Part shown: positions 1 through 40,311 of the stretch, piece after piece
Position numbering within the stretch: the first letter of the stretch is position 1
Layout of the letters: each line of letters starts with the position of its first letter
IMG/VR virus record: IMGVR_UViG_3300048115_000173
Span: 1-40,311 of that record
Length of the DNA: 40,311 bases
Source: a virus
Strand: one strand, 5' to 3'
Made by a program: the position numbers and the translations under genes
Notes under the pieces: model-generated
Databases searched by the model: none
The model's input: the letters and a program-made list of their open reading frames with translations, nothing else
Told to the model about the DNA's origin: nothing

Positions 1-314
1 AGTCAGGTATCAAAGGGTGGTCGGACGGAGGCGGTCTAGATGATGTAAACGAGAAGTTTAATATAAACGCCGTGTCTGTGAATGGAGCGCTTGACACGAC
101 TAGACCATATGGCAGCGACATGATTGGTTTGTATAACTGCAGCTATTTTACTGGCAATGGCGTAGACTCGGATGGACTTGGTGAAATTGGCTGGCACGTT
201 AATAATCGAAGCCTAAAAGGTAACTTGCAAGAACTCATAGTATACCCTGTAGAAGACACAGTTAACCGCACCGACATCGAAGACAACATTAACACTTTTT
301 ACGACATATATTGA
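1..314 (+). CDS. Tail fibre, C-terminal fragment (5' truncated by window edge)
   Basis: The reading frame is open from the first base and ends at TGA 312-314, so only about the last 103 residues are present. It is almost identical to the C-terminus of the 1143-aa fibre ending at 26992, with a few substitutions such as N for D in TGNGVD/TGDGVD, and both end INTFYDIY. By that match it is the distal part of the second lectin-like domain of the fibre. If phage A is circular, this is the true end of its fibre gene. Its stop overlaps the next ATG (TGATG), as in the second copy. Confidence 0.85.
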   Translation, partial: SGIKGWSDGGGLDDVNEKFNINAVSVNGALDTTRPYGSDMIGLYNCSYFTGNGVDSDGLGEIGWHVNNRSLKGNLQELIVYPVEDTVNRTDIEDNINTFYDIY

Positions 315-715
315 TGAACGGATTTATCATAGTCCTACCAACGGACACGCAGACAAGCGAGCGCAGAGCGTACCAAATCACGCGCGAACTCTACAACATC
401 TCTCGCCCCGTTTTGATACAGGCGGAAGGCGAAGCGGCTTTCACCGTCTTTGGAATTGTCGTACATCCTGACGGAGTACAGAACGCTTTGCAGGTGGACA
501 CAGATTACCTCATCAACGTTCACCCTGCCGCAAACCTCGAACGCCTCGTTGCTTGCTTCCCTGAGCTGTCGAATGATGAGCGGTATAGCCTGAGCAGTTA
601 CGTGCAAGTCAATCAAAAGTTTCCTTTCGGGCATATCGTGCCAAGCGATGTCACGATTCGAGATCAAGAGTATATGGACGATAACGGGTGGTTCCCCGAA
701 GACCCTGAACTATGA
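314..715 (+). CDS. Fibre-associated protein, 133 aa, unknown function (copy A)
   Basis: This small soluble protein starts MNGFIIVLPTDTQ and has no membrane segment. Its start overlaps the fibre stop by one base, so translation is probably coupled. A homologue follows the same fibre end at 26992. The two copies match nearly perfectly at the N-terminus and diverge at the C-terminus (DDNGWFPEDPEL versus EENGWFTDQPEID). I do not recognise the family. Its fixed place directly after the fibre suggests a fibre chaperone or fibre-tip accessory protein, which is inference. An upstream TTG at 311 is possible, but copy B begins at the equivalent ATG. Confidence 0.8.
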   Translation: MNGFIIVLPTDTQTSERRAYQITRELYNISRPVLIQAEGEAAFTVFGIVVHPDGVQNALQVDTDYLINVHPAANLERLVACFPELSNDERYSLSSYVQVNQKFPFGHIVPSDVTIRDQEYMDDNGWFPEDPEL

Positions 716-1074
716 AGGCAATAAAAATACTCTTTCTCGTAGTCCTCGCATTCGTAGCGATTCCCGTTGGGATCGTGTACTCGTTTGGCGAGTCGCTCTT
801 CTTTATTGCCTCAGATGTCCTCAGAAGCATTTGGAGAGCCATATACGACTTCTTTCGGGACGTGTCAATAATTGTATCAGTCACAGCGTCAAAGTTCCTC
901 AATCGGCTTCTGATGGATTCGGGGGTTCCTTTCGGAAATCATTCCGTTTCCGCAGTCCTGGGAGCCAACCAACGAGAACGAACTCTCACGGGTCTCGGTT
1001 TATGGCTGACCTTGTTACTCGATAGCATCGAGAAGAACCATTGCCGCAAGGCATCCGAACGCGCAGGGATATGA
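712..1074 (+). CDS. Small membrane protein, unknown function
   Basis: A 120-aa protein with a strong hydrophobic N-terminal segment (about residues 4-26, IKILFLVVLAFVAIPVGIVYS) and a less hydrophobic remainder. It has ATGA overlaps with the genes on both sides, which supports it being translated. The N-terminus could be a signal anchor. It lies between the fibre-associated gene and a head-tail type protein in the structural operon, so a virion or injection role is possible but unproven. There is no counterpart after the second copy of the 133-aa gene, which marks where phages A and B diverge. Confidence 0.6.
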   Translation: MKAIKILFLVVLAFVAIPVGIVYSFGESLFFIASDVLRSIWRAIYDFFRDVSIIVSVTASKFLNRLLMDSGVPFGNHSVSAVLGANQRERTLTGLGLWLTLLLDSIEKNHCRKASERAGI

Positions 1075-1631
1075 GCAAAGTCAACGAGACACTGATAGCG
1101 TTTGCAGATGATATCCTCAAGAGTGCGAAGAGGCATCTCGGAGGGCGTAGGATCGGCAAGAATAAGAATTACGGAGTCGCTACGGGTACGCTCAAGCGGT
1201 CTCTCAATTATCGCGTCCGGGTACGTGGTAACGAGATACGAGAAATCAGTTTCGGAGCTAAAGGCAAAGCGAAGAAGTACGCTCCCTTTATTCACTTTGG
1301 AGTGAACGGCACTCGCAAGAATCAAGGGTCTCCGTTTACGTTTCGCAAACAACCCCCGTCCTCCGTTTTTGTGAAGTGGATCAAAGCCAAAGGAATCAAG
1401 CTCAGAGATGACCAGGGGCGGTTCAAGAAGAACACGAAGAGCAATATTAACTCCGCTGCTTTCCTTATGGCTAGAGCGGTCAAACGTAAGGGAATTGTCG
1501 GTCTTCGGTTCTATGAGAAAGCATATACAGCGGTGAGCAAACGATACACCAAGAAACTCGGAGCAGCATTCGCGGAAGATATCGCGGGTAAATTCAAAGC
1601 TAACCTCGGAAACATAACGATAAAGAACTAA
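1071..1631 (+). CDS. HK97 gp10-like head-tail/neck protein
   Basis: A basic 186-aa protein. The pattern YAPFIHFGVNGTRKN (about 79-93), a PFTFRKQPP stretch and a C-terminal ARAVKRKGIVGLRFYEKAY helix resemble HK97 gp10-like tail completion proteins as found in Bacteroidetes phages. The family acts at the head-tail interface or tail terminus. I chose the ATG at 1071 because it overlaps the preceding stop (ATGA). An in-frame ATG at 1041 would extend it into the previous gene. The long ORF on the opposite strand here is a shadow. Confidence 0.65.
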   Translation: MSKVNETLIAFADDILKSAKRHLGGRRIGKNKNYGVATGTLKRSLNYRVRVRGNEIREISFGAKGKAKKYAPFIHFGVNGTRKNQGSPFTFRKQPPSSVFVKWIKAKGIKLRDDQGRFKKNTKSNINSAAFLMARAVKRKGIVGLRFYEKAYTAVSKRYTKKLGAAFAEDIAGKFKANLGNITIKN

Positions 1632-2887
1632 TGGCATCAATTGACGCAGGACCGCAGGAAGGTTGGAGACCAGCCGGGCAAAAACTATTGTTCACCCTTA
1701 TCCCGGATGAGACGGTTGATGACGCTTATCGCTATATCGTACAGGTAGAGGAGAATGGGACGATCATCTCCAAAATCTATTTGACTCCCAACCCAACCAA
1801 TAACGCCTTTTTTGATTTGTCCGAAGTCATAGCGGGACGGTTGGAAGTGGATTCTTTGAAGTACAACACAACCTCGACGATTCACTCGTTCCATAACAAG
1901 ATGTTCACCCGTTCGAATGACAATATCAACAGGTATCGTTTGAAGATTGGATATTTTGACGGAAGCACGGAATTTCTTGCTGAAGATACTTCCGGATATT
2001 ACTATCTATTTGACGGATACGAGCAGCTTTCCCAAGGGTTGTTTCCTTCGTTCGCTGATTACTACGGGACAGCATCAACAAAGAAGGTTTGGTTGACAGA
2101 TCGTGAACCCGTGAACAATGTCATCGAGGTAAGTGCAGGGATTGAAGATAACGGGGTTGCAGCGTTTATCAATAGCGACGATACCGGGTCACTCATCACG
2201 AGGCTTGTAATAAACACCTACGACACCGCGGGGAGTATTGACGATACAATCATCTACACGGTAAACGGAACCAATGGAGGACTTGTTCCAACTACCTCTT
2301 GGAGCGATTCAAATAACGATGGGAGTCTTCTCTATGCTTATGTCTATCCCAGTTCATTGAGCGCGATCACGAACGCCCTGAATGCGGTCACTGGCGGTTG
2401 GGGTCATTACGATATAATCCCGGAAACGGCATCCGCGCAAACGGGAAACATTCTCCGCATCCGTAACAATTGCAGGAACACAAAGAACGAGCCTGTCCAA
2501 TTGGCATGGGCGAACACTCGGGGCGGGTGGGACTATATCCGTTTCAATGGAAAGAAACAAAAGACGGTCACTCGCGAAGAGAAGACCTATCGCAAAATTG
2601 TAGGAGATTACAGCGCCTCCCAATTCAGCCTCGCTTCAAGCGCACGCGAAATTAAGCCGTACCAACTCGAAGCCAAAGAGACCTATCAACTCAATAGCGT
2701 TCTCACCATTGAGGAGGTCACTTTACTTCAATACTGCATGAGGTCAAAGAATGTCATGGCACGAATCGACGGGACTTGGGTTCCTGTAACCATCCAAACC
2801 AACTCGATGCAAATCGAAGAGGAAACGGTCTCGAAGGTGTTCATCACTTCGTTCAATGTTGAACTCGCACAAATTATCCGATGCTAA
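1631..2887 (+). CDS. Virion structural protein, 418 aa, unknown
   Basis: It starts in a TAATG overlap with the previous gene and overlaps the next by 7 bases, so it belongs to the tail/structural operon. The sequence is rich in Thr, Ser, Asn, Asp and aromatic residues with alternating beta-like patterns (RYIVQVEENG, VIEVSAGIED) and has no membrane segment or enzyme motif. It looks like a beta-rich tail or baseplate component. I do not recognise a named family. Its place between a gp10-like protein and another large structural protein supports a virion role. Confidence 0.6.
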   Translation: MASIDAGPQEGWRPAGQKLLFTLIPDETVDDAYRYIVQVEENGTIISKIYLTPNPTNNAFFDLSEVIAGRLEVDSLKYNTTSTIHSFHNKMFTRSNDNINRYRLKIGYFDGSTEFLAEDTSGYYYLFDGYEQLSQGLFPSFADYYGTASTKKVWLTDREPVNNVIEVSAGIEDNGVAAFINSDDTGSLITRLVINTYDTAGSIDDTIIYTVNGTNGGLVPTTSWSDSNNDGSLLYAYVYPSSLSAITNALNAVTGGWGHYDIIPETASAQTGNILRIRNNCRNTKNEPVQLAWANTRGGWDYIRFNGKKQKTVTREEKTYRKIVGDYSASQFSLASSAREIKPYQLEAKETYQLNSVLTIEEVTLLQYCMRSKNVMARIDGTWVPVTIQTNSMQIEEETVSKVFITSFNVELAQIIRC

Positions 2888-5094
2888 GACTCACCCTTGC
2901 AGGAAACGAAATTGAACTCTACGAGAACGAGCCTGTCAACCTGAGCTATCAGTTCTCCGATATTCAGAATATCAACGCTTCATCAAGTAGCTTTTCGCAG
3001 ACCTTCCGCGTACCACTCACCAAGAAGAATCAGGATTACTTCGGGGCGGTGAATGAGTTCGGTCTTATTACGACATGGGATCCGAAGACTAAGGTGGACG
3101 CGGAACTCACTTACAACACGATCCCTGTCATGCGCGGCTTTGCTCAGGTGAAAGCGGTATACGTTCAGAAAGGCAAATATGCAGACGTTGAAATCGCGGT
3201 ATTCGGTGAGACGGCTAATCTCTCACGGGATATCGGGGACGGGATGCTCACTGACCTCAACTTGTCTTCTTACGATCACACGCTCAACGCTACGAATATA
3301 GAAGCGAGTTGGGCGGGTAATTTATCCAGCTCCGTAATACGTTACGGACTGCCTGACAAGGGTCAGAATTGGACCTCTTCCAACCTATGGACGGAAGACA
3401 ACCCACTCGAACACGGAGACTTCACGCCATACTTCCAAGCCTCGAAGTTATTTGAGGAGATAATGACAGCAGCAGGATATACCTACGACTCAACTTTCTT
3501 GAGTAGGATGAGCGATGTATATCTCGCTCTATACAACGGCAATTTGGCAATCAAGGGTAACAGAAACCCGCAAGCGCAAACGGCTTTTGTTGGGTATTCC
3601 GCAGACGTTACTGGGTTAAGCTCAATAACCTTTGCCAACCTGACCGGATTCTCTGAATCGGCTCCCTTTTACGATAGCGATAATAATTTCAACGGCACAA
3701 CATACACAGCACCTTTTCGCGCTTATTACACTTTTCGCGTTTATGTACATGGGGAAATTGACCACCTCACGAACACGACACTGACAATGCGACTCGCGAA
3801 AGGAGGCTCGACGTTTTTAGCGACTATCATCGACAACCTGACCGGAGCTTTTTTCAATGATGAGTCTTTCGTCGTTTTAACCGACCCCATTCTTTTGAAT
3901 CAAGGTGACGCAGTATCTCTTCAGTACGCTTTAGCCAACTCAGGTCACACGGTAGACTTTACCGGGACTAATCAACTGGGAGCGGGTGGAACAGGTTTTG
4001 AAGTTGTAGAGATATCCGGAGCAACGAGCGGACAAACAGTCGACGTTTCGGCCAATATGCCACAGATGAAACAAATCGATTTCATCTCAGGACTTCAGAA
4101 GATGTTCAATCTTGTATTCATTCCGGATCGTAACAATTCAAAACATCTCTCGGTTGAGCCGTTCAACGACTACATGAGCAGCGGAGCGCAGAAAGATTGG
4201 ACGAACAAGATTGACCTCTCGAAAGACATCACCATTGCACCCACGACAGACCTCCAAGCGAGGCAGTACGATTGGACGCATTCCAACGGGAAAGACCTTA
4301 TCAACGACATAGTGTTCAAAAACGCTTCTCGGGTCTATGGAAGATACCGAGTTGATGACCCAGAGAACGACTTCGCTTCAGGCAACAAAGAGATAAAGTC
4401 ACCCTTTGCGCCTCATGTCGTTTCATACATTCCCGGCACGCAGTACGCAGTTCATAGGATGTTGATTGATACGGAGCAGGACGATAAGACTATCAAAGAC
4501 CCGCTCCCGCGTTTGGCGTTTTGGAACGATCAACAGACGGGGACAATCTACTATCAGAACGATGACAATGATGATACCACTACAGACACTGAATATCCGG
4601 CTTTCTCGCAGTTCTCAGACCTTGAGGCAAGCGTATCAGATGAAGACCTCGGGTTCGGTGCGGAGCGTCCATTCCATATCGTAGAAGCCAACCCATTGAA
4701 TACCCTTTATTACACTTATTGGAGACCGTTCGTCAATGAGTTGTATTCCTCAGACGCTCGCAAGCTCACTGCGTTCTTCAGGCTCACACGCTCCGAATTA
4801 GCAACGTTCGAGTTCTCGGATAAGGTCTATATCAAAGACACGTATTGGAGGATTCTATCTATCTCCTATGACGCGACAAGTGAAGACCTCGTGAAGGTGG
4901 AACTTTTGAAAGTTTTGGGAGATATCCGCGACTGTCAATTCATCCCGTTTGGTATCGATAAGGCAGACGGGAAGATTCAATTCACCAACCTAAGCGGACA
5001 GACGGTCGTTCAGGTGACTCGCGTTTGCTGCGAGCGATACGGGTATTTCTATGATAACGCTTCATCCAACTGCTTCCAACCCTTTGAACAATGA
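2881..5094 (+). CDS. Large virion structural protein, 737 aa (baseplate/tail-hub-like)
   Basis: The 737-aa beta-rich protein begins with an IELYENEPVNLSYQFSDI-type segment followed by SFSQTFRVPLTKKN, a style seen in large structural proteins of Bacteroidetes phages and prophages. The last ~50 residues are Cys-rich (a Cys, then CC, then a final Cys near the end), which may form a metal- or disulfide-stabilised tip. It could play the role of the 798-aa protein of phage B, as both precede the lysis block or tape measure in their operons. No catalytic motif was seen, so the exact role is inferred. Confidence 0.55.
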   Translation: MLRLTLAGNEIELYENEPVNLSYQFSDIQNINASSSSFSQTFRVPLTKKNQDYFGAVNEFGLITTWDPKTKVDAELTYNTIPVMRGFAQVKAVYVQKGKYADVEIAVFGETANLSRDIGDGMLTDLNLSSYDHTLNATNIEASWAGNLSSSVIRYGLPDKGQNWTSSNLWTEDNPLEHGDFTPYFQASKLFEEIMTAAGYTYDSTFLSRMSDVYLALYNGNLAIKGNRNPQAQTAFVGYSADVTGLSSITFANLTGFSESAPFYDSDNNFNGTTYTAPFRAYYTFRVYVHGEIDHLTNTTLTMRLAKGGSTFLATIIDNLTGAFFNDESFVVLTDPILLNQGDAVSLQYALANSGHTVDFTGTNQLGAGGTGFEVVEISGATSGQTVDVSANMPQMKQIDFISGLQKMFNLVFIPDRNNSKHLSVEPFNDYMSSGAQKDWTNKIDLSKDITIAPTTDLQARQYDWTHSNGKDLINDIVFKNASRVYGRYRVDDPENDFASGNKEIKSPFAPHVVSYIPGTQYAVHRMLIDTEQDDKTIKDPLPRLAFWNDQQTGTIYYQNDDNDDTTTDTEYPAFSQFSDLEASVSDEDLGFGAERPFHIVEANPLNTLYYTYWRPFVNELYSSDARKLTAFFRLTRSELATFEFSDKVYIKDTYWRILSISYDATSEDLVKVELLKVLGDIRDCQFIPFGIDKADGKIQFTNLSGQTVVQVTRVCCERYGYFYDNASSNCFQPFEQ

Positions 5095-5276
5095 GGAATC
5101 TTGACAATCATCGTTATATAGGAGAAGCGATCCAATTACTCCAGAACAAAGGCGAGAGGGTTCATGTCCCGCTTTGGTTCAAGGTGTTGGACTGGTTCCT
5201 TACTTTCGGTTACATCTTCGGACTTGCTTACCTTCTTTATCTATCAATTAAATGGCTACTGAAAATATCGTTCTAA
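5091..5276 (+). CDS. Small single-span membrane protein
   Basis: A 61-aa protein with one hydrophobic segment near the C-terminus (about residues 30-55, FLTFGYIFGLAYLLYLSIKWLL). It starts in an ATGA overlap with the 737-aa gene, and its end overlaps the start of the tape-measure-like gene by 25 bases. The tight coupling on both sides argues for translation. Function is unknown, possibly tail-tip or inner-membrane interaction. Confidence 0.55.
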   Translation: MRNLDNHRYIGEAIQLLQNKGERVHVPLWFKVLDWFLTFGYIFGLAYLLYLSIKWLLKISF

Positions 5277-6835
5277 AAGTATCAGCAGACACCAGCGATG
5301 TTACAAGGTCAATTGATAAAGTTGGCGAAAGCGTCGACGGGACGAGTTCTGCTGTCGGAGGCTTAACAGGACAACTCGACAAGATGACCGGAGGAGCCGT
5401 GACAGGCTTTCGAAATATGGTCGGAGGGTTAAAGGGTGGGGTCGCTGGATTGAAGTCATTTAAAGTTGCTCTTGCTGCAACCGGAATCGGTCTTCTTCTT
5501 GTCGCTATCGGCTCGCTTGTTTCCTTTTTCACAAGCACAAAGAGAGGAGCGGAGCAACTCAAAGTCGCAACGCAAGCACTTGGAGCCGCGTTCGATGTTA
5601 TCCGGGATCGTATCTCCAAAGTCGGTGGGGCGTTGGTGAAGTTTTTCACGGGTGACTTCAAAGGCGCGTTGGATGATGTAAAGGGCGCATTCACGGGAAT
5701 TACCGACGAGATTATTCGAGAGACCAAAGCCGCGGGAGACTTACAAAAGGCAATGAACGCTCTCAAGGACGAAGAGCGGGACTTCATTAAACAACGCGCA
5801 GAGACAAACAAACTCATCGCAGAAGCTCGCCTTCTCGCTGAAGATGACACCCTCGCAGTTGAGGAACGTATCGAAGCACTTCAACGGGCGGTTGACCTCG
5901 AACAAGAGACGGTCGCACGTCAAATCGAATTAGCTGAAGAGAGGGCGAGGATAGCACGGGAACAAGTCGCACTCGGGGAAAGCATGGAGGAAGATTTGCA
6001 AGCGGTTGCAGAAGCAGAGGCGGCAGTCATTGACTTGCAAACGGCATCCCTTCGAACACAGAAGAGACTGCAAACAGAACTCAACTCGCTGAAGGTGGAG
6101 GGCATCACCAAGGCACACGAGGCAATGAAGGCAGAAATCGACCTCGCGAATGCGACGGTCAAGGCTATGGAGGAGCGAAAGAAAGCCGAACAAGGTACAC
6201 TCCAAGTGACCCAGGAAACAGCAGAAGCAACGCTCCAAACACGGACGCAGAACTTCGCAGATCAAGTCCTCGGGTCACAGACCACAGAGGAACAAATTCG
6301 CCAACAACGACGAGAGACATTTGAGGACTTCAAAAACAACGCAGAACTCGCAGCACATCAAGGACTCCAATTCGCAAGTTTGAGTCTGCAAGCGGTTGGC
6401 GCATTATCAGAGGCATTCACCAAAGACGATGAGAAGCGAGCAAAGCGAACGTTTGAGATAGGTAAAAAGCTCGCTATAGTTCAAGCGGTAATGAACACGG
6501 CTGAGGGTGTTACAACCGCACTCACCGATAAGACACAACCTTCGACCCTTCTCCGTATTCTTCAAACGGCAGCAGTTGCCACGGCTGGAGCCGCTCAAAT
6601 TGCCACAATCAAACGGCAGGAATTCAACGCGGGCGGGTCTGCATCTATCGGAGCCGTATCACAAAACGCAAGAGGAACGACAGGAGCGATTCCGCAAAGT
6701 CCACAACTCGACCTCGGGTTCTTAGGAGCCGGAGCCGGACAAGCAGGCTTTAGGAGTTACGTAATAGCCTCGGAAGTATCGAACAGCCAACAGGCGAACC
6801 AACGAATTAACGATCAAGCATCATTAGTAGGATGA
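5252..6835 (+). CDS. Tape-measure-like tail protein, 527 aa (phage A)
   Basis: Gly/Ala/Val-rich N-terminus (VGGLTGQLDKMTGGA), a hydrophobic segment around residues 70-92 (KVALAATGIGLLLVAIGSLVSFF), then a long Glu/Ala/Lys/Gln-rich alpha-helical coiled-coil stretch from about 160 to 400, and an Ala/Gly-rich tail. This is the usual profile of tape-measure proteins, which set tail length and enter the host envelope. At 527 aa it would specify a fairly short tail. It stands directly upstream of the capsid protease gene (ATGA overlap), an unusual position for a tape measure. Confidence 0.7.
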   Translation: MATENIVLKVSADTSDVTRSIDKVGESVDGTSSAVGGLTGQLDKMTGGAVTGFRNMVGGLKGGVAGLKSFKVALAATGIGLLLVAIGSLVSFFTSTKRGAEQLKVATQALGAAFDVIRDRISKVGGALVKFFTGDFKGALDDVKGAFTGITDEIIRETKAAGDLQKAMNALKDEERDFIKQRAETNKLIAEARLLAEDDTLAVEERIEALQRAVDLEQETVARQIELAEERARIAREQVALGESMEEDLQAVAEAEAAVIDLQTASLRTQKRLQTELNSLKVEGITKAHEAMKAEIDLANATVKAMEERKKAEQGTLQVTQETAEATLQTRTQNFADQVLGSQTTEEQIRQQRRETFEDFKNNAELAAHQGLQFASLSLQAVGALSEAFTKDDEKRAKRTFEIGKKLAIVQAVMNTAEGVTTALTDKTQPSTLLRILQTAAVATAGAAQIATIKRQEFNAGGSASIGAVSQNARGTTGAIPQSPQLDLGFLGAGAGQAGFRSYVIASEVSNSQQANQRINDQASLVG

Positions 6836-7782
6836 ACATAATTGAACTCATAATCGACGAAGAAGCGGAGATGTACGGAATCGACGCTATCTCTCTCGTA
6901 GAACAACCCGCCATCGAGTCTGACTTCGTAGCTCTCAAGAACGAACAGATACAATTCAAGACCCAAGACAACGAGAAGCGTCTTGTCATGGGTGCGGCAC
7001 TTATTCCAGACAAACCCATCTACCGAAAGAACGGGGATGAGGAATATTACGTGTATTTTTCAAAGAAGACCGTCCGACGAGCGATGGAACTCTACTTCAA
7101 AAACGGCAATCAAGCGAACGCGACCCTTGAACACGAGCATACGTTGAACGGGTTGCACGTTGTTGAGAGTTGGATCGTCGAAGGAGAGCAGGACAAATCC
7201 CGGATGTATGGACTCGATGTCCCGGTCGGTACGTGGATGGTCTCAATGAAGGTCGATAACGATGCTATTTGGGAGAAGTACGTGAAGGAAGGCAGCGTGA
7301 AAGGGTTCTCGATTGAAGGATTCTTTACGAACAAGTACGAACTCGCAAAGGCAACCGTCAAAAAGGACAAGCGATATAAAGAGGGACAGCGCGTCGATAT
7401 GGAGTCCTACAACGATTACCCCGACGGAGTAAAGAACAACGCAAGGAAGGCGGTAGAATACGCTGAGAAGAACGGGTGGGGGTCGTGTGGAACGGGAGTA
7501 GGAAAGCAACGAGCGAACCAACTCGCAAAGGGTGAGAATATCAGCGTCGAAACCATCAAGCGGATGCGGTCTTATCTGATCCGTCATGAAGCGGACTTGG
7601 AGTCCTCGACCTCATTCTCTGACGGATGCGGGTACCTCATGTATATGGCTTGGGGCGGAAAAGCTGCTCTTCGTTGGTCGGAATCCAAACTCAAGGAATT
7701 GGAGCTTCTGTCAGCTATCGAAGTAGAACTCGGACTCGATTATTTAAAAAATCACCTAACGAGTAAGGATTCAGGTTCTTAA
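6832..7782 (+). CDS. XkdF-like prohead serine protease with fused C-terminal domain
   Basis: Residues ~15-170 carry the features of XkdF-like phage prohead proteases: LVEQPAI near 22-28, YVYFSKKTVRRAMELYFK, the His motif NATLEHEHTLNG (His101/His103) and the Ser motif VKGFSIEGFF (Ser160). The enzyme would cleave scaffold and capsid N-termini during maturation. Residues ~195-285 form a second module (YPDGVKNNARKAVEYAEKNG, VGKQRANQLAKG, IKRMRSYLIRH, GYLMYMAWGG) that I recognise as a recurrent phage head-protein domain of unknown function. Scaffold and major capsid genes follow immediately. Confidence 0.8.
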   Translation: MNIIELIIDEEAEMYGIDAISLVEQPAIESDFVALKNEQIQFKTQDNEKRLVMGAALIPDKPIYRKNGDEEYYVYFSKKTVRRAMELYFKNGNQANATLEHEHTLNGLHVVESWIVEGEQDKSRMYGLDVPVGTWMVSMKVDNDAIWEKYVKEGSVKGFSIEGFFTNKYELAKATVKKDKRYKEGQRVDMESYNDYPDGVKNNARKAVEYAEKNGWGSCGTGVGKQRANQLAKGENISVETIKRMRSYLIRHEADLESSTSFSDGCGYLMYMAWGGKAALRWSESKLKELELLSAIEVELGLDYLKNHLTSKDSGS

Positions 7783-7808
7783 ATCGTTATATATAAAAAC
7801 CCCAGAAG

Positions 7809-8405
7809 ATGACTCTGAAAGAACGCATCTCCGATATCTTCGAAAAGTACAGCGTCGAACTCGCTGTCGAAGAGAAGGAGGAAACACAAGAGGTCGCTTT
7901 GATGGCTACGGCTGTCCTCGAAAGCGGTCAAGAAATTATGACTGACGCGGACGCTTTCGCTGTCGGTGTTTCTGCTTTTGTCGTGAATGACGAAGGCGAA
8001 CAAATCCCTCTCCCGGATGGAGACTACAAACTCCAAGACGGCTCGATGCTCGTAGTAGCAGAAGGTGCGGTTGTTGAGGTAAACGAAGCCACAACAGAAC
8101 CAGAAGTCGAAGCCGAAGAGGAGAAGGAGGAAGAAATGAAAGCGGAGACCGAAGAGGTTCAGGCATCATCTGAGGTGTTGACTCGTGAAGCTGTTGAAGG
8201 CATGATCGCCGAAGCTATCGAAGCAACGAAGAAAGAATTCTCTTCACAAATTGAAGAGCGGGACGCGAAGATTACGGAGTTGAGCAAGCAAGCCACACCA
8301 AGCATCCCACGCGCACCAAAGATGGAAGCTCCCGTTTCCGTCGATTTAAAAAGTTTATCAATCCAGGAGCGCGTTGCCGCGATCCACAACCAATTCTCTA
8401 AATAA
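7809..8405 (+). CDS. Scaffold protein
   Basis: A 198-aa, strongly acidic protein with a Glu-rich low-complexity centre (about residues 96-125) and a helical C-terminal part ending in SLSIQERVAAIHNQFSK. Size, charge and location between prohead protease and major capsid protein are typical of scaffolds that guide procapsid assembly and are degraded by the protease. It overlaps the capsid start by one base (TAATG). The preceding 26-base gap has no recognisable promoter. Confidence 0.8.
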   Translation: MTLKERISDIFEKYSVELAVEEKEETQEVALMATAVLESGQEIMTDADAFAVGVSAFVVNDEGEQIPLPDGDYKLQDGSMLVVAEGAVVEVNEATTEPEVEAEEEKEEEMKAETEEVQASSEVLTREAVEGMIAEAIEATKKEFSSQIEERDAKITELSKQATPSIPRAPKMEAPVSVDLKSLSIQERVAAIHNQFSK

Positions 8406-9364
8406 TGCCTAACGCATCAGTAGGAGTCGGCACTTATGCCGGCGAAGCGGCACGTCCTTACGTAGCCGCTGCGATCTTGTCAGCCGACACAATCGCGAAC
8501 GGTTACTGCTCAGTAATCGAAAACGTTCATTCAAAAGCGGTTCTCCGCAAGTTCTCAGGCGCAACAATCCAAGACGCTGCATGCGGCTTTGCGGTTCCTT
8601 CCGCAGGTGAATTGACTTTGGGCGAAGCTATTCTTGAAGCCAAAGAGCTTAAGGTCAACGAGCAAGTTTGCAACCCTGACCTTCGTGCGACATGGGAAGG
8701 AATGCAAATGCGAGGAGCTTCTTCCGCTGCTCCTGCGGACTTCTCTTCTTACGTTGCTCAATACGTAGCTGCGAAAGTTGCTGAAAATGTAGAGCATAAC
8801 ATTTGGGCGGGAGAACACAAGCAAATTCTTGACGAAGCCGCACCATACTCAAGTTTTAAAGGTATCATTCGAAACATTCAAGAAGGCGCACCCGACCGAG
8901 AGACTGTTTCAACTTCTGTACTCGCAGCCGCTGACGCTACCGGTAAGGAGTCAATTCTTGACGCTCTCGCTATCATCACCGGAGGCGCAGAAGGCGCACC
9001 CGCGACAATCGCAGGAGACCCGAACACGAAGATCTTCATGAGCCGCGCATCTGCGCAGTTGTATTATCAAGCTCTCGCAGCTACTTACAACCTCCCGTTC
9101 TTGAACGATGGTCTCGTTGCTCGATACGCTGGTTATGATATCGTTACTCCGGGTGGATTCCCTGACAACGTTTTGCTTATCTCGAAGGTGGATAACCTGT
9201 ACTTCGGAACGAACCTTCTGACTGACCACATCCAAGCTTCTGTTTTGGATTTGACAGGTGTAACGGGTGACGATGTTACTCGCGTTATCATGCAATTCTC
9301 AGGCGGTACGCAAGTGGTTGATCTTAACGGGTTGGCTATCTGGAGAACCGAGACAGCATCCTAA
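8405..9364 (+). CDS. Major capsid protein (HK97-fold type)
   Basis: A 319-aa Ala-rich protein with the composition and size of HK97-fold capsid proteins. It includes an N-terminal arm (ASVGVGTYAGEAARPYVAAAI), a long helix with VAAKVAENVEHNIWAG, a KIFMSRASAQLYYQAL segment, and a C-terminal beta region (LLISKVDNLYFGTNLLTDH). It directly follows protease and scaffold. A strong GC hairpin lies just after its stop, as often found downstream of abundantly made capsid genes. Confidence 0.85.
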   Translation: MPNASVGVGTYAGEAARPYVAAAILSADTIANGYCSVIENVHSKAVLRKFSGATIQDAACGFAVPSAGELTLGEAILEAKELKVNEQVCNPDLRATWEGMQMRGASSAAPADFSSYVAQYVAAKVAENVEHNIWAGEHKQILDEAAPYSSFKGIIRNIQEGAPDRETVSTSVLAAADATGKESILDALAIITGGAEGAPATIAGDPNTKIFMSRASAQLYYQALAATYNLPFLNDGLVARYAGYDIVTPGGFPDNVLLISKVDNLYFGTNLLTDHIQASVLDLTGVTGDDVTRVIMQFSGGTQVVDLNGLAIWRTETAS

Positions 9365-9371
9365 TTCATTC

Positions 9372-9396
9372 GGGGAGGGGCGTTAAATCCCTCCCC
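9372..9396 (+). terminator. Hairpin after the capsid gene (attenuator-like)
   Basis: A perfect 8-bp stem, GGGGAGGG (9372-9379) with CCCTCCCC (9389-9396), and a 9-base loop lie between the capsid stop and the next start. No clean T-tract follows (TTAATT), so it could be a partial terminator or an mRNA 3'-end stabiliser that raises capsid mRNA relative to downstream genes. Confidence 0.55.
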
Positions 9397-9410
9397 TTAA
9401 TTCCTCAAAT

Positions 9411-9926
9411 ATGGCTTGTACATTAACAATCAACGGCAGGGCGTTTCCCTGCAAAGATAAGATCGGGGGAATCAAGCGCGTTTGGATTAAACAATTCGCG
9501 TCGGATGACTGGGTAAAGACAGGTGGTGCGGTTTCCGCAAACGCTTCGGGAATTACGCTCCACGGTTTTGAGATTACCAAGAACAACGGATCACTCCAAC
9601 AGACGGTGAATGCCTCTGTTGAGAATGGAACTGTTTTCTACTCTCAGGTTCTCGAGTTCTCACTTCCCAACTTGACGGTTGGAGACAACCAAGAGGTGTC
9701 TGACTTACTTCGTAACCGCTTGACGGTTCTCGTTCAAGACGTCAACGATAATTATCTCGCGATGGGAGTCACAACAGGAGTTGAGGCAACAGGCGGGACG
9801 GTAGGAACGGGAACGGCAAAGGGTGACTTCAACGGCTATCAAATCCAATTGACAGCGGAAGAGGCTTCCCCGGCAGCGTTTGCAGACCCAACCGATACCA
9901 ACTTGACTTTGACGGCTGGTTCTTGA
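9411..9926 (+). CDS. Tail-tube-like virion structural protein
   Basis: A 171-aa protein beginning MACTLTINGRAFPCKDKIGGIKRVW. The early pair of cysteines with a KxxIGGIK pattern is a recurring N-terminus among structural proteins of Bacteroidetes phages. The rest is beta-rich with an Asn/Gly/Thr-rich end. It sits alone between two hairpins right after the capsid gene, which fits a second highly expressed virion protein. Tail tube is the likeliest role because no other tube candidate exists in phage A, but this is inferred from context. Confidence 0.55.
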   Translation: MACTLTINGRAFPCKDKIGGIKRVWIKQFASDDWVKTGGAVSANASGITLHGFEITKNNGSLQQTVNASVENGTVFYSQVLEFSLPNLTVGDNQEVSDLLRNRLTVLVQDVNDNYLAMGVTTGVEATGGTVGTGTAKGDFNGYQIQLTAEEASPAAFADPTDTNLTLTAGS

Positions 9927-9959
9927 TTTGATTTTCTTTGGTTAGATTATAAAGGACGG

Positions 9960-9984
9960 GGGAGGGCATATGCTCTCCCTTTTT
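9960..9984 (+). terminator. Rho-independent-type terminator
   Basis: GGGAG (9960-9964) pairs with CTCCC (9975-9979). The intervening GGCATATGCT can extend the stem by a G-T pair and GCA/TGC. Five T residues follow (9980-9984). It lies 33 bases after the tail-tube-like gene, and the next start lies 10 bases downstream, so partial readthrough into the portal genes is expected. Confidence 0.6.
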
Positions 9985-9993
9985 CGATTCAAC

Positions 9994-10398
9994 ATGATAC
10001 ACCTCAACCCAAACAGCGCAAGTCCTCAGCCGATATATCTCACTCTCTCGGAGATGCGGAAAGACTTTGCCGAATTCACCGACTACCTCGTTCTCTTTCA
10101 GTCAATGGCCTCGAAAGAAGATTTCTATTTGATTGGGTACGTGAACACCGATAACGCGCGTTATACAACTCTCCAAGTATATACGAACGAAGACAACCCC
10201 ACAAGCGGTCGTGTTCGCTTAACTGAGAGCGGACTTTATACTTACAAGGTGTGGGGTCAAAACTCTTCCACTAACTTAGACCCGACAGATACGGAGGTTG
10301 TCGGACTGCTTGAACAAGGTACGTTGAATGTAGCCGGAGCGACAGGATACGACATCCCAAACATAACAATCCCCGATAATATCATATATTACCAATAA
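9994..10398 (+). CDS. Virion protein, 134 aa, unknown
   Basis: I chose the ATG at 9994 (MIHLNPNSASPQPIYLTL) because an upstream in-frame ATG at 9970 lies inside the terminator hairpin. The protein is beta-rich with no membrane segment or motif (FYLIGYVNTDNARYTTLQVYT, YKVWGQNSST). Its TAATG overlap with the portal gene places it in the head module. It may be a head decoration or head-tail accessory protein, but I do not recognise the family. Confidence 0.6.
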   Translation: MIHLNPNSASPQPIYLTLSEMRKDFAEFTDYLVLFQSMASKEDFYLIGYVNTDNARYTTLQVYTNEDNPTSGRVRLTESGLYTYKVWGQNSSTNLDPTDTEVVGLLEQGTLNVAGATGYDIPNITIPDNIIYYQ

Positions 10399-12017
10399 TG
10401 GAATTCATCCAACTCAACCAATACGAAGAGCGATCCTATCGGGAGACAGCGAACAAGATGGGTTTCGTCAATTACGGCGATGACAACCTCTTCCCGCAGT
10501 ACCTCGTTGACCTCTTTCATTCGTCCGCTACTCACAACGCATTGTCGACAACTATCGCGATGATGATCTTCGGCGAAGGGTTCGACGCTACGACCTTAGA
10601 CGGAAGGCTTGCTTTTGACCAATGGAATCTCAACGACGAACTCCGGAAGGCTTGTCTTGATTTTAAGATTCAGGGCGGGTTTGCTCTCGAGGTGAATTGG
10701 AGTATCGACCGAACGACTATCGCCAACGTCTCACACCTCCCGTTTGAGAATATCCGCTCGGGGTTTGTCAATGAAGATGAGAAAGTCGAGTACTATTACT
10801 ACTCGAAAGACTGGAACGATAAGCGAGAAGAGCCATCGGAGATATGCACGTTCAACCCTGAGAGGAATATCGAACACCCGACTCAGATACTTTACGTGAA
10901 GCCGTTCTCTCCAGGCTCGTTCTACTATCCCAAACCGGACTACGTAGGCTCGATAAACTACATCGAACTCGACAAAGAAATCGGGGTGTATCATATCAAC
11001 AACATGAAGAACGGGATGAGTCCTTCGTTCTCCATACACTTTAAGAACGGTATCCCACCGCAAGAGGAGAGAAACCGCATCCGAATGGATATCGAAAGAC
11101 AACTCAGCGGAGCGAGCAACGCGGGCAAGTTCATCGTCACGTATTCAGACGATCCCGATAGAAAGCCGGACTTTGAGCCGTTCCAATTGTCGGACGCTCA
11201 CAATCAATACCAATTCCTTTCGGAAGAAGTTACTTCGAAGATTATGGTCGGACACCGTGTGACTTCTCCGCAGATGTTCGGGGTTGCTGTACCGGGTAAG
11301 CTTGGAGGCGGTGGAGAGCTTGCAGAGGCTTCGGAACTCTTCGAGAAGAATGTCATTGCACCAGCTCGACAAGTGGTCACAGAAGCCGTCAAAACGCTTT
11401 TGAATGCTGCTGGTTTAGATTCTCAACTTGTTCAACTCTCAGAAGAGCCGCAAGAAGTCAACCTCGACGGATGCGTCGACTATCTCACGGACAAAGGAGA
11501 AGAGATGTCGGATGAATGGGAACTGATAGACGAATCTCCCGTCGATTACGACCTTGAGAAAGCACGGGACGCGCTGTGGGCATTTGCAAGTGTTCCTTCA
11601 TCGAATCCCAACGGCAAGAGTGAACAAGATACCGAGATCATCAAAGTTCGTTATACGTACGCTCCCAAGTCCACGCAAGAGAGTTCCCGTTCCTTCTGTA
11701 AAAAGATGGTCAACGCTGGCAAAGTTTACCGCAAGGAAGACATCGAAGCGGCTAGCTTACGAACCGTAAACCCTGGACTCGGTGCGGGAGGTAAAGACAC
11801 ATATGACCTTTTCTTGTTCAAAGGCGGGGCGCGATGTCATCACTTCTGGAGCCGTCAAACGTACCTCAAAAAGAACAACAAGAAGATCTCGGTCAATCAA
11901 GCGAAGAAACTCATCCGAGAAGCGGGAGTCGATGCGAAGCGTCTACCCGAGAACGATAAGCGAGTTGCACAACGCCCCATCGATATGCCGAACGAAGGCT
12001 TCATAAATCCCCGATAA
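10398..12017 (+). CDS. Portal protein with C-terminal extension
   Basis: A 539-aa protein. The N-terminal ~350 residues look like a portal: GDDNLFPQYLVDLFHSSATHNALS near the start, FKIQGGFALEVNW, and a helical region ending in RVTSPQMFGVAVPGKLGGGGELAEASELFEKNVI. Portals form the dodecameric DNA gate at one capsid vertex. From about 360 onward there is an extra module (SRSFCKKMVNAGKVYRKEDI, then a Cys/His stretch GGARCHHFWSRQTYL) that is not part of the portal core and is seen on some phage head proteins. It lies downstream of the capsid gene rather than next to terL. Confidence 0.8.
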   Translation: MEFIQLNQYEERSYRETANKMGFVNYGDDNLFPQYLVDLFHSSATHNALSTTIAMMIFGEGFDATTLDGRLAFDQWNLNDELRKACLDFKIQGGFALEVNWSIDRTTIANVSHLPFENIRSGFVNEDEKVEYYYYSKDWNDKREEPSEICTFNPERNIEHPTQILYVKPFSPGSFYYPKPDYVGSINYIELDKEIGVYHINNMKNGMSPSFSIHFKNGIPPQEERNRIRMDIERQLSGASNAGKFIVTYSDDPDRKPDFEPFQLSDAHNQYQFLSEEVTSKIMVGHRVTSPQMFGVAVPGKLGGGGELAEASELFEKNVIAPARQVVTEAVKTLLNAAGLDSQLVQLSEEPQEVNLDGCVDYLTDKGEEMSDEWELIDESPVDYDLEKARDALWAFASVPSSNPNGKSEQDTEIIKVRYTYAPKSTQESSRSFCKKMVNAGKVYRKEDIEAASLRTVNPGLGAGGKDTYDLFLFKGGARCHHFWSRQTYLKKNNKKISVNQAKKLIREAGVDAKRLPENDKRVAQRPIDMPNEGFINPR

Positions 12018-12578
12018 ATGTCACTACAAGCAGAAGTCCTCTTTGTGAATCCGGATTACATCAAGCGGATCACCAACATCAACGGAAGCATCGAAGACGC
12101 TTACCTTGTTCCTTCGATTATCCTCTCTCAAGACAAGTACATCCAACTCTATTTGGGTACCGACCTTCTCGACAAGCTGAAATCGGATATCTCGGGTTCA
12201 AGTTTGACGGGCGATTACGCTACTTTAATGAATGATTACGTTCGTAAGGCTACCCTTTGGTGGACGATGGTTGAGCTTATCCCATCTCTTTACGTGAAGA
12301 TGGATAACGGCTCGCTCGTTTTAAGGGTGTCTGAAGACACTCAAACCATCTCACCGGACGATCTACATAGGGAAGTGGAAAGGGCGCGTCAGAACGCCCA
12401 ATTCTACACGTACCGAATGTATCAATACCTTTGCAACAACTCCTCTTTGTTTCCGGAGTACAGTTCGAACACGGGTGCGGATATGCTACCGCAGCCTGCG
12501 GACTACTTCCAGAGCGGGATGAGCATAAGCAGCGGAGGCGTTCCTAACATCGTAGACCTGAAACAATTCTTCGGATGA
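12018..12578 (+). CDS. Head-tail connector-like protein
   Basis: A 186-aa mostly helical protein beginning SLQAEVLFVNPDYIKRITNINGSI, with ILSQDKYIQLYLGTDLLDKL and a helix containing RKATLWWTMVELIPSLY. This resembles the connector-type (DUF6712-like) proteins of Bacteroidetes phages. It starts immediately after the portal stop, the usual place for an adaptor between portal and tail. The identification rests on pattern and position. Confidence 0.6.
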   Translation: MSLQAEVLFVNPDYIKRITNINGSIEDAYLVPSIILSQDKYIQLYLGTDLLDKLKSDISGSSLTGDYATLMNDYVRKATLWWTMVELIPSLYVKMDNGSLVLRVSEDTQTISPDDLHREVERARQNAQFYTYRMYQYLCNNSSLFPEYSSNTGADMLPQPADYFQSGMSISSGGVPNIVDLKQFFG

Positions 12579-12703
12579 GAAAGAGCCGAAAAGAAAACAT
12601 AACCTTATTGAAAAAGTTCCTCGATGACCTCGACCGAAATAATTCTAATGATACTCCCAAGCGCGGTCGCGATCGTGGGAGTCTGGGTAAACCTAAACCG
12701 TGA
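12575..12703 (+). CDS. Small basic peptide, 42 aa
   Basis: It starts in an ATGA overlap with the connector stop and reads MRKSRKENITLLKKFLDDLDR, followed by a Lys/Arg/Gly/Pro-rich end. It overlaps the next membrane-protein gene by 80 bases in another frame. The coupling signal supports translation. Length and overlap leave doubt. Function is unknown. Confidence 0.35.
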   Translation: MRKSRKENITLLKKFLDDLDRNNSNDTPKRGRDRGSLGKPKP

Positions 12704-12824
12704 AATTGAGAAGCTCAAGGGGCGAATCATCCGCGTTGAGAGCGATAAAGACGAACTGAAGGACATGATGAAAGAAGTCGTGAAAGCAGTTCACAAAATC
12801 GAACTCATGCTTGCGGAACGATGA
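12624..12824 (+). CDS. Small holin-like membrane protein with coiled coil (phage A)
   Basis: A 66-aa protein with one N-terminal transmembrane segment (about 5-23, EIILMILPSAVAIVGVWVNL) followed by a charged coiled-coil helix (EIEKLKGRIIRVESDKDELKD) and a VHKIELMLAER end. A clear homologue occurs at the same place in phage B (32923), with shared GVWVNLN and VHKIELM. It is immediately upstream of the M15 endolysin (ATGA), so a holin, antiholin or endolysin-export role is likely. Confidence 0.7.
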   Translation: MTSTEIILMILPSAVAIVGVWVNLNREIEKLKGRIIRVESDKDELKDMMKEVVKAVHKIELMLAER

Positions 12825-13192
12825 GACACTTCAAGCTTAGAGAATTCGATTCACCCGATGCTCCAGGCTCGGGGCGTATGATGGACAGAGGCTTCCTTCG
12901 GTTGCTCGATGAGGCTCGAGATTGTGCTTCAATTCCGTTTGTAATTTCTTCGGGATTTCGCACGGTTGATTATAACCGCTCCCTCATTGCCAAGGGTTTA
13001 CCCGCTTCCCGTAACTCCTCGCACCTTTTAGGACTCGCAGCAGATATCGAAGTCCTCAATTCACAGGACCGTTTTATCATCATAGACGCGTTGATGGAAG
13101 TCGGGATCACCCGGTTGGGGATTGGCAAGAATTTCATACACTGCGACATTGACGAGATGAAACCCGAAAACCGAATCTGGACATATGCATGA
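12821..13192 (+). CDS. M15-family peptidoglycan peptidase (endolysin, phage A)
   Basis: A 123-aa zinc D-Ala-D-Ala carboxypeptidase-like fold of the M15 family. SSGFRT at 43-48, zinc motif SHLLGLAAD with His68 and Asp75, and FIHCDID with His107 and Asp109. The family cleaves peptidoglycan stem peptides, so this is the lysis enzyme. It lacks a signal peptide, consistent with export via the upstream holin-like protein. It overlaps the phosphoesterase gene by 8 bases, the same overlap as in phage B. Confidence 0.85.
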   Translation: MRHFKLREFDSPDAPGSGRMMDRGFLRLLDEARDCASIPFVISSGFRTVDYNRSLIAKGLPASRNSSHLLGLAADIEVLNSQDRFIIIDALMEVGITRLGIGKNFIHCDIDEMKPENRIWTYA

Positions 13193-14033
13193 TTTAATAA
13201 CCAAGGACCGAGATATCCACGTTCTCCCGTTCGACTTTGAAAACAGCGAAGACGTGAGGAGTGTTTATTTGCTCTCAGACATACACTTCGATTCTGTAAA
13301 GTGCGACCGCAAACTCTTATTCAAACACCTCGACAGAGCCAAAGAAGAGAATGCGGTTGTTTTGATTCTGGGCGATTTATATGACTTGATGAATATGAAG
13401 TTCGATCCGCGCGGTTCTTACGACTCCCTTCGCCCGGAACTCAAAGCGATGGCGTATATTGATGAGGTCATCAAGGACTGCACCGAGAAGCTCGAACCCT
13501 ACAAGGATATCATCAAGCTGATCGGACAAGGAAACCACGAGACCAACATCACCAAACGACACGGGGTGGACCCCATACAACGAACCGTCGGTATCTTAAA
13601 CGCCAACGGCGGAAATATTATCGCGGGTTATTACGCTGGATGGGTTGTTCTCAAGTGCAGCCGTAACGGAAAGGGAGGACGCAGAAGCTACCCCATCCAC
13701 TATCATCACGGGTACGGAGGCAATGCGAAACGCTCGAAGGGTGTTCTCAATGTCGATATAGATATGAAGGACTACCCGCAGGCGGTTATCATTGCACGCG
13801 GGCACACCCATCAAAAGTGGTATGTCCCCGTAATGCGCGACGTACTCACCTCCAACTTCAATCACGGACAAGAGACCGTTCACGTAGTTCAAACGGGATC
13901 ATACAAGAAGAAAGACCGTTCCATTGGGTGGGAAGTTGAGAAAGGGTTCTCGGTCCCTCGGTTGGGCGGTTGGAAGTTTTCAATTAAGCCACACGGCAAA
14001 TCCTACGAGATACAATGCGAGGAACTCCACTAA
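13185..14033 (+). CDS. Calcineurin-like metallophosphoesterase (phage A)
   Basis: The 282-aa protein has all the metal-binding blocks of the family: SDIHFD (31-36), GDLYD (63-67), GNHE (116-119), HYHHGYGG near 173 and GHTH near 206. These enzymes hydrolyse phosphomono- or diesters with a dimetal centre. The substrate cannot be read from sequence and could be DNA, RNA or a nucleotide signal. A divergent homologue is at the same place in phage B, with the same 8-base overlap with the endolysin, so the pairing is conserved. Confidence 0.85.
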   Translation: MHDLITKDRDIHVLPFDFENSEDVRSVYLLSDIHFDSVKCDRKLLFKHLDRAKEENAVVLILGDLYDLMNMKFDPRGSYDSLRPELKAMAYIDEVIKDCTEKLEPYKDIIKLIGQGNHETNITKRHGVDPIQRTVGILNANGGNIIAGYYAGWVVLKCSRNGKGGRRSYPIHYHHGYGGNAKRSKGVLNVDIDMKDYPQAVIIARGHTHQKWYVPVMRDVLTSNFNHGQETVHVVQTGSYKKKDRSIGWEVEKGFSVPRLGGWKFSIKPHGKSYEIQCEELH

Positions 14034-14443
14034 AAGAAACGAAGCTCGGGCAATGGTTCAAAACAAAAGCACCGAAGGTCTTCGACCTCATCGGGGAGAT
14101 TGTCCCAGGTGCGGACGCTCTGAAAGCGATAAGTGCTCTAATCGACAACACCGAAACCAGCGACGAAGAAAAGACAAACGCGAAACTCCTGATGGAGGAA
14201 ATCGCAAGTGCGGACAGAGCGAACGCAAGGAACCGGGAGATTGAGATAACTAAGAATCTAGGACAGCGGGATTGGATGCAAGTCTTTGTCGGGTCGGCTG
14301 CGATGATTATCGGGATTGTCATGGTTATATGGGCGAAGACCGGAGTACAAGACAAAGAGATCTTCTTTCACATCCTCGGGTTCGCTGAAGGTACCCTCGT
14401 GGGTCAAGTCGTGAATTATTATTTTGGTTCTGCCAAGAATTAG
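14015..14443 (+). CDS. Putative holin, 3TM-like
   Basis: A 142-aa protein. The N-terminal half is helical with GEIVPGADALKAIS and an Asp/Glu/Ala-rich EEKTNAKLLMEEIASADRANARNREIE stretch. The C-terminal half is hydrophobic, with segments around 90-110 (FVGSAAMIIGIVMVIWA) and 115-135 (IFFHILGFAEGTLVGQVVNYYF). This recalls the GTA-type 3TM holins. It is the last gene before a strong terminator, at the end of the late operon. It would form membrane lesions at lysis. Confidence 0.6.
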   Translation: MRGTPLKETKLGQWFKTKAPKVFDLIGEIVPGADALKAISALIDNTETSDEEKTNAKLLMEEIASADRANARNREIEITKNLGQRDWMQVFVGSAAMIIGIVMVIWAKTGVQDKEIFFHILGFAEGTLVGQVVNYYFGSAKN

Positions 14444-14494
14444 TATATTTGGGTTCTGTTTTGTCGTGGGTTTGTTACCCCGTCGTTTGTTTGG

Positions 14495-14528
14495 AGAGGG
14501 AGGTCGAAAGCGGCTTCCCTCTTTTTTT
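14495..14528 (+). terminator. Rho-independent terminator ending the late operon (phage A)
   Basis: AGAGGGA (14495-14501) pairs with TCCCTCT (14516-14522) around a short internal hairpin with a GAAA turn, followed by a run of seven T. It separates the structural/lysis operon from the early promoter 33 bases downstream, as the terminator at 34584 does in phage B. Confidence 0.85.
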
Positions 14529-14560
14529 GCGTAAAAAAGAAAAATAATTTGCTTTTATGC

Positions 14561-14590
14561 TTGGATAACTAAATAAGTTGCGTATCTTTG
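14561..14590 (+). promoter_or_regulatory. Bacteroidetes-type early promoter (phage A operon)
   Basis: TTG (14561-14563), a 19-base spacer, and TATCTTTG (14583-14590), an exact match to the Bacteroidetes -7 consensus TAnnTTTG. Twenty bases, AAATAAGTTGCGTATCTTTG, are identical to the phage B promoter at 34649. Two more copies precede the terL-flanking cassettes. The CA-rich leader to the ATG at 14616 contains no Shine-Dalgarno sequence. Confidence 0.9.
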
Positions 14591-14615
14591 AGACATCAAA
14601 CGAAACAAAAACAAC

Positions 14616-14855
14616 ATGAACTACTCAATCACACAAACAATCGCACGAGTCAAGGAGACAGCAACTGGAACAATGGCGAACGGCAACAAGTTTAACTCAT
14701 GCATCTACTTCAACGGATGCGAGTGGAAAGTTCAACTCACTTACTTTGAAATTGAGTCTGACGGATGCATTAACGAAGTGACTGACCCGAACATCTTCAC
14801 TGGATGGACTAAGGCAGAAGCAAAGGTTGCACTCATGAACGCACTCGCAGCATGA
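14616..14855 (+). CDS. First early gene of phage A, 79 aa, unknown
   Basis: The protein starts MNYSITQTIARVKETATGTM and has no recognised domain. It is the first gene after the strong early promoter, a position often held by host-takeover or anti-defence proteins (inference). Its opening MNYSI resembles the first residues of the proteins at 22486 and 34708, but the rest does not align, so only the promoter, leader and start region seem shared. The next gene is coupled by an ATGA overlap. Confidence 0.75.
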   Translation: MNYSITQTIARVKETATGTMANGNKFNSCIYFNGCEWKVQLTYFEIESDGCINEVTDPNIFTGWTKAEAKVALMNALAA

Positions 14856-15064
14856 ACAACGAGCCCGAATGGTTTCAGCAAGTGCTAAACCGAACCAAAC
14901 AAACGCAATCAATTTTCACCATGAACGACAACAAACAAACAGAACTCAAGCAAGCGTGGCTCACCTTGCATGACCTCCGACAGGAGCAACCCACAACCCA
15001 TCGTCTAACACGAACCGCGCTACAAATGGCGATGGATATCGTACAAGAAAACATTCAGCTATGA
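14852..15064 (+). CDS. Early protein, 70 aa, unknown
   Basis: A Gln/Thr-rich small protein (NEPEWFQQVLNRTKQTQ) with ATGA overlaps at both ends, inside the early operon. No membrane segment or motif. An internal ATG at 14921 (MNDNKQTELKQAWL) follows a CA-rich stretch and could be an alternative start. Function unknown. Confidence 0.6.
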   Translation: MNNEPEWFQQVLNRTKQTQSIFTMNDNKQTELKQAWLTLHDLRQEQPTTHRLTRTALQMAMDIVQENIQL

Positions 15065-15345
15065 ACCACAGCCAAGAAGAGAACTGGTACACGGGTAAAC
15101 TCGGGACCAAAGAATCGACAGGATATCGGACAAGCATTTGGACCCCTGTTGATATTGATGACTTCAACGAGAATCGGCAGAAGTATATTGACGCGGGATG
15201 GCAATCATATTGCTGGACGAAAGGTTCCGCAGGGTATGACAAATACTTCGTCAGCAAACTACCGAAGGACGAGTTCAAACATCTGCTGATGGTGGAAAAC
15301 GACTACGGATATTTCACTCTCTTTTTTCATATGGATGAAGACTGA
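15061..15345 (+). CDS. Early protein, 94 aa, unknown
   Basis: It starts in an ATGA overlap and encodes a hydrophilic, aromatic-rich protein (NWYTGKLGTKESTGYRTSIWTP, then AGWQSYCWTKGSAGYDKYFV). The Trp/Tyr spacing suggests a compact beta domain. No family was recognised. It is part of the run of small early genes behind the promoter at 14561. Confidence 0.65.
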   Translation: MNHSQEENWYTGKLGTKESTGYRTSIWTPVDIDDFNENRQKYIDAGWQSYCWTKGSAGYDKYFVSKLPKDEFKHLLMVENDYGYFTLFFHMDED

Positions 15346-15356
15346 ACCCACTGAAC

Positions 15357-15536
15357 ATGAATGAGATCAAAGAAGACGTGTTCAAGTACTGGACTTGGGC
15401 GCAAAAGGAATTCGAGGGTGAGGATATCGACCGCCTCATCTTCGAAGTTGAATCAGCAGTTACAAACCTAAACAGACACATAAACAATGAATTCACACGA
15501 AAAGCAATGGGTAAGACCGATATGCGTTCGAAGTAG
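15357..15536 (+). CDS. Small early protein, 59 aa
   Basis: It reads MNEIKEDVFKYWTWAQKEFE, then a helical FEVESAVTNLNRHINNEF segment and a basic end. It starts 12 bases after the previous stop and overlaps the next small gene by 50 bases. Composition looks coding (amphipathic helices). Function unknown. Confidence 0.5.
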   Translation: MNEIKEDVFKYWTWAQKEFEGEDIDRLIFEVESAVTNLNRHINNEFTRKAMGKTDMRSK

Positions 15537-15660
15537 CGTAAACGTGAACCCCGCGAAGGATTTCAACGACTTCGCAGCAAACCTCCGAGATGAAGACGCG
15601 GAATTCGATCGCCTCATCTCTCAACTTAAAGAATCCATCCGCAGAGCGCGGACGAAATAA
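15487..15660 (+). CDS. Small conserved early protein, 57 aa (PICVRSSV family, phage A)
   Basis: The core PICVRSSVNVNPAKDFNDF followed by an acidic helix and a basic C-terminus matches the phage B protein at 35329 (PICVRSSVQV, then a Glu/Lys helix and basic end). Conservation of such a short gene between otherwise divergent early regions shows that it is translated and useful. Function is unknown, and the single Cys and basic tail give no clear clue. Confidence 0.65.
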   Translation: MNSHEKQWVRPICVRSSVNVNPAKDFNDFAANLRDEDAEFDRLISQLKESIRRARTK

Positions 15661-15679
15661 ATCCCTTAAACCAAAGAAA

Positions 15680-16054
15680 ATGGGACAATCTAAAATCAAG
15701 ACCATTCAACCGAATGGCACCTATGACAGCCAAAACGGCTTGATGTACAAGTTCGAAATCCAACTCGAATCCGGAGACGGCGGAGAGGTATCGGCAAAGA
15801 GCCAAGACCGATGGAGCGTTGGAGACGAAGTAGAATTCGAAGTCACCCCGTCGAAGTGGGGCGATAAGATGCGACTCTCAAAACCAGGGTTTACCCCGAA
15901 TCAATCGAAGGCGAACAACCCTGACATTCAAAAGAGGATCGACGCAAGTTGGGCAATCGGTCACGCCATCAACCAAGAGAGCGACCCTGAGAAGATTCTT
16001 GAAGCGGCTGAGTTCCTCTTGTCCATCCGTTCAACCCTTATCTCGAAGCTATGA
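15680..16054 (+). CDS. Putative single-strand DNA-binding/OB-fold protein (phage A)
   Basis: A 124-aa protein. The N-terminal ~75 residues, TIQPNGTYDSQNGLMYKFEI then GEVSAKSQDRWSVGDEVEFEV, look like a small OB-fold with Trp/Tyr/Phe spacing. The C-terminal half is helical (RIDASWAIGHAINQES). The start at 15680 was chosen over an upstream in-frame ATG that would overlap the 57-aa gene. It occupies the early-operon place where phage B encodes a DUF3127-type protein, suggesting non-homologous replacement in a DNA-metabolism role. Confidence 0.5.
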   Translation: MGQSKIKTIQPNGTYDSQNGLMYKFEIQLESGDGGEVSAKSQDRWSVGDEVEFEVTPSKWGDKMRLSKPGFTPNQSKANNPDIQKRIDASWAIGHAINQESDPEKILEAAEFLLSIRSTLISKL

Positions 16055-16335
16055 TCTGGACAAAGGCAGAAGACAAGAGGCTCGTTGAGCTTGTAAACCA
16101 ACACATCACAAAGGACAGCAAGCGACCCGTACAATGGAAAGAAATCAAGCCGATGGAGAACCACACGCTCGCAGCGATGCAGACGCGATTCTCAAAGCAT
16201 ATCCTTCCGTACTACGACTTCACCGGCAACCGATACACGCCAAAGAAGAAAGCAATGAAGAAGGTATCAACGAAGCGAATCAAAGTATCTCGCTCGTTCC
16301 TGTGGGGAGCGTTAAAGGTTACGCGATATGAATAA
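16051..16335 (+). CDS. Myb/SANT-like small DNA-binding protein
   Basis: A 94-aa basic protein. The N-terminal pattern WTKAEDKRLVELVNQH, then VQWKEIKPM and TLAAMQTRFSKHI, is the spaced-Trp three-helix layout of Myb/SANT-like domains. The tail is Lys-rich. It likely binds DNA as an early regulator or accessory replication factor. It overlaps genes on both sides, consistent with operon coupling. No clear counterpart was found in phage B. Confidence 0.55.
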   Translation: MIWTKAEDKRLVELVNQHITKDSKRPVQWKEIKPMENHTLAAMQTRFSKHILPYYDFTGNRYTPKKKAMKKVSTKRIKVSRSFLWGALKVTRYE

Positions 16336-16543
16336 TATCAAACTATTTTTAATCCGGAACTACGGATCGACTTCAACCGCTGCAATGGTTCTGGACGTTA
16401 CACCAAACACCGTTCGCAATTGGTGCGGGCGGATGCCGCGTAACATACTCAAGCACCTCCCGGAGATATCCGAAACTTGCGGAGCGACATACGCGGAGAT
16501 CGTCGAAGAGGTTCTATTGTGTGAAAGGGAGGGGATGGATTGA
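16328..16543 (+). CDS. Small helix-turn-helix protein (phage A)
   Basis: A 71-aa protein. STSTAAMVLDVTPNTVRNWCGRMP (about 14-37) is a typical helix-turn-helix, followed by NILKHLPEISE. The phage B protein at 37095 has the same layout (CADDLGVTRRTVENYCFRNP, then GILKHSGQI), and both lie just before the initiator gene. A regulator of replication-gene transcription is the natural guess, as a promoter overlaps its 3' end. Confidence 0.65.
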   Translation: MNNIKLFLIRNYGSTSTAAMVLDVTPNTVRNWCGRMPRNILKHLPEISETCGATYAEIVEEVLLCEREGMD

Positions 16544-16569
16544 CCCTTAAACTTTACAATATACCTTTG
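16540..16569 (+). promoter_or_regulatory. Bacteroidetes-type promoter before the initiator gene
   Basis: TTG (16540-16542), a 19-base spacer and TACCTTTG (16562-16569), an exact TAnnTTTG match. The initiator ATG follows after only 5 bases, so the transcript would be leaderless or nearly so. This promoter differs in its spacer from the four early-cassette promoters. Confidence 0.75.
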
Positions 16570-16574
16570 GCGAA

Positions 16575-17246
16575 ATGAACGGAATATGGATACCCCAGGA
16601 GATTTGGTTGTTGGATGACCTCTCTCCCATGCAAAGAATTCTCCTCTCTAAAATTCACGCGCTCAGTCACAAAGACGGGTCGTGTTGGGCGGGAGATGAC
16701 TTCCTCGCTGAGTCTCTTGGGGTCTCTTCTCAGTACATCCGTAAAATGCGGAAGGACCTTTGCGAGACTGCACACATCAAATGCGAAGGGTACGGTCACC
16801 GAAGGAAGATGACGGTTCTTGTAGAAGCAACTATCGGAACAAGCAACTATCGGAACAAGCAACAATCGTTGCAAGAAGAAGCAACTATCGTTGCAAAAGT
16901 TGCAACTACTGTTGCAAAAGAAGCAACTACAGTTGCGCAGAGTATAGAGAAGAGTAAAGAGAAGAGTAAAGAAGTAGTGAAGAGAGTACGTTTCAAGGAA
17001 CCGAGTTTGGAAGAAGCGATGCATTCGTTCGAACTTGCGGGATCATCTCGCGACGAAGGCGAGAAGTTTTGGAACTACTACGAATCAAACGGATGGAAGG
17101 CGGGCAAAAACAAAATGAAGAACTGGCAAGCCTCCGCCCGAAATTGGATAAAACGATCAAATGAATTTACAACGAACAAAACAGGAGCTGCAAAGCAACC
17201 AAGCAAAAACCAGCTTGAAGACTATCTCAAGCACGGGACTATTTAA
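16575..17246 (+). CDS. Replication initiator-like protein with intragenic iterons (phage A)
   Basis: A 223-aa protein. Residues ~1-85 form a winged-helix-like domain (IWIPQEIWLLDDLSPMQRIL, then DDFLAESLGVSSQYIRKMRKDL) of the type at the N-terminus of phage replication initiators. The middle (about 88-122) is a repetitive Ala/Thr/Val linker encoded by the iterons. The C-terminal part (about 137-205, FWNYYESNGWKAGKNKMKNWQASARNWI) is a common module of such initiators. It matches the phage B protein at 37825 in layout. Like lambda O, it probably binds its own iterons and recruits the replisome. Confidence 0.75.
   Translation: MNGIWIPQEIWLLDDLSPMQRILLSKIHALSHKDGSCWAGDDFLAESLGVSSQYIRKMRKDLCETAHIKCEGYGHRRKMTVLVEATIGTSNYRNKQQSLQEEATIVAKVATTVAKEATTVAQSIEKSKEKSKEVVKRVRFKEPSLEEAMHSFELAGSSRDEGEKFWNYYESNGWKAGKNKMKNWQASARNWIKRSNEFTTNKTGAAKQPSKNQLEDYLKHGTI
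16827..16936 (+). repeat. Iteron array inside the initiator gene: candidate origin (phage A)
   Basis: Four 14-bp palindromes of form GCAAC-N4-GTTGC start at 16859, 16881, 16902 and 16923 (spacing 22, 21, 21, about two helical turns each). Two imperfect half-sites, GCAACTATCGGAAC, precede them at 16827 and 16843. The following ~55 bases are almost purely purine on this strand (AGAGTATAGAGAAGAG-like). Iterons next to an asymmetric A-rich tract inside an initiator gene is the layout of the lambda origin. Confidence 0.75.
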
Positions 17247-17727
17247 ACAAACTAACGAGCAAGCGTGGGAAGGAACAAACATCCAAACCGCCTTACGGCA
17301 CCATCCCGAAGAGACGCGGGCAACGGTAGTTACGCTCATCAATAAGACGGTCCAATTTATAGACGCAAAGAAGACCCTTCACTCATTCGAGGATATGGCA
17401 CTTTGCGCAGAAACTATCTTCGACGTCTTCCCTGTTTTGAAACTCGAGGAATTGAGGCTAATTTGCGAGAGGATGAAACAAGGGTACTACGGCAACTTCT
17501 TTGAACGTTTGAAGATACAGGAGTTCCGCGACTGCATCATCAAGCATGAAGAAGAACGAGCCTCAATCCTTGAGCAACGACACAAGACAATCAGTCGAGG
17601 AGCGCAAGACCCAACGAACGTCCCTGAGTACGATCCCGAACAAGCACGCTTGCAATGGCGCATGAAGAACAACCCCTATATCATACCGGGAAAGAATGAC
17701 AGTAGCGAAAGCAAAAGCGAAGCTTGA
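17161..17727 (+). CDS. Conserved initiator-partner protein, unknown (phage A)
   Basis: A 188-aa protein with GTNIQTALRHHPEETRATVV, an INKTVQFIDAKKTL segment and EELRLICERMKQGYYGNFFERLKIQEF, the last closely matching the phage B protein at 38495 (YYERLKLAQFVDC). It overlaps the initiator gene by 86 bases, so expression is coupled. Position after an initiator suggests a helicase-loader or replication accessory role, but no Walker motif is present, so it is not a DnaC-type ATPase. Confidence 0.65.
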   Translation: MNLQRTKQELQSNQAKTSLKTISSTGLFKQTNEQAWEGTNIQTALRHHPEETRATVVTLINKTVQFIDAKKTLHSFEDMALCAETIFDVFPVLKLEELRLICERMKQGYYGNFFERLKIQEFRDCIIKHEEERASILEQRHKTISRGAQDPTNVPEYDPEQARLQWRMKNNPYIIPGKNDSSESKSEA

Positions 17728-18097
17728 CAAGATATTCTCACAGTTTATCCGGCTGCGTGCGGTCAACGATGAAGGGTGGGGAGCTTGTTTCACTTGCGAT
17801 CGCTTGCGCCATTACAAGAGCGCAGACGCTGGACATTTTATGGTGCGGCAAAAGATGCCCACCCGATTCGATGAACTCAACGTTCAATTTCAGTGTAAAG
17901 CTTGCAACGGATTCGAAGGGGGAGCACAATACGAATTCGCCAAACGTCTTGACCAACTACACGGAGAAGGGACAGCGGATCGCCTTGTTCGGTTGAGCAA
18001 CGAAACGAAGCGATTCAGCGTTCACGAACTGGAGGCACTTTGCAAAATATATAAAGAGAAGGTCAATGAACTCAGGAAGTCGAAAGGGTTGGAATAG
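17696..18097 (+). CDS. NinG/Rap-like recombination protein (phage A)
   Basis: The 133-aa protein has the zinc-nuclease layout of NinG: CFTCDR (Cys31/Cys34), AGHFM (His47), and CKACN (Cys67/Cys70), followed by a helical C-terminus. NinG (Rap) of lambda is a Holliday-junction/branched-DNA endonuclease aiding recombination. The phage B homologue at 39407 keeps all these residues. It overlaps both neighbouring genes by about 32 bases. Confidence 0.8.
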   Translation: MTVAKAKAKLDKIFSQFIRLRAVNDEGWGACFTCDRLRHYKSADAGHFMVRQKMPTRFDELNVQFQCKACNGFEGGAQYEFAKRLDQLHGEGTADRLVRLSNETKRFSVHELEALCKIYKEKVNELRKSKGLE

Positions 18098-18551
18098 CTT
18101 CTTAACGAAGCACTATTCAAAACTTGTTCGCATCGGTCGACGATGGACGGACAGCCCTTCCGACCTTGTACATCACACCTATCTTCGATGCATTGACAAA
18201 CGCTTTCCCGATGGGGATAACGAAAACCCGCTCGGGTACTTTGTTAAAGCTATGTACACCGAAGCGACACGAGGAAAATTCAAAGACTTATATCACGTAA
18301 CAGATGCTGACCCCAAAGAACAAACCTTCGAAAGCGACTGGACCAAAGCCATCCAACGCGAACAAATGCAACTCATCCTTGACCGCCTCTCCTGGTTTGA
18401 TAGAACAATCTTCTCTCTATACTTGCAAGGGTGGAACATGGCTGACGTATCTCGACGGTCTGGCGTTGGAGAATCGACCCTTTATCGCTCACTACACATC
18501 ACCCGAAAAATTTTAAAAGATGTTCTTCGTAACGGCTCAAAAGAGGACTGA
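18066..18551 (+). CDS. Phage sigma-70-like (ECF-type) transcription factor
   Basis: A 161-aa protein. Residues ~10-75 resemble sigma region 2 (SPSDLVHHTYLRCID, then NPLGYFVKAMYTEATR), and ~105-152 resemble region 4 (LDRLSWFDRTIFSLYLQGWN and the helix-turn-helix MADVSRRSGVGESTLYRSLH). It may direct host RNA polymerase to phage late promoters, since the early promoters look like host housekeeping ones. It overlaps the NinG gene and the zinc-protein gene. No counterpart was seen in the phage B segment. Confidence 0.65.
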   Translation: MNSGSRKGWNSFLTKHYSKLVRIGRRWTDSPSDLVHHTYLRCIDKRFPDGDNENPLGYFVKAMYTEATRGKFKDLYHVTDADPKEQTFESDWTKAIQREQMQLILDRLSWFDRTIFSLYLQGWNMADVSRRSGVGESTLYRSLHITRKILKDVLRNGSKED

Positions 18552-18903
18552 CCGACTTGATATCTGCAAAGGCTGCGAACACTTCGTCGAGAAGACCAAG
18601 AGTTGTGGAGACCTCGTGACAGAAGCGTTCACGGACTCTAAGTTGTGTGGCTGTCATATGCCTACGAAGACCCGTCTCAAGGTTGCCTCCTGTCCTCTCG
18701 GTAAGTGGGAAGCAGAAATCAAACAAGCAGACCTCGACGCGATCAAGACCTTTCTCAAGACAGAGAACCAATTCAGAACAAACGGACAACTCGCGAAGCT
18801 ATATTCGAAGGTTACAGGAACAAACACACAAGCAAGTCAATGCAGTTCGTGTAATCGTCGGATGCTTCAGGAGCTACAAAAACTCATAAACGAAACAGAA
18901 TGA
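18520..18903 (+). CDS. Cys-rich zinc-binding protein
   Basis: A 127-aa protein. A cluster of cysteines lies in ICKGCEHF, SCGDLV, LCGCHM and SCPLGKW (about residues 16-63), with a second pair CSSC near the end. The first cluster looks like a treble- or double-zinc module. I recognise the pattern as recurrent in Bacteroidetes phages but know no function. It overlaps the sigma-like gene by 32 bases. Confidence 0.65.
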   Translation: MFFVTAQKRTDRLDICKGCEHFVEKTKSCGDLVTEAFTDSKLCGCHMPTKTRLKVASCPLGKWEAEIKQADLDAIKTFLKTENQFRTNGQLAKLYSKVTGTNTQASQCSSCNRRMLQELQKLINETE

Positions 18904-19103
18904 GCTTCACAGCAACAGAACGGGAGATCATAGCGGAGAACATCCGCCAATTCCTCAAACAAGACCAGAAAGAGAAGTTCGAACACCAGCACTTCGGAGG
19001 AGATCCCTTCCTCGTGAAGCGTGTTCTTCCCATTACACAATACGACAAAGAGACCCTGGAGAATATTGCACGGGATGTCGAAGGTAGAATCTTACACCCA
19101 TGA
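18900..19103 (+). CDS. Small acidic/basic helical protein, 67 aa
   Basis: It starts in an ATGA overlap and ends in an ATGA overlap with the methyltransferase gene. It is charged and helical (TEREIIAENIRQFLKQDQKE), with HQHFGGDPFLVKRVLPITQY in the middle. No family was recognised. The location suggests that it is co-made with the methyltransferase. Confidence 0.6.
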   Translation: MSFTATEREIIAENIRQFLKQDQKEKFEHQHFGGDPFLVKRVLPITQYDKETLENIARDVEGRILHP

Positions 19104-20050
19104 CTCATGGCTCACTTTTCTCAGGAATCGGAGGCTTTGATCTCGCGGCTGAATGGTCAGGGTATACCAACCTCTTTAACTGCGAGTGGGAAGAATTCCC
19201 TCGCAAAGTCCTCAAACACCACTTCCCCAATGCAGAACAATTCGGAGACATCAAAGAATTCAACGCGACAGCTTACTCTGGAAGACTTGATATCCTCTCT
19301 GGAGGGTTCCCCTGTCAACCGTTCAGCGTTGCAGGAAAACGGAAAGGCTCAGAGGATGAACGCCACCTGTGGCCGCAGATGCTTAGAGTTATCGGAGAGT
19401 GTCAACCCCGTTGGGTCGTGGGAGAGAACGTTCGCGGGCTTGTTAGTTGGTCGGACGGATTGGTACTCGAAGAGGTGTACTCTGACTTGGAAGCTCTCGG
19501 GTACTCCGTCCAATCGTTTATTATTCCAGCTTGTGCCACGAACGCTCCCCACAGACGCGACAGAGTTTGGATTGTTGCTCACTCCGACAACTTCGGAACC
19601 CGTTCACGACTTGGAGAAATTCAAAGCGAGAATGGAGAAGTATCCGAATGGAACAACGATGCCAAACTTAGCGACACAGATTCACGGAATGCTCCCGACA
19701 CCGACAGCGGTAGATGCAAAAGGAGCATACCGACCGGAGTCTATGATAAGCAAAAACGGAAAATTCGACAGGACGGAGAGGCTATCAAATATATATCTCA
19801 AGACTGGAACGGAGTACAATTCGAAAACTTCCCAACTGTCCCCCCTATTTGTAGAGGAGATGATGGGCTTCCCAAAGAACTGGACGGCATTACCTTTCCA
19901 AAGTGGCGAAGAGAATCCATCAAAGCATACGGAAACGCAATAGTTCCTCAAGTCGCACACCGTATATTTGAATCAATTAAAGACTATGAGAAACGCAAGA
20001 AAAGCCCTCCTCCATGCGAAGAACTTCCTTCTCATCACGGAGAACGATAA
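19100..20050 (+). CDS. dcm: C5-cytosine DNA methyltransferase
   Basis: A 316-aa enzyme with motif I FSGIGGFD (7-14), motif IV GGFPCQPFS with catalytic Cys72, motif VI ENV (109-111), motif VIII HRRDRVW (151-157) and motif X AYGNAIVPQ (276-284). It methylates the C5 of cytosine in a short target that cannot be read from the sequence. No cognate restriction enzyme is nearby, so protection against host restriction is the likely role. About 88% of the gene is open in a second frame (see next entry). Confidence 0.9.
   Translation: MTHGSLFSGIGGFDLAAEWSGYTNLFNCEWEEFPRKVLKHHFPNAEQFGDIKEFNATAYSGRLDILSGGFPCQPFSVAGKRKGSEDERHLWPQMLRVIGECQPRWVVGENVRGLVSWSDGLVLEEVYSDLEALGYSVQSFIIPACATNAPHRRDRVWIVAHSDNFGTRSRLGEIQSENGEVSEWNNDAKLSDTDSRNAPDTDSGRCKRSIPTGVYDKQKRKIRQDGEAIKYISQDWNGVQFENFPTVPPICRGDDGLPKELDGITFPKWRRESIKAYGNAIVPQVAHRIFESIKDYEKRKKSPPPCEELPSHHGER
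19107..19943 (+). CDS. Overprinted ORF within the methyltransferase gene, 278 aa
   Basis: In the +1 frame of the methyltransferase there are 278 codons without a stop. The product carries blocks that I recognise from proteins found in phages next to C5 methylases: WERTFAGLLVG (105-115), WYSKRCTLTWKL (119-130), LLTPT and LPTPTAVDAKG (157-206), and LSPLFVEEMMGFPKNWT (244-260). Such blocks would not appear by chance in a shadow frame, so both frames probably encode protein. Its function is unknown, perhaps a partner of the methylase. The start at 19107 is the first ATG in the frame and the N-terminus is uncertain. Confidence 0.6.
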   Translation: MAHFSQESEALISRLNGQGIPTSLTASGKNSLAKSSNTTSPMQNNSETSKNSTRQLTLEDLISSLEGSPVNRSALQENGKAQRMNATCGRRCLELSESVNPVGSWERTFAGLLVGRTDWYSKRCTLTWKLSGTPSNRLLFQLVPRTLPTDATEFGLLLTPTTSEPVHDLEKFKARMEKYPNGTTMPNLATQIHGMLPTPTAVDAKGAYRPESMISKNGKFDRTERLSNIYLKTGTEYNSKTSQLSPLFVEEMMGFPKNWTALPFQSGEENPSKHTETQ

Positions 20051-20207
20051 AGCAATCCGACTCCATGCCGGGGACGATCCCGCGACTTTACTTCTAACCT
20101 TAGCCGTTCATAACGATGAATTCAGATACACCCTCGAAGCCGTCCTCGATCAAGCCAATGAAACTCTCGGGGATAAGGGAGAATCCCCGGAATCCGAGGA
20201 CGATTAA
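19986..20207 (+). CDS. Small helical protein, 73 aa, unknown
   Basis: It reads MRNARKALLHAKNFLLITENDKAI, then a helical middle and an acidic end (GESPESEDD). It overlaps the methyltransferase end by 65 bases and the next gene by 50. The ATG at 19986 is preferred to an upstream TTG. I recognise the kALLHA start as a recurrent small-protein type in Bacteroidetes phages, without known function. Confidence 0.55.
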   Translation: MRNARKALLHAKNFLLITENDKAIRLHAGDDPATLLLTLAVHNDEFRYTLEAVLDQANETLGDKGESPESEDD

Positions 20208-20562
20208 AGAGGAGAGGTTCGACAAGCTCGTTCAATCCATTCGAGAGTTCCCCGAGATGCTCCAAGCGCGACCCATTGTTGTCAACCCCGACATGGTTAT
20301 AATCGGAGGGAACATGAGATTCAAAGCGTGCAAAGCAGCGGGACTCACCGAGGCACCCGTCTATGTCGCTACATGGGGAGAACTCAAAGACCGAGAGTTC
20401 ACGATAAAGGACAACACGAACGCAGGAGAACACGACATGGACATCCTCGCGAACGAATGGGATGCAACCGAATTGAATGACTGGATGCTTAACGTATGGG
20501 ACCCCCAAGAGGAACCCGAAGAGAAAGAAGAAAAAGTCAAATGCGAATTATGCGGTAAGTAA
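20158..20562 (+). CDS. ParB-like nuclease-domain protein
   Basis: A 134-aa protein. RENPRNPRTIKEERFDKLVQSI, RPIVVNPDMVIIGGNMRFKACKAAG and a later TIKDNTNAGEHDMD are the ParB N-terminal domain pattern (GGNMR corresponds to the GxxR nucleotide box). The MKLS start at 20158 matches the usual beginning of phage members, while a start at 20116 would deepen the overlap. The C-terminus has CELCGK. Such proteins are common just before phage terminase genes. CTPase or nuclease activity is possible but not shown. Confidence 0.75.
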   Translation: MKLSGIRENPRNPRTIKEERFDKLVQSIREFPEMLQARPIVVNPDMVIIGGNMRFKACKAAGLTEAPVYVATWGELKDREFTIKDNTNAGEHDMDILANEWDATELNDWMLNVWDPQEEPEEKEEKVKCELCGK

Positions 20563-20906
20563 TGGAAGCACTACAACTTGACAAAACTGACACTAAAAAA
20601 GGATTGATGCTCGAGGCTCTCGAGAAGTCGCTCGGTATCGTATCAACGGCTTGCAAGATGGTTGACATCTCAAGGCAGACCCATTACGCATGGCTAAAGG
20701 CAGACGAGGAATATAAGAAAGCGGTCAACTCAATCCAGGACGGTGTTCTTGACTTCGCAGAATCGCACCTCTACAAACTCGTAAAGGAAGGCAACCCAGC
20801 AGCGACGATCTTCTTCTTGAAGACCAAAGGCAAGAAGCGCGGATATATCGAACGGCAAGAGATAGAGGTTCAAGAGAAGAAGCCGCTCTCATGGTTGGAT
20901 GAATAA
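20562..20906 (+). CDS. terS: Terminase small subunit
   Basis: A 114-aa helical protein. GIVSTACKMVDISRQTHYAWLKADEEYKKAV is a helix-turn-helix of the type that small terminases use to bind the packaging site, followed by GVLDFAESHLYKLVKEGNPAATIFFLKTKGKKRGY, a typical oligomerisation/C-terminal part. It starts in a TAATG overlap with the ParB-like gene. It is separated from terL by a 330-base promoter-gene-terminator cassette. Confidence 0.8.
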   Translation: MEALQLDKTDTKKGLMLEALEKSLGIVSTACKMVDISRQTHYAWLKADEEYKKAVNSIQDGVLDFAESHLYKLVKEGNPAATIFFLKTKGKKRGYIERQEIEVQEKKPLSWLDE

Positions 20907-20924
20907 ATTTTTTTCGCTTTATAG

Positions 20925-20954
20925 TTGCATAACGAAAAAACTTGCGTATCTTTA
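20925..20954 (+). promoter_or_regulatory. Early-type promoter of cassette 1 (between terS and terL)
   Basis: TTG (20925-20927), 19-base spacer with CATAACGAAA and CTTGCG, then TATCTTTA (20947-20954). It matches the early operon promoters in both spacer length and the TTGCGTATCTTT core. An in-frame ATG at 20959 would be at or before the transcription start, so the real start must be the ATG at 20983. Confidence 0.85.
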
Positions 20955-20982
20955 CACCATGACAAACGCAAACAACACTACC

Positions 20983-21204
20983 ATGAACGCTCAACAACTA
21001 CACGGCCGATTCGTAAACGTAACAGGCAAGGGATTCGGTGAAGTAATTGATTTTGTAATCGACGGAGGCGACTACAACACCAACATCGTCGAGCTTGTAA
21101 CCATTCTAACCGCAGACGGTCGCAACATTGTTGCAGCTCCTAAGTCTTGCAATGTTATGACTTACAACGAATACCAAGACTTCTGCGAATTGGCAGGAGT
21201 TTAA
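20983..21204 (+). CDS. Cassette 1 (moron-like) protein, 73 aa
   Basis: It reads MNAQQLHGRFVNVTGKGFGEV, IDFVIDGGDYNTNIVELVTI and ends NEYQDFCELAGV, a small soluble alpha/beta-looking protein of unknown family. The start is set by the promoter position. The leader AAACAACACTACC before the ATG matches the leader of the phage B gene at 34708. It has its own promoter and terminator and interrupts the terS-terL pair, the definition of a moron. An early anti-defence or host-modifying role is inference. Confidence 0.75.
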   Translation: MNAQQLHGRFVNVTGKGFGEVIDFVIDGGDYNTNIVELVTILTADGRNIVAAPKSCNVMTYNEYQDFCELAGV

Positions 21205-21211
21205 TTTAAAC

Positions 21212-21232
21212 GCCCCTTCGGGGGCTTTTTTT
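21212..21232 (+). terminator. Rho-independent terminator of cassette 1
   Basis: GCCCC (21212-21216), TTCG tetraloop, GGGGC (21221-21225), then seven T. A stable UUCG hairpin directly before the large terminase start, so terL must be reached by readthrough or by another signal. Confidence 0.9.
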
Positions 21233-21237
21233 ATACC

Positions 21238-22398
21238 TTGCAAACGGTGCAACTCCCCGCGACATATTACCACGTTAAAGAATGCAAGTCGAAGATTCAA
21301 ATCCACCAGGGCGGGACACGATCCGGGAAGACGTACTCCATCCTCACGGCACTCATTGAGCTTTGTCATAAGAACTCGGGTCTTGTTGTCACCATATGCC
21401 GAAAGACATTCCCCGCACTTCGAGCCACCGCGATGAGAGACTTCTTCGAGATACTCAACAACGAGGACATCTATAACCCCGACCTCCACAACAAGAGCGA
21501 TGCAACCTATCAACTGTGGGGGAATATGGTTGAGTTCATCAGCATCGACCAACCGCAGAAGGTCAGAGGACGCAAGCGAGACGTTCTATTCATAAACGAA
21601 GCCAACGAGATCAATCTCGAAGATTGGCGGCAACTCCTCCTCAGAACAACGGGGAGGGTTCTTTTAGACTATAACCCATCAGACGAATTCCACTGGATCT
21701 ATGAAGAAGTCATCCCACGAGAAGACGCAGAGTTCTTCCGCACCACGTACAAAGACAACCCGTTCCTCCCTGAAAGTGTGGTCATGGAAATTGAGCGGTT
21801 TAAAACAGCAGACGAGAACTTTTGGAAAGTATACGGTCTCGGTGAACGAGGAACGTCACAATCAACCATCTTCACCCACTGGAAAGAAATAAACCAAATA
21901 CCAAATGAATTCAAACTCCTCAACATCGGATTGGACTTCGGATATACAAACGACCCAACAGCCATCGTCCGAGTCTATACAGACGGACACGGATTTGCAG
22001 TCGACGAACTCTGCTACGCGACAAGACTCACTAATTCGGATATTGCAAAAGTCCTCCGAGATAATCAAGTCGATAGATCGGATGTTGTTATCTGTGACTC
22101 CGCTGAGCCAAAGAGCATCGACGAGATACACGCTCACGGATTCAATACTCACGGAGCAAGAAAGGGAAAGGATAGCGTCAAAAATGGAATCCAGTTCCTC
22201 CATTCGCGACCGCTTCTTGTCACGGCTCGGAGTGTAAATCTTATCCGCGAACTCAGAAACTACAAATGGAAGGAAGACAAGAACGGGAAGCAACTCAATG
22301 AACCCGTAGACAAATTCAACCACGCCATCGACGCGATGAGGTACGCGATCACATTCAACCAAACGAACCCGAACTTCGGCTCTTATGCTATCGGATAG
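21238..22398 (+). CDS. terL: Terminase large subunit
   Basis: A 386-aa packaging motor. ATPase: Walker A GGTRSGKT (25-32) and Walker B VLFINEAN (116-123). Nuclease: GLDFGYTNDPTA with Asp233, CDSAEPKSIDEI with Asp287, and a HAIDAMRYA end with a third acidic residue. No suitable ATG exists at the 5' end. TTG at 21238 or GTG at 21247 must serve, only a few bases after the cassette terminator. The original start may have been altered when the cassette was inserted. The terminase is complete. Confidence 0.9.
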   Translation: MQTVQLPATYYHVKECKSKIQIHQGGTRSGKTYSILTALIELCHKNSGLVVTICRKTFPALRATAMRDFFEILNNEDIYNPDLHNKSDATYQLWGNMVEFISIDQPQKVRGRKRDVLFINEANEINLEDWRQLLLRTTGRVLLDYNPSDEFHWIYEEVIPREDAEFFRTTYKDNPFLPESVVMEIERFKTADENFWKVYGLGERGTSQSTIFTHWKEINQIPNEFKLLNIGLDFGYTNDPTAIVRVYTDGHGFAVDELCYATRLTNSDIAKVLRDNQVDRSDVVICDSAEPKSIDEIHAHGFNTHGARKGKDSVKNGIQFLHSRPLLVTARSVNLIRELRNYKWKEDKNGKQLNEPVDKFNHAIDAMRYAITFNQTNPNFGSYAIG

Positions 22399-22431
22399 AA
22401 AAGAAAAAAGAAAAAAAATGTGTTTAGGTAG

Positions 22432-22461
22432 TTGGATAACGAAAAGAATTGCGTATCTTAG
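22432..22461 (+). promoter_or_regulatory. Early-type promoter of cassette 2 (after terL)
   Basis: TTG (22432-22434), 19-base spacer GATAACGAAAAGAATTGCG, then TATCTTAG (22454-22461), one base off TAnnTTTG. It carries the same TTGCGTATCTT core and is followed by a CAAACAAACGAAAC-type leader without Shine-Dalgarno to the ATG at 22486. Confidence 0.8.
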
Positions 22462-22485
22462 CCAAACAAACGAAACAAACAGATA

Positions 22486-22755
22486 ATGAACTACTCAATC
22501 CAACAACTACAAGACCTTGATTCTCAGCTAGTTATAAGCGGTAATTCAACTTCAATTGATTACATTCAGGGAGGTAAATACGTAATCGAAGGCATATTCA
22601 ACCCAGCTCAGGCAATTGTAAAGTATCGAGATTGGCTAGTTGTTTTAGAAGATTGCGGAAACGGTTTTGAAGCAATAAGCGCACGCAACACAATGACAGG
22701 AACAGAATACAGTAACCCGCTGCAATGGTTTTCAAATAAAGTCATTCAAGAATAA
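22486..22755 (+). CDS. Cassette 2 (moron-like) protein, 89 aa
   Basis: It begins MNYSIQQLQDLDSQLVISG and contains YIQGGKYVIEG, IVKYRDWLVVLEDCGNGFE and MTGTEYSNP. It is a close homologue (most residues identical) of the first early gene of phage B at 34708, although here it is an isolated unit after terL with its own promoter and terminator. No known domain. The compact beta-like core and early promoter suggest a small early-acting protein, perhaps anti-defence (inference). Confidence 0.8.
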   Translation: MNYSIQQLQDLDSQLVISGNSTSIDYIQGGKYVIEGIFNPAQAIVKYRDWLVVLEDCGNGFEAISARNTMTGTEYSNPLQWFSNKVIQE

Positions 22756-22757
22756 CA

Positions 22758-22781
22758 AGCCCCTCACGGGGCTTTTTTTTT
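22758..22781 (+). terminator. Rho-independent terminator of cassette 2
   Basis: AGCCCC (22758-22763), loop TCAC, GGGGCT (22768-22773), followed by a T run to 22781. It closes the single-gene unit after terL. Confidence 0.9.
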
Positions 22782-22808
22782 GCCCTAACTTTCGGGCTAC
22801 CCGCACGA

Positions 22809-22846
22809 TTCACGCAAACACGCAAAATTCACGCATTTTTCACGCA
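22809..22846 (+). repeat. CACGCA repeats upstream of the tail operon
   Basis: Four CACGCA hexamers start at 22811, 22819, 22830 and 22841, three of them within TTCACGCA. They lie in the 107-base gap between the cassette 2 terminator and the tail-chaperone gene, where a promoter for the late operon is needed. They could be binding sites for a phage activator or the phage sigma-like factor. No TAnnTTTG box is present here. Confidence 0.5.
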
Positions 22847-22888
22847 TTCCATTTTGTATAAGGAAACCAAACAAATCAAGTTATTAGA

Positions 22889-23545
22889 ATGATGGAACTC
22901 AAACTCCCGCACCGATGGTCTGACCTCTCACTCGGAGAACTCCAGGTCATGATGACCGCAGACAACCCACTCGAGAAGATATCCATATGCTCCGGGTACT
23001 CGGTGGAGAAACTGCGTGCGACGCCTCAGAAGCTAATAGAAGCCGCCTCAGCGCATTTAGACAACCTTCTCACCCAAGAGACCGCACGTCATCAGAAAGT
23101 CGTTGAGATGGACGGAAAACGATTTGGCTTTATTCCGAACTGGGATGAGTTCACGGCGGGTGAGTGGATCGATATGGAAAACCACCTCGAAGACTTTTGG
23201 GCAAACGCTCACAAAATTACCGCTCTCCTATATCGAGAAGTGACCTACGAACTCGGAGACAAATACGAGATAAAGAAGTACACCGCCAAAGAAGACGCAA
23301 GCATCTTTGAAGAGATGCCCGCAGACCTTATCTCGGGGATGCTGCTTTTTTTTTGGACTTCCAGAAATCAACTGCTTCACGATATGCAGTTCTCTTTGCT
23401 GGAGGTGGCGGACAAAGCGATCCAGTCGGCCAAAAATGGGGGTGGTATCATCTCCTCTATTCCCTCGCAGGGGAAGACGTTCTCAAAATGGACGCGATTA
23501 CGGAACTCCCTGTCCAAGTCATCTTCCAGCACCTCAGTTATCTAA
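22889..23545 (+). CDS. Tail assembly chaperone-like protein, 218 aa (phage A)
   Basis: The N-terminal ~155 residues (LPHRWSDLSLGELQVM, VEMDGKRFGFIPNWDEFTAGEWIDME, KITALLYREVTYELGDKYEIKKY) match a conserved Bacteroidetes-phage family located at the start of tail operons, with the layout of G-type tail chaperones. The zero-frame C-terminus ends in Ser-rich sequence. In the -1 frame the region 23311-23577 is open and encodes GQKWGWYHLLYSLAGED, a plausible alternative C-terminal domain, so a frameshifted GT-like product is likely. Alternatively a base is miscounted in a homopolymer. Confidence 0.65.
   Translation: MMELKLPHRWSDLSLGELQVMMTADNPLEKISICSGYSVEKLRATPQKLIEAASAHLDNLLTQETARHQKVVEMDGKRFGFIPNWDEFTAGEWIDMENHLEDFWANAHKITALLYREVTYELGDKYEIKKYTAKEDASIFEEMPADLISGMLLFFWTSRNQLLHDMQFSLLEVADKAIQSAKNGGGIISSIPSQGKTFSKWTRLRNSLSKSSSSTSVI
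23347..23353 (+). promoter_or_regulatory. Candidate -1 frameshift site T TTT TTT (phage A)
   Basis: Within a run of nine T, the zero-frame codons CTT-TTT-TTT-TGG give the slippery heptamer T TTT TTT. A -1 slip here would make a protein of about 229 aa ending at 23577 and containing the WGWYHLLYSLAGED segment. The zero frame also looks coding just after the run (SRNQLLHDMQFSLLEVADK), so the shift could instead occur later, near AAAAATGGGGG at about 23435, or reflect an indel. Confidence 0.5.
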
Positions 23546-23560
23546 AAGACAGAAGCTCAC

Positions 23561-26500
23561 ATGATCACGTTCAATAACATCGTAGAAAGGTTTGAAGACT
23601 TCGCGACGAGTCACTTCTTCATAAAGTCATTCTCGTTCGGTTCTCCGGATGACGTAGACCTCGCAAAGTTTACCGAGTTCCCTCTCATGCATTTGGTTTA
23701 TACCGGGGCAACCTATGACAGCGGAACGAAGACTTACAATATCGAGGTTTATATCCTTGACGTACCCGCAGACAAGAGCGATAAAGTAGAACGACAGCGC
23801 GAGGTCGTATCCGATGCGGAGCAATGCGCGGAAGACATTATCGCAGATATCCGGATGGGTGGGAATATCTTCACCTTTGCCCAAGATTATGAAGTCGTAA
23901 ACGCGACAACAACCCCACTCGAAGAAGAGACGAAGAACGTGCTCTCGGGTGTGCTGCTTGATTTGTCAGTTGCTATCCCTTACGAGTGGGACGCTTGCAA
24001 TGCTCCCATTGATGGGGTAACTCCTGGAGGCGGTGACGAGCCGTCCTACGCGAGACGCGGCTTCTTACGTATGTTGACGCTCGACGGATCAACCGATGTC
24101 CTCAGCGTTCGCACGATCAAAGTAAACAACGGCACTCTCACCGATGATGGAGAAGGCGTGGTCACTTTGGACACGGGCGGAGTTGATACGCTAGCAGCTC
24201 TCACCGATGTAACTCTCGCGAACCTTGAGAATCACGATGTTTTAAAATACAACAGCGGACAAACGCGGTGGGAGAATGTCGATTGGCTTCTTATTCTTTA
24301 CACCGAACTAAAGCAAGGCACAACCACGACCCAAAACAACGGAAGCAGAACAGACAGCGCACTCGAGTTAACGGTCACACAAGCCAAACTGAAAGCAGGA
24401 ATCACGGGCGTAGAAATCACGGAGACAAGCCCAGGAGATATTGATCTCATAGTTGCAACGGATGCATCAGGTTCGACAGCTTACACGGCTATCAACATAG
24501 ACGGATCGAAAACTGCAAACGAGGCAGATATCAATCTATACGGCAACGTATACATCCACGATGAAGGGAACGGGACAAAGGCTCGAATGCGTCTCAATAG
24601 CGCGGACAATGTAAACCTCAGCCTCCCCACCTCATCAGGGACTTTAGCACTTACGGACGATATCCCAAGCGCCCCCGTTGACTCGGTGAACGGACAGACA
24701 GGCGTAGTGGTCTTGGTTACGACAGATATTGACGAGGGTACGAATCTTTACTATACAGAGGCACGGGTTGCAGCGAATGCAGCTGTCGTAGCGAATACGG
24801 CAAAGGTTGGAATAACAACACAACAAGCCGCAGATATAACCGCCAACAACGCGAAGACAGGCATCACACCCACGCAAGCGAGCGAGATAACAGCCAACAC
24901 CGCGAAAGTTGGAATCACGACCCAACAAGCGGACGATATCACCGCAAACAATGCAAAGGTCGGGATCACTCAAACCCAAGCCGATGACATCACAGCGAAC
25001 AACGCCAAGACAGGAATCACCCCGACTCAAGCGGGAGAGATAACCGCGAACACGGCAAAAGTGGGAGTCATTGCGGGAGGTACTTCGGGACAAGCTCTTG
25101 TAAAGGCAAGCGGCACGGACTACGACCTCGAATGGGCAGACGCTGCAAGCGGGGTTCAATACCACGAACGCTTTGCAACAGATGCGGAGACCTTCCGAAG
25201 CGGTGCAACAGATACGGTAGAACTTTACTACACCGCTAAAGCGGACGGAGACGGACTCGCAGAGAGCGCAAGCAGCGACACCCCAACAGCGGGCAAGGTC
25301 ATCAAGAGGAAGATATATTACTCAGAGGCTGCGTTCGCAGATCCCGACACGGGTACATGGGTTGAGTTTACGACCCTCGCGGACGATATTACTTTCGCTA
25401 ATGCAAAGGCGGCTCTTTTGGAATATCTGAAAGCGAGGACGGGCGGCACGGTTCCAATCAGCCTCAAGCAAACGTGGGAGGAGGTGAGCGATACCGCGTA
25501 TCTTTTGGACGAAACTTTTGGTTCAGGTGCGGAGGCAGCGTATTCGACGCGGCAACTTCGATTTGCTCAAACCGATTGCATGGTCATTCGCAGAGCATCG
25601 GATAGCACTACCACCACAATTGGCTTTGACGGTTCAGGCAACATCTCGGAGGCAGATATAGAAACGTTCTGCACGGGTACAAGCTGCACGGTAAGCGAGT
25701 GGAAAGACCAAAGCGGAAACGGGAACGATGCGACTGCGGCAGCACCATCTAACGAACCGACAATTTACACGGGTGGCGCGTTGGTGAAGGATGGAGGGCG
25801 CGTAGCTTTTACTTCAACAGCGTCCACCTCTTTTGACTTCACTCAAATCTCAAACGTCAATAGTGTTTTTTCTGTATTAAGACCTACCGACTTTACAAAT
25901 AGTAACTCGAGTTTTATCCTCGGGGATAGTACAAATTTCGATTATCATAGTGGCAATTCAGCTGAGTGGTTGAGCGCAACTCACGCTGACCCCGTGGTGA
26001 GAAACGGCGATAATTATTTAAATGGTTTAAGCGTTAACCTTACGACTTTGGCAAGAAGCGCAGGGCAATATGTTTTAAGTATGATTCACACAGATGGCAC
26101 AGCCGTAGCTAGTAGAATAAGTAAAGACCGTTTTTTGACTAGAAGCTGGGTCGGTAACCGCCAAGAATTAATAATTTATTCAGACGATAGAACGAACGAC
26201 CGCACAGGCATCGAAAGCAACATGGGCGATTACTTCACCCAAAACACGCCACTGCTCGACACGTACAGCGGTGCAGCGGCTGCGTATTCATTGAGGCTTT
26301 TGGATTCAACGTATACGGGTGACGCGATAGAGGTTTACAACGGATCGAGCTACGCGGATATTGGCTTCAACGTATTCGGTGAATTGGATACTGTCGCACT
26401 CGCAGCGCATTGCGGGTCGAATGACGGGTTGGTATCAAAGTGGTACGACCAATCATCGAACTCGAATACGGCAGCGCAAACGGTCACCAGTAAAATGCCA

Positions 26501-26992
26501 AGGATTTACGACGGCAGCACGGGCGTGGTGACGGAGAACGGCAAGCCAGCGGTGGAGATTGACCGTTCAGAATATTTGTCATTTAATTCAAGAATTTACA
26601 CTGCAAGAACAATGGTTGCAGTATTGAACATGACTGCCTTTCAATATAACAGAGTTTGCGGTAATAGCGTAGAAATTGAGTCAGGTATCAAAGGGTGGTC
26701 GGACGGAGGCGGTCTAGATGATGTAAACGAGAAGTTTAATATAAACGCCGTGTCTGTGAATGGAGCGCTTGACACGACTAGACCATATGGCAGCGACATG
26801 ATTGGCTTGTATAATTGCAGCTATTTTACTGGCGATGGCGTAGACTCGGATGGACTTGGTGAAATTGGCTGGCACGTTAATAATCGAAGCCTAAAAGGTA
26901 ACTTGCAAGAACTCATAGTATACCCTGTAGAAGACACAGTTAACCGCACTGACATCGAGGACAACATCAACACTTTTTACGACATCTACTGA
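23561..26992 (+). CDS. Tail fibre/receptor-binding protein, 1143 aa
   Basis: Residues ~1-160 (ERFEDFATSHFFIKSFSFG, YNIEVYILDVPADK) look like a tail-completion-type structural domain that in related phages I recall as a separate protein. Residues 409-502 are 17-aa repeats. Residues ~655-890 and ~900-1143 are two tandem concanavalin-like domains with the ArabFuran-type signature: AYSTRQLRF (661) with WKDQSGNGNDAT (714), and AYSLRLLDS (908) with WYDQSSNSNTA (961). They likely bind cell-surface glycans. The last 104 codons recur at the window start. The next gene overlaps the stop (TGATG). Confidence 0.8.
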   Translation: MITFNNIVERFEDFATSHFFIKSFSFGSPDDVDLAKFTEFPLMHLVYTGATYDSGTKTYNIEVYILDVPADKSDKVERQREVVSDAEQCAEDIIADIRMGGNIFTFAQDYEVVNATTTPLEEETKNVLSGVLLDLSVAIPYEWDACNAPIDGVTPGGGDEPSYARRGFLRMLTLDGSTDVLSVRTIKVNNGTLTDDGEGVVTLDTGGVDTLAALTDVTLANLENHDVLKYNSGQTRWENVDWLLILYTELKQGTTTTQNNGSRTDSALELTVTQAKLKAGITGVEITETSPGDIDLIVATDASGSTAYTAINIDGSKTANEADINLYGNVYIHDEGNGTKARMRLNSADNVNLSLPTSSGTLALTDDIPSAPVDSVNGQTGVVVLVTTDIDEGTNLYYTEARVAANAAVVANTAKVGITTQQAADITANNAKTGITPTQASEITANTAKVGITTQQADDITANNAKVGITQTQADDITANNAKTGITPTQAGEITANTAKVGVIAGGTSGQALVKASGTDYDLEWADAASGVQYHERFATDAETFRSGATDTVELYYTAKADGDGLAESASSDTPTAGKVIKRKIYYSEAAFADPDTGTWVEFTTLADDITFANAKAALLEYLKARTGGTVPISLKQTWEEVSDTAYLLDETFGSGAEAAYSTRQLRFAQTDCMVIRRASDSTTTTIGFDGSGNISEADIETFCTGTSCTVSEWKDQSGNGNDATAAAPSNEPTIYTGGALVKDGGRVAFTSTASTSFDFTQISNVNSVFSVLRPTDFTNSNSSFILGDSTNFDYHSGNSAEWLSATHADPVVRNGDNYLNGLSVNLTTLARSAGQYVLSMIHTDGTAVASRISKDRFLTRSWVGNRQELIIYSDDRTNDRTGIESNMGDYFTQNTPLLDTYSGAAAAYSLRLLDSTYTGDAIEVYNGSSYADIGFNVFGELDTVALAAHCGSNDGLVSKWYDQSSNSNTAAQTVTSKMPRIYDGSTGVVTENGKPAVEIDRSEYLSFNSRIYTARTMVAVLNMTAFQYNRVCGNSVEIESGIKGWSDGGGLDDVNEKFNINAVSVNGALDTTRPYGSDMIGLYNCSYFTGDGVDSDGLGEIGWHVNNRSLKGNLQELIVYPVEDTVNRTDIEDNINTFYDIY
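24785..25066 (+). repeat. 51-bp (17-aa) tandem repeats in the fibre gene
   Basis: Five full units and one partial unit of 51 bp encode ITAN(T/N)AK(V/T)GIT(T/P/Q)(Q/T)QA(D/S/G)(D/E), starting at 24785, 24836, 24887, 24938, 24989 and 25040. Codons vary while the peptide is kept, so selection is on the protein. Such repeats form an extended trimeric coiled-coil shaft in phage fibres. Confidence 0.85.
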
Positions 26993-27393
26993 TGAACGGA
27001 TTTATCATAGTCCTACCAACGGACACGCAGACAAGCGAGCGCAGAGCGTACCAAATAACGCGCGAACTATACAACATAAGCCGACCCGTTTTGATACAGG
27101 CAGAAGGCGAAGCAGCCTCGACCGTGTTCGGGATTGTAGTACACCCTGACGGAGTACAGAACGCGCTGCAAGTGGATACCGATTACCTTATCAACGTACA
27201 CCCTGCTGCAAACCTCGAACGCCTTGTTGCTTGCTTCCCTGAGCTGTCAAACGATGAGCGGTATTCCCTCAGTAGTTACGTGCAAGTGAATCAGCGGTTC
27301 CCTTTCGGGCATATCGTGCCAAGCGATACGACGATCCGAACACAGGAGTACATGGAGGAAAACGGGTGGTTTACTGATCAACCTGAAATTGAT
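26679..27393 (+). repeat. Second copy of the 715-base segment at the window start
   Basis: Bases 1-715 align here without a gap at a constant offset of 26678. The fibre part differs by only a few bases. The 133-aa gene has increasing differences, and similarity ends at its stop codon. The sequences following the two copies (716 onward and 27397 onward) are unrelated. This marks the phage A/phage B boundary. Confidence 0.95.
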
Positions 27394-27396
27394 TAA
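26992..27396 (+). CDS. Fibre-associated protein, 134 aa, unknown function (copy B)
   Basis: Homologue of the gene at 314, with the same start context after the fibre stop. It differs mainly in synonymous positions and in the last ~20 residues (RTQEYMEENGWFTDQPEID). It is followed by phage B tail genes rather than by the membrane-protein gene of phage A. No recognised domain. A fibre-assembly or fibre-tip role is inferred from position only. Confidence 0.8.
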   Translation: MNGFIIVLPTDTQTSERRAYQITRELYNISRPVLIQAEGEAASTVFGIVVHPDGVQNALQVDTDYLINVHPAANLERLVACFPELSNDERYSLSSYVQVNQRFPFGHIVPSDTTIRTQEYMEENGWFTDQPEID

Positions 27397-27405
27397 CTTG
27401 CAGGC

Positions 27406-27573
27406 ATGAAGGTCACAATTCAAAAGGCGTGCAAGCTACGCGGTAACAACTGGAAGAAAGGCGCGACGCCGTCGGTCACTTCTGAATTCGCCGCAGAACT
27501 AAAAGCAAAGGGATACCTCGACGCTCCTACGAAAAAGAAAGACTCAGATAATAACGATTTAATAGAAGAATAA
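27406..27573 (+). CDS. Small basic protein before the tail tube, 55 aa
   Basis: It reads MKVTIQKACKLRGNNWKKGAT, then SEFAAELKAKGYLDAP and a Lys/Asp/Asn-rich tail, and ends 1 base before the tail tube start. Small proteins of this kind, with a beta start and a KG-turn, often precede tail tube or sheath genes. No firm family assignment. Confidence 0.6.
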   Translation: MKVTIQKACKLRGNNWKKGATPSVTSEFAAELKAKGYLDAPTKKKDSDNNDLIEE

Positions 27574-27574
27574 A

Positions 27575-27988
27575 ATGGCCATTTTTAACGGTACAGAATT
27601 AGGCGTATACATCGGCGGCACGCTGATCGCAGCGGCAACAGATTGTTCGCTCTCATTGAACATGGAAACAATCGACATTACCACAAAGGACAGCGCAGGA
27701 TTCCGTGAGCTGCTCGGCGGTGTCAAATCAGGATCAATGAGCGTTAGCGGTTTGATTGATTACAACGACGCTTCAAATGATGACGTTTCTGACTTGTTTA
27801 CAGCGTTGGACAATCGCACAGCTTTAACCTTAAAGTTTGCAAAGGCCAATCCTGTTGTAGGCGAAGACTTCAATTACAGCGCTAGCGGTTTCATCACTAG
27901 CCTTGAGCAGTCAGGCGGCACGGAGGATACAGCTACTTATTCAGCTACCTTTGAGTTGAGCGGTGCAATTACACAAACGGCTGAATGA
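27575..27988 (+). CDS. Major tail tube protein, TP901-1-like (phage B)
   Basis: A 137-aa protein with CSLSLNMETIDITTKDSAGF, RELLGGVKSGSMSVSGLIDYND and a beta-rich C-terminus (ATYSATFELSGAI), the pattern of the TP901-1-like major tail protein family. It polymerises into the tube around the tape measure. It overlaps the tail chaperone gene by 4 bases, the classic order tube, G, GT, tape measure. Confidence 0.85.
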   Translation: MAIFNGTELGVYIGGTLIAAATDCSLSLNMETIDITTKDSAGFRELLGGVKSGSMSVSGLIDYNDASNDDVSDLFTALDNRTALTLKFAKANPVVGEDFNYSASGFITSLEQSGGTEDTATYSATFELSGAITQTAE

Positions 27989-28269
27989 TTGAAGTAAACG
28001 GCACAGAGTACCCAGTGCGGTACAGCATGAAGGCGCTGAAGAAGTTTGAGCGTAAAACAAAAGTCAATGTATTCAGCTTATCCGATCCGTCGAAGCTAAG
28101 TGCAGAGGCGTGCGCCTTCCTTTGTTTCGTTGGTGTTGAATGTGGATGCACCTTTGAAGGGCAGGACTTCGATATGGACCTGCCGACGTTTGAAGACTAC
28201 ATTACACTTGAACACGTCACACAGTGCTTTGATGCACTCGGCGAATACAGCAGCGAAAAAAAAGCATAG
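27985..28269 (+). CDS. Tail assembly chaperone, G-type (phage B)
   Basis: A 94-aa protein starting IEVNGTEYPVRYSMKALKKFERKTK, a helical chaperone with acidic middle. It ends just after an A8 run with codons GAA-AAA-AAA-GCA-TAG. A -1 slip there continues without a stop into the next ORF, producing a G-T fusion of about 207 aa. Position between tail tube and tape measure and the slippery end match the lambda G/GT system, in which the fusion recruits tube subunits to the tape measure. Confidence 0.85.
   Translation: MIEVNGTEYPVRYSMKALKKFERKTKVNVFSLSDPSKLSAEACAFLCFVGVECGCTFEGQDFDMDLPTFEDYITLEHVTQCFDALGEYSSEKKA
28257..28263 (+). promoter_or_regulatory. Programmed -1 ribosomal frameshift site A AAA AAA (phage B)
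   Basis: The slippery heptamer A AAA AAA followed by G lies exactly in the zero frame (AAA codons at 28258 and 28261), two codons before the G-gene stop. After slippage, reading continues from 28263 as SIDGTDKPIGWPDIIRMG and joins the T frame with no stop between. This is the standard tail-chaperone frameshift arrangement. Confidence 0.85.
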
Positions 28270-28607
28270 ACGGCACAGACAAGCCGATTGGTTGGCCTGA
28301 TATTATACGGATGGGGATGGGCATTTTACGCCTGTCCCCTTCTGCGTTTTGGTCAATGACATTCGGCGAGGTAAGCCTTGCACTTGACGCCAACCGTGAG
28401 AGCGAGGAGATGCGCGAACGGATGGAGTGGGAGCGCACGCGGTGGCTTGGTTCTATGATCATGCAACCCCACCTAAAAAAAGGGCGTAAATTGCAGCCAA
28501 AGGACCTGATGCAGTTTCCATGGGAGAAGCCAAAGGCAAAGGCTGACAAGCTCACCAAGGAGGAACTGAGACAACGAATATTAGAAAGAGATCAATGGCA
28601 AAGCTGA
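28263..28607 (+). CDS. T domain of the tail chaperone fusion (phage B)
   Basis: About 114 residues translated only after the -1 shift. DKPIGWPDIIRMG, LRLSPSAFWSMTFGEVSLAL and a charged helical C-terminus (KADKLTKEELRQRILERDQW). The segment with Trp-Ser/Thr-Phe-Gly-Glu is typical of T domains that follow G proteins. An ATG at 28311 could allow independent translation, but the open junction favours fusion. It overlaps the tape-measure start by 13 bases. Confidence 0.8.
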   Translation, partial: SIDGTDKPIGWPDIIRMGMGILRLSPSAFWSMTFGEVSLALDANRESEEMRERMEWERTRWLGSMIMQPHLKKGRKLQPKDLMQFPWEKPKAKADKLTKEELRQRILERDQWQS

Positions 28608-30523
28608 ATGATTTAATTGTAACCATTGGAGCGCAAACGCGGCAGTTTGATAAAGCACTGGGCGCTTCTATGCGCAAGATGCAGAACTTTGGCAGGAGTA
28701 CGAAGCAGCTAGGTAAGTCGATGACGCGAAGCCTGACCATGCCGATCGCTGCACTTGGTGCGGCAGCTATTAAGTCAGCGGCTGACCTCGAAACGATGGA
28801 GGTGAGTTTCATCAGCTTGACAGGTGGCGCAAAGCAGGCCGCCGATATGATGGCCAACCTCAACGAGTTTACAGCAAAGACACCGTTTCAAATTGAGGCA
28901 GTAGCGAAGTCAGCGCGGCAGCTCATTGCATCGGGATCAGGCTTGGAGGAAGTCAATACACAGCTGCAGTTTCTTGGCGACATAGCTGCAACCAGTGGCC
29001 AACCGATTGACGAGATAGCCGCAATCTTTGCTAAGGTCAACGCGAAAGGCAAAGTAGAATTAGAGAACCTGAACCAACTAGCCGAGCGCGGCATACCAAT
29101 CTTTACCGCATTGGCTGAGGCGACTGGTTTGCCTGCTGACAAACTTGGCGCGGGGCGTGTGAGCGTTGATCAGTTTAATGAGGTGTTGCAGAGCTTTAGT
29201 AAAGAGGGTGGTTTTGCTGCTGGTGCAATGGAGCGGCTGAGTGAAACGGCATCGGGTAAATTTAGCACGGCACTTGACAACCTGAAGTTGGCAGGCGCGG
29301 CGTTGGCTGAAGATTTATTACCTGTTGTAAAAGATTTAATTGATAAGTTTACCGCATTTACTCAGCGCATTCAAAAGCTCTCGCCCGAAAGCAAAAAATT
29401 AGCGTTGCAAATTGCAGCAGTTGCAGCGGCCATTGGCCCTGTGTTAGTTATTTTGCCCAGCCTATTAAGTGGGTTTAATGCTGCACGTTTAGCGTTTATA
29501 TCATTAAACACGGTAATGCTTGCCAATCCATTTGCAATAGTTGCAACGGGCATCGCGTTAGTCGTTACTGGTTTAATTGTGTTAAACAACAAAACTAATG
29601 ACGCAGCTACGGCAGTTGAGAAGTTAGCACAGGCAAACAAAGACTTGACGCTTGAGGAACAAAAGCGAAACGTTGAGAAGGCCATAACTGATCAGCAGTC
29701 TTTAGTTGATTTGCTCAAAGCCGAGAAGGAAGCTAAAGATAAAATAGCTCAGAAGTTTGGAGGTAAGGCAATAGCAGAACAGAAGGAGGCGAACAAAGCA
29801 TTTGAAGACGCTAATGAAGAGCTTGGCAAGATGCAAGCAATGTTGGGAGACATTGACAAAGGACTGAGCGATATGGCATCAAGTGCAACGGCAGCAGCTG
29901 CAACCGTCACCGCTGAGATGGAGGCAGTCAAAGAATCGTTTATGATTGCTATCGAGCCTTTACATGTTGACGTTGTAGATAACACTGTTGTAAAGGGTTT
30001 GCAAAGGATGGGCACGGCGGTGCAAGATATAGTGAAGCAAGCACAAGACAACATAGACAGCACACGCCAAAAGATGGCGGCCTTTGGTATGCAAATGGCC
30101 AACAGCTTTACAACTATCTTCTCTCAAATGATTGAAGGATCGTTTAATCTAGAGGAAGCATTAATAAACATGCTAAAAAAAGTGTTGGCGCAGGCCGTTA
30201 GCTTGTTGGTTGTGTTTGGCTTGCTCAGTGTTTTCACTGGTGGGGCTTTTGGCGCAGCGGTTGGCGGCCTTGGTAAATTTATGGGGGCAGGTTTAGGAAT
30301 ACCACAATTTGCAGAGGGCGGTATTGTCAGCGGGCCAGTCATCGCGCAGGTGGGTGAGTACTCAGGCGCATCACATAACCCTGAAGTTATTGCACCGCTA
30401 GACAAATTGCAGAGCATGATGGGCGGCCAAGCCGTACAGGTCACAGGCAAGATCTCAGGCCGTGACATCTTATTAACGAGTGAACGAAATGCAATCGACC
30501 GTAACCGAGTAAGAGGATTTTGA
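28595..30523 (+). CDS. Tape measure protein (phage B)
   Basis: A 642-aa protein. The N-terminal domain AADLETMEVSFISLTGGAKQA, then LNEFTAKTPFQIEAVAKSARQLIASG, is the conserved tape-measure domain. Hydrophobic segments lie around residues 270-345 (IAAVAAAIGPVLVILPSLL, IVATGIALVVTGLIVL), with a helical middle and a Gly-rich hydrophobic segment near 545-575. A C-terminal PQFAEGGIVSGPVIAQVGE matches the usual tape-measure end. It sets tail length and helps DNA entry. Confidence 0.9.
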   Translation: MAKLNDLIVTIGAQTRQFDKALGASMRKMQNFGRSTKQLGKSMTRSLTMPIAALGAAAIKSAADLETMEVSFISLTGGAKQAADMMANLNEFTAKTPFQIEAVAKSARQLIASGSGLEEVNTQLQFLGDIAATSGQPIDEIAAIFAKVNAKGKVELENLNQLAERGIPIFTALAEATGLPADKLGAGRVSVDQFNEVLQSFSKEGGFAAGAMERLSETASGKFSTALDNLKLAGAALAEDLLPVVKDLIDKFTAFTQRIQKLSPESKKLALQIAAVAAAIGPVLVILPSLLSGFNAARLAFISLNTVMLANPFAIVATGIALVVTGLIVLNNKTNDAATAVEKLAQANKDLTLEEQKRNVEKAITDQQSLVDLLKAEKEAKDKIAQKFGGKAIAEQKEANKAFEDANEELGKMQAMLGDIDKGLSDMASSATAAAATVTAEMEAVKESFMIAIEPLHVDVVDNTVVKGLQRMGTAVQDIVKQAQDNIDSTRQKMAAFGMQMANSFTTIFSQMIEGSFNLEEALINMLKKVLAQAVSLLVVFGLLSVFTGGAFGAAVGGLGKFMGAGLGIPQFAEGGIVSGPVIAQVGEYSGASHNPEVIAPLDKLQSMMGGQAVQVTGKISGRDILLTSERNAIDRNRVRGF

Positions 30524-30526
30524 GCC

Positions 30527-32923
30527 ATGGACCCGATACGACTATACGCAGACTTCAAAGATGATAACGGCCTTGAGTACCGTTTGAACATTCACCAAGC
30601 AGGCTGGCAAGTATCGCCGTTCGAGTTTAATCTTGGCGCTGATGGCTTCACACTGCAATACAGCGGCGACAATGAAAACCGAATGCAGCCAATCATAGGC
30701 AGTGAACTTACCTTCACACTTATTGAGAACGCCCAACAGCACACCAATTTTATTGGGCAATTAGCAAACTCGGAGGATGCAGAATTTACGGTGTCAGTTT
30801 GGAAGGGTTGGCAGGTTACGAATGAATTGTTTTGGACGGGTGTACTGATGTCTGAGCAGATCAGCCTAATGGATGAGGCATATCCAATTCAAAACACTTT
30901 TAACGCGGTGGACGAATTGGGCAACCTTGCCAATACATTGTACACCAACGACGGCACGGCATACACAGGCCGCGACAATATAGCGCAGCATATTTACAAA
31001 TGCCTACTCAAAACGCGGGCGCTCCATGTGTACAACAGCACGGATGTATTATTCAAATACGCCAATAATTTTTTCCCTACGACAGATTTTCAGAGCACGA
31101 ACGCGCTAATAGAGTCAGAGGTGAATCACTCAGCTTTTTACAATCAAAATGAGAACGGCACACCTGAATTTTTTGACACGTTTAAAGTGCTGCAAGATTT
31201 GGCAATCACATTTAACAGCCGCGTGTTTTTTGCTGAAGGCGTGTTTTACTTCATACCAATTGGCGCGGTTACGGACAGTACCTATTTATCTTTTTACAGC
31301 GTCACCAAAGGCGGCACAGTAAGCTCAAGCGCCACGGCGGTAGATGTAAACTTAGAAGTGGGTGAAGACGTTATAAAGCTTGCAGGTGGATCGACTACTT
31401 TCTTGCCGCCATTGCAGAAGGTGCAGCGAATTTGGGAAACAAACGCAAATTTTCCAGTGTTGTTTAAGTTCGCACAGTTCTTAAATTCTCAGGAGCTTTA
31501 CAGCGAATTGATTGGCACAGAAATAACTGATGATGACTTAGTTTATGAGTCGGATACAGTTCTGCGCTTGCAATTCCGATACAATCACAGTTATTCAGGC
31601 ACTGGAACGTTTACAGGCGAGGACATTGTGGGGCGCTTGGTTTTGCGCCTGCGTATTCAATGCGGCTCTTTATTTTACGCAAACACAGTAACCTTCGGCC
31701 CTAACACAATAAATTACGGCAATTGGCAGGACAGTTATACGGTTGACCAAATACAATTTAGCGCACCAACATGGACTTCGAGCGGGTATTTTTATATACC
31801 AATCACACAGAATTTAATGTACATGGACCGCAACACGGGGCAGGTCTTCTTTAATCAAGCACTTCCCACGAATGTGATTGATATAGCTGCCTACGGTCAG
31901 AACATGCTAATAGATTTGGATGCTTTGCCCACGCAGCAGACAAGCCTAAGCGTTACCGCTGCCGTTCAAGCCTTCGACCATAGTGGTGCACCTATCACAG
32001 ATATTAATGGATCTAATGCCTACGGCAAGCTTTCCAATATTGCCGTGTATGCCATGACTGGAGCGGCGACCAATGGCGACCAAGTAGTATACGAGGCCAA
32101 CACAGGAAACAGCGGCCAGTTAATTGTTGAGCAGCCAAGCGTCGAAATCGGTTCAAGCACGTTCGATAATCATAAAAATATTTACGATAATATATTAGAG
32201 GGTGAAGTAATAAACGAGTGGAGTGGGATACTATACCCGCAAGCAGATACGTCTATTCATTCGCTTGGAGTGCAGGAAATTATAGCGGGCCAAAACAATA
32301 GCACGAAGATTAAGCGCGGCGGCTATTATAAACGATTTGTCAGCCCGTTAAATACGTTAGAAATTGAAGGGGGTTTTTACTTGCCGTTTCAAACGTCTTT
32401 CATAGCGCGACCAATCGAAGGCGAATTTGAAGCGTGGCAGCTAGATGATAATGATGAAGACGTTGTAGTGCCACAGCCTGAAGTAATTGACACGCACGAT
32501 CCGCAGGACGACAGCGAACCCGTGTACAATATCCGCAACACCTTTGCGCCCGATGCTGGCAACATTGCACCGAATGTATTCCGCCGCTTGCTACAACAGC
32601 CTGTGACGGCAGTAAGTAACAGCGATGCATCTACCTACCAAGTAACGGCAGTTGATTATATGGTCATGAACACATGGACAGGAGCGAACGGCAGGAGCTT
32701 CATATATCTGCCAAGCGTAACAGGTAACGAAGGGCGCACGGTACAATTTCACAGCGACGAAACTATAAGCGCAAACAAGAACATACAGCTTGAGCCGCAT
32801 TCAAGCGATACGGGTGTAACTATTGACGGCGCAGGCGCTTACGCTTTCAACCGCTCTTATGACGGCATCACTATCTTGTGCCATAATTCGAATTGGTTTA
32901 TCATACAGAAAAAAGAGAAGTGA
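30527..32923 (+). CDS. Large tail protein, hub/tip-like, 798 aa (phage B)
   Basis: It follows the tape measure, the place of distal tail and tail-associated proteins. The N-terminal ~120 residues are beta-rich (YRLNIHQAGWQVSPFEFNLG, FTLIENAQQHTNFI, NELFWTGVLMSEQ), consistent with a hub or distal tail domain. The C-terminal ~100 residues (SFIYLPSVTGNEGRTVQFHS, VTIDGAGAYAFNRSYDGITI) resemble a fibre-tip-type beta domain. No enzyme motif. It has a TGATG overlap with the holin-like gene. Confidence 0.6.
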   Translation: MDPIRLYADFKDDNGLEYRLNIHQAGWQVSPFEFNLGADGFTLQYSGDNENRMQPIIGSELTFTLIENAQQHTNFIGQLANSEDAEFTVSVWKGWQVTNELFWTGVLMSEQISLMDEAYPIQNTFNAVDELGNLANTLYTNDGTAYTGRDNIAQHIYKCLLKTRALHVYNSTDVLFKYANNFFPTTDFQSTNALIESEVNHSAFYNQNENGTPEFFDTFKVLQDLAITFNSRVFFAEGVFYFIPIGAVTDSTYLSFYSVTKGGTVSSSATAVDVNLEVGEDVIKLAGGSTTFLPPLQKVQRIWETNANFPVLFKFAQFLNSQELYSELIGTEITDDDLVYESDTVLRLQFRYNHSYSGTGTFTGEDIVGRLVLRLRIQCGSLFYANTVTFGPNTINYGNWQDSYTVDQIQFSAPTWTSSGYFYIPITQNLMYMDRNTGQVFFNQALPTNVIDIAAYGQNMLIDLDALPTQQTSLSVTAAVQAFDHSGAPITDINGSNAYGKLSNIAVYAMTGAATNGDQVVYEANTGNSGQLIVEQPSVEIGSSTFDNHKNIYDNILEGEVINEWSGILYPQADTSIHSLGVQEIIAGQNNSTKIKRGGYYKRFVSPLNTLEIEGGFYLPFQTSFIARPIEGEFEAWQLDDNDEDVVVPQPEVIDTHDPQDDSEPVYNIRNTFAPDAGNIAPNVFRRLLQQPVTAVSNSDASTYQVTAVDYMVMNTWTGANGRSFIYLPSVTGNEGRTVQFHSDETISANKNIQLEPHSSDTGVTIDGAGAYAFNRSYDGITILCHNSNWFIIQKKEK

Positions 32924-33126
32924 TGGAGTGGGAAATTGTTGCAATCGTTTTGCCTGTAGTGGCGGGTTTGGTGGGTGTATGGGTAAACCTTAACAGCACG
33001 GTGGCACGCCTGAAAAGCCGCGTGATCCAGTTGGAACTAGACAGCAACGAGATAAAGAGCGACATGAAAGAACTATTGGCCAGCGTCCACAAAATCGAGT
33101 TGATGATTGCAAAGCTTCAAAAATGA
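32923..33126 (+). CDS. Small holin-like membrane protein with coiled coil (phage B)
   Basis: A 67-aa protein with an N-terminal transmembrane segment (EIVAIVLPVVAGLVGVWVNL) and a coiled coil ending VHKIELMIAKLQK. It is homologous to the phage A protein at 12624. The ATG at 32923, overlapping the previous stop, is preferred to an upstream start in the 798-aa gene. Both copies sit just before the endolysin region, supporting a lysis role. Confidence 0.7.
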   Translation: MEWEIVAIVLPVVAGLVGVWVNLNSTVARLKSRVIQLELDSNEIKSDMKELLASVHKIELMIAKLQK

Positions 33127-33245
33127 TTTGGATTATCTTAGCAACCATAACCGTCAACGTCATATATAAGGCTCGCGAGTACGGTAGGGCAGACGTTGCG
33201 GATTTAATTATATTGATTGCCGCCTGCGCACTGTTATGGAACTAA
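33123..33245 (+). CDS. Tiny hydrophobic lysis-region peptide, 40 aa
   Basis: It starts in an ATGA overlap and ends 10 bases into the endolysin gene. It has two hydrophobic stretches (MIWIILATITVNVIY and LIILIAACALLW) around a charged turn KAREYGRAD, so it could be a hairpin membrane peptide of the holin or antiholin kind. No counterpart exists in phage A, where the endolysin follows directly. Confidence 0.5.
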   Translation: MIWIILATITVNVIYKAREYGRADVADLIILIAACALLWN

Positions 33246-33619
33246 GGTATTTCCGCTTTGAAGAATTTGACTGCAAGTGCAAGAAATGCCGCACAAATTC
33301 TGAGGGCCTTGGTATCGACATAATGGACATGGATTTTTTGATGATGCTGGACGACGCCCGCCACAAAGCTGGCGTACCGTTTCGGATCAGCTCAGGCGTG
33401 AGATGCAGCGCACACAATCGGGCGAGCGGCGGAAAGAAAGACAGCGCCCACCTTGACGGCTTGGCGGTTGATATTGTATGCAGTGACAGCAGAACGCGCG
33501 GCTATATCCTTGGCGCACTTTACGAGGCGGGATTTAACCGCATTGGCATTCACAAGGACTTCATACACGTGGACGATCACCCCGCAAAAGATGCGGATGT
33601 AGTTTGGTTATATGACTAA
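33236..33619 (+). CDS. M15-family peptidoglycan peptidase (endolysin, phage B)
   Basis: A 127-aa M15 peptidase with FDCKCKKC near the N-terminus (an extra Cys cluster absent from phage A), SSGVRC, zinc motif AHLDGLAVD (His72, Asp79) and FIHVDD (His111, Asp113). It degrades peptidoglycan at lysis. It shares only moderate similarity with the phage A enzyme although gene order is the same, and it overlaps the phosphoesterase gene by 8 bases. Confidence 0.9.
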   Translation: MELRYFRFEEFDCKCKKCRTNSEGLGIDIMDMDFLMMLDDARHKAGVPFRISSGVRCSAHNRASGGKKDSAHLDGLAVDIVCSDSRTRGYILGALYEAGFNRIGIHKDFIHVDDHPAKDADVVWLYD

Positions 33620-34325
33620 GGACATACGCCCACGGATCAACGCCCAGCAGATGCGTGCGCTGGACTACCTAAGAACAAAGGAGCGGCGTATTTTGGTTAT
33701 AGGTGATTTGCATGAGCCTTTTTGTAAGGAAGGTTATTTGCAGCATTGCATTGATACATATGACAGGTTTAACTGCAACCAAGTTTTGTTTATCGGTGAT
33801 TTACTTGATAATGCATTTGCGTCTTTTCATGAGACACGCGCCGAACTGCCAGCAGGACAGGACGAGTTAGATTTTGCCATTGCAAAGGTGCAAGAGTGGT
33901 ACAAAGTATTCCCGATTGCAACCATTATAACGGGAAACCATGACCGCATAATAGCGAGAAAATTAGTGCGTGGCGGAGTCCCTCAAAAATGGCTGAAATC
34001 ATATAACGAAGTTTTAGGAACTCCAACATGGGATTGGACAGAGCGCGCAGTATTTGACGAAGTGCAGTACGTGCATGGTGAGGGCGGCAGCGCACGCACC
34101 AAATGCAAAAACGATATGATGAGTACGGTTCAAGGCCATATACACACCCAGTGCTATGTCGAATATAATACAGGCTCAAAAATCGTGTTTTCCATGCAAA
34201 TCGGGTGCGGCGTCGAACGTGAAGCGCTGGCTATGAGTTATGCGAAGGCTTTCAAAACTCAGCAAATTGCCTGCGGCGTGGTCATAGGTGGGCATACGGC
34301 AATAAATTGTTTAATGCCGCTTTAA
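33612..34325 (+). CDS. Calcineurin-like metallophosphoesterase (phage B)
   Basis: A 237-aa enzyme with metal-binding blocks GDLHEP (31-36), GDLLDN (62-67), GNHD (108-111), YVHGEGG and GHIH near 174. It is divergent from the phage A enzyme but has the same order of motifs and genomic position. The motif forms (GDLHEP, GNHD) are nearer to small phage phosphoesterases. The substrate is unknown. Confidence 0.85.
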   Translation: MTKDIRPRINAQQMRALDYLRTKERRILVIGDLHEPFCKEGYLQHCIDTYDRFNCNQVLFIGDLLDNAFASFHETRAELPAGQDELDFAIAKVQEWYKVFPIATIITGNHDRIIARKLVRGGVPQKWLKSYNEVLGTPTWDWTERAVFDEVQYVHGEGGSARTKCKNDMMSTVQGHIHTQCYVEYNTGSKIVFSMQIGCGVEREALAMSYAKAFKTQQIACGVVIGGHTAINCLMPL

Positions 34326-34348
34326 TACCTTGCACTAAATTTTACATT

Positions 34349-34534
34349 ATGGGTGAATTGATACAAACTTATTGGGCCGAGATCGTTTTGGCTCTTATGG
34401 CATTTGTGAAGGTTATTGTAAACCTTACGCCAACAGAAGCAGATAACAAAGTATTTGGATGGCTAGACACGCTAATAAGCGCAATCGTAAGCGACAGGCG
34501 AAAGGAACGCCGAGAAGCGCGAAAAAATGACTAA
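34349..34534 (+). CDS. Small membrane protein at the end of the late operon (phage B)
   Basis: A 61-aa protein with one hydrophobic segment (YWAEIVLALMAFVKVIVNL) and a very basic C-terminus (SDRRKERREARKND). It stands in the place of the phage A holin-like gene at 14015, before the terminator and early promoter. The single span plus basic tail is compatible with a holin-like role. The ATG at 34349 is chosen because an earlier in-frame start lies within the phosphoesterase gene. Confidence 0.6.
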   Translation: MGELIQTYWAEIVLALMAFVKVIVNLTPTEADNKVFGWLDTLISAIVSDRRKERREARKND

Positions 34535-34583
34535 CTTAGCCGAATAGGTTTGTTTCATAGTTTGTTTGCAAGTTGATTTAAAG

Positions 34584-34610
34584 GGCTGCCCAACGGGGTG
34601 GCCTTTTTTT
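34584..34610 (+). terminator. Rho-independent terminator ending the late operon (phage B)
   Basis: GGCTGCCC (34584-34591) pairs with GGGTGGCC (34596-34603) allowing two G-T pairs, with loop AACG, followed by seven T. It has the same position relative to the early promoter as the phage A terminator at 14495. Confidence 0.85.
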
Positions 34611-34648
34611 GTGCGCTAAAAAAAAATCAAAGTTTTTTACGAAAAAGC

Positions 34649-34678
34649 TTGCGTAACGAAATAAGTTGCGTATCTTTG
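34649..34678 (+). promoter_or_regulatory. Bacteroidetes-type early promoter (phage B operon)
   Basis: TTG (34649-34651), a 19-base spacer and TATCTTTG (34671-34678). The last 20 bases are identical to the phage A promoter. An in-frame ATG at 34666 lies inside the promoter, so translation must begin at the ATG at 34708, behind a CAAACAAACAACACTACC leader. Confidence 0.9.
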
Positions 34679-34707
34679 ACTCAGTCAAACAAACAAACAA
34701 CACTACC

Positions 34708-34971
34708 ATGAATTACTCAATCCAACAACTTCAAGACCTTGACGATAAGTTAGTTATAAGTGGTGATTCAACTTCAATTGACTACATTCAAGGCGGTAAA
34801 TACGTTATGGAAGGCGTATTGAAACCAGCTCAAGCAATTGTGAAGTATCGAGATTGGTTAGTTGTTTTAGAAGATTGCGGAAACGGTTTTGAACCAATAA
34901 GCGCACGCAACACAATGACAGGAACAGAGTACAATAACCCAATGCAATGGTTTTCAAATAAAGTAAAATGA
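34708..34971 (+). CDS. First early gene of phage B, 87 aa, unknown
   Basis: It begins MNYSIQQLQDLDDKLVISG and is closely similar over its whole length to the cassette 2 protein at 22486 in phage A. It is the first gene after the early promoter and is coupled (ATGA-type overlap) to a tiny acidic ORF. No known domain. High conservation between otherwise diverged phages, and two genomic contexts, suggest that it is valuable and mobile. Confidence 0.8.
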   Translation: MNYSIQQLQDLDDKLVISGDSTSIDYIQGGKYVMEGVLKPAQAIVKYRDWLVVLEDCGNGFEPISARNTMTGTEYNNPMQWFSNKVK

Positions 34972-35084
34972 TGTGGCGCGAAGGATACGACTACCCAGCA
35001 GACGACGAAGACGAAGGCCGTGACTTCTTTGAAGAGGCCGACGAACAACATGACAAATACCAAGACGAAAAACTCGACCAATGA
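34968..35084 (+). CDS. Tiny acidic protein, 38 aa
   Basis: It starts in an ATGA overlap with the previous stop and ends in an ATGA overlap with the next gene. The peptide MMWREGYDYPADDEDEGRDF is followed by more Asp/Glu residues. Both overlaps support translation. The extreme acidity recalls DNA-mimic or inhibitor peptides, but that is only a suggestion. Confidence 0.5.
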   Translation: MMWREGYDYPADDEDEGRDFFEEADEQHDKYQDEKLDQ

Positions 35085-35323
35085 AGAACACAAAGAGAGA
35101 ATTTTTAAGTGCAGCAAAAAAGCGCCAAGGTTTTAAGACTTGGTTCATAGAACAAGAAGCACATTCACGTGACTACGTTATAGAAATATCCGTTGATAAT
35201 GGTTATACAATAGGCGATAATCAATGTACTTCAGAACGGGTGCACGTCTTGCGTGAAGAGTTAACAATTTCGGACGGTTGGCGTTTAGCTGTCAAAGCCT
35301 TGCAGACTATAAAACAAAAATAA
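35081..35323 (+). CDS. Early protein, 80 aa, unknown
   Basis: A small basic N-terminus (MKNTKREFLSAAKKRQGF) and a mixed alpha/beta remainder (DYVIEISVDNGYTIGDNQ, then SDGWRLAVKALQTIKQK). It is coupled to the acidic peptide upstream and followed by the PICVRSSV-family gene. No family recognised. Confidence 0.6.
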   Translation: MKNTKREFLSAAKKRQGFKTWFIEQEAHSRDYVIEISVDNGYTIGDNQCTSERVHVLREELTISDGWRLAVKALQTIKQK

Positions 35324-35328
35324 CAGTA

Positions 35329-35478
35329 ATGAAAAAACCTATTTGCGTGCGCAGCAGCGTACAAGTAACAGCCCCGACGTCATTCAACCAATGGCAGCAA
35401 GACCTAGCCGAGGAACGCGAGTTTCTGCGCTTGATTGACAAGATGAAAATGCACCTAAAGCAAAACCGAGAGAAATGA
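35329..35478 (+). CDS. Small conserved early protein, 49 aa (PICVRSSV family, phage B)
   Basis: MKKPICVRSSVQVTAPTSFNQW followed by an acidic-basic helix (EEREFLRLIDKMKMHLKQ) aligns with the 57-aa protein at 15487. The start at 35329 is preferred because it leaves the conserved core near the N-terminus. It is coupled by overlap to the primase-domain gene. Confidence 0.65.
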   Translation: MKKPICVRSSVQVTAPTSFNQWQQDLAEEREFLRLIDKMKMHLKQNREK

Positions 35479-35999
35479 ACGTTGAAACAATACAAGTAAG
35501 TTCATGCCGTGGCGCGTTTGATCGCGAAACAAGGCGCGTGTACCTAATGGAGTGGCTTGAACACGTACGGCCTGACGTCATGATAAACGACTACAACAAG
35601 AAGCAGCTGCCTGCGATCATGCCGCACGGTGTATTTTACAGCCGCAGACAGGACACAATCCAGCAGCACAGCGGTCTAGTACAGGTTGACATAGACGGCA
35701 AGCACCAACGCGGTGGCTTTGATCCTGAGAACTTAGCGCGAGATATGGAGGCCGCGCCCTACATCGTAGCGGGTGGCATTAGCTGCATGGGCGAGGGTTG
35801 TTATATGCTAATTGCAGTCGAAGGCATCGACCAAAACAACCACAGGGAAAAGGCCAGCCGCGTCATGGATCTAATTGAAGAACAGTTCAACGTAGTGGTG
35901 GATGTGCCCGTTTCAAACAATTTAAGCAGCCTGCGCTTTGCGTCAGGGTATGCACCCTTCATTAATTACGACGTCAAACCATTAAAATTCGAGTCATGA
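35475..35999 (+). CDS. BT4734-like primase-polymerase domain protein
   Basis: A 174-aa protein. NKKQLPAIMPHGVFYSRRQD, then HSGLVQVDIDGKHQ with VDID at 71-74, and SNNLSSLRFASGYAPF match the BT4734/VirE-type N-terminal domain, a small primase-polymerase-like fold in Bacteroidetes mobile elements. Here it stands alone without the helicase part. It may make primers for phage replication. The phage A early region has no equivalent. Confidence 0.7.
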   Translation: MNVETIQVSSCRGAFDRETRRVYLMEWLEHVRPDVMINDYNKKQLPAIMPHGVFYSRRQDTIQQHSGLVQVDIDGKHQRGGFDPENLARDMEAAPYIVAGGISCMGEGCYMLIAVEGIDQNNHREKASRVMDLIEEQFNVVVDVPVSNNLSSLRFASGYAPFINYDVKPLKFES

Positions 36000-36370
36000 A
36001 CAACACCGATGAACTGCGGGCGCTGTCCGAGAAGTACGACATGCAGCCTGATCACTTCCACAAAGACCCGCGCGGCTTTGTCATTATGACGCGCAGAGGC
36101 GTCGAACACTTGCAAGCTAAAATAAAGGCCACAGTGCGCTTTTCTACCGTAGCTGAATACTCAGACCCGAAAGAGGGGAGATATTGCATTAAAGCCTACG
36201 CAAAATGCGAAATAGGGCAAGTAGAGACGTATGGCGAAAGCAGCAAAGCAAATAACCGAAACGCTTACCCGATTGCCATGGCGGAAAAACGCGCTTTGTC
36301 ACGTGCCATTTTGAAGCTTGCAGGCTTTTACACTGCTGGCGTGTATGGCGAAGATGAAATTGATGAATAG
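35996..36370 (+). CDS. Putative single-strand annealing protein (Rad52/ERF-like)
   Basis: A 124-aa protein with HFHKDPRGFVIMTRRGVEHL, a KAYAKCEIGQVETYGESSK strand region and NAYPIAMAEKRALSRAILKLAG, which resembles the C-terminal signature of Rad52/ERF-type annealing proteins and related ones in Bacteroidetes. The context with an SSB-like protein and a nuclease supports a recombination role. Assignment is moderate. Confidence 0.5.
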   Translation: MNNTDELRALSEKYDMQPDHFHKDPRGFVIMTRRGVEHLQAKIKATVRFSTVAEYSDPKEGRYCIKAYAKCEIGQVETYGESSKANNRNAYPIAMAEKRALSRAILKLAGFYTAGVYGEDEIDE

Positions 36371-36641
36371 CCTTTATGAGTTTTTTGATAGCGTAGACGC
36401 TGACCATGCCGATGAGGTTGAAAGCATGAAAGACTACGCATTACACCTGCTCAGCACGTCCACAATGAAGGACGACGATGACGGGTTAGAAGATGAAATA
36501 ATAGACACAGACCCAACGCCAAGCCGCTGGCGTGAGATATTTGAGCGGCTACGATTAAACCAGTTGCGTGCAATCGACTTGCCCAACTGTTCACAAACTG
36601 AATTCACTAAATCATATAAAAAACATGGAATTGATTATTGA
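36363..36641 (+). CDS. Acidic early protein, 92 aa, unknown
   Basis: Strongly acidic: LYEFFDSVDADHADEVESM, then DDDDGLEDEIIDTDP, followed by a helix (WREIFERLRLNQLRA). It overlaps both neighbours. The start could be the ATG at 36354 or 36363. I do not recognise it. The acidic centre is a possible protein-interaction tail. Confidence 0.5.
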   Translation: MNSLYEFFDSVDADHADEVESMKDYALHLLSTSTMKDDDDGLEDEIIDTDPTPSRWREIFERLRLNQLRAIDLPNCSQTEFTKSYKKHGIDY

Positions 36642-36966
36642 GGGAGTTATTAAGCGCGTTTGCAAACCGATGGAATTTGAAAGCGGCTTTAGGAAGTGCG
36701 AAGTACACGTTGAAATCCAAGACGGGAAATACCCGCAGACCTTGGCGCTGGAGTTTCTGAAAGACGACGTAGATGAAGCCGTTGCATTGCCTGAAGGCAA
36801 GACGATCAAAGCACGGTGCAACGTACGCGGCAGCGAATGGCAAAAGGATGAAACATCGCCATTGATTGTATTTATGTCGCTAGTGCCTTGGAAGTATGAG
36901 ATAGTAGAAGGCAATCCAGCACCAACCCAACAACCTGCAAAAGATGGCGCAGATTTCCCTTTCTGA
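36625..36966 (+). CDS. DUF3127-type SSB-like protein (phage B)
   Basis: A 113-aa protein: MELIIEGVIKRVCKPMEFES, GFRKCEVHVEIQDGKYPQTL, then RCNVRGSEWQ and FMSLVPWKYE. This is the DUF3127 family of small OB-fold proteins, widespread in Bacteroidetes and likely single-strand DNA-binding. It ends in ADFPF, like the acidic/aromatic tips of SSB proteins that recruit partners. The start at 36625 was chosen to match family length. Confidence 0.8.
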   Translation: MELIIEGVIKRVCKPMEFESGFRKCEVHVEIQDGKYPQTLALEFLKDDVDEAVALPEGKTIKARCNVRGSEWQKDETSPLIVFMSLVPWKYEIVEGNPAPTQQPAKDGADFPF

Positions 36967-37153
36967 TGTGCGGTATATCGTTAAGCTACCAAAGCAAAAC
37001 ACGCGCGTCACGTTTGAGAACTATGGCAGCTTTGCCAAGTACGTCGAGGATCTGCGCACCAAGCAAATAAAACATGAACTTCATATTGAATACGATGAAT
37101 CTGAGACAGTTTATAAAGCAACATTACAAGACGGTAGACAGGTGCGCGGATGA
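36944..37153 (+). CDS. Small early protein, 69 aa, unknown
   Basis: It overlaps the SSB-like gene by 23 bases and the HTH gene by 59. It reads MAQISLSDVRYIVKLPKQNT, then FENYGSFAKYVEDLRTKQIK and a beta end (DESETVYKATLQDGRQV). Composition looks coding. No family recognised. Confidence 0.5.
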   Translation: MAQISLSDVRYIVKLPKQNTRVTFENYGSFAKYVEDLRTKQIKHELHIEYDESETVYKATLQDGRQVRG

Positions 37154-37319
37154 TCTTGGCGTAACCCGCCGCACGGTAGAAAATTACTGTTTCCGTAACC
37201 CGTCAGGCATATTGAAGCACAGTGGTCAAATCATACAGCTGGACGGCGTGGAGCCGTTGCAGCTATTCGACGCGGTAGCCGCGTCCATGGAGCAAATCAA
37301 CGAGAACCGCCCGAAATGA
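37095..37319 (+). CDS. Small helix-turn-helix protein (phage B)
   Basis: A 74-aa protein: VDRCADDLGVTRRTVENYCF is a helix-turn-helix, followed by NPSGILKHSGQIIQL. It corresponds to the phage A protein at 16328 in layout and in its place upstream of the initiator. The ATG at 37095 (MNLRQF) was chosen over 37074 by this comparison. Confidence 0.65.
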   Translation: MNLRQFIKQHYKTVDRCADDLGVTRRTVENYCFRNPSGILKHSGQIIQLDGVEPLQLFDAVAASMEQINENRPK

Positions 37320-37828
37320 TATGGCAAAAGCTTACAACCGATGAAATGGCCTTTGCATACGAAACAGGCAAGGACGTCATACAGGCAAAAATGAAAAACA
37401 ATCATACAGGCAACAATGAACTCAGTAAGTATGCTGGTTACGTTGGTCAGGTCGCAGCAATGAAGTACCTAAAGGCGGTAAACATTGACGATTATGAGTA
37501 TGATTTGGAGCGCAATGGCAAACGCATAGAAGTAAAAACAAAGGTGCGGAACAGACTACCCGATCCGAATTTTGCGGCTTGTGTTTATGCATCAAATGCG
37601 GATCAGCTTTGTGACGTGTATTTGTTTATGCAGGTAATGAAACGCGCAGACAACCCAAAAAAGTTAATGCACGGCGCTTACTTGCTTGGGTGGATTGATC
37701 GCGGCCTGTATAATGAACGGTTTTACCAAGTGCGTAAAGGTGATAAAGACGGCAAATATTACACAGAGCCAGCCGACGCGTTTAAAATTGAGCTGCGTGA
37801 TTTACGCCCAATTGACGAGCTAAAATGA
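37316..37828 (+). CDS. PD-(D/E)XK-like nuclease
   Basis: A 170-aa protein. GYVGQVAAMKYL, then DYEYDLERNGKRIEVKTKVRN with Asp63 and Glu72-Val-Lys74, is the core of a PD-(D/E)XK restriction-endonuclease-like fold. It may process recombination or replication intermediates or act as an endonuclease on host DNA. It is coupled by ATGA overlap to the initiator gene. No equivalent was seen in phage A. Confidence 0.65.
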   Translation: MIWQKLTTDEMAFAYETGKDVIQAKMKNNHTGNNELSKYAGYVGQVAAMKYLKAVNIDDYEYDLERNGKRIEVKTKVRNRLPDPNFAACVYASNADQLCDVYLFMQVMKRADNPKKLMHGAYLLGWIDRGLYNERFYQVRKGDKDGKYYTEPADAFKIELRDLRPIDELK

Positions 37829-38568
37829 AGCGTAAAGGCATATACATACCGCTGGAGTTGTGGAATCTTGGCGAGTTGCATCCTAATGAACGGGTGTTGC
37901 TTGCTGAGGTTGCCAGCTTTGAGGACAAGAACAAACCATGCTTTGCAGGAAACGAACACTTTGCCCAACTGCTTAACGTATCAACGGCCACGGCACGGGG
38001 CTATATTTCCAAGCTTGTAAACGCTGGTTTTCTAGTCCGAGAGGGTGACAGATACAACAGACGACTGCGTAGATTAGCGCAAACGAGTGCGCAGAATAGC
38101 GCAGACGAGTGCGTAGATTCACGCAGACGAGTGCGTAAATCCGCGCAAACGAGTGCGCAGAATTCAGCACATACTATATCAACTACTATATCAACTACTA
38201 ATACATCTACTAATAGTGCAAAAGTGTTGAATGTTGTTTTGCCGTTTCAATCGGAAAAATTTGAGGCGGCATGGAACGAATGGAAAGAGTACAAACAAAC
38301 AGACCACAGATTCAAATACAAATCCCACAAAAGCGAACAACGGGCACTAATCAAACTACAAAATGAACACACCAACGAAAACGACGCAATCGACGCAATT
38401 CATACAGCAATTGCAAACGGATGGAAAGGCTTGGTATTTAACTCACCCAAAGGCGGGGGAGCTAACAAGCGGCGAGCGGATAACCTTGAAAGAGATGTCA
38501 ACCGCGAAAAGCTTGCAGAATTTGCAAGAACTGGACGTATCACGCCTGACGGTGGAAACGTGCTTTAA
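37825..38568 (+). CDS. Replication initiator-like protein with intragenic iterons (phage B)
   Basis: A 247-aa protein. Winged-helix-like N-terminus (IYIPLELWNLGELHPNERVL, HFAQLLNVSTATARGYISKL), a low-complexity linker (about 78-130) encoded by the iterons and an A+T-rich stretch, and a C-terminal domain with EAWNEWKEYKQTDHRFKYKS and AIHTAIANGWKGLVF. Same layout as the phage A initiator at 16575 although sequence identity is low. Expected to bind the iterons and start replication. Its 3' end overlaps the partner gene. Confidence 0.75.
   Translation: MKRKGIYIPLELWNLGELHPNERVLLAEVASFEDKNKPCFAGNEHFAQLLNVSTATARGYISKLVNAGFLVREGDRYNRRLRRLAQTSAQNSADECVDSRRRVRKSAQTSAQNSAHTISTTISTTNTSTNSAKVLNVVLPFQSEKFEAAWNEWKEYKQTDHRFKYKSHKSEQRALIKLQNEHTNENDAIDAIHTAIANGWKGLVFNSPKGGGANKRRADNLERDVNREKLAEFARTGRITPDGGNVL
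38055..38158 (+). repeat. 22-bp iteron array inside the initiator gene: candidate origin (phage B)
   Basis: Four 16-bp units of form (G/A)CGCA(A/G)ACGAGTGCG(C/T) start at 38077, 38099, 38121 and 38143, exactly 22 bp apart. A degenerate fifth unit is in phase at 38055. Most have inverted arms GCGCA/TGCG(C/T). Because 22 is not a multiple of 3, the same DNA is read in different frames in successive units, so DNA sites, not a peptide, are conserved. An A+T-rich tract with repeated CTATATCAACTA follows at about 38172-38220. Confidence 0.8.
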
Positions 38569-39070
38569 AGGCACTAACGTGCGCACGGCATTAGTATGCG
38601 ACGAAGCACCAACACGGGCCGCGCTGATCGGTATGCTAGGCCGCTGCGTCAAGTTTATCGACGCGAACAAGACACTAACAGAACCCGAACACATTGCAAT
38701 GACGGTGAATGAGCTTGTACAGCAATTTCCAACGTTTACGCTTGAAGATTGGCGCCTGTGCCTGTACATGATGGCGAAAGAGAGCTTTGGACCGTACTAC
38801 GAACGCCTAAAGTTGGCGCAGTTTGTCGACTGCTTCACCAAGTACGACCAACTGAAGCAGCCAGTAATTCAAACCATACGCGAGAACGAACGCAAAGAGG
38901 CAGAGCGGATGCAGCAGGAAGCTATGAGGCATTTGCAGCCCGAATACGTTACTCAAATTAACCCTGTGGCATCAAGGGTTCACCCAGCCGATTGGATGGC
39001 AGGAGAGGACCGCTTAACGTACACAGAGCGCGATGAGATGCAGAAACGACAGAATCAAAACAGTAAATGA
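38495..39070 (+). CDS. Conserved initiator-partner protein, unknown (phage B)
   Basis: A 191-aa protein homologous to that at 17161: FKGTNVRTALV, GRCVKFIDANKTLTEPEHIA, EDWRLCLYMMAKESFGPYYERLKLAQFVDC. The ATG at 38495 gives nearly the same length and gene overlap (74 bases) as in phage A. A start at 38363 would add 44 residues that look like a shadow of the initiator frame. No ATPase motif. A replication accessory role is inferred from linkage to the initiator in both phages. Confidence 0.65.
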   Translation: MSTAKSLQNLQELDVSRLTVETCFKGTNVRTALVCDEAPTRAALIGMLGRCVKFIDANKTLTEPEHIAMTVNELVQQFPTFTLEDWRLCLYMMAKESFGPYYERLKLAQFVDCFTKYDQLKQPVIQTIRENERKEAERMQQEAMRHLQPEYVTQINPVASRVHPADWMAGEDRLTYTERDEMQKRQNQNSK

Positions 39071-39453
39071 CACCAATCGAACAATTTTGGGCGGACCTGA
39101 TGGATTCACGCCGCTACGCCATTACAGAAGTTTACGGCGCGGAATGTGCAAGCCGTTACAGGCCGCACCACATGGAAAAGGAGTATTTTATAAACAACAG
39201 CGGCACGTTCACAGCGCACCCTGATGTTTCACGATATAACGAGGATTTTTGGGATATGTGCAACAAACATTACGGAGAGCAACGCGAGGCATACAGGCGG
39301 AAACTACGGGCGAACTGGCACAGGGTACAGCAGTCCGATGAATACAAAAGCCGTAAGCGTGAGCGCGAAATGTTAAAGGACTACATTAGCCAAGCAATTA
39401 ACGGCAATGGCAAAGAAGCAGACGCACGCACAACTAAAGAAAAAGGTAGATGA
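39067..39453 (+). CDS. Protein of 128 aa, unknown
   Basis: It starts in an ATGA overlap with the partner gene and overlaps NinG by 47 bases. It is charged and aromatic-rich (IEQFWADLMDSRRYAITEVY, RYNEDFWDMCNKHYGEQREAY), with a basic helical end (SRKREREMLKDY). No family recognised. It is inserted between partner and NinG, which are adjacent in phage A. Confidence 0.6.
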   Translation: MTPIEQFWADLMDSRRYAITEVYGAECASRYRPHHMEKEYFINNSGTFTAHPDVSRYNEDFWDMCNKHYGEQREAYRRKLRANWHRVQQSDEYKSRKREREMLKDYISQAINGNGKEADARTTKEKGR

Positions 39454-39844
39454 GTGGTTTAGCAAGCACATCAGATGGAAAGCGGCAGATCTACGCGGAA
39501 ACTGTACGTGTTACACCTGCGACCGAGTCCATCACGCATCTAAGATCCATGCAGGGCATTTTCTCAGCCGAAGGCACATGGCTACTAGGTGGGAGGAATC
39601 TAACGTTAAGCCGCAATGCTTTGCCTGCAATATTCACAACCAAGGAGAACAATGGATTTTTGGCTGCCGTATTGAAAGCGAAAACAGAGGACGAACTGCG
39701 CAGCTTATGCAACAAGCGAACGAAGGTAGAAAGTTCAAGATACAGGAGCTTCAGCACCTATTCGAGTATCATAGGACCGAGGCGCTCAAGTACGCAGAGC
39801 GGAAAGACGTCATGCCTAAGCGAAAAGCAAAGGCGAAGGTATGA
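39407..39844 (+). CDS. NinG/Rap-like recombination protein (phage B)
   Basis: A 145-aa protein with zinc and active-site residues as in phage A: CYTCDR (Cys35/Cys38), HAGHFL (His51), CFACN (Cys71/Cys74), followed by a helical part and a Lys/Arg-rich tail (MPKRKAKAKV). Probable Holliday-junction or branched-DNA endonuclease. Confidence 0.8.
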   Translation: MAKKQTHAQLKKKVDEWFSKHIRWKAADLRGNCTCYTCDRVHHASKIHAGHFLSRRHMATRWEESNVKPQCFACNIHNQGEQWIFGCRIESENRGRTAQLMQQANEGRKFKIQELQHLFEYHRTEALKYAERKDVMPKRKAKAKV

Positions 39845-39869
39845 TAAGCTAAGAGCGGAGCGCAATGAG

Positions 39870-39995
39870 TTGCTGGATGTGAGCATGGTGAGCAATATCA
39901 AAGCTTTAAACTATGGATCAAGATGGGAAAGGTTCAAGCGTATCAGCCATGAAATCTACCACCTGACCAAGCACCACGGTTATTACTATCAGTAA
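39870..39995 (+). CDS. Small ORF between NinG and HNH, start uncertain
   Basis: The frame is open well upstream inside NinG. Plausible starts are TTG 39870 (41 aa) or ATG 39885 (36 aa). The peptide MVSNIKALNYGSRWERFKRI followed by a His/Tyr-rich end looks coding and ends in a TAATG overlap with the HNH gene. Alternatively the real start is an unusual codon between the NinG stop and 39870. Confidence 0.35.
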   Translation: MLDVSMVSNIKALNYGSRWERFKRISHEIYHLTKHHGYYYQ

Positions 39996-40276
39996 TGCCT
40001 ACGATACCACGTAAGCAGACGCCCGATCCGAGGCGCAAAGGACGTAAGCGAGACACGCCACAAGATCGCAGATACTGGACTAACGCATGGCGTAAGAGTA
40101 GATTAGCATTCCTAAAGACTAACCCCGAATGCACAGGATGCGGCGGACCTGCCAACGTGGTGGATCACGTCGTGCCTGTGCGTCAAGGGGCTGAGTTCTT
40201 TGATGTGAGCAACTGGCAAAGCCTATGCACACCCTGCCATGCCTCCAAGTCAGGGCGAGAAGCACACGAGGGGTAG
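39995..40276 (+). CDS. HNH endonuclease (phage B)
   Basis: A 93-aa protein with CTGCG (Cys46/Cys49), VVDHVVP (Asp57-His58), Asn73 and LCTPCHASK (Cys78/Cys81-His82), a complete small HNH nuclease. HNH proteins of this size often precede terminase genes and stimulate cos cleavage by the packaging motor, so the phage B terminase genes may lie just beyond the window. The remaining 35 bases carry nothing identifiable. Confidence 0.85.
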   Translation: MPTIPRKQTPDPRRKGRKRDTPQDRRYWTNAWRKSRLAFLKTNPECTGCGGPANVVDHVVPVRQGAEFFDVSNWQSLCTPCHASKSGREAHEG

Positions 40277-40311
40277 CCCCCCGCAAAAACCTGAGCTAAA
40301 AGCGCCTGCAT

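Follow-up and report, generated by a model that had tools for sequence, protein, structure and literature searches.

The whole virus record of 40,311 bp, referred to here as the window, carries two sets of tail, lysis and replication genes, which raises the question of whether one phage or two are represented in it. The preliminary description had read the record as two phages joined. Analysis of the window and its relatives bears this out: the record is very probably a chimera, put together in assembly from two tailed phages that presumably shared a sample, in which phage A would be complete and phage B partial. Its 40-kb genome is thus an ordinary assembly artefact of a known kind. Taken at face value, the record would suggest a phage with two tails, and if counted as a 40-kb virus it would mislead statistics on genome size, completeness, taxonomy and gene content.

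Anatomy of the repeat and the junction

Bases 1-715 of the window had been described as recurring at an offset of 26678. Measurement confirmed the offset and placed the repeat at 1-709 and 26679-27387, with 91.3% identity over 709 bp. More telling is the exact prefix: the first 127 bases of both copies are identical and base 128 is the first mismatch. This is the longest repeat in the window, followed by one of 312 bp at 86.5% (22437-22742 and 34654-34964), and no second repeat joining the A and B halves at similar length and identity was found in the window. GC skew is 0.011 in A against 0.083 in B. The parts are as follows.

1-127, + strand: putative graph vertex, the 127-mer that opens the contig (same letters as 26679-26805; A and B differ from the next base)
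26679-26805, + strand: second copy of the 127-mer (end of A, where the path would exit into B)
1-26678, + strand: phage A, probably complete, circular map of 26,678 bp (exact 127-bp end overlap of 1-26805; gene order of G002)
26806-40311, + strand: phage B, partial, unique B sequence (gene order of closed G024, G044 and G045 and of near-complete G028)

For the window and the full-length relative contigs, the longest exact prefix or suffix recurring within the contig was determined. The value for the window is 127, its prefix recurring at 26679. Exact overlaps at both ends were found in G002, G024 and G044 (127 each) and in G042 and G045 (99 each), and other values were 127 in G010 (prefix), 126/127 in G011, 126 in G003 and 33 in G043. 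Of these, 33, 99 and 127 belong to the k ladder commonly used with metaSPAdes. Edges meeting at one graph vertex produce overlaps of exactly k, and judging from the letters of the contigs the exact 127-base overlap is the vertex signature of a de Bruijn assembly at k=127; for the window, this k is inferred from the end overlaps. A k=127 graph of circular A and the B part contains only one branching vertex, the 127-mer at 1 and 26679, and at smaller k the branch point would no longer fall on base 1. The junction lies within sequence common to A and B, and the overlap equals the inferred k. Among the relatives, G010 (L140, L141) runs on past the 127-mer that closes it, into an allele with 86% identity over about 310 bp, and is a nearly complete circle carrying a false tail.

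The shared 127-mer would be one vertex with two exits, one leading back into A and the other into B. The contig would have begun at the A exit, circled A once, left through the B exit and run to 40311, where the B path ended. Such a shared vertex can exist because the fibre tips of A and B are almost alike, with 8 differences in bases 1-378 (97.9% identity) followed by 54 differences in the next 331 bp (84%); the change point at 378 was equalled in strength in none of 500 permutations. The near-identical tips would likely stem from a recent recombination of the receptor-binding cassette between phages of one host.

Virome assembly is known to yield a small share of chimeric contigs (PMC5610896). 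In mock viromes they usually make up less than 2.5% of contigs and less than 5% of contigs of at least 10 kb (Roux et al. 2017, PMC5610896), and they are more frequent with metaSPAdes than with MEGAHIT (PMC5610896). The window resembles these virome chimeras in being a contig built from two genomes with a highly similar region, but differs from them in that one partner is a complete circle. Since the path comes back to the 127-mer from which it started, the A circle can be recovered exactly. Recurrence of an exact k-length prefix constitutes a read-free detector of such records that also recovers the hidden complete circular phage.

Phage A closes to a complete circle

Bases 1-26805 close through the 127-base overlap to a circle of 26,678 bp, the size proposed in the preliminary description and comparable to the 26.3 and 28.2 kb of A-type relatives that are closed. 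Gene order in A is that of G001-G003, including closed G002 (26,318 bp), and closed G042 (28,209 bp) has the same gene set as A. On the circle, the fibre gene (from 23561) is completed by 1-314 and followed by a gene for a protein of 134 amino acids (134-aa gene; 314-715 in A); the order fibre, 134-aa gene and A03 is also seen in G002 and G003. The main features are listed below.

1-314, + strand: 3' end of the A fibre gene (reading frame 3-314; continues from 26678 on the circle)
5252-6835, + strand: A tape measure (PHROG)
6832-7782, + strand: A head maturation protease (PHROG)
8405-9364, + strand: A probable major capsid protein (position; PHROG of unknown function only)
10398-12017, + strand: A portal (PHROG, 1.8e-90)
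16575-17246, + strand: A replication initiator, O-like (PHROG)
20562-20906, + strand: A TerS (PHROG)
21238-22398, + strand: A TerL, phrog_2 (PHROG; 43% to Flavobacterium phages)

A had been credited with a full set of essential genes. PHROG matches support the tape measure, protease, portal, TerS, TerL and initiator, while the capsid label rests on position, since the sole match of that protein is a PHROG of unknown function; a chaperone label for the 134-aa gene finds no support, this gene having no match in PHROG or Pfam. A combines identical closing ends with packaging, head, tail, lysis and replication genes, the capsid being assigned by position. Uncultivated A-type phages (IMG/VR G002, G041, G042 and kin) resemble A in gene order, in TerL (97-98%) and in circle size (26.3-28.2 kb). 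Compared with most of these A types, the fibre middle and the 134-aa gene of A are closer to B-type or A2-type phages. The A initiator protein contains repeated EATIVAK-like units.

Two prophages standing in tandem in a bacterial chromosome would also place two gene sets side by side, and tandem prophages exist. However, no integrase match was obtained among 20 window proteins compared with PHROGs and 10 compared with Pfam, scans that took in fewer than all of the small ORFs, and host genes were not seen in the window. Instead of an att site, the junction occupies part of a fibre gene, and the relatives are closed circles. This arrangement, which would be marked by an integrase, att sites and host flanks, is consequently considered extremely improbable.

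Phage B is partial

The genes from 27.4 kb onwards match B-type genomes in order, such as G028 and the closed circle G024 (23,754 bp), and closed G044 (22,653 bp) and G045 (22,823 bp) have the same gene set as G024 and G028. The B features are given below; phosphoesterase and HNH genes are also present.

27575-27988, + strand: B major tail (tube) protein (PHROG)
28595-30523, + strand: B tape measure (PHROG)
33236-33619, + strand: B M15 endolysin (PHROG)
37825-38568, + strand: B replication initiator (PHROG)
39407-39844, + strand: B NinG (PHROG)
40225-40311, + strand: B terS, first 87 bases, cut by the record end (90% over 29 amino acids to G028 terS)

Beyond the HNH gene, G028 and G024 carry terS, terL, portal, protease-capsid and connectors, and after these the fibre. 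The missing part of B, about 10 kb with terS, terL, portal, capsid, connectors and the fibre start, thus exists in circular relatives, and it contains just those essential genes that appear to be wanting in B. The 13.6 kb of B present (26679-40311) amount to about 57% of some 23.8 kb. Uncultivated B-type phages (IMG/VR G024, G028, G044 and G045) share the order of B from fibre to HNH and have circles of 22.7-23.8 kb, and it is against these phages that the window holds only about 57% of B. Exact patterns from the B continuation (40261-40311) and the fibre tip (26680-26712) had no match in other viral contigs, a search from which records very near the window were possibly excluded. The stretch of B fibre that would precede 26679 and the B head genes of this sample thus did not turn up, which counts against the chimera. 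A 40-bp direct repeat (90%; 38058-38097 and 38124-38163) lies inside the B initiator gene and recalls the iterons within lambda O.

A single phage with a genuine genome of at least 40 kb and two sets of tail, lysis and replication genes would agree with the presence of one contig in which every gene lies on the + strand. Against it, neither type needs the other set for its closed genomes to be complete, A closes on itself, and B is without packaging and head genes only because the record is cut in terS. No closed circle of about 50 kb holding both gene sets was found. We regard a single phage as hardly credible.

A and B core genes do not occur together in the relatives fetched

Roles had been reported to repeat after 27.4 kb with divergent proteins, and comparison of the duplicated roles agrees with this: amino acid identity between A and B is 40% for M15, 31% for the initiator, 32% for its partner and 39% for NinG, and homology between the two tape measures was not detectable. 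The best PHROG families of the terminases differ as well (2 for A against 9 for B-type). Outside the junction, A31/B09 (88%) is the only closely shared gene, the other shared genes found being 31-40% identical, and the head and most tail genes of A and B are not homologous. The earlier view of B as related to A therefore holds for the fibre tip, the 134-aa gene and A31/B09, which are close, and fails elsewhere, where the two are distant or non-homologous. A small gene with its upstream element (22437-22742 in A, 34654-34964 in B) keeps 86.5% DNA identity between otherwise dissimilar genomes and may be a second exchanged cassette.

That one phage would hardly carry both gene sets was also sustained. 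A TerL or the B tape measure brought in 129 loci, of which 80 carried the A core only, 49 the B core only and none both. The fibre tip fetched 70 loci (29 B only, 17 A only, 24 neither, none both), and no locus fetched by the 134-aa gene carried both core sets. Overall, A core and B core occurred together in none of 273 fetched loci and none of 22 full-length relative contigs. A few B types (L108, L112) do carry relatives of A03, which is not a core gene. Separate genomes matching each part were found, each complete alone: closed G002 and G042 for A, and closed G024, G044 and G045 for B. Together with the exact 127-base recurrence, these separate circles favour the joining of two phages.

The same two phages could have been joined in nature, homologous recombination in the shared tip fusing circular A and B, inside an infected cell, into a cointegrate of about 50 kb of which the contig is part. 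A near-identical A/B stretch long enough for recombination is present, and the region has evidently been exchanged among lineages. In such a fusion, however, only chance would account for the exact 127-base recurrence; none of the relatives contains a fusion of this kind, and with A-type and B-type relatives packaging 23-28 kb, a 50-kb fusion would be unlikely to be packaged. A real cointegrate is very unlikely, if slightly less so than one large phage or tandem prophages.

The fibre tip and the 134-aa gene are probably exchanged between lineages

On the reading of the record as an assembly chimera, the feature that joins A and B is the end of the fibre gene together with the adjoining 134-aa gene.

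23561-26992, + strand: assembled fibre gene (A fibre as far as the shared tip, with the final bases of B from 26806)
314-715, + strand: 134-aa fibre-linked gene, A copy, 133 amino acids (gene order of relatives; tree)
26992-27396, + strand: 134-aa fibre-linked gene, B copy (97% to B-type relatives)

Over its first 650 nt, the fibre gene has matches in A types alone of the 20 relatives compared. Fibre nt 1909-3001 are 92.3% identical to B-type G028 and less so to most A types, L178 being the exception with 90% up to fibre nt 2240. A search with the last 146 fibre residues found, among the best 80 loci listed, relatives only for the last 30-80 residues; for the rest of the tip there was no relative among viral contigs in these 80 loci. 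Fibre nt 2221-2663 form the last segment but one in the window and the terminal one in L152, at 95.5% identity. Fibre domains appear shuffled, which suggests stacking or swapping of tip domains.

On a tree built from 91 copies of the 134-aa gene, the labels of the lineages (L108 and L112 taken as B types and L193 as A2) need 24 changes against a minimum of 4. The A copy pairs with L152 (A2 type) at 99/98 support, outside an A clade of 18 rows. The cassette of fibre tip and 134-aa gene recurs in about four lineages, incongruent with the lineage phylogeny, and closed circles of both A and B types bear it. This pattern points to a receptor-binding cassette repeatedly exchanged between lineages, although the gene is short and some relatives may carry assembly errors. 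The 134-aa gene was absent from all phage records searched, and structure prediction for its protein gave a mean pLDDT of 49.8, too low for the model to be of use.

That two phages unrelated in other respects have almost the same fibre tip suggests a common host and exchange of receptor-binding parts. We give roughly even odds to a broader reading, in which small Bacteroidota phages (23-30 kb) of about four lineages, their head and tail genes partly or wholly unrelated, share a pool of fibre-tip cassettes. Each cassette would comprise a hypervariable lectin-like tip flanked by the conserved fibre end and the 134-aa gene, a possible recombination anchor, and A and B of this sample would have swapped the tip very recently.

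Host and cultured relatives

Among cultured phages, the top match to A TerL is the Flavobacterium phage FpV9/Fpv5 group (42.8%) and the top match to the B tape measure is Cellulophaga phage phi39:1 (37.8% over 42% of its length); a near-nucleotide search of cultured phages found no match to A or B. A Bacteroidota host is likely for both A and B, as far as sequence likeness can indicate. Scanning bacterial genomes with the 134-aa family gave one match, L296 (JAGYIQ010000025.1); this contig is from a B-like phage and had been binned in a Pirellulaceae MAG. Since the other evidence points to Bacteroidota, this contig is probably mis-binned and so gives no reliable host.

The element TTGNNTAACNAAANNANTTGCGTATCTT occurs four times, at 14561-14588, 20925-20952 and 22432-22459 in A and at 34649-34676 in B, with 0 copies expected by chance. 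Two of the four copies extend to TATCTTTG, and the other two are each one base off. The Bacteroidota -7 consensus is TAnnTTTG (PMC7366714), and TATCTTTG fits it. TTGNNTAACNAAANNANTTGCGTATCTT is promoter-like, resembling the Bacteroidota -33/-7 promoter, and three of its four copies lie upstream of small ORFs starting with MNYSI or similar.

Follow-up and report, generated by a model that had tools for sequence, protein, structure and literature searches.

Replication origins that lie inside the gene of their own initiator are already known from lambda, SPP1, and RepA_N plasmids, and the natural exchange of an HTH_36 domain together with an origin is known from pPR9. In ori-lambda, gene O contains inverted-repeat iterons to which dimers of O bind, and on supercoiled DNA these dimers open the A+T-rich 40 bp next to the iterons (PMC5043065, PMC7466680). 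The oriL of SPP1 consists of initiator-binding repeats inside gene 38 and an adjoining A+T-rich region (PMC6316719). The N-terminal domain of the pSK41 initiator binds four boxes inside rep, the linker that the origin encodes is dispensable, and the C-terminal domain contacts DnaG (PMC5703833). The pPR9/pUSA03-type hybrid has its HTH_36 domain and origin replaced as a cassette of ~500 bp in a near-identical backbone, and the mini-replicon replicates (PMC5703833). No description of the origins of the phage group studied in this work was found in open-access papers. We propose that an array of iterons and the A+T-rich tract behind it form the replication origin of phage A inside its own initiator gene and that the iterons are bound by the winged helix of the initiator. 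The probability of this reading is estimated at roughly 0.88.

The window is the whole stretch of DNA that was analysed, which is the IMG/VR virus record IMGVR_UViG_3300048115_000173 of 40,311 nt. Positions 1-709 are 91% identical to positions 26679-27387, and phage A was taken as ~1-26678 because of this repeat. Judged by its sequence, the record is two related phages that have been joined. Phage A (~26.7 kb) is nearly complete and is joined to a part of phage B through a common tail-fibre end. The junction is probably an assembly chimera and possibly a recombinant. The sequence of the relative G002 is closed through a 127-bp repeat at its ends, and its 26,445 bases are close to the size of phage A. 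The nearest cultured relatives of the terminase infect Flavobacterium (43%). The group consists of uncultured marine phages whose hosts are probably Bacteroidota. The genome collection that was searched for prophages and hosts gave a single weak match of the C-terminal part, in Methylophaga, and no host was assigned on it. Flavobacterium phage fF4 was considered as a cultured model and was rejected; it has a DUF6633-like gene in common, but the preceding gene lacks both a winged helix and repeats.

Most of the two genomes in the record differ. A small gene is present in both phages (22437-22742 and 34654-34964) with 86% DNA identity, which may reflect recent exchange or strong conservation. 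The long tail-fibre-like gene of phage A (23561-26992) contains 51-bp tandem repeats at 24806-25052 that encode ITANNAKxGIT repeats. The DNA cytosine methyltransferase-like gene at 19100-20050 has no DNA match at this place in G001, G002, G003, G005, and G007 (gap ~19103-19986).

The features of the initiator loci are shown in Table 1. The initiator of phage A matches HTH_36 (PF13730) in Pfam with an E-value of 7.1e-6 and 26.2 bits, which is above the cut-off of 25. The PHROG matches are phrog_270 (replication initiation protein, 1.5e-10) and phrog_391 (O-like, 2e-4). In the AlphaFold model, confidence is high for the winged helix but not for residues 88-138, which are predicted to be disordered and roughly match what the array (codons 85-121) and the tract behind it encode. 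The C-terminal domain is common to several Vibrio phage proteins. The encoded linker seems to carry little protein information; with its predicted disorder, this would leave the DNA there free to be shaped by the origin.

Table 1. Features of the initiator loci of phages A and B, in positions of the window.
Feature	Position	Strand	Remarks
Initiator gene, 223 aa	16575..17246	+	HTH_36 winged helix, disordered linker, C-terminal helical domain
Winged-helix DNA-binding domain, coding part	16596..16817	+	residues ~8-81; AlphaFold pLDDT mostly 75-92; winged-helix matches in PDB
Site S1, GCAACTATCGGAAC, half-site	16827..16840	+	full palindrome in L031-L033, L036-L039, L042
Site S2, GCAACTATCGGAAC, half-site	16843..16856	+	in no relative a full palindrome
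Iteron S3, GCAACAATCGTTGC	16859..16872	+	
Iteron S4, GCAACTATCGTTGC	16881..16894	+	
Iteron S5, GCAACTACTGTTGC	16902..16915	+	
Iteron S6, GCAACTACAGTTGC	16923..16936	+	
Candidate unwinding element, purine-biased, 12-bp repeats	16939..16988	+	12-bp period; low predicted stability
C-terminal domain, coding part	17001..17162	+	residues ~143-196; PHROG 15768/28809; exchangeable module
Overlapping downstream gene, DUF6633-like (weak)	17161..17727	+	DUF6633 0.0016, below cut-off; PHROG 35728
Phage B initiator gene (counterpart)	37825..38568	+	HTH_36 2.2e-6; N-terminal domain 31% identity to phage A
Phage B iterons, 22-bp period	38061..38161	+	TGCG-N8-CGCA at 38066, 38088, 38110, 38132 and a degenerate fifth
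Phage B A+T-rich tract, 12-bp repeats	38172..38215	+	second least stable window of the phage B part

The exact palindrome GCAACNNNNGTTGC (GCAAC-N4-GTTGC) occurs four times in the initiator gene, between the winged-helix part and the C-terminal part, and no further exact copies occur in the 40,311 bases of the window. The first-pass annotation had described four palindromes spaced 22, 21, and 21 bp and two half-sites in the linker of an initiator-like gene, and all of them were located as described, with the half-sites at 16-bp steps (16, 16) ahead of the palindromes. The annotation had also placed the palindromes on one helical face, which fits their 21-22 bp spacing (two turns of 10.5 bp). 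S1 is in phase as well, 32 bp upstream, and S2 lies 16 bp upstream on the opposite face. Across the relatives, S2 stays a half-site at 16-bp steps, whereas S1 is a full palindrome in several of them. The search for DnaA boxes and IHF sites near the array gave only matches with one mismatch, none of them convincing.

The tract behind the array is 61% A+T with a 12-bp period, and it is 83% purine instead of purine-only as had been annotated. By nearest-neighbour energies, its predicted stability falls within the lowest 0.36% of the 50-bp windows in phage A. The equivalent tract ranks first in G008, second in G007 and in the phage B part, and fifth in G003, and it lies outside the eight least stable windows in G001, G002, G005, and G010. 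The tract in phage B relatives mostly has a 12-bp repeat period. The tract units of L104 and L107 (TACTAAGTCA and TACTAAACCA) are spaced 11, 13 and 11, 13, 11, and this tract seems to be selected as DNA across the frame because these spacings are not multiples of three.

The ori in gene O of lambda, which has counterparts in other lambdoid phages, resembles the locus of phage A in three respects. Both carry four interrupted palindromes in phase midway along the initiator gene (spacing 20, 24, 23 and frames 0, 2, 2, 1 in lambda), both then have an A+T-rich purine-biased tract (0.73 A+T and 0.71 purine in lambda), and both have an overlapping next gene. However, the phage A initiator has no Phage_rep_O (PF04492) match, whereas lambda O itself scores 123 bits, and hhalign of the family against lambda O gave a probability of 0.1%. 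Phage A also differs in its iteron sequence, in the extra half-sites at 16-bp spacing, in the 12-bp repeats of the tract, and in a next gene that is not recognisably lambda P.

The RepA_N plasmids such as pSK41 are similar to phage A in having a winged-helix N-terminal domain, an in-gene origin that codes for the linker, and a separate C-terminal domain. The N-terminal domains of plasmid initiators are among the fold matches of the phage A N-terminal domain (4pql with Z 9.3 and 4pt7 with Z 8.8), where they tie with many other winged helices. The differences are that the phage A initiator has no RepA_N match (Pfam hits at E 0.1) and that pSK41 is controlled by a plasmid antisense RNA and is not part of a phage operon. 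The N-terminal domain of the phage A initiator belongs to the same Pfam family as that of pPR9 (PF13730). However, pPR9 is a plasmid from Gram-positive hosts, and its C-terminal domain is of the RepA_N type. SPP1 shares the initiator repeats within a phage initiator gene beside an A+T-rich region, and it differs in having a second origin, its own loader and DnaB-type helicase, and direct repeats instead of palindromes.

The proposed origin would work through the following steps. The N-terminal winged helix of the initiator would bind the GCAAC-N4-GTTGC iterons, with each palindrome probably taking one dimer. Since the iterons are two helical turns apart, the dimers would align on one helical face and form a nucleoprotein core. 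The strain from this core would melt the adjoining A+T-rich tract of 12-bp repeats. The C-terminal domain, together with host proteins or perhaps the product of the downstream gene, would then recruit the replicative helicase of the host. The cumulative GC skew, which the first-pass annotation had put forward as a check on the origin, has no extreme at the array in the circularised phage A, where the raw minimum is at 4,794 and the detrended minimum at 25,032. We judged the GC skew to be uninformative as an origin marker here because it nets only +144 over 26,678 bases and because close relatives have their extremes at differing places.

The product of the downstream gene is a candidate for a partner such as a helicase loader. 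This role is a guess since the product has no recognisable relative of known function and the gene stays in place when the C-terminal domain is swapped. No similarity in sequence to lambda P was detected, and the idea of a lambda P homologue was dropped, as a lambda P chain came up only at E 5.8, which is noise. No relative was found among solved structures, where the model has low confidence and the fold search is weak. A pairing of the C-terminus with the downstream gene in the manner of lambda O and P was likewise not supported. In L035-L039, a C-terminal domain of the phage B type replaces that of the initiator just behind the tract, yet the downstream gene is still of the phage A type, and such a pairing is therefore not evident.

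The initiator genes of phages A and B correspond as had been annotated, with 31% identity in the N-terminal part and HTH_36 in both. The phage B repeats occupy the equivalent linker of its initiator. The palindromic form of the phage A repeats had been called distinct from phage B, which was not borne out, as the phage B repeats are interrupted palindromes too (TGCG-N8-CGCA every 22 bp). The fifth arm position of the repeat varies among phage B relatives, and other phage B relatives carry quite different repeats (GGGTGGGCGCAAACGGACAG, GGGTGGTACAAACGTAACAG, and GTAGCGTGGACGCGAC).

The comparison of phage B with L096 gave identities of 45% for the winged helix, 41% for the linker DNA, 93% for the C-terminus, and 95% for the next gene. 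The comparison of L087 with L111 gave 23%, 36%, 92%, and 98% for the same parts. The winged helix and the array are exchanged as one cassette in these phage B relatives (L096 and L111), within near-identical backgrounds. The converse swap is exhibited by the pairs L031/L036 and L021/L035, which have 88-90% identity in the winged helix, 80-84% in the linker DNA, and 24% in the C-terminus. These sequences are most simply read as a winged helix that recognises the repeats adjacent to it. The sole swap seen in phage A itself is that of the C-terminus, and the pairing of its winged helix with its array is therefore inferred by kinship.

The array is nearly confined to initiator genes. The IMG/VR scan for two adjacent palindromes 21-22 bp apart identified 78 stretches. 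Phage-A-like initiators account for 62 of them, and two more (L190 and L195) are in truncated relatives. The remaining stretches look mostly like chance or peptide repeats. L201 has GGCAACCACAGTTGCC-type palindromes at 9851-9980, and the linker that contains them belongs to a true member of the lambda O family (Phage_rep_O 7.2e-15). The core of these palindromes is nearly the same as that of phage A, which may reflect shared recognition or convergence. L062 (ORF 369-506) and L064 (ORF 278-364) have initiators with 22-23-bp tandem arrays in the linker; the L062 initiator has a Lin1244 N-terminal domain and a 15-bp A-rich repeat after the array. In-gene iterons may be general.

A rival reading takes the array as an operator, in which the sites would bind the initiator or a neighbouring Cro-like protein and only regulate the transcription of the replication genes, with the origin elsewhere. 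Winged helices are common repressor folds, a gene at 16328-16543 has a weak match to P22 Cro, and the two-turn spacing of the palindromes also suits cooperative repressors. However, the array lies deep in the coding sequence (codons 85-121) and not at the start of an operon, with the A+T-rich tract behind it, each array type is found with a given winged helix encoded by the same gene and moves with it, and the window has no perfect copies elsewhere. We consider a purely regulatory array unlikely, and autoregulation on top of origin function is possible.

The array was also compared across 66 related loci that were drawn from viral contigs. It is present in 40 of the 66, down to ~50% amino-acid identity. 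The array-bearing loci are L001-L020 (88-96% identity), L021-L034 (~66%), L035-L039 (~50%), and L042, which is cut by the contig end. The spacing of the sites is 16, 16, 22, 21, 21 in the closest relatives, 16, 16, 21, 21, 22 in most others, and 16, 16, 21, 22, 21 in L031-L033. In some loci (L014-L020), the form GCAAC..GGCGC, a product of decay, stands in place of one of the four palindromes.

This decay is relevant to an element that acts in RNA, where mRNA hairpins would control either the initiator or the overlapping downstream gene at the level of translation or stability. The transcript does fold better than 200 of 200 shuffles (z -2.7), and the two genes overlap where the initiator gene ends, but a hairpin is expected from any DNA palindrome. 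The arms decay to GCAAC..GGCGC or GCAAC..GGAAC in several relatives without compensation, and a C-A mismatch is present in the TGCGC..ACGCA of some phage B relatives. The two-turn spacing is also held, which RNA does not need. An RNA-level element is thus quite improbable, somewhat more so than an operator.

Chance is excluded as the source of the four palindromes. Synonymous recoding at the codon usage of the phage, with the protein fixed, gave four palindromes in 0 of 20,000 trials with a maximum of 3, and shuffling the synonymous codons of the gene itself gave four in 2 of 20,000. The linker DNA of the window is 0.81-0.88 identical to five remoter representatives, whereas its amino acids are 0.41-0.57 identical. 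The winged helix exhibits the reverse against the same representatives, with 0.66-0.75 for DNA and 0.75-0.80 for amino acids. Among 813 windows of 37 codons from 20 phage A genes compared with G007, the six in which DNA identity most exceeds protein identity all come from the initiator linker, where the maximum excess is +0.45 against an all-window mean of -0.02 (SD 0.10). Within the closest clade, third positions vary less in the palindrome arms than in other places, although not significantly (P ~0.10). On these comparisons, we regard the repeats as selected as DNA and not as protein.

The remaining reading at the protein level takes the array as a VATTVAKE-like peptide repeat whose codons happen to form palindromes. 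Three of the copies in the window do share one frame (ATIVAK, ATTVAK, and ATTVAQ), and an in-frame VATTVAP repeat in L158 does form such palindromes. This reading is contradicted by the sites, which fall in all three frames, and by S4 and S5, whose frame differs between clades. The two sites are read in another frame and their peptide changes because the one extra base of the spacing occupies different gaps in different clades, as in the counterparts EEATIVAKVATTVAKEATTVAQ and KKQQSLQKKQPQLQLEATTVAH. The peptide diverges and the DNA does not, the synonymous-codon null fails, and the linker is predicted to be disordered, which leaves a peptide repeat with a negligible probability. A packaging (pac/cos), plasmid-like partition, or recombination site is just as improbable, since, although a ParB-like gene (20116-20562) and terminase genes (20562-22398) are present and inverted repeats can serve such roles, the terminase genes are 3.6 kb away from the array, the array type travels with the initiator winged helix, and other families of initiator genes have arrays as well.

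The findings in this work support the lambda-like origin that had been annotated inside the initiator gene, as the DNA is conserved against the frame, the winged helix and the array are exchanged together, and the array occurs almost only in initiator genes. We tentatively consider a further possibility, which we regard as rather doubtful, that the origin consists of two DNA codes written across the frame, namely the iterons and an A+T-rich tract of 10-12-bp repeats that the initiator or loader would read as single strands. If so, the tract, the iterons, and the winged helix would form a freely exchanged specificity cassette, and the position of the origin and the specificity of the initiator would be readable directly from phage metagenomes.

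The likely origin has been located for a group of uncultured marine phages. The comparison also offers a test for in-gene origins that uses sequence only, in which the DNA is better conserved than the encoded peptide and the repeats drift across the frame. The natural swaps match winged helices to their iterons and so provide a data set for DNA recognition by HTH_36 initiators.

Follow-up and report, generated by a model that had tools for sequence, protein, structure and literature searches.

Split C5-methyltransferases are already known as a class, in which the conserved motifs of the enzyme are distributed over two polypeptides. The small subunit of M.EcoHK31I, a two-polypeptide enzyme of the specificity YGGCCR, is encoded within the large-subunit gene in another frame, which would give nesting itself a precedent. 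In the published description of this restriction-modification enzyme, the large subunit holds motifs I–VIII and X together with the predicted target-recognition domain (TRD), and the small subunit holds only motif IX (PMC3404938). In M.AquI, the small subunit comprises the distal variable region and motifs IX–X (PMC3404938). Alternatively, several specificities can be combined on one polypeptide, as in the multispecific methyltransferases of Bacillus phages (SPR, SP-beta, phi3T, rho11, and H2), which are single chains with tandem TRDs that methylate several targets (PMC8936443 and references therein). In the actinophages, an independently published HHpred analysis of Corndog, a phage related to Firecracker, aligned the final 53 residues of the homologue with the last helices of M.HaeIII; the same analysis noted coding potential in the overlap, and its authors asked whether the two products assemble (PMC4351075).

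The locus examined here lies in the window, i.e., the whole stretch of 40,311 nucleotides that was analysed, which is a virus record. The neighbours of the methyltransferase gene form a phage module (NinG, a sigma-like protein, ParB_N, and terminase genes). A +1 open reading frame of 70 aa (18304–18516, + strand) also sits within the sigma-like gene (18066–18551), where third-position divergence is slightly low; it was dropped as a second overlap, as its homologues contain several +1 stops and the signal is inconsistent, and it is probably due to chance. The methyltransferase gene itself (frame A, 951 nt) has the following features:

19100–20050, + strand: frame A, catalytic (alpha) subunit, C5-cytosine DNA methyltransferase, 316 aa (PF00145, E=1.4e-46)
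19112–19150, + strand: frame A motif I
19289–19327, + strand: frame A motif IV (PCQ)
19412–19444, + strand: frame A motif VI (ENV)
19544–19579, + strand: frame A motif VIII (APHRRDRVW)
19925–19957, + strand: frame A motif X (GNAIVPQ)

Frame A is a C5-cytosine DNA methyltransferase by its family profile and by the presence of motifs I, IV, VI, VIII, and X in order. It contains motifs I–VIII and X and is devoid of motif IX, which was sought in frame A and is absent both in the window and in 80 of the 80 relatives retrieved with A. A complete single-chain C5-methyltransferase was consequently ruled out for frame A, and the initial annotation, in which the methyltransferase frame was described as intact with all motifs, has to be corrected on this point, because motif IX is located in the overlapping +1 frame (frame B). 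The sequence match of frame A to M.HhaI is restricted to residues 5–164, and the predicted fold resembles the catalytic domain of M.HhaI over ~163 columns; residues 166–255 are predicted to be disordered (pLDDT ~30).

The +1 open reading frame that had been reported for this gene (19107–19943, 278 codons, 88% of the methyltransferase gene) is present exactly as claimed, and the +1 frame of the window can be read without interruption from 19104 up to its stop at 19943. As the extent of a gene, this span stands from 19230 onward, whereas the openness of its first 41 codons is not conserved: in most relatives, B-frame stops occur at A+46 or just before A+115. Stops in close relatives had been named at the outset as an observation that would speak against a second gene; those found are confined to the region upstream of about 19215 and thus precede the conserved start, and the frame is open in most relatives from there to ~50–165 nt short of the stop of A. 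The first ATG from A+100 on is A+130/142/145/148 in 57 of 65 distinct sequences, and its equivalent in the window is 19230. Since the B frame of relatives is closed upstream and this internal ATG is conserved, B most likely extends over 19230–19943 (237 aa) rather than starting at 19107. The four-fold difference of frame A over 19107–19229 is normal (0.56–0.71), and no clear Shine-Dalgarno sequence was found upstream of the ATG at 19230. The features of frame B are as follows:

19230–19943, + strand: frame B (+1), putative nested beta subunit, 237 aa; ATG at 19230 most likely start, stop TAG at 19941–19943
19107–19229, + strand: 5' extension of the B frame, openness not conserved, probably untranslated
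19458–19538, + strand: predicted beta-hairpin of B (DWYSKRCTLTWKL...TPSNRLLFQLVP), strands 83–91 and 97–105, pLDDT ~60–72
19572–19688, + strand: B cassette 1, LLLTPTTSEPVHDLEKFKARMEKYPNGTTMPNLATQIHG, putative target-recognition module, found in 41 proteins
19689–19835, + strand: B cassette 2, MLPTPTAVDAKG...KTSQ, putative target-recognition module
19836–19886, + strand: B motif IX, LSPLFVEEMMGFPKNWT, assigned by hhalign via actinophage beta/fused proteins

In the window, B thus carries two ~40-aa "LPTP" cassettes followed by motif IX (LSPLFVEEMMGFPKNW), and its C-terminus consists of LSPLFVEEMMGFPKNWT and a short tail. The predicted hairpin is the best-modelled part of B, includes near-invariant columns, and overlaps motifs VII–VIII of A. 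AlphaFold on B alone gave a poor model (pLDDT 49.5); sequence searches of the PDB with B and its profile, and of Pfam and NCBIfam with B, returned no match. B does match PHROG 1008 (phrog_1008; E=1.3e-23), residues 29–267 of the 278-codon open reading frame aligning to positions 9–286 of 329. This family is labelled "DNA methyltransferase", a label that is silent on the nesting of its members inside a methyltransferase gene.

The length and openness of the +1 frame by themselves are weak evidence, and the strength of the case comes from conservation. At least 237 open +1 codons in a row arose in 78 of 20000 synonymous recodings of A with genome codon usage (0.4%) and in 711 of 20000 codon-permutation recodings (3.6%). 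When the four-fold degenerate sites of A with the same amino acid were compared, the median column difference was 0.669 outside B (16 columns) versus 0.218 inside (61 columns; p=4e-8, Mann-Whitney on columns, which are not fully independent, so that the p-value is indicative). Along the gene, the four-fold difference is 0.56–0.71 before ~19243, lies at 0.04–0.4 across most of the overlap with its lowest values over the motif IX stretch (0.08–0.11), and returns to ~0.66–0.75 past the stop of B; higher values within the overlap occur in two thin windows at the variable region and in one at codons 85–96. Similarly, the third-position differences of A are 0.50 and 0.52 outside B and 0.29 and 0.19 inside. 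As a control, terminase from these phages shows ~0.55–0.65 over most of its length without a comparable dip. Long dual coding is therefore under selection in both frames, and the initial proposal of two conserved proteins over a long shared stretch is borne out by the relatives as well as by the codon-position statistics, the quoted blocks (e.g., LPTPTAVDAKG) being conserved in relatives.

The nested arrangement is conserved across hundreds of phages and prophages. Relatives of B occur in phages of Bacteroides, Porphyromonas, Lacticaseibacillus, Paenibacillus, and Microcystis, among others, and more distant A/B versions, likewise in +1, are found in proteobacterial genomes. Among the first relatives (phages, IMG/VR), B lies in +1 of A in 89 of 89, with the core open in each and both frames matching; it does so again in 159 of 160 further loci, half of which are from GTDB genomes (80 genome contigs), and all 80 loci retrieved using A alone hold it in that frame. 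These three locus sets share some contigs, and their counts are accordingly not additive. The sole exception among the 160 is a frameshifted copy (L155), and the few short A/B overlaps in that set are contig ends or degraded copies. Among 30 methyltransferase loci from a TIGR00675 search (class of G001), B was present only in two, both of the A type. The search for a separate gene, which had been suggested as a check, covered phages, plasmids, IMG/VR, and GTDB genomes; among the loci examined, no stand-alone homologue of B was found outside a +1 overlap with A, apart from frameshifted or end-of-contig copies. In actinophages, however, the homologous part exists as a barely overlapping gene or as an in-frame fusion.

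These actinophage proteins connect B to motif IX. B aligns with the actinophage beta/fused proteins in hhalign (prob 95.5, E 1.3e-8), and the actinophage group aligns in turn with canonical motifs IX–X (E 3.8e-4), in register and with motif IX, canonically RRLTPRECARLMGFP, placed on LTPRECARLMGFP. A direct match of B to canonical motif IX was without significance (hhalign prob 6, hmmsearch E 0.2); B most likely carries motif IX, with homology running through the actinophage intermediates. In Firecracker (gp6/gp5), Rebeuca (gp80/gp79), and RemusLoopin (gp34/gp35), the two halves are separate genes in +1 that overlap by 209, 50, and 32 nt, respectively, and the second genes end in motifs IX–X. 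In Filuzino gp68, Daenerys gp70, and B22 gp50, the catalytic domain is followed in the same frame by the B-homologous part as a fusion. The single chain of Filuzino gp68 comprises the catalytic domain, six LPTP repeats, LTAAFPEWMMGWPAGW, and GNGVCPQQA, so that its LPTP repeats are located between motif VIII and motif IX, the usual position of the target-recognition domain; phrog_1008 unites B, the actinophage second genes, and residues 348–535 of this protein. In the Filuzino locus (Mycobacterium phage, 725–1120) and the B22 locus (Propionibacterium phage, 1426–1881), the N-terminal part of B, a TSGMTR-type block with LPTP-like sequence after it, can still be read in the +1 frame, while the cassettes and motifs IX and X belong to the main frame. 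This +1 stretch may be an evolutionary relic, may serve as a frameshift donor, or may give a short functional protein.

Compared with the described systems, the window pair has the same motif division as M.EcoHK31I (I–VIII and X on one polypeptide, IX alone on the other) and may be likened to it in this respect, on the published description, without being filed as a member. The two differ in that the TRD of M.EcoHK31I is predicted in the large subunit, whereas the candidate TRD cassettes of the window type (1–7) are in the small one, and in that M.EcoHK31I is a restriction-modification enzyme, whereas the window type occurs in phages and prophages. None of the E. coli and plasmid records was identifiable as EcoHK31I, and the E. 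coli matches are prophage genes. M.AquI and the actinophage pairs Corndog gp7/gp6 and Firecracker gp6/gp5 resemble the window in having two genes for the two halves; however, their small subunit carries IX and X, whereas motif X remains in A in the window, and the actinophage small-subunit gene overlaps the large one partly, whereas B is fully nested. An M.AquI-type assignment was ruled out for the window pair because motif X is in A; Firecracker gp5, which belongs to phrog_1008 like B, does have motif X in the second product. Unlike the tandem TRDs of the single-chain Bacillus phage enzymes, the modules of the window are putative TRDs in an overprinted second frame. The same nested +1 gene is present in Paenibacillus phage Diva as gp50, listed in GenBank as "g49 internal gene", a hypothetical protein with no assigned function.

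Between its N-terminal part and motif IX, B contains a cassette region of 1–7 tandem units in the second frame, each of which begins with an LPTP variant (median length 41 aa, interquartile range 37–44). In 205 distinct B proteins, 491 cassettes of 259 types form 174 arrangements, and 75 cassette types are common to more than one protein; cassettes were split by pattern, and these counts are approximate. Cassettes are shuffled between phages: for example, cassette 1 of the window occurs in 41 proteins and 29 neighbour contexts. Cassette 2 of the window is shared with none of the other B proteins compared. Within the commonest cassette type, to which cassette 1 of the window belongs, differences at the three B-codon positions are 0.157/0.102/0.482, i.e., mostly at the third position, and the amino acid difference is 0.155 in B versus 0.530 in A; all eleven cassette types with enough members show the same substitution pattern. 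Because change falls mostly on the B third position and the B protein is kept while that of A diverges, selection in the cassette stretch targets frame B, with A carried along as a passenger that must only stay open. The position of the Filuzino repeats at the usual TRD site and the precedent of the tandem-TRD Bacillus phage enzymes suggest that the cassettes are target-recognition modules.

The locus is thus, with high confidence, interpreted as a split C5-methyltransferase made from two nested frames, in which B contributes motif IX and the target-recognition cassettes and which probably serves an anti-restriction purpose. In the proposed mechanism, frame A would yield the large domain with motifs I–VIII and X for SAM binding and the catalytic Cys, and frame B, initiated at the internal ATG ~130 nt into A, would yield the small-domain subunit, in which a conserved segment at the N-terminus is followed by one to several target-recognition cassettes of ~41 aa and by motif IX. 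Either product by itself would be incomplete, and the two would assemble into a two-domain active enzyme, as in the single-chain relatives. In the cassette stretch, A would form a disordered linker to motif X that need only remain open. The cassettes, which move between phages as DNA modules, may determine the methylated sites, several cassettes specifying several sites at once; a cassette swap would then change or add targets, which could be useful against diverse host restriction enzymes, and methylation would most likely shield the phage DNA from host restriction. It is further considered fairly probable that the whole target-recognition machinery of a very widespread phage methyltransferase is overprinted in its own catalytic gene as exchangeable cassettes, such that phages would recombine DNA specificity by swapping modules kept open in two frames.

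The conservation of B could in principle be a shadow of A, with B untranslated and looking conserved through a conserved A with few +1 stops. Openness alone does arise in 0.4–3.6% of synonymous recodings, but the synonymous sites of A are suppressed over B, and a shadow of A cannot yield cassettes in which A diverges (0.53) and B is kept (0.16) with change mostly at the B third position; the probability of this explanation is practically negligible. An independent overprinted protein, such as a regulator, an inhibitor, or an anti-restriction factor for which the methyltransferase gene is merely the carrier, would accord with a long conserved nested frame that has no Pfam or NCBIfam match. Such a protein is nevertheless very unlikely, as none of the examined loci has B without A, B holds a motif that A lacks, and its homologous part is an in-frame continuation of the catalytic domain in the three actinophage proteins mentioned above. 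The initial annotation had suggested that the second protein may regulate the methylase, may complement it (in the choice of targets, for example), or may protect against host nucleases; motif IX and the putative recognition modules in B favour complementation, including target choice, and neither regulation nor nuclease protection as a separate activity has found support.

Two other possibilities retain the methyltransferase function of both frames. One fused product, obtained by programmed frameshift, ribosome hop, or splicing in place of two subunits, is suggested by the existence of single-chain versions and was left as a possibility for the actinophage version by the Corndog authors (PMC4351075). 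For the window type it is highly improbable, given that A has no stop within the overlap and reaches its own motif X past the end of B, that a frameshift product would miss the end of A or the start of B, and that the internal ATG in B is conserved; in cluster O, moreover, splicing was not seen by RT-PCR (PMC4351075). The other possibility, a split methyltransferase with specificity in the variable region of A and with B supplying motif IX alone, would follow the published prediction for M.EcoHK31I (PMC3404938), but it is quite unlikely where, within one cassette type, the residues of A vary and those of B are conserved, where the variable region of A is predicted to be disordered, and where the LPTP repeats of Filuzino sit between motifs VIII and IX. 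A split enzyme with its recognition modules in B remains the preferred reading.

If the entire recognition machinery is indeed overprinted as exchangeable cassettes, the pair would rank with the most widespread of the long, conserved dual-coding genes known from tailed phages, and it would generate methylation specificities combinatorially in nature. The locus is a clear example of dual coding over a long stretch of one strand, with a proposed function for each frame. A beta subunit that is nested and bears cassettes, as a general trait of phage C5-methyltransferases, appears undescribed; it was not found in the part of the literature covered, in which the comment on cluster O is closest (PMC4351075). 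As annotation usually keeps one frame per locus, the probable specificity half is missing from many phage records or is labelled hypothetical or "DNA methyltransferase", and orphan phage "Dcm" genes cloned by the annotated frame may seem inactive unless the internal frame is intact. The series of fused, end-overlapping, and fully nested versions shows possible stages in the evolution of nesting, and the at least 259 recombining cassette types may amount to a catalogue of targets. Likewise, the question raised in 2015 for cluster O mycobacteriophages, whether two products form one methylase, becomes testable (PMC4351075).

Several variants of the locus were encountered among the relatives. A second pair type is present in an E. 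coli PT62 prophage (L274, 2398–3135) and in Acinetobacter phage ABMM1 (L345); its B-like frame is already open where A begins (MSWLFSQAL...) and bears LNPQWVEWFMGWPIGW, and the pair is a longer-overlap version of the same design. Degraded or frameshifted A/B copies occur in bacterial genomes (L155, L156, and L160), and at another E. coli prophage locus (L275) the annotation lists the methyltransferase gene as a pseudogene containing an internal stop. Finally, intein-like insertions are found at methyltransferase motif IV in frame A of locus L268 (genome G254) and in B22 gp50 (L341), where the chain stops at ...PC and resumes with HNCQPF or HNCQD several hundred residues later.

Follow-up and report, generated by a model that had tools for sequence, protein, structure and literature searches.

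The inserted unit between terS and terL

In the viral DNA analyzed here (the window, i.e., the whole 40,311 nt of IMG/VR record IMGVR_UViG_3300048115_000173), the genes encoding the small and large terminase subunits, terS and terL, are separated by a short unit with a gene of its own. This raises the question of what this unit is and how it came to lie at this position. Comparison with relatives indicates that it is probably an exchangeable accessory cassette, consisting of a small early gene with a host-type promoter and a terminator, which is swapped by homologous recombination. Four positions (slots) are distinguished below: T1, between terS and terL; T2, directly after terL; E2, heading the early region of the phage that carries terL; and E, at the head of an early operon of a second phage type. 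The features at the T1 junction are:

20562..20906, + strand: terS, 114 aa (PHROG 309, terminase small subunit, E 8e-9)
20899..20901, + strand: stranded ancestral terL ATG (terL start in relatives with an empty junction, overlapping the terS stop)
20925..20954, + strand: T1 cassette promoter (-33 TTG, N19, -7 TATCTTTA), recognized from its repeat copies and the consensus described in PMC6847099
20959..20982, + strand: predicted A-rich leader of ~24 nt, placed by the -7 spacing; the same leader is found in E-slot copies
20983..21204, + strand: 73-aa cargo gene, ATG at 20983 (four homologues, 89-99%, all heading an early operon)
21212..21232, + strand: intrinsic terminator with a UUCG loop (GCCCC-UUCG-GGGGC and seven T), from folding
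21247..22398, + strand: terL, likely GTG start by comparison, TTG at 21238 also in frame (PF04466, PF17288, PHROG 2)

The self-contained promoter-gene-terminator unit described in the initial annotation was thus found at 20925-21232. The core of its promoter, TTGCGTATCTTW, occurs without mismatch at exactly four places in the window (14578, 20942, 22449 and 34666), each inside a longer repeated block of 56 nt. In Flavobacterium johnsoniae, the -33 and -7 elements are described as TTTG and TAnnTTTG, with transcription starting 4-5 nt past the -7 element and leaders mostly longer than 10 nt (Baez 2019, PMC6847099). The T1 promoter matches this Bacteroidota consensus, not that of E. coli, and a scan for E. 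coli-type sigma-70 promoters gave nothing at this site. The designation "early promoter" in the initial annotation appears justified as to timing, as close kin of the promoter and gene head early operons, while the promoter type would have to be corrected to Bacteroidota. Based on the 4-5 nt spacing in PMC6847099, transcription is predicted to start at about 20958-20959, close to the position of 20960 proposed earlier. An alternative in-frame ATG at 20959 would make the 73-aa gene leaderless, and a 101-aa frame runs from 20899. The UUCG-loop terminator that had been noted was also recovered by folding; the hairpin has a free energy of -11.0 kcal/mol (z -2.4), and 4 of 200 shuffled sequences fold equally well.

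Occupancy of the junction in TerL relatives

Eighty loci were kept from at least 598 TerL relatives, and the junction was readable in 79 of these, which together with the window gave 80 junctions. The junction is empty in 46 of the 80, with the terS stop overlapping the terL ATG; comparison with these relatives bears out the proposal that the unit was inserted between two genes that are normally adjacent. The other 34 junctions (33 relatives and the window) carry an insert of 155-640 nt at the same point. Ten of these inserts are promoter-gene-terminator units and 24 are other ORFs without a terminator. A FastTree tree was built from terL with its first 20 codons removed (80 rows, of which 65 differ). 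It requires a minimum of 14 switches between the empty and the filled state, 10 of which are forced by well supported (starred) branches. The two states are more clustered on the tree than after shuffling (mean 25.1), which is expected where near-copies are present. The T1 insert appears to have been gained or lost repeatedly across the TerL relatives.

Occupancy is accompanied by a change in the terL start codon, which is ATG in all 46 empty junctions and GTG or TTG in all 34 filled ones. In several of the terminator-less inserts, the stop codon of the insert and the start codon of terL overlap as GTGA or TTGA, an arrangement that would suit translational coupling. Among the terminator-less inserts are genes for a Mom-family protein (L075, 9390-10007; PF25680, E 1.5e-34), a Dam methylase (L062, 2083-2517; PF05869, E 1.4e-16) and a GP88 protein (L055, 3350-3943; PF17338, E 1.7e-34). 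All three are apparently coupled to terL via overlapping start and stop codons.

The terL gene in the window has no ATG near the homologous start; both TTG 21238 and GTG 21247 are in frame. Since one relative has a stop codon after the TTG (L102) and another has lost the TTG (L088), GTG 21247 is favoured and is the likely start. The initial annotation had attributed the loss of the terL ATG to the cassette. The loss itself is supported by the pattern across the junctions, but in L010, L011 and L014, which are among the relatives closest to the window by TerL, terL already starts at GTG behind terminator-less inserts, and the loss therefore need not stem from this particular cassette.

Three further slots with the same promoter

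The four copies of the promoter in the window lie in T1, in T2 and at the heads of the early operons E2 and E. The features of the three further slots are:

22432..22461, + strand: T2 promoter, immediately 3' of terL (repeat of the T1 promoter)
22486..22755, + strand: T2 cargo gene, 89 aa (270 nt match the E gene at 34708 at 89% DNA identity)
22757..22783, + strand: T2 terminator (terminator scan, folding)
14561..14590, + strand: E2 promoter, heading the early region of the phage with terL (repeat of the T1 promoter)
14616..15064, + strand: E2 cargo, a 79-aa gene and the MNNEPEWFQ gene (79-aa protein 100% identical to the T2 cargo of L224)
34649..34678, + strand: E promoter, early-operon head of the second phage type (repeat of the T1 promoter)
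34708..34971, + strand: E cargo, 87-aa gene (the conserved MWREGYDYP gene is next downstream)

T2 was 26-111 nt long in 46 of 78 loci and at least 341 nt in 30 of the 78, and a promoter-like box and a terminator were found in every one of these 30. The L224 locus, whose T2 cargo is identical to the E2 79-aa protein of the window, also carries the signature of the second E2 gene (MNNEPEWFQ).

The record that joins these slots contains a direct repeat, in which 1-709 matches 26679-27387 at 91% (98% over the first 300 nt). In 24 loci, the terL-side gene at 22889 shares a stretch with the module at 1041-2600, and in none does it occur with the module at 27575-28600, while the shared tail end is linked to the latter module in five loci; the loci counted here overlap on some contigs. 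The record is therefore probably a join of two different phages, and 1-26678 probably represents a nearly complete, circularly permuted genome of the type that carries terL (~26.7 kb). If so, T1, T2 and E2 belong to one phage type and E to another, and cargo found in both sets of slots has to be read as shared between phage types. The promoter type and the TerL kin suggest that the hosts are Bacteroidota; the best TerL match among 50,697 phage records (42.8%) was to Flavobacterium phages, with no close cultured relative.

Exchange of cargo within and between slots

The 73-aa gene was seen in T1 only in this one record. Its four homologues (L005-L008, 89-99%) all lie away from terL, with the same promoter directly upstream, at the head of an early operon and with the MWREGYDYP gene downstream. 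A weaker hairpin is found between the homologue and the MWREGYDYP gene in each of the four; in L005 it has a free energy of -8.3 kcal/mol, and 44 of 200 shuffles were equally good. The early-operon head of L005 (4640-5255) holds two tandem cassettes, in the order promoter, 55-aa gene, terminator, promoter, 73-aa gene and hairpin, and the 55-aa gene resembles the T2 cargo of L023.

Cargo was collected with regular expressions over flank and promoter patterns, which yielded 82 calls (E 34, T2 31, T1 14 and three added by hand, as E2 and E2?), after three false E calls (L164, L208 and L200) had been removed before counting; the loci partly overlap on shared contigs, and near-copies were merged solely by exact end sequence. 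The T1 call in L058 is a wrong 35-aa frame, the likely gene there being 94 aa. The 82 instances fall into 45 families; 19 of these have at least two members, and 7 of the 19 were found in more than one slot. A 62-aa family occurs in E, E2, T1 and T2 at 72-100% identity between slots, and its E2 and E copies in L142 and L127 are identical. The 73-aa and 69-aa families are each found in E and T1 (the latter at 58%), an 88-aa family in E and T2 (87%), and the 79-aa family in the E2 slot of the window and, at 100% identity, in the T2 slot of L224. The cargo reading frames are kept across slots at 58-100% protein identity. The rule used gave no promoter-plus-ORF call for 27 of the 64 E flanks and for 10 of the 24 T1 flanks; such flanks appear to end at the edge of a contig, to have a variant promoter, to be empty or to hold an insert that lacks a terminator. 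By eye, the promoter region seems to run straight into the MWREGYDYP gene in L163, L168, L180 and L184, as in empty E slots.

The borders of exchange were compared over five segments (left flank, promoter/leader, ORF, terminator stretch and right flank), placed by hand. For the same slot with different cargo (window and L018), identities were 99%, 93%, 37%, 71% and 94%, respectively; for the same cargo in different slots (window and L005), they were 16%, 95%, 98%, 68% and 37%. The T2-E pair within the window is less clean (promoter/leader 68%, ORF 88%). Identity thus breaks off around the promoter and within the hairpin of the terminator, a pattern that suits, but does not prove, recombination at short homologies; neither a site-specific sequence nor an exchange event was seen directly. 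A RecT-like protein gave a weak match only (E 0.0036, short of the Pfam cut-off), on the side of the record assigned to the second phage type.

As read from the sequences, the insertion, the shared ends and the swapping of cargo within and between slots are evident, and the earlier description of an inserted unit holds. A single insertion event, by comparison, does not fit, as T1 is one of several occupied slots with exchangeable cargo. We infer the following mechanism. In a Bacteroidota phage, a unit in which a host-type promoter drives a small early gene ending at an intrinsic terminator would have come to lie between the two terminase genes. The promoter/leader block and the hairpin common to E, E2, T1 and T2 would serve as short homologies, at which recombination could replace the gene between the shared ends and leave the slot flanks in place. 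Translation of terL would start at GTG 21247, and its transcription would probably depend on read-through of the terminator. The cargo would most likely be a protein made early that acts on the host or on host defences.

Alternative readings and related systems

Lambdoid morons are extra genes with their own promoter and terminator. The T1 unit resembles those described in PMC7067206 in having both and in being inserted between genes that are adjacent in its kin. The initial annotation had called it a moron, which is apt insofar as promoter and terminator motifs are present and the unit is absent from most kin, including the 46 empty junctions. As a classical moron, it would be expressed from the prophage, alter the lysogen and be silent or passive in lytic growth. 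This strict sense, and with it an accessory action in the lysogen, is not supported, since no tyrosine integrase was found in the record (PF00589 at E <= 0.1, 0 of 1 records), although such a gene could lie elsewhere. Moreover, no prophage close to this TerL was found among 84,980 genomes (three loci, 37-46% identity), and the relatives of this promoter and gene stand at the front of operons that look like early operons of lytic growth. A classical moron is thus an unlikely explanation.

Less likely again is that the unit persists chiefly because it insulates terL transcription or sets its timing, with a coding content that hardly matters. Conserved regulatory ends around a freely varying coding part would fit this reading, but the cargo frames are preserved between slots, more than half of the 80 junctions manage without any unit, and 24 of the 34 inserts lack such a unit and yet keep an ORF. 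A very small chance may be given to an assembly artefact, in which the assembler put the early-operon head of one phage into the terS-terL junction. Elsewhere, the record is probably a chimera, and the promoter repeats could mislead an assembler. However, the slot-specific right end of T1 recurs with other cargo in contigs from other samples (L009, L018, L050-L053, L081, L083 and L058), and the homology shared on the right side is a short hairpin only.

Integron gene cassettes are exchangeable single-gene units in fixed positions. Site-specific mobility of that kind, or by a small transposon, would suit single-gene units that move among defined slots and the tandem pair in L005, but it is just as improbable as an artefact, given the lack of a tyrosine integrase match in the record, alignments (by eye) without target duplication or further shared end sequence, and slots that have just the promoter/leader and hairpin in common; each unit here also brings its own promoter, unlike integron cassettes.

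Swapping by homologous recombination, the preferred reading, has parallels elsewhere. In T4-type phages, work by Arbiol in 2010 and Comeau in 2014 is said to have described promoter-early stem-loop cassettes (PeSLs), in which early promoters and stem-loop terminators reportedly allow small genes to be shuffled among related phages. In a PeSL, promoter and stem-loop are joined as one composite motif between genes. At T1 and T2, the gene separates the two elements, and a stem-loop followed by a promoter is found between the tandem cassettes of L005. As far as PeSLs are presented in PMC4503421, the likeness lies in the use of an early promoter and a stem-loop terminator as shared sequences for exchanging small genes; the differences are that the phages studied here probably infect Bacteroidota, that their promoter is of the host TAnnTTTG type, and that promoter and stem-loop flank one small gene in slots that adjoin terL or head early operons. 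The early nature of the promoter is suggested here by homologous promoters at early-operon heads, and exchange of modules at the motif by the segment identities and by cargo found in several slots. The relatives are not T4-type myoviruses; their longest contigs are mostly 22-28 kb, and their tail tape measure protein and TerL differ.

A second parallel is provided by the start-associated sequences (SAS/ESAS) of cluster K mycobacteriophages, short repeats that precede many small genes and have been suggested as possible targets of homologous recombination (PMC3203893). SAS are tied to translation starts, have no terminator and tend to stay with a gene family, whereas the cargo behind the present element is exchanged. 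No report of this arrangement of slots and cassettes was found in the titles and abstract openings that were searched.

The 73-aa protein and the cargo pool

The 73-aa protein had no match in PHROGs, Pfam or PADLOC, or among 50,697 phage records, and a wider family search with an alignment returned the same four contigs. The best PDB profile match (4a5v, E 0.0071 over 36 residues) was taken as chance. The structure model is poor (mean pLDDT 57, pTM 0.40) and too weak for a fold search. A family search with 43 cargo sequences, one for each of 43 of the 45 families (the L058 T1 and L192 families were left out), gave only single-member matches at E <= 0.01. These matches, one cargo member each, were to PADLOC Orf5 (0.0066), Pfam Piwi (0.0093) and PHROGs 23350 (0.00057), 16298 (0.0037) and 588 (0.0044), and were taken as chance or uninformative.

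Mom and Dam are DNA modification genes with known anti-restriction use. Because such genes occupy T1 in relatives, a counter-defence role for T1-slot cargo is plausible, and the small cassette genes could by extension have such a role. The 73-aa gene itself lies quite probably inside an exchangeable cassette; the chances that its product is an early accessory protein directed at the host or at host defences are about even.

Tentatively, and with slightly less confidence, at least two types of uncultured Bacteroidota phages may share a pool of dozens of tiny early genes, including the 73-aa gene, which circulate among four fixed slots as a quickly replaceable anti-defence or host-takeover payload. 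If this is true, the slot flanks would provide a search handle for small phage genes under turnover; a handful of flank and promoter patterns retrieved the 45 cargo families, hardly any of which are known to Pfam, PHROGs or PADLOC. Candidate counter-defence proteins for Bacteroidota would also become available as a set for testing, along with a natural system in which to study how phages replace single genes and leave an essential operon intact.

Other features of the record

Upstream of the E2 promoter, at 14424-14524, a promoter-like TATATTTG box is followed within ~100 nt by a strong hairpin and a T run, with no obvious gene; this could possibly represent a short RNA or a leftover late terminator before the early promoter. 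L006 and L008 have a similar layout ahead of their E promoters. At 38058-38163, four tandem copies of a 22-bp unit lie inside the gene at 37825-38568, which encodes an HTH_36 domain, and are perhaps origin iterons. In the other early region, iteron-like repeated units of ~22 nt are found at 16837-16896, inside the corresponding gene of that region (16575-17246), which likewise encodes HTH_36.

Follow-up and report, generated by a model that had tools for sequence, protein, structure and literature searches.

The DNA analysed here, hereafter the window, is the whole of IMG/VR viral contig IMGVR_UViG_3300048115_000173 (40,311 bases). Its gene content and order resolve it into two phages: phage A (approximately 1-26,680), with portal, capsid, protease, tail, lysis and early genes, terS and terL, and phage B, which occupies the remainder through to the contig end and comprises tail, lysis and early genes. 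That A is one phage is supported by another contig, G014 (25,174 bases; loci L057 and L058), which displays the A gene order, with terL split across both ends. A tail-fibre tip/134-aa gene pair is present in both phages (1-709 and 26679-27387; 91% DNA identity between A and B). It is succeeded by an A gene in 3/3 A-type contigs and by a B gene in 4/4 B-type contigs, whereas both followers occur in the window; for this reason the contig is read as A and B joined, i.e. probably as a chimera connected through the shared tail-fibre module, the joining having most likely arisen in assembly. The module, the probable joint of the contig, is probably itself an exchanged one.

The best cultured match of the portal protein is Nonlabens phage P12024S (34%) and that of terL a Flavobacterium phage (43%), which makes a host among the (marine) flavobacteria likely; the phages with the top terL and portal matches, from Flavobacterium and Nonlabens, measure 36-43 kb. 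A host search in genome_contigs returned no exact match to the promoter described below, no near-identical pattern and no relative of the 89-aa protein, and an Rfam search of the window gave no match. Elsewhere in the window, the ORFs 19100-20050 and 19107-19943 lie in different frames and have 837 bases in common. Each has a DNA methyltransferase PHROG as its match (phrog_363, E 1e-75; phrog_1008, E 1e-23), which suggests two overlapping genes. Tandem repeats of 21-22 bp within the replication-initiator genes of both phages (16857-16936 and 38061-38161) are perhaps origin iterons.

After terL, phage A carries a compact cassette on the + strand. An A-rich left flank (22399..22431), common to cassettes with other genes, precedes the promoter TTGGATAACGAAAAGAATTGCGTATCTTAG (22432..22461), an 89-aa ORF (22486..22755), whose family we call fam89, and an intrinsic terminator composed of AAGCCCCTCACGGGGCTT and a T-run (22757..22782; stem 22757-22774; fold z = -4.4). 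The same terminator sequence is found behind unrelated genes in this position, which we term slot T, and the right edge of the slot is TAAGGAAACC (22859..22868; 27 empty sites compared). Repeats of the TTCACGCA type occupy 22808-22848, downstream of the terminator and ahead of the following gene. The first-pass annotation had described the gene as a promoter-gene-terminator unit after terL, and this description is correct.

The slot T promoter has TTG at -33 and a -7 element of the TANNTTTG type with one deviation; it was aligned with three other copies and matches the pattern TTGNNTAACNAAANNANTTGCGTATCTT exactly. Exact matches to this pattern in the window begin at 14561, 20925, 22432 and 34649, with 0 expected (100 shuffles). 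All are on the + strand, the other three being the early promoter of phage A (14561..14590), the promoter of a second cassette between terS and terL (20925..20954) and the early promoter of phage B (34649..34678). The four fit the Bacteroidota promoter consensus TTTG / TANNTTTG as described in PMC6847099. The B-type early promoter also includes two copies of a 17-bp unit, ACGAAATAAGTTGCGTA, at 34639-34672, possibly a regulator site.

The 89-aa protein is alike along its length to the 87-aa product of the first early gene of phage B (34708..34971, + strand), with 76/86 aligned residues identical, and the DNA of the two loci is 86.5% identical across 312 bp, promoter included. This likeness had been noticed in the first-pass annotation, which also correctly placed the phage B copy, itself without a terminator, at the head of the early operon. 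The accompanying statement that the pair is far more alike than its neighbours holds for the other genes common to A and B (endolysin, repO, NinG, 17161 and 16328; 30-40% identical), but not for the tail-fibre tip/134-aa pair, which is also close. Likewise, the 79-aa first early protein of phage A (14616..14855, + strand) does have MNYSI in common with the 89-aa protein, but it belongs to a separate family, without a relative among the loci searched, and the likeness is confined to the leader and first codons.

Three further contigs (L003, L004 and L005) contain fam89; a profile scan for distant relatives yielded the same three, and the phage collection gave no fam89 match. In the B-type L004 and L005 the gene heads the early operon. 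In L003 a 97% identical copy with the same terminator is located between the capsid and connector genes (slot M), and the other genes which L003 has in common with A are 30-46% identical, except for the 134-aa tail-fibre gene (94%). The family therefore has three sites in total, after terL (A), at the early-operon head (B-type) and in the capsid/connector gap (L003), so it is not bound to one fixed locus. Its similarity does not track the rest of the genome, and vertical descent with the genome was not seen. Comparison of the copies gave dN/dS values of 0.16-0.21, which we take as purifying selection. The protein is acidic (pI 4.4). An AlphaFold2 model built from 5 close sequences (mean pLDDT 61.7) was too weak to use, and Foldseek with this model against PDB and BFVD found none at E <= 0.001; a sequence search against solved structures gave E 0.14 or worse throughout.

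The occupancy of slot T was recorded in the best 80 of at least 598 relatives of A's terL, chosen irrespective of promoter. The slot holds a cassette in 29, is empty in 27 (terL-to-next-gene stretch of 30 bases or less), contains the TTCACGCA-type repeat stretch without a cassette in 20 and is unreadable in 4; near-duplicates among the loci (e.g. L116-L119) make these counts not independent. The 29 cassettes represent 18 unrelated gene families, which agrees with the earlier suggestion of an interchangeable gene set. The terminator GCCCC...GGGGCTTTTT is present in 29/29, and a host-type promoter occurs within the first 140 bp in 27/29 (shuffles: mean 0.20, max 2). At empty sites GGAAACC... comes straight after the terL stop, the codon for which is provided by TAAGGAAACC, and occupied sites end with TAAGGAAACC ahead of the next gene. 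The GC content of the T-slot genes ranges from 0.357 to 0.541 and is not uniformly foreign; fam89 has 0.38, against 0.48 for phage A, and the cas73 family, known from slots E and S, has 0.45. In L076 the terL cassette contains a different gene and, after it, the final fam89 codons, a scar of replacement. Slot T was found solely in A-type phages.

The second cassette of the window (20925-21232) is of the same build and lies in the terS-terL gap, slot S. Its promoter is followed by an 81-aa ORF (20959..21204, + strand; 73 aa from the second ATG at 20983) and a terminator (21212..21232, + strand). The same gene heads the early operon in the B-type loci L006, L007, L023 and L059, and in L058 slot S is empty. 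Among the 80 terL relatives, 46 have an empty slot S, 8 a recognised cassette and 25 another insert (no ORF meeting the rule, hence kept as 'other'), and 1 is unreadable. Clean empty/occupied pairs were seen at both slots T and S. In L077 and others, the terS-terL gap measures 158-167 bases and has a shorter insert, a TATATTTG-like element and an ORF seemingly running into terL. Genes with MTNANNTT and METLT leaders (window 20959; L006, L009, L014, L058) have their first ATG at +1 under the F. johnsoniae spacing given in PMC6847099, which suggests leaderless mRNAs if this spacing holds.

The head of the early operon constitutes slot E. A-type early heads vary, and all four examined (window, L058, L020 and L064) differ. 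Slot-E examples in general were located via the promoter and form a biased sample. Behind the early gene of phage A itself there is a short 3' module (MNNEPEWFQQVLNRT...; 14852..14917, + strand) coding for MNNEPEWFQ-VL-RT, which also follows 9/29 T-slot cassettes belonging to 6 families. The idea that the MNNEPEWFQ piece of the T cassettes is a remnant of the second early gene was rejected, as it is absent from the early heads of L058, L020 and L064. At the early-operon head of the B-type L059 (9925-10530), two complete cassettes stand in tandem, each with a promoter and terminator.

A scan of viral contigs with the promoter pattern detected 45 stretches, and a second pattern 32; each of the 45 records searched has one or two promoter copies. 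Outside the window the promoters mostly stand at the head of the early operon, where endolysin, phosphoesterase and a small gene precede them; the others are placed between terL and the gene corresponding to 22889. The table of promoter loci omits L016, L019, L026, L031 and L038 (same contigs as other rows) and has no row for L070, L071 and L073, in which the full pattern is absent; in L018, L021 and L050 the promoter is near the contig end, with no complete ORF. A Bacteroidota-type promoter is predicted near the ORF in 78/82 cassettes, none being recognised in 4/82, and its strict form is predicted in at least one member of 23/35 gene families.

Altogether, the slots yielded 84 cassettes in 35 families, 7 of which occupy more than one slot. 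Families were built by single linkage (blastp E <= 1e-4 over 55% of the shorter length, or phmmer E < 1e-5), and the family count excludes L043 (family of L082), L008, L034 and the degenerate early head of L064. The best cross-slot identities are 86/89 (fam89, T and M), 80/81 (cas73, E and S), 61/62, 53/55, 76/88, 58/73 and 39/68. When 47 pairs of the same family in different slots were compared with unrelated cassettes, identity was 0.515 versus 0.496 in the flank and 0.763 versus 0.765 in the core promoter. Different families in the same slot reached 0.659 in the upstream flank and 0.890 in the core promoter; slot and lineage partly coincide in this comparison, slot T being A-type only. As flank and core are alike within a slot and not within a family across slots, it appears that the gene, sometimes with its leader, is exchanged under a resident promoter, while promoter and flank stay with the slot or lineage. 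The first-pass annotation had a promoter-plus-gene unit moving between sites; the different sites of the homologues agree with this, but the promoter and its upstream flank do not travel.

Mobility of the entire promoter-gene-terminator unit as one cassette would account for the leaders of cas73 and the 55-aa family, identical across slots (1.00), and for the S-slot promoter of the window, which is 90-97% like the promoters of B-type relatives. The 47 cross-slot pairs, whose flanks and cores resemble each other no better than those of unrelated cassettes, and the three different promoters of fam89 in T, E and M speak against it, and we consider it unlikely. It could also be argued that the two copies in the window are merely a product of chimeric assembly and carry no information on mobility, given that A and B are joined at their common tail-fibre module and that the window has both the A and B followers. 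This seems highly improbable, since each kind of placement turns up again in other contigs: A-type loci have the slot, L004 and L005 carry fam89 at the early head, and in L003 the gene follows the capsid gene.

Another view would regard the slot genes as neutral ORFan insertions or drifting leftovers with no common role. These genes are short (51-109 aa, median 70). None of the 35 families matches Pfam or PADLOC, the matches to PHROG (1/35) and NCBIfam (2/35) are weak, and the slots are frequently empty, which would suit such a view. On the other hand, the dN/dS of fam89, the intact ORFs and the retention of promoters and terminators speak against it, and we find this explanation quite improbable. 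A more specific proposal is that the slot genes serve superinfection exclusion or virion/host-fitness functions instead of host takeover or counter-defence. Some morons of temperate phages are, according to PMC4378225, lysogenic conversion genes which benefit the host; here, however, the predicted promoter is the same as at the early-operon head, which points to expression at entry, and we regard the proposal as rather doubtful.

We suggest, with considerable confidence, that fam89 comes from an accessory, moron-like gene pool whose members are exchanged for one another in the slots, probably by recombination, in at least two uncultured phage lineages with promoters of Bacteroidota type. The slots and their empty sites, the unrelated occupants, the families present in several slots, the promoter and terminator sequences and the purifying selection on fam89 are seen in the sequences themselves. 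According to this gene-pool model, the phage genomes would keep slots after terL, in the terS-terL gap, at the early-operon head and, once, after the capsid gene. Each slot would consist of a resident promoter read by the main sigma factor of the host, one short gene and, except at the operon head, a strong terminator, and may also stand empty. The left arm of an exchange would be provided by recombination in the near-identical promoter/leader, and the right arm by recombination in the terminator or the short common 3' module. The mosaic pattern leads us to infer homologous recombination at these arms as the route of exchange, and the slot promoters are presumed to fire early. One observation does not sit easily with the model: a terminator placed directly after terL would be expected to break a late operon, which raises the question of how a terminator ahead of a downstream virion gene is tolerated.

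Several known systems resemble the one proposed here. A moron is described (PMC4378225, PMC1524935) as a single coding region with a promoter and terminator, located between genes that are adjacent in relatives, and often of odd base composition. As with the morons of lambdoid and Mu-like phages, the slot genes are inserted between genes adjacent in relatives (cf. the 27 empty and 29 cassette-bearing T sites and the 46 empty S sites among the 80 loci), have by prediction their own promoter (78/82 cassettes) and, in the T slot (29/29), their own terminator. In contrast to morons, operon-head copies such as that at 34708 have no terminator, the promoter resembles the phage's own early-operon promoter, and different genes have the slot, promoter and terminator in common, the same genes serving also as operon heads. 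In T4-like phages, PeSLs (promoter early stem-loop), composite elements of an early promoter and a terminator, are thought to mediate the shuffling of accessory genes (PMC4503421). In slots T and S the gene stands between a promoter and a terminator, which, by the description of a citing paper, may liken these cassettes to PeSLs. However, the phages studied here are approximately 25-27 kb and not T4-like, the sequences are unrelated, and the slots have a host-type Bacteroidota promoter, one gene each and, in part, a position beside the terminase genes.

In the early anti-defence regulons of archaeal viruses, as outlined in PMC11065993, small accessory genes that are diverse and unrelated to one another lie downstream of a conserved early regulatory sequence. 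The predicted conserved promoter of the present cassettes (strict in 23/35 families) likewise precedes diverse small genes, but these are bacterial phages and their slots have both empty and occupied states. On the basis of sequence comparison, we consider the slots to be a moron-like or PeSL-like system, set apart from the known ones by its fixed positions, by a promoter that stays in place and by the apparent passage of genes from operon head to isolated cassette or back. Among the literature titles and abstracts, we recognised none that describes slots of this kind for flavobacterial phages.

A role of the slot genes at entry, in host takeover or counter-defence, is plausible, as it fits a host-type promoter like that of the early operon, dispensability and high turnover. 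We regard it as about as likely as not that the slot proteins target the host or its defences. What began as an idea of swappable accessory genes is now expressed as a set of slots that can be counted and that show empty sites, occupants unrelated to one another and common arms, within a terL group of at least 598 relatives. The arms may provide a handle in searches for small candidate anti-host genes without detectable homology, comparable to the approach to archaeal viruses presented in PMC11065993. We propose, tentatively, that this widespread phage group possesses plug-in sites by the terminase genes and at the early-operon head, the fixed arms of which might import counter-defence genes singly from a cross-lineage pool. 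If this plug-in reading is true, the arms alone would reveal the anti-host repertoire of uncultured flavobacterial phages.
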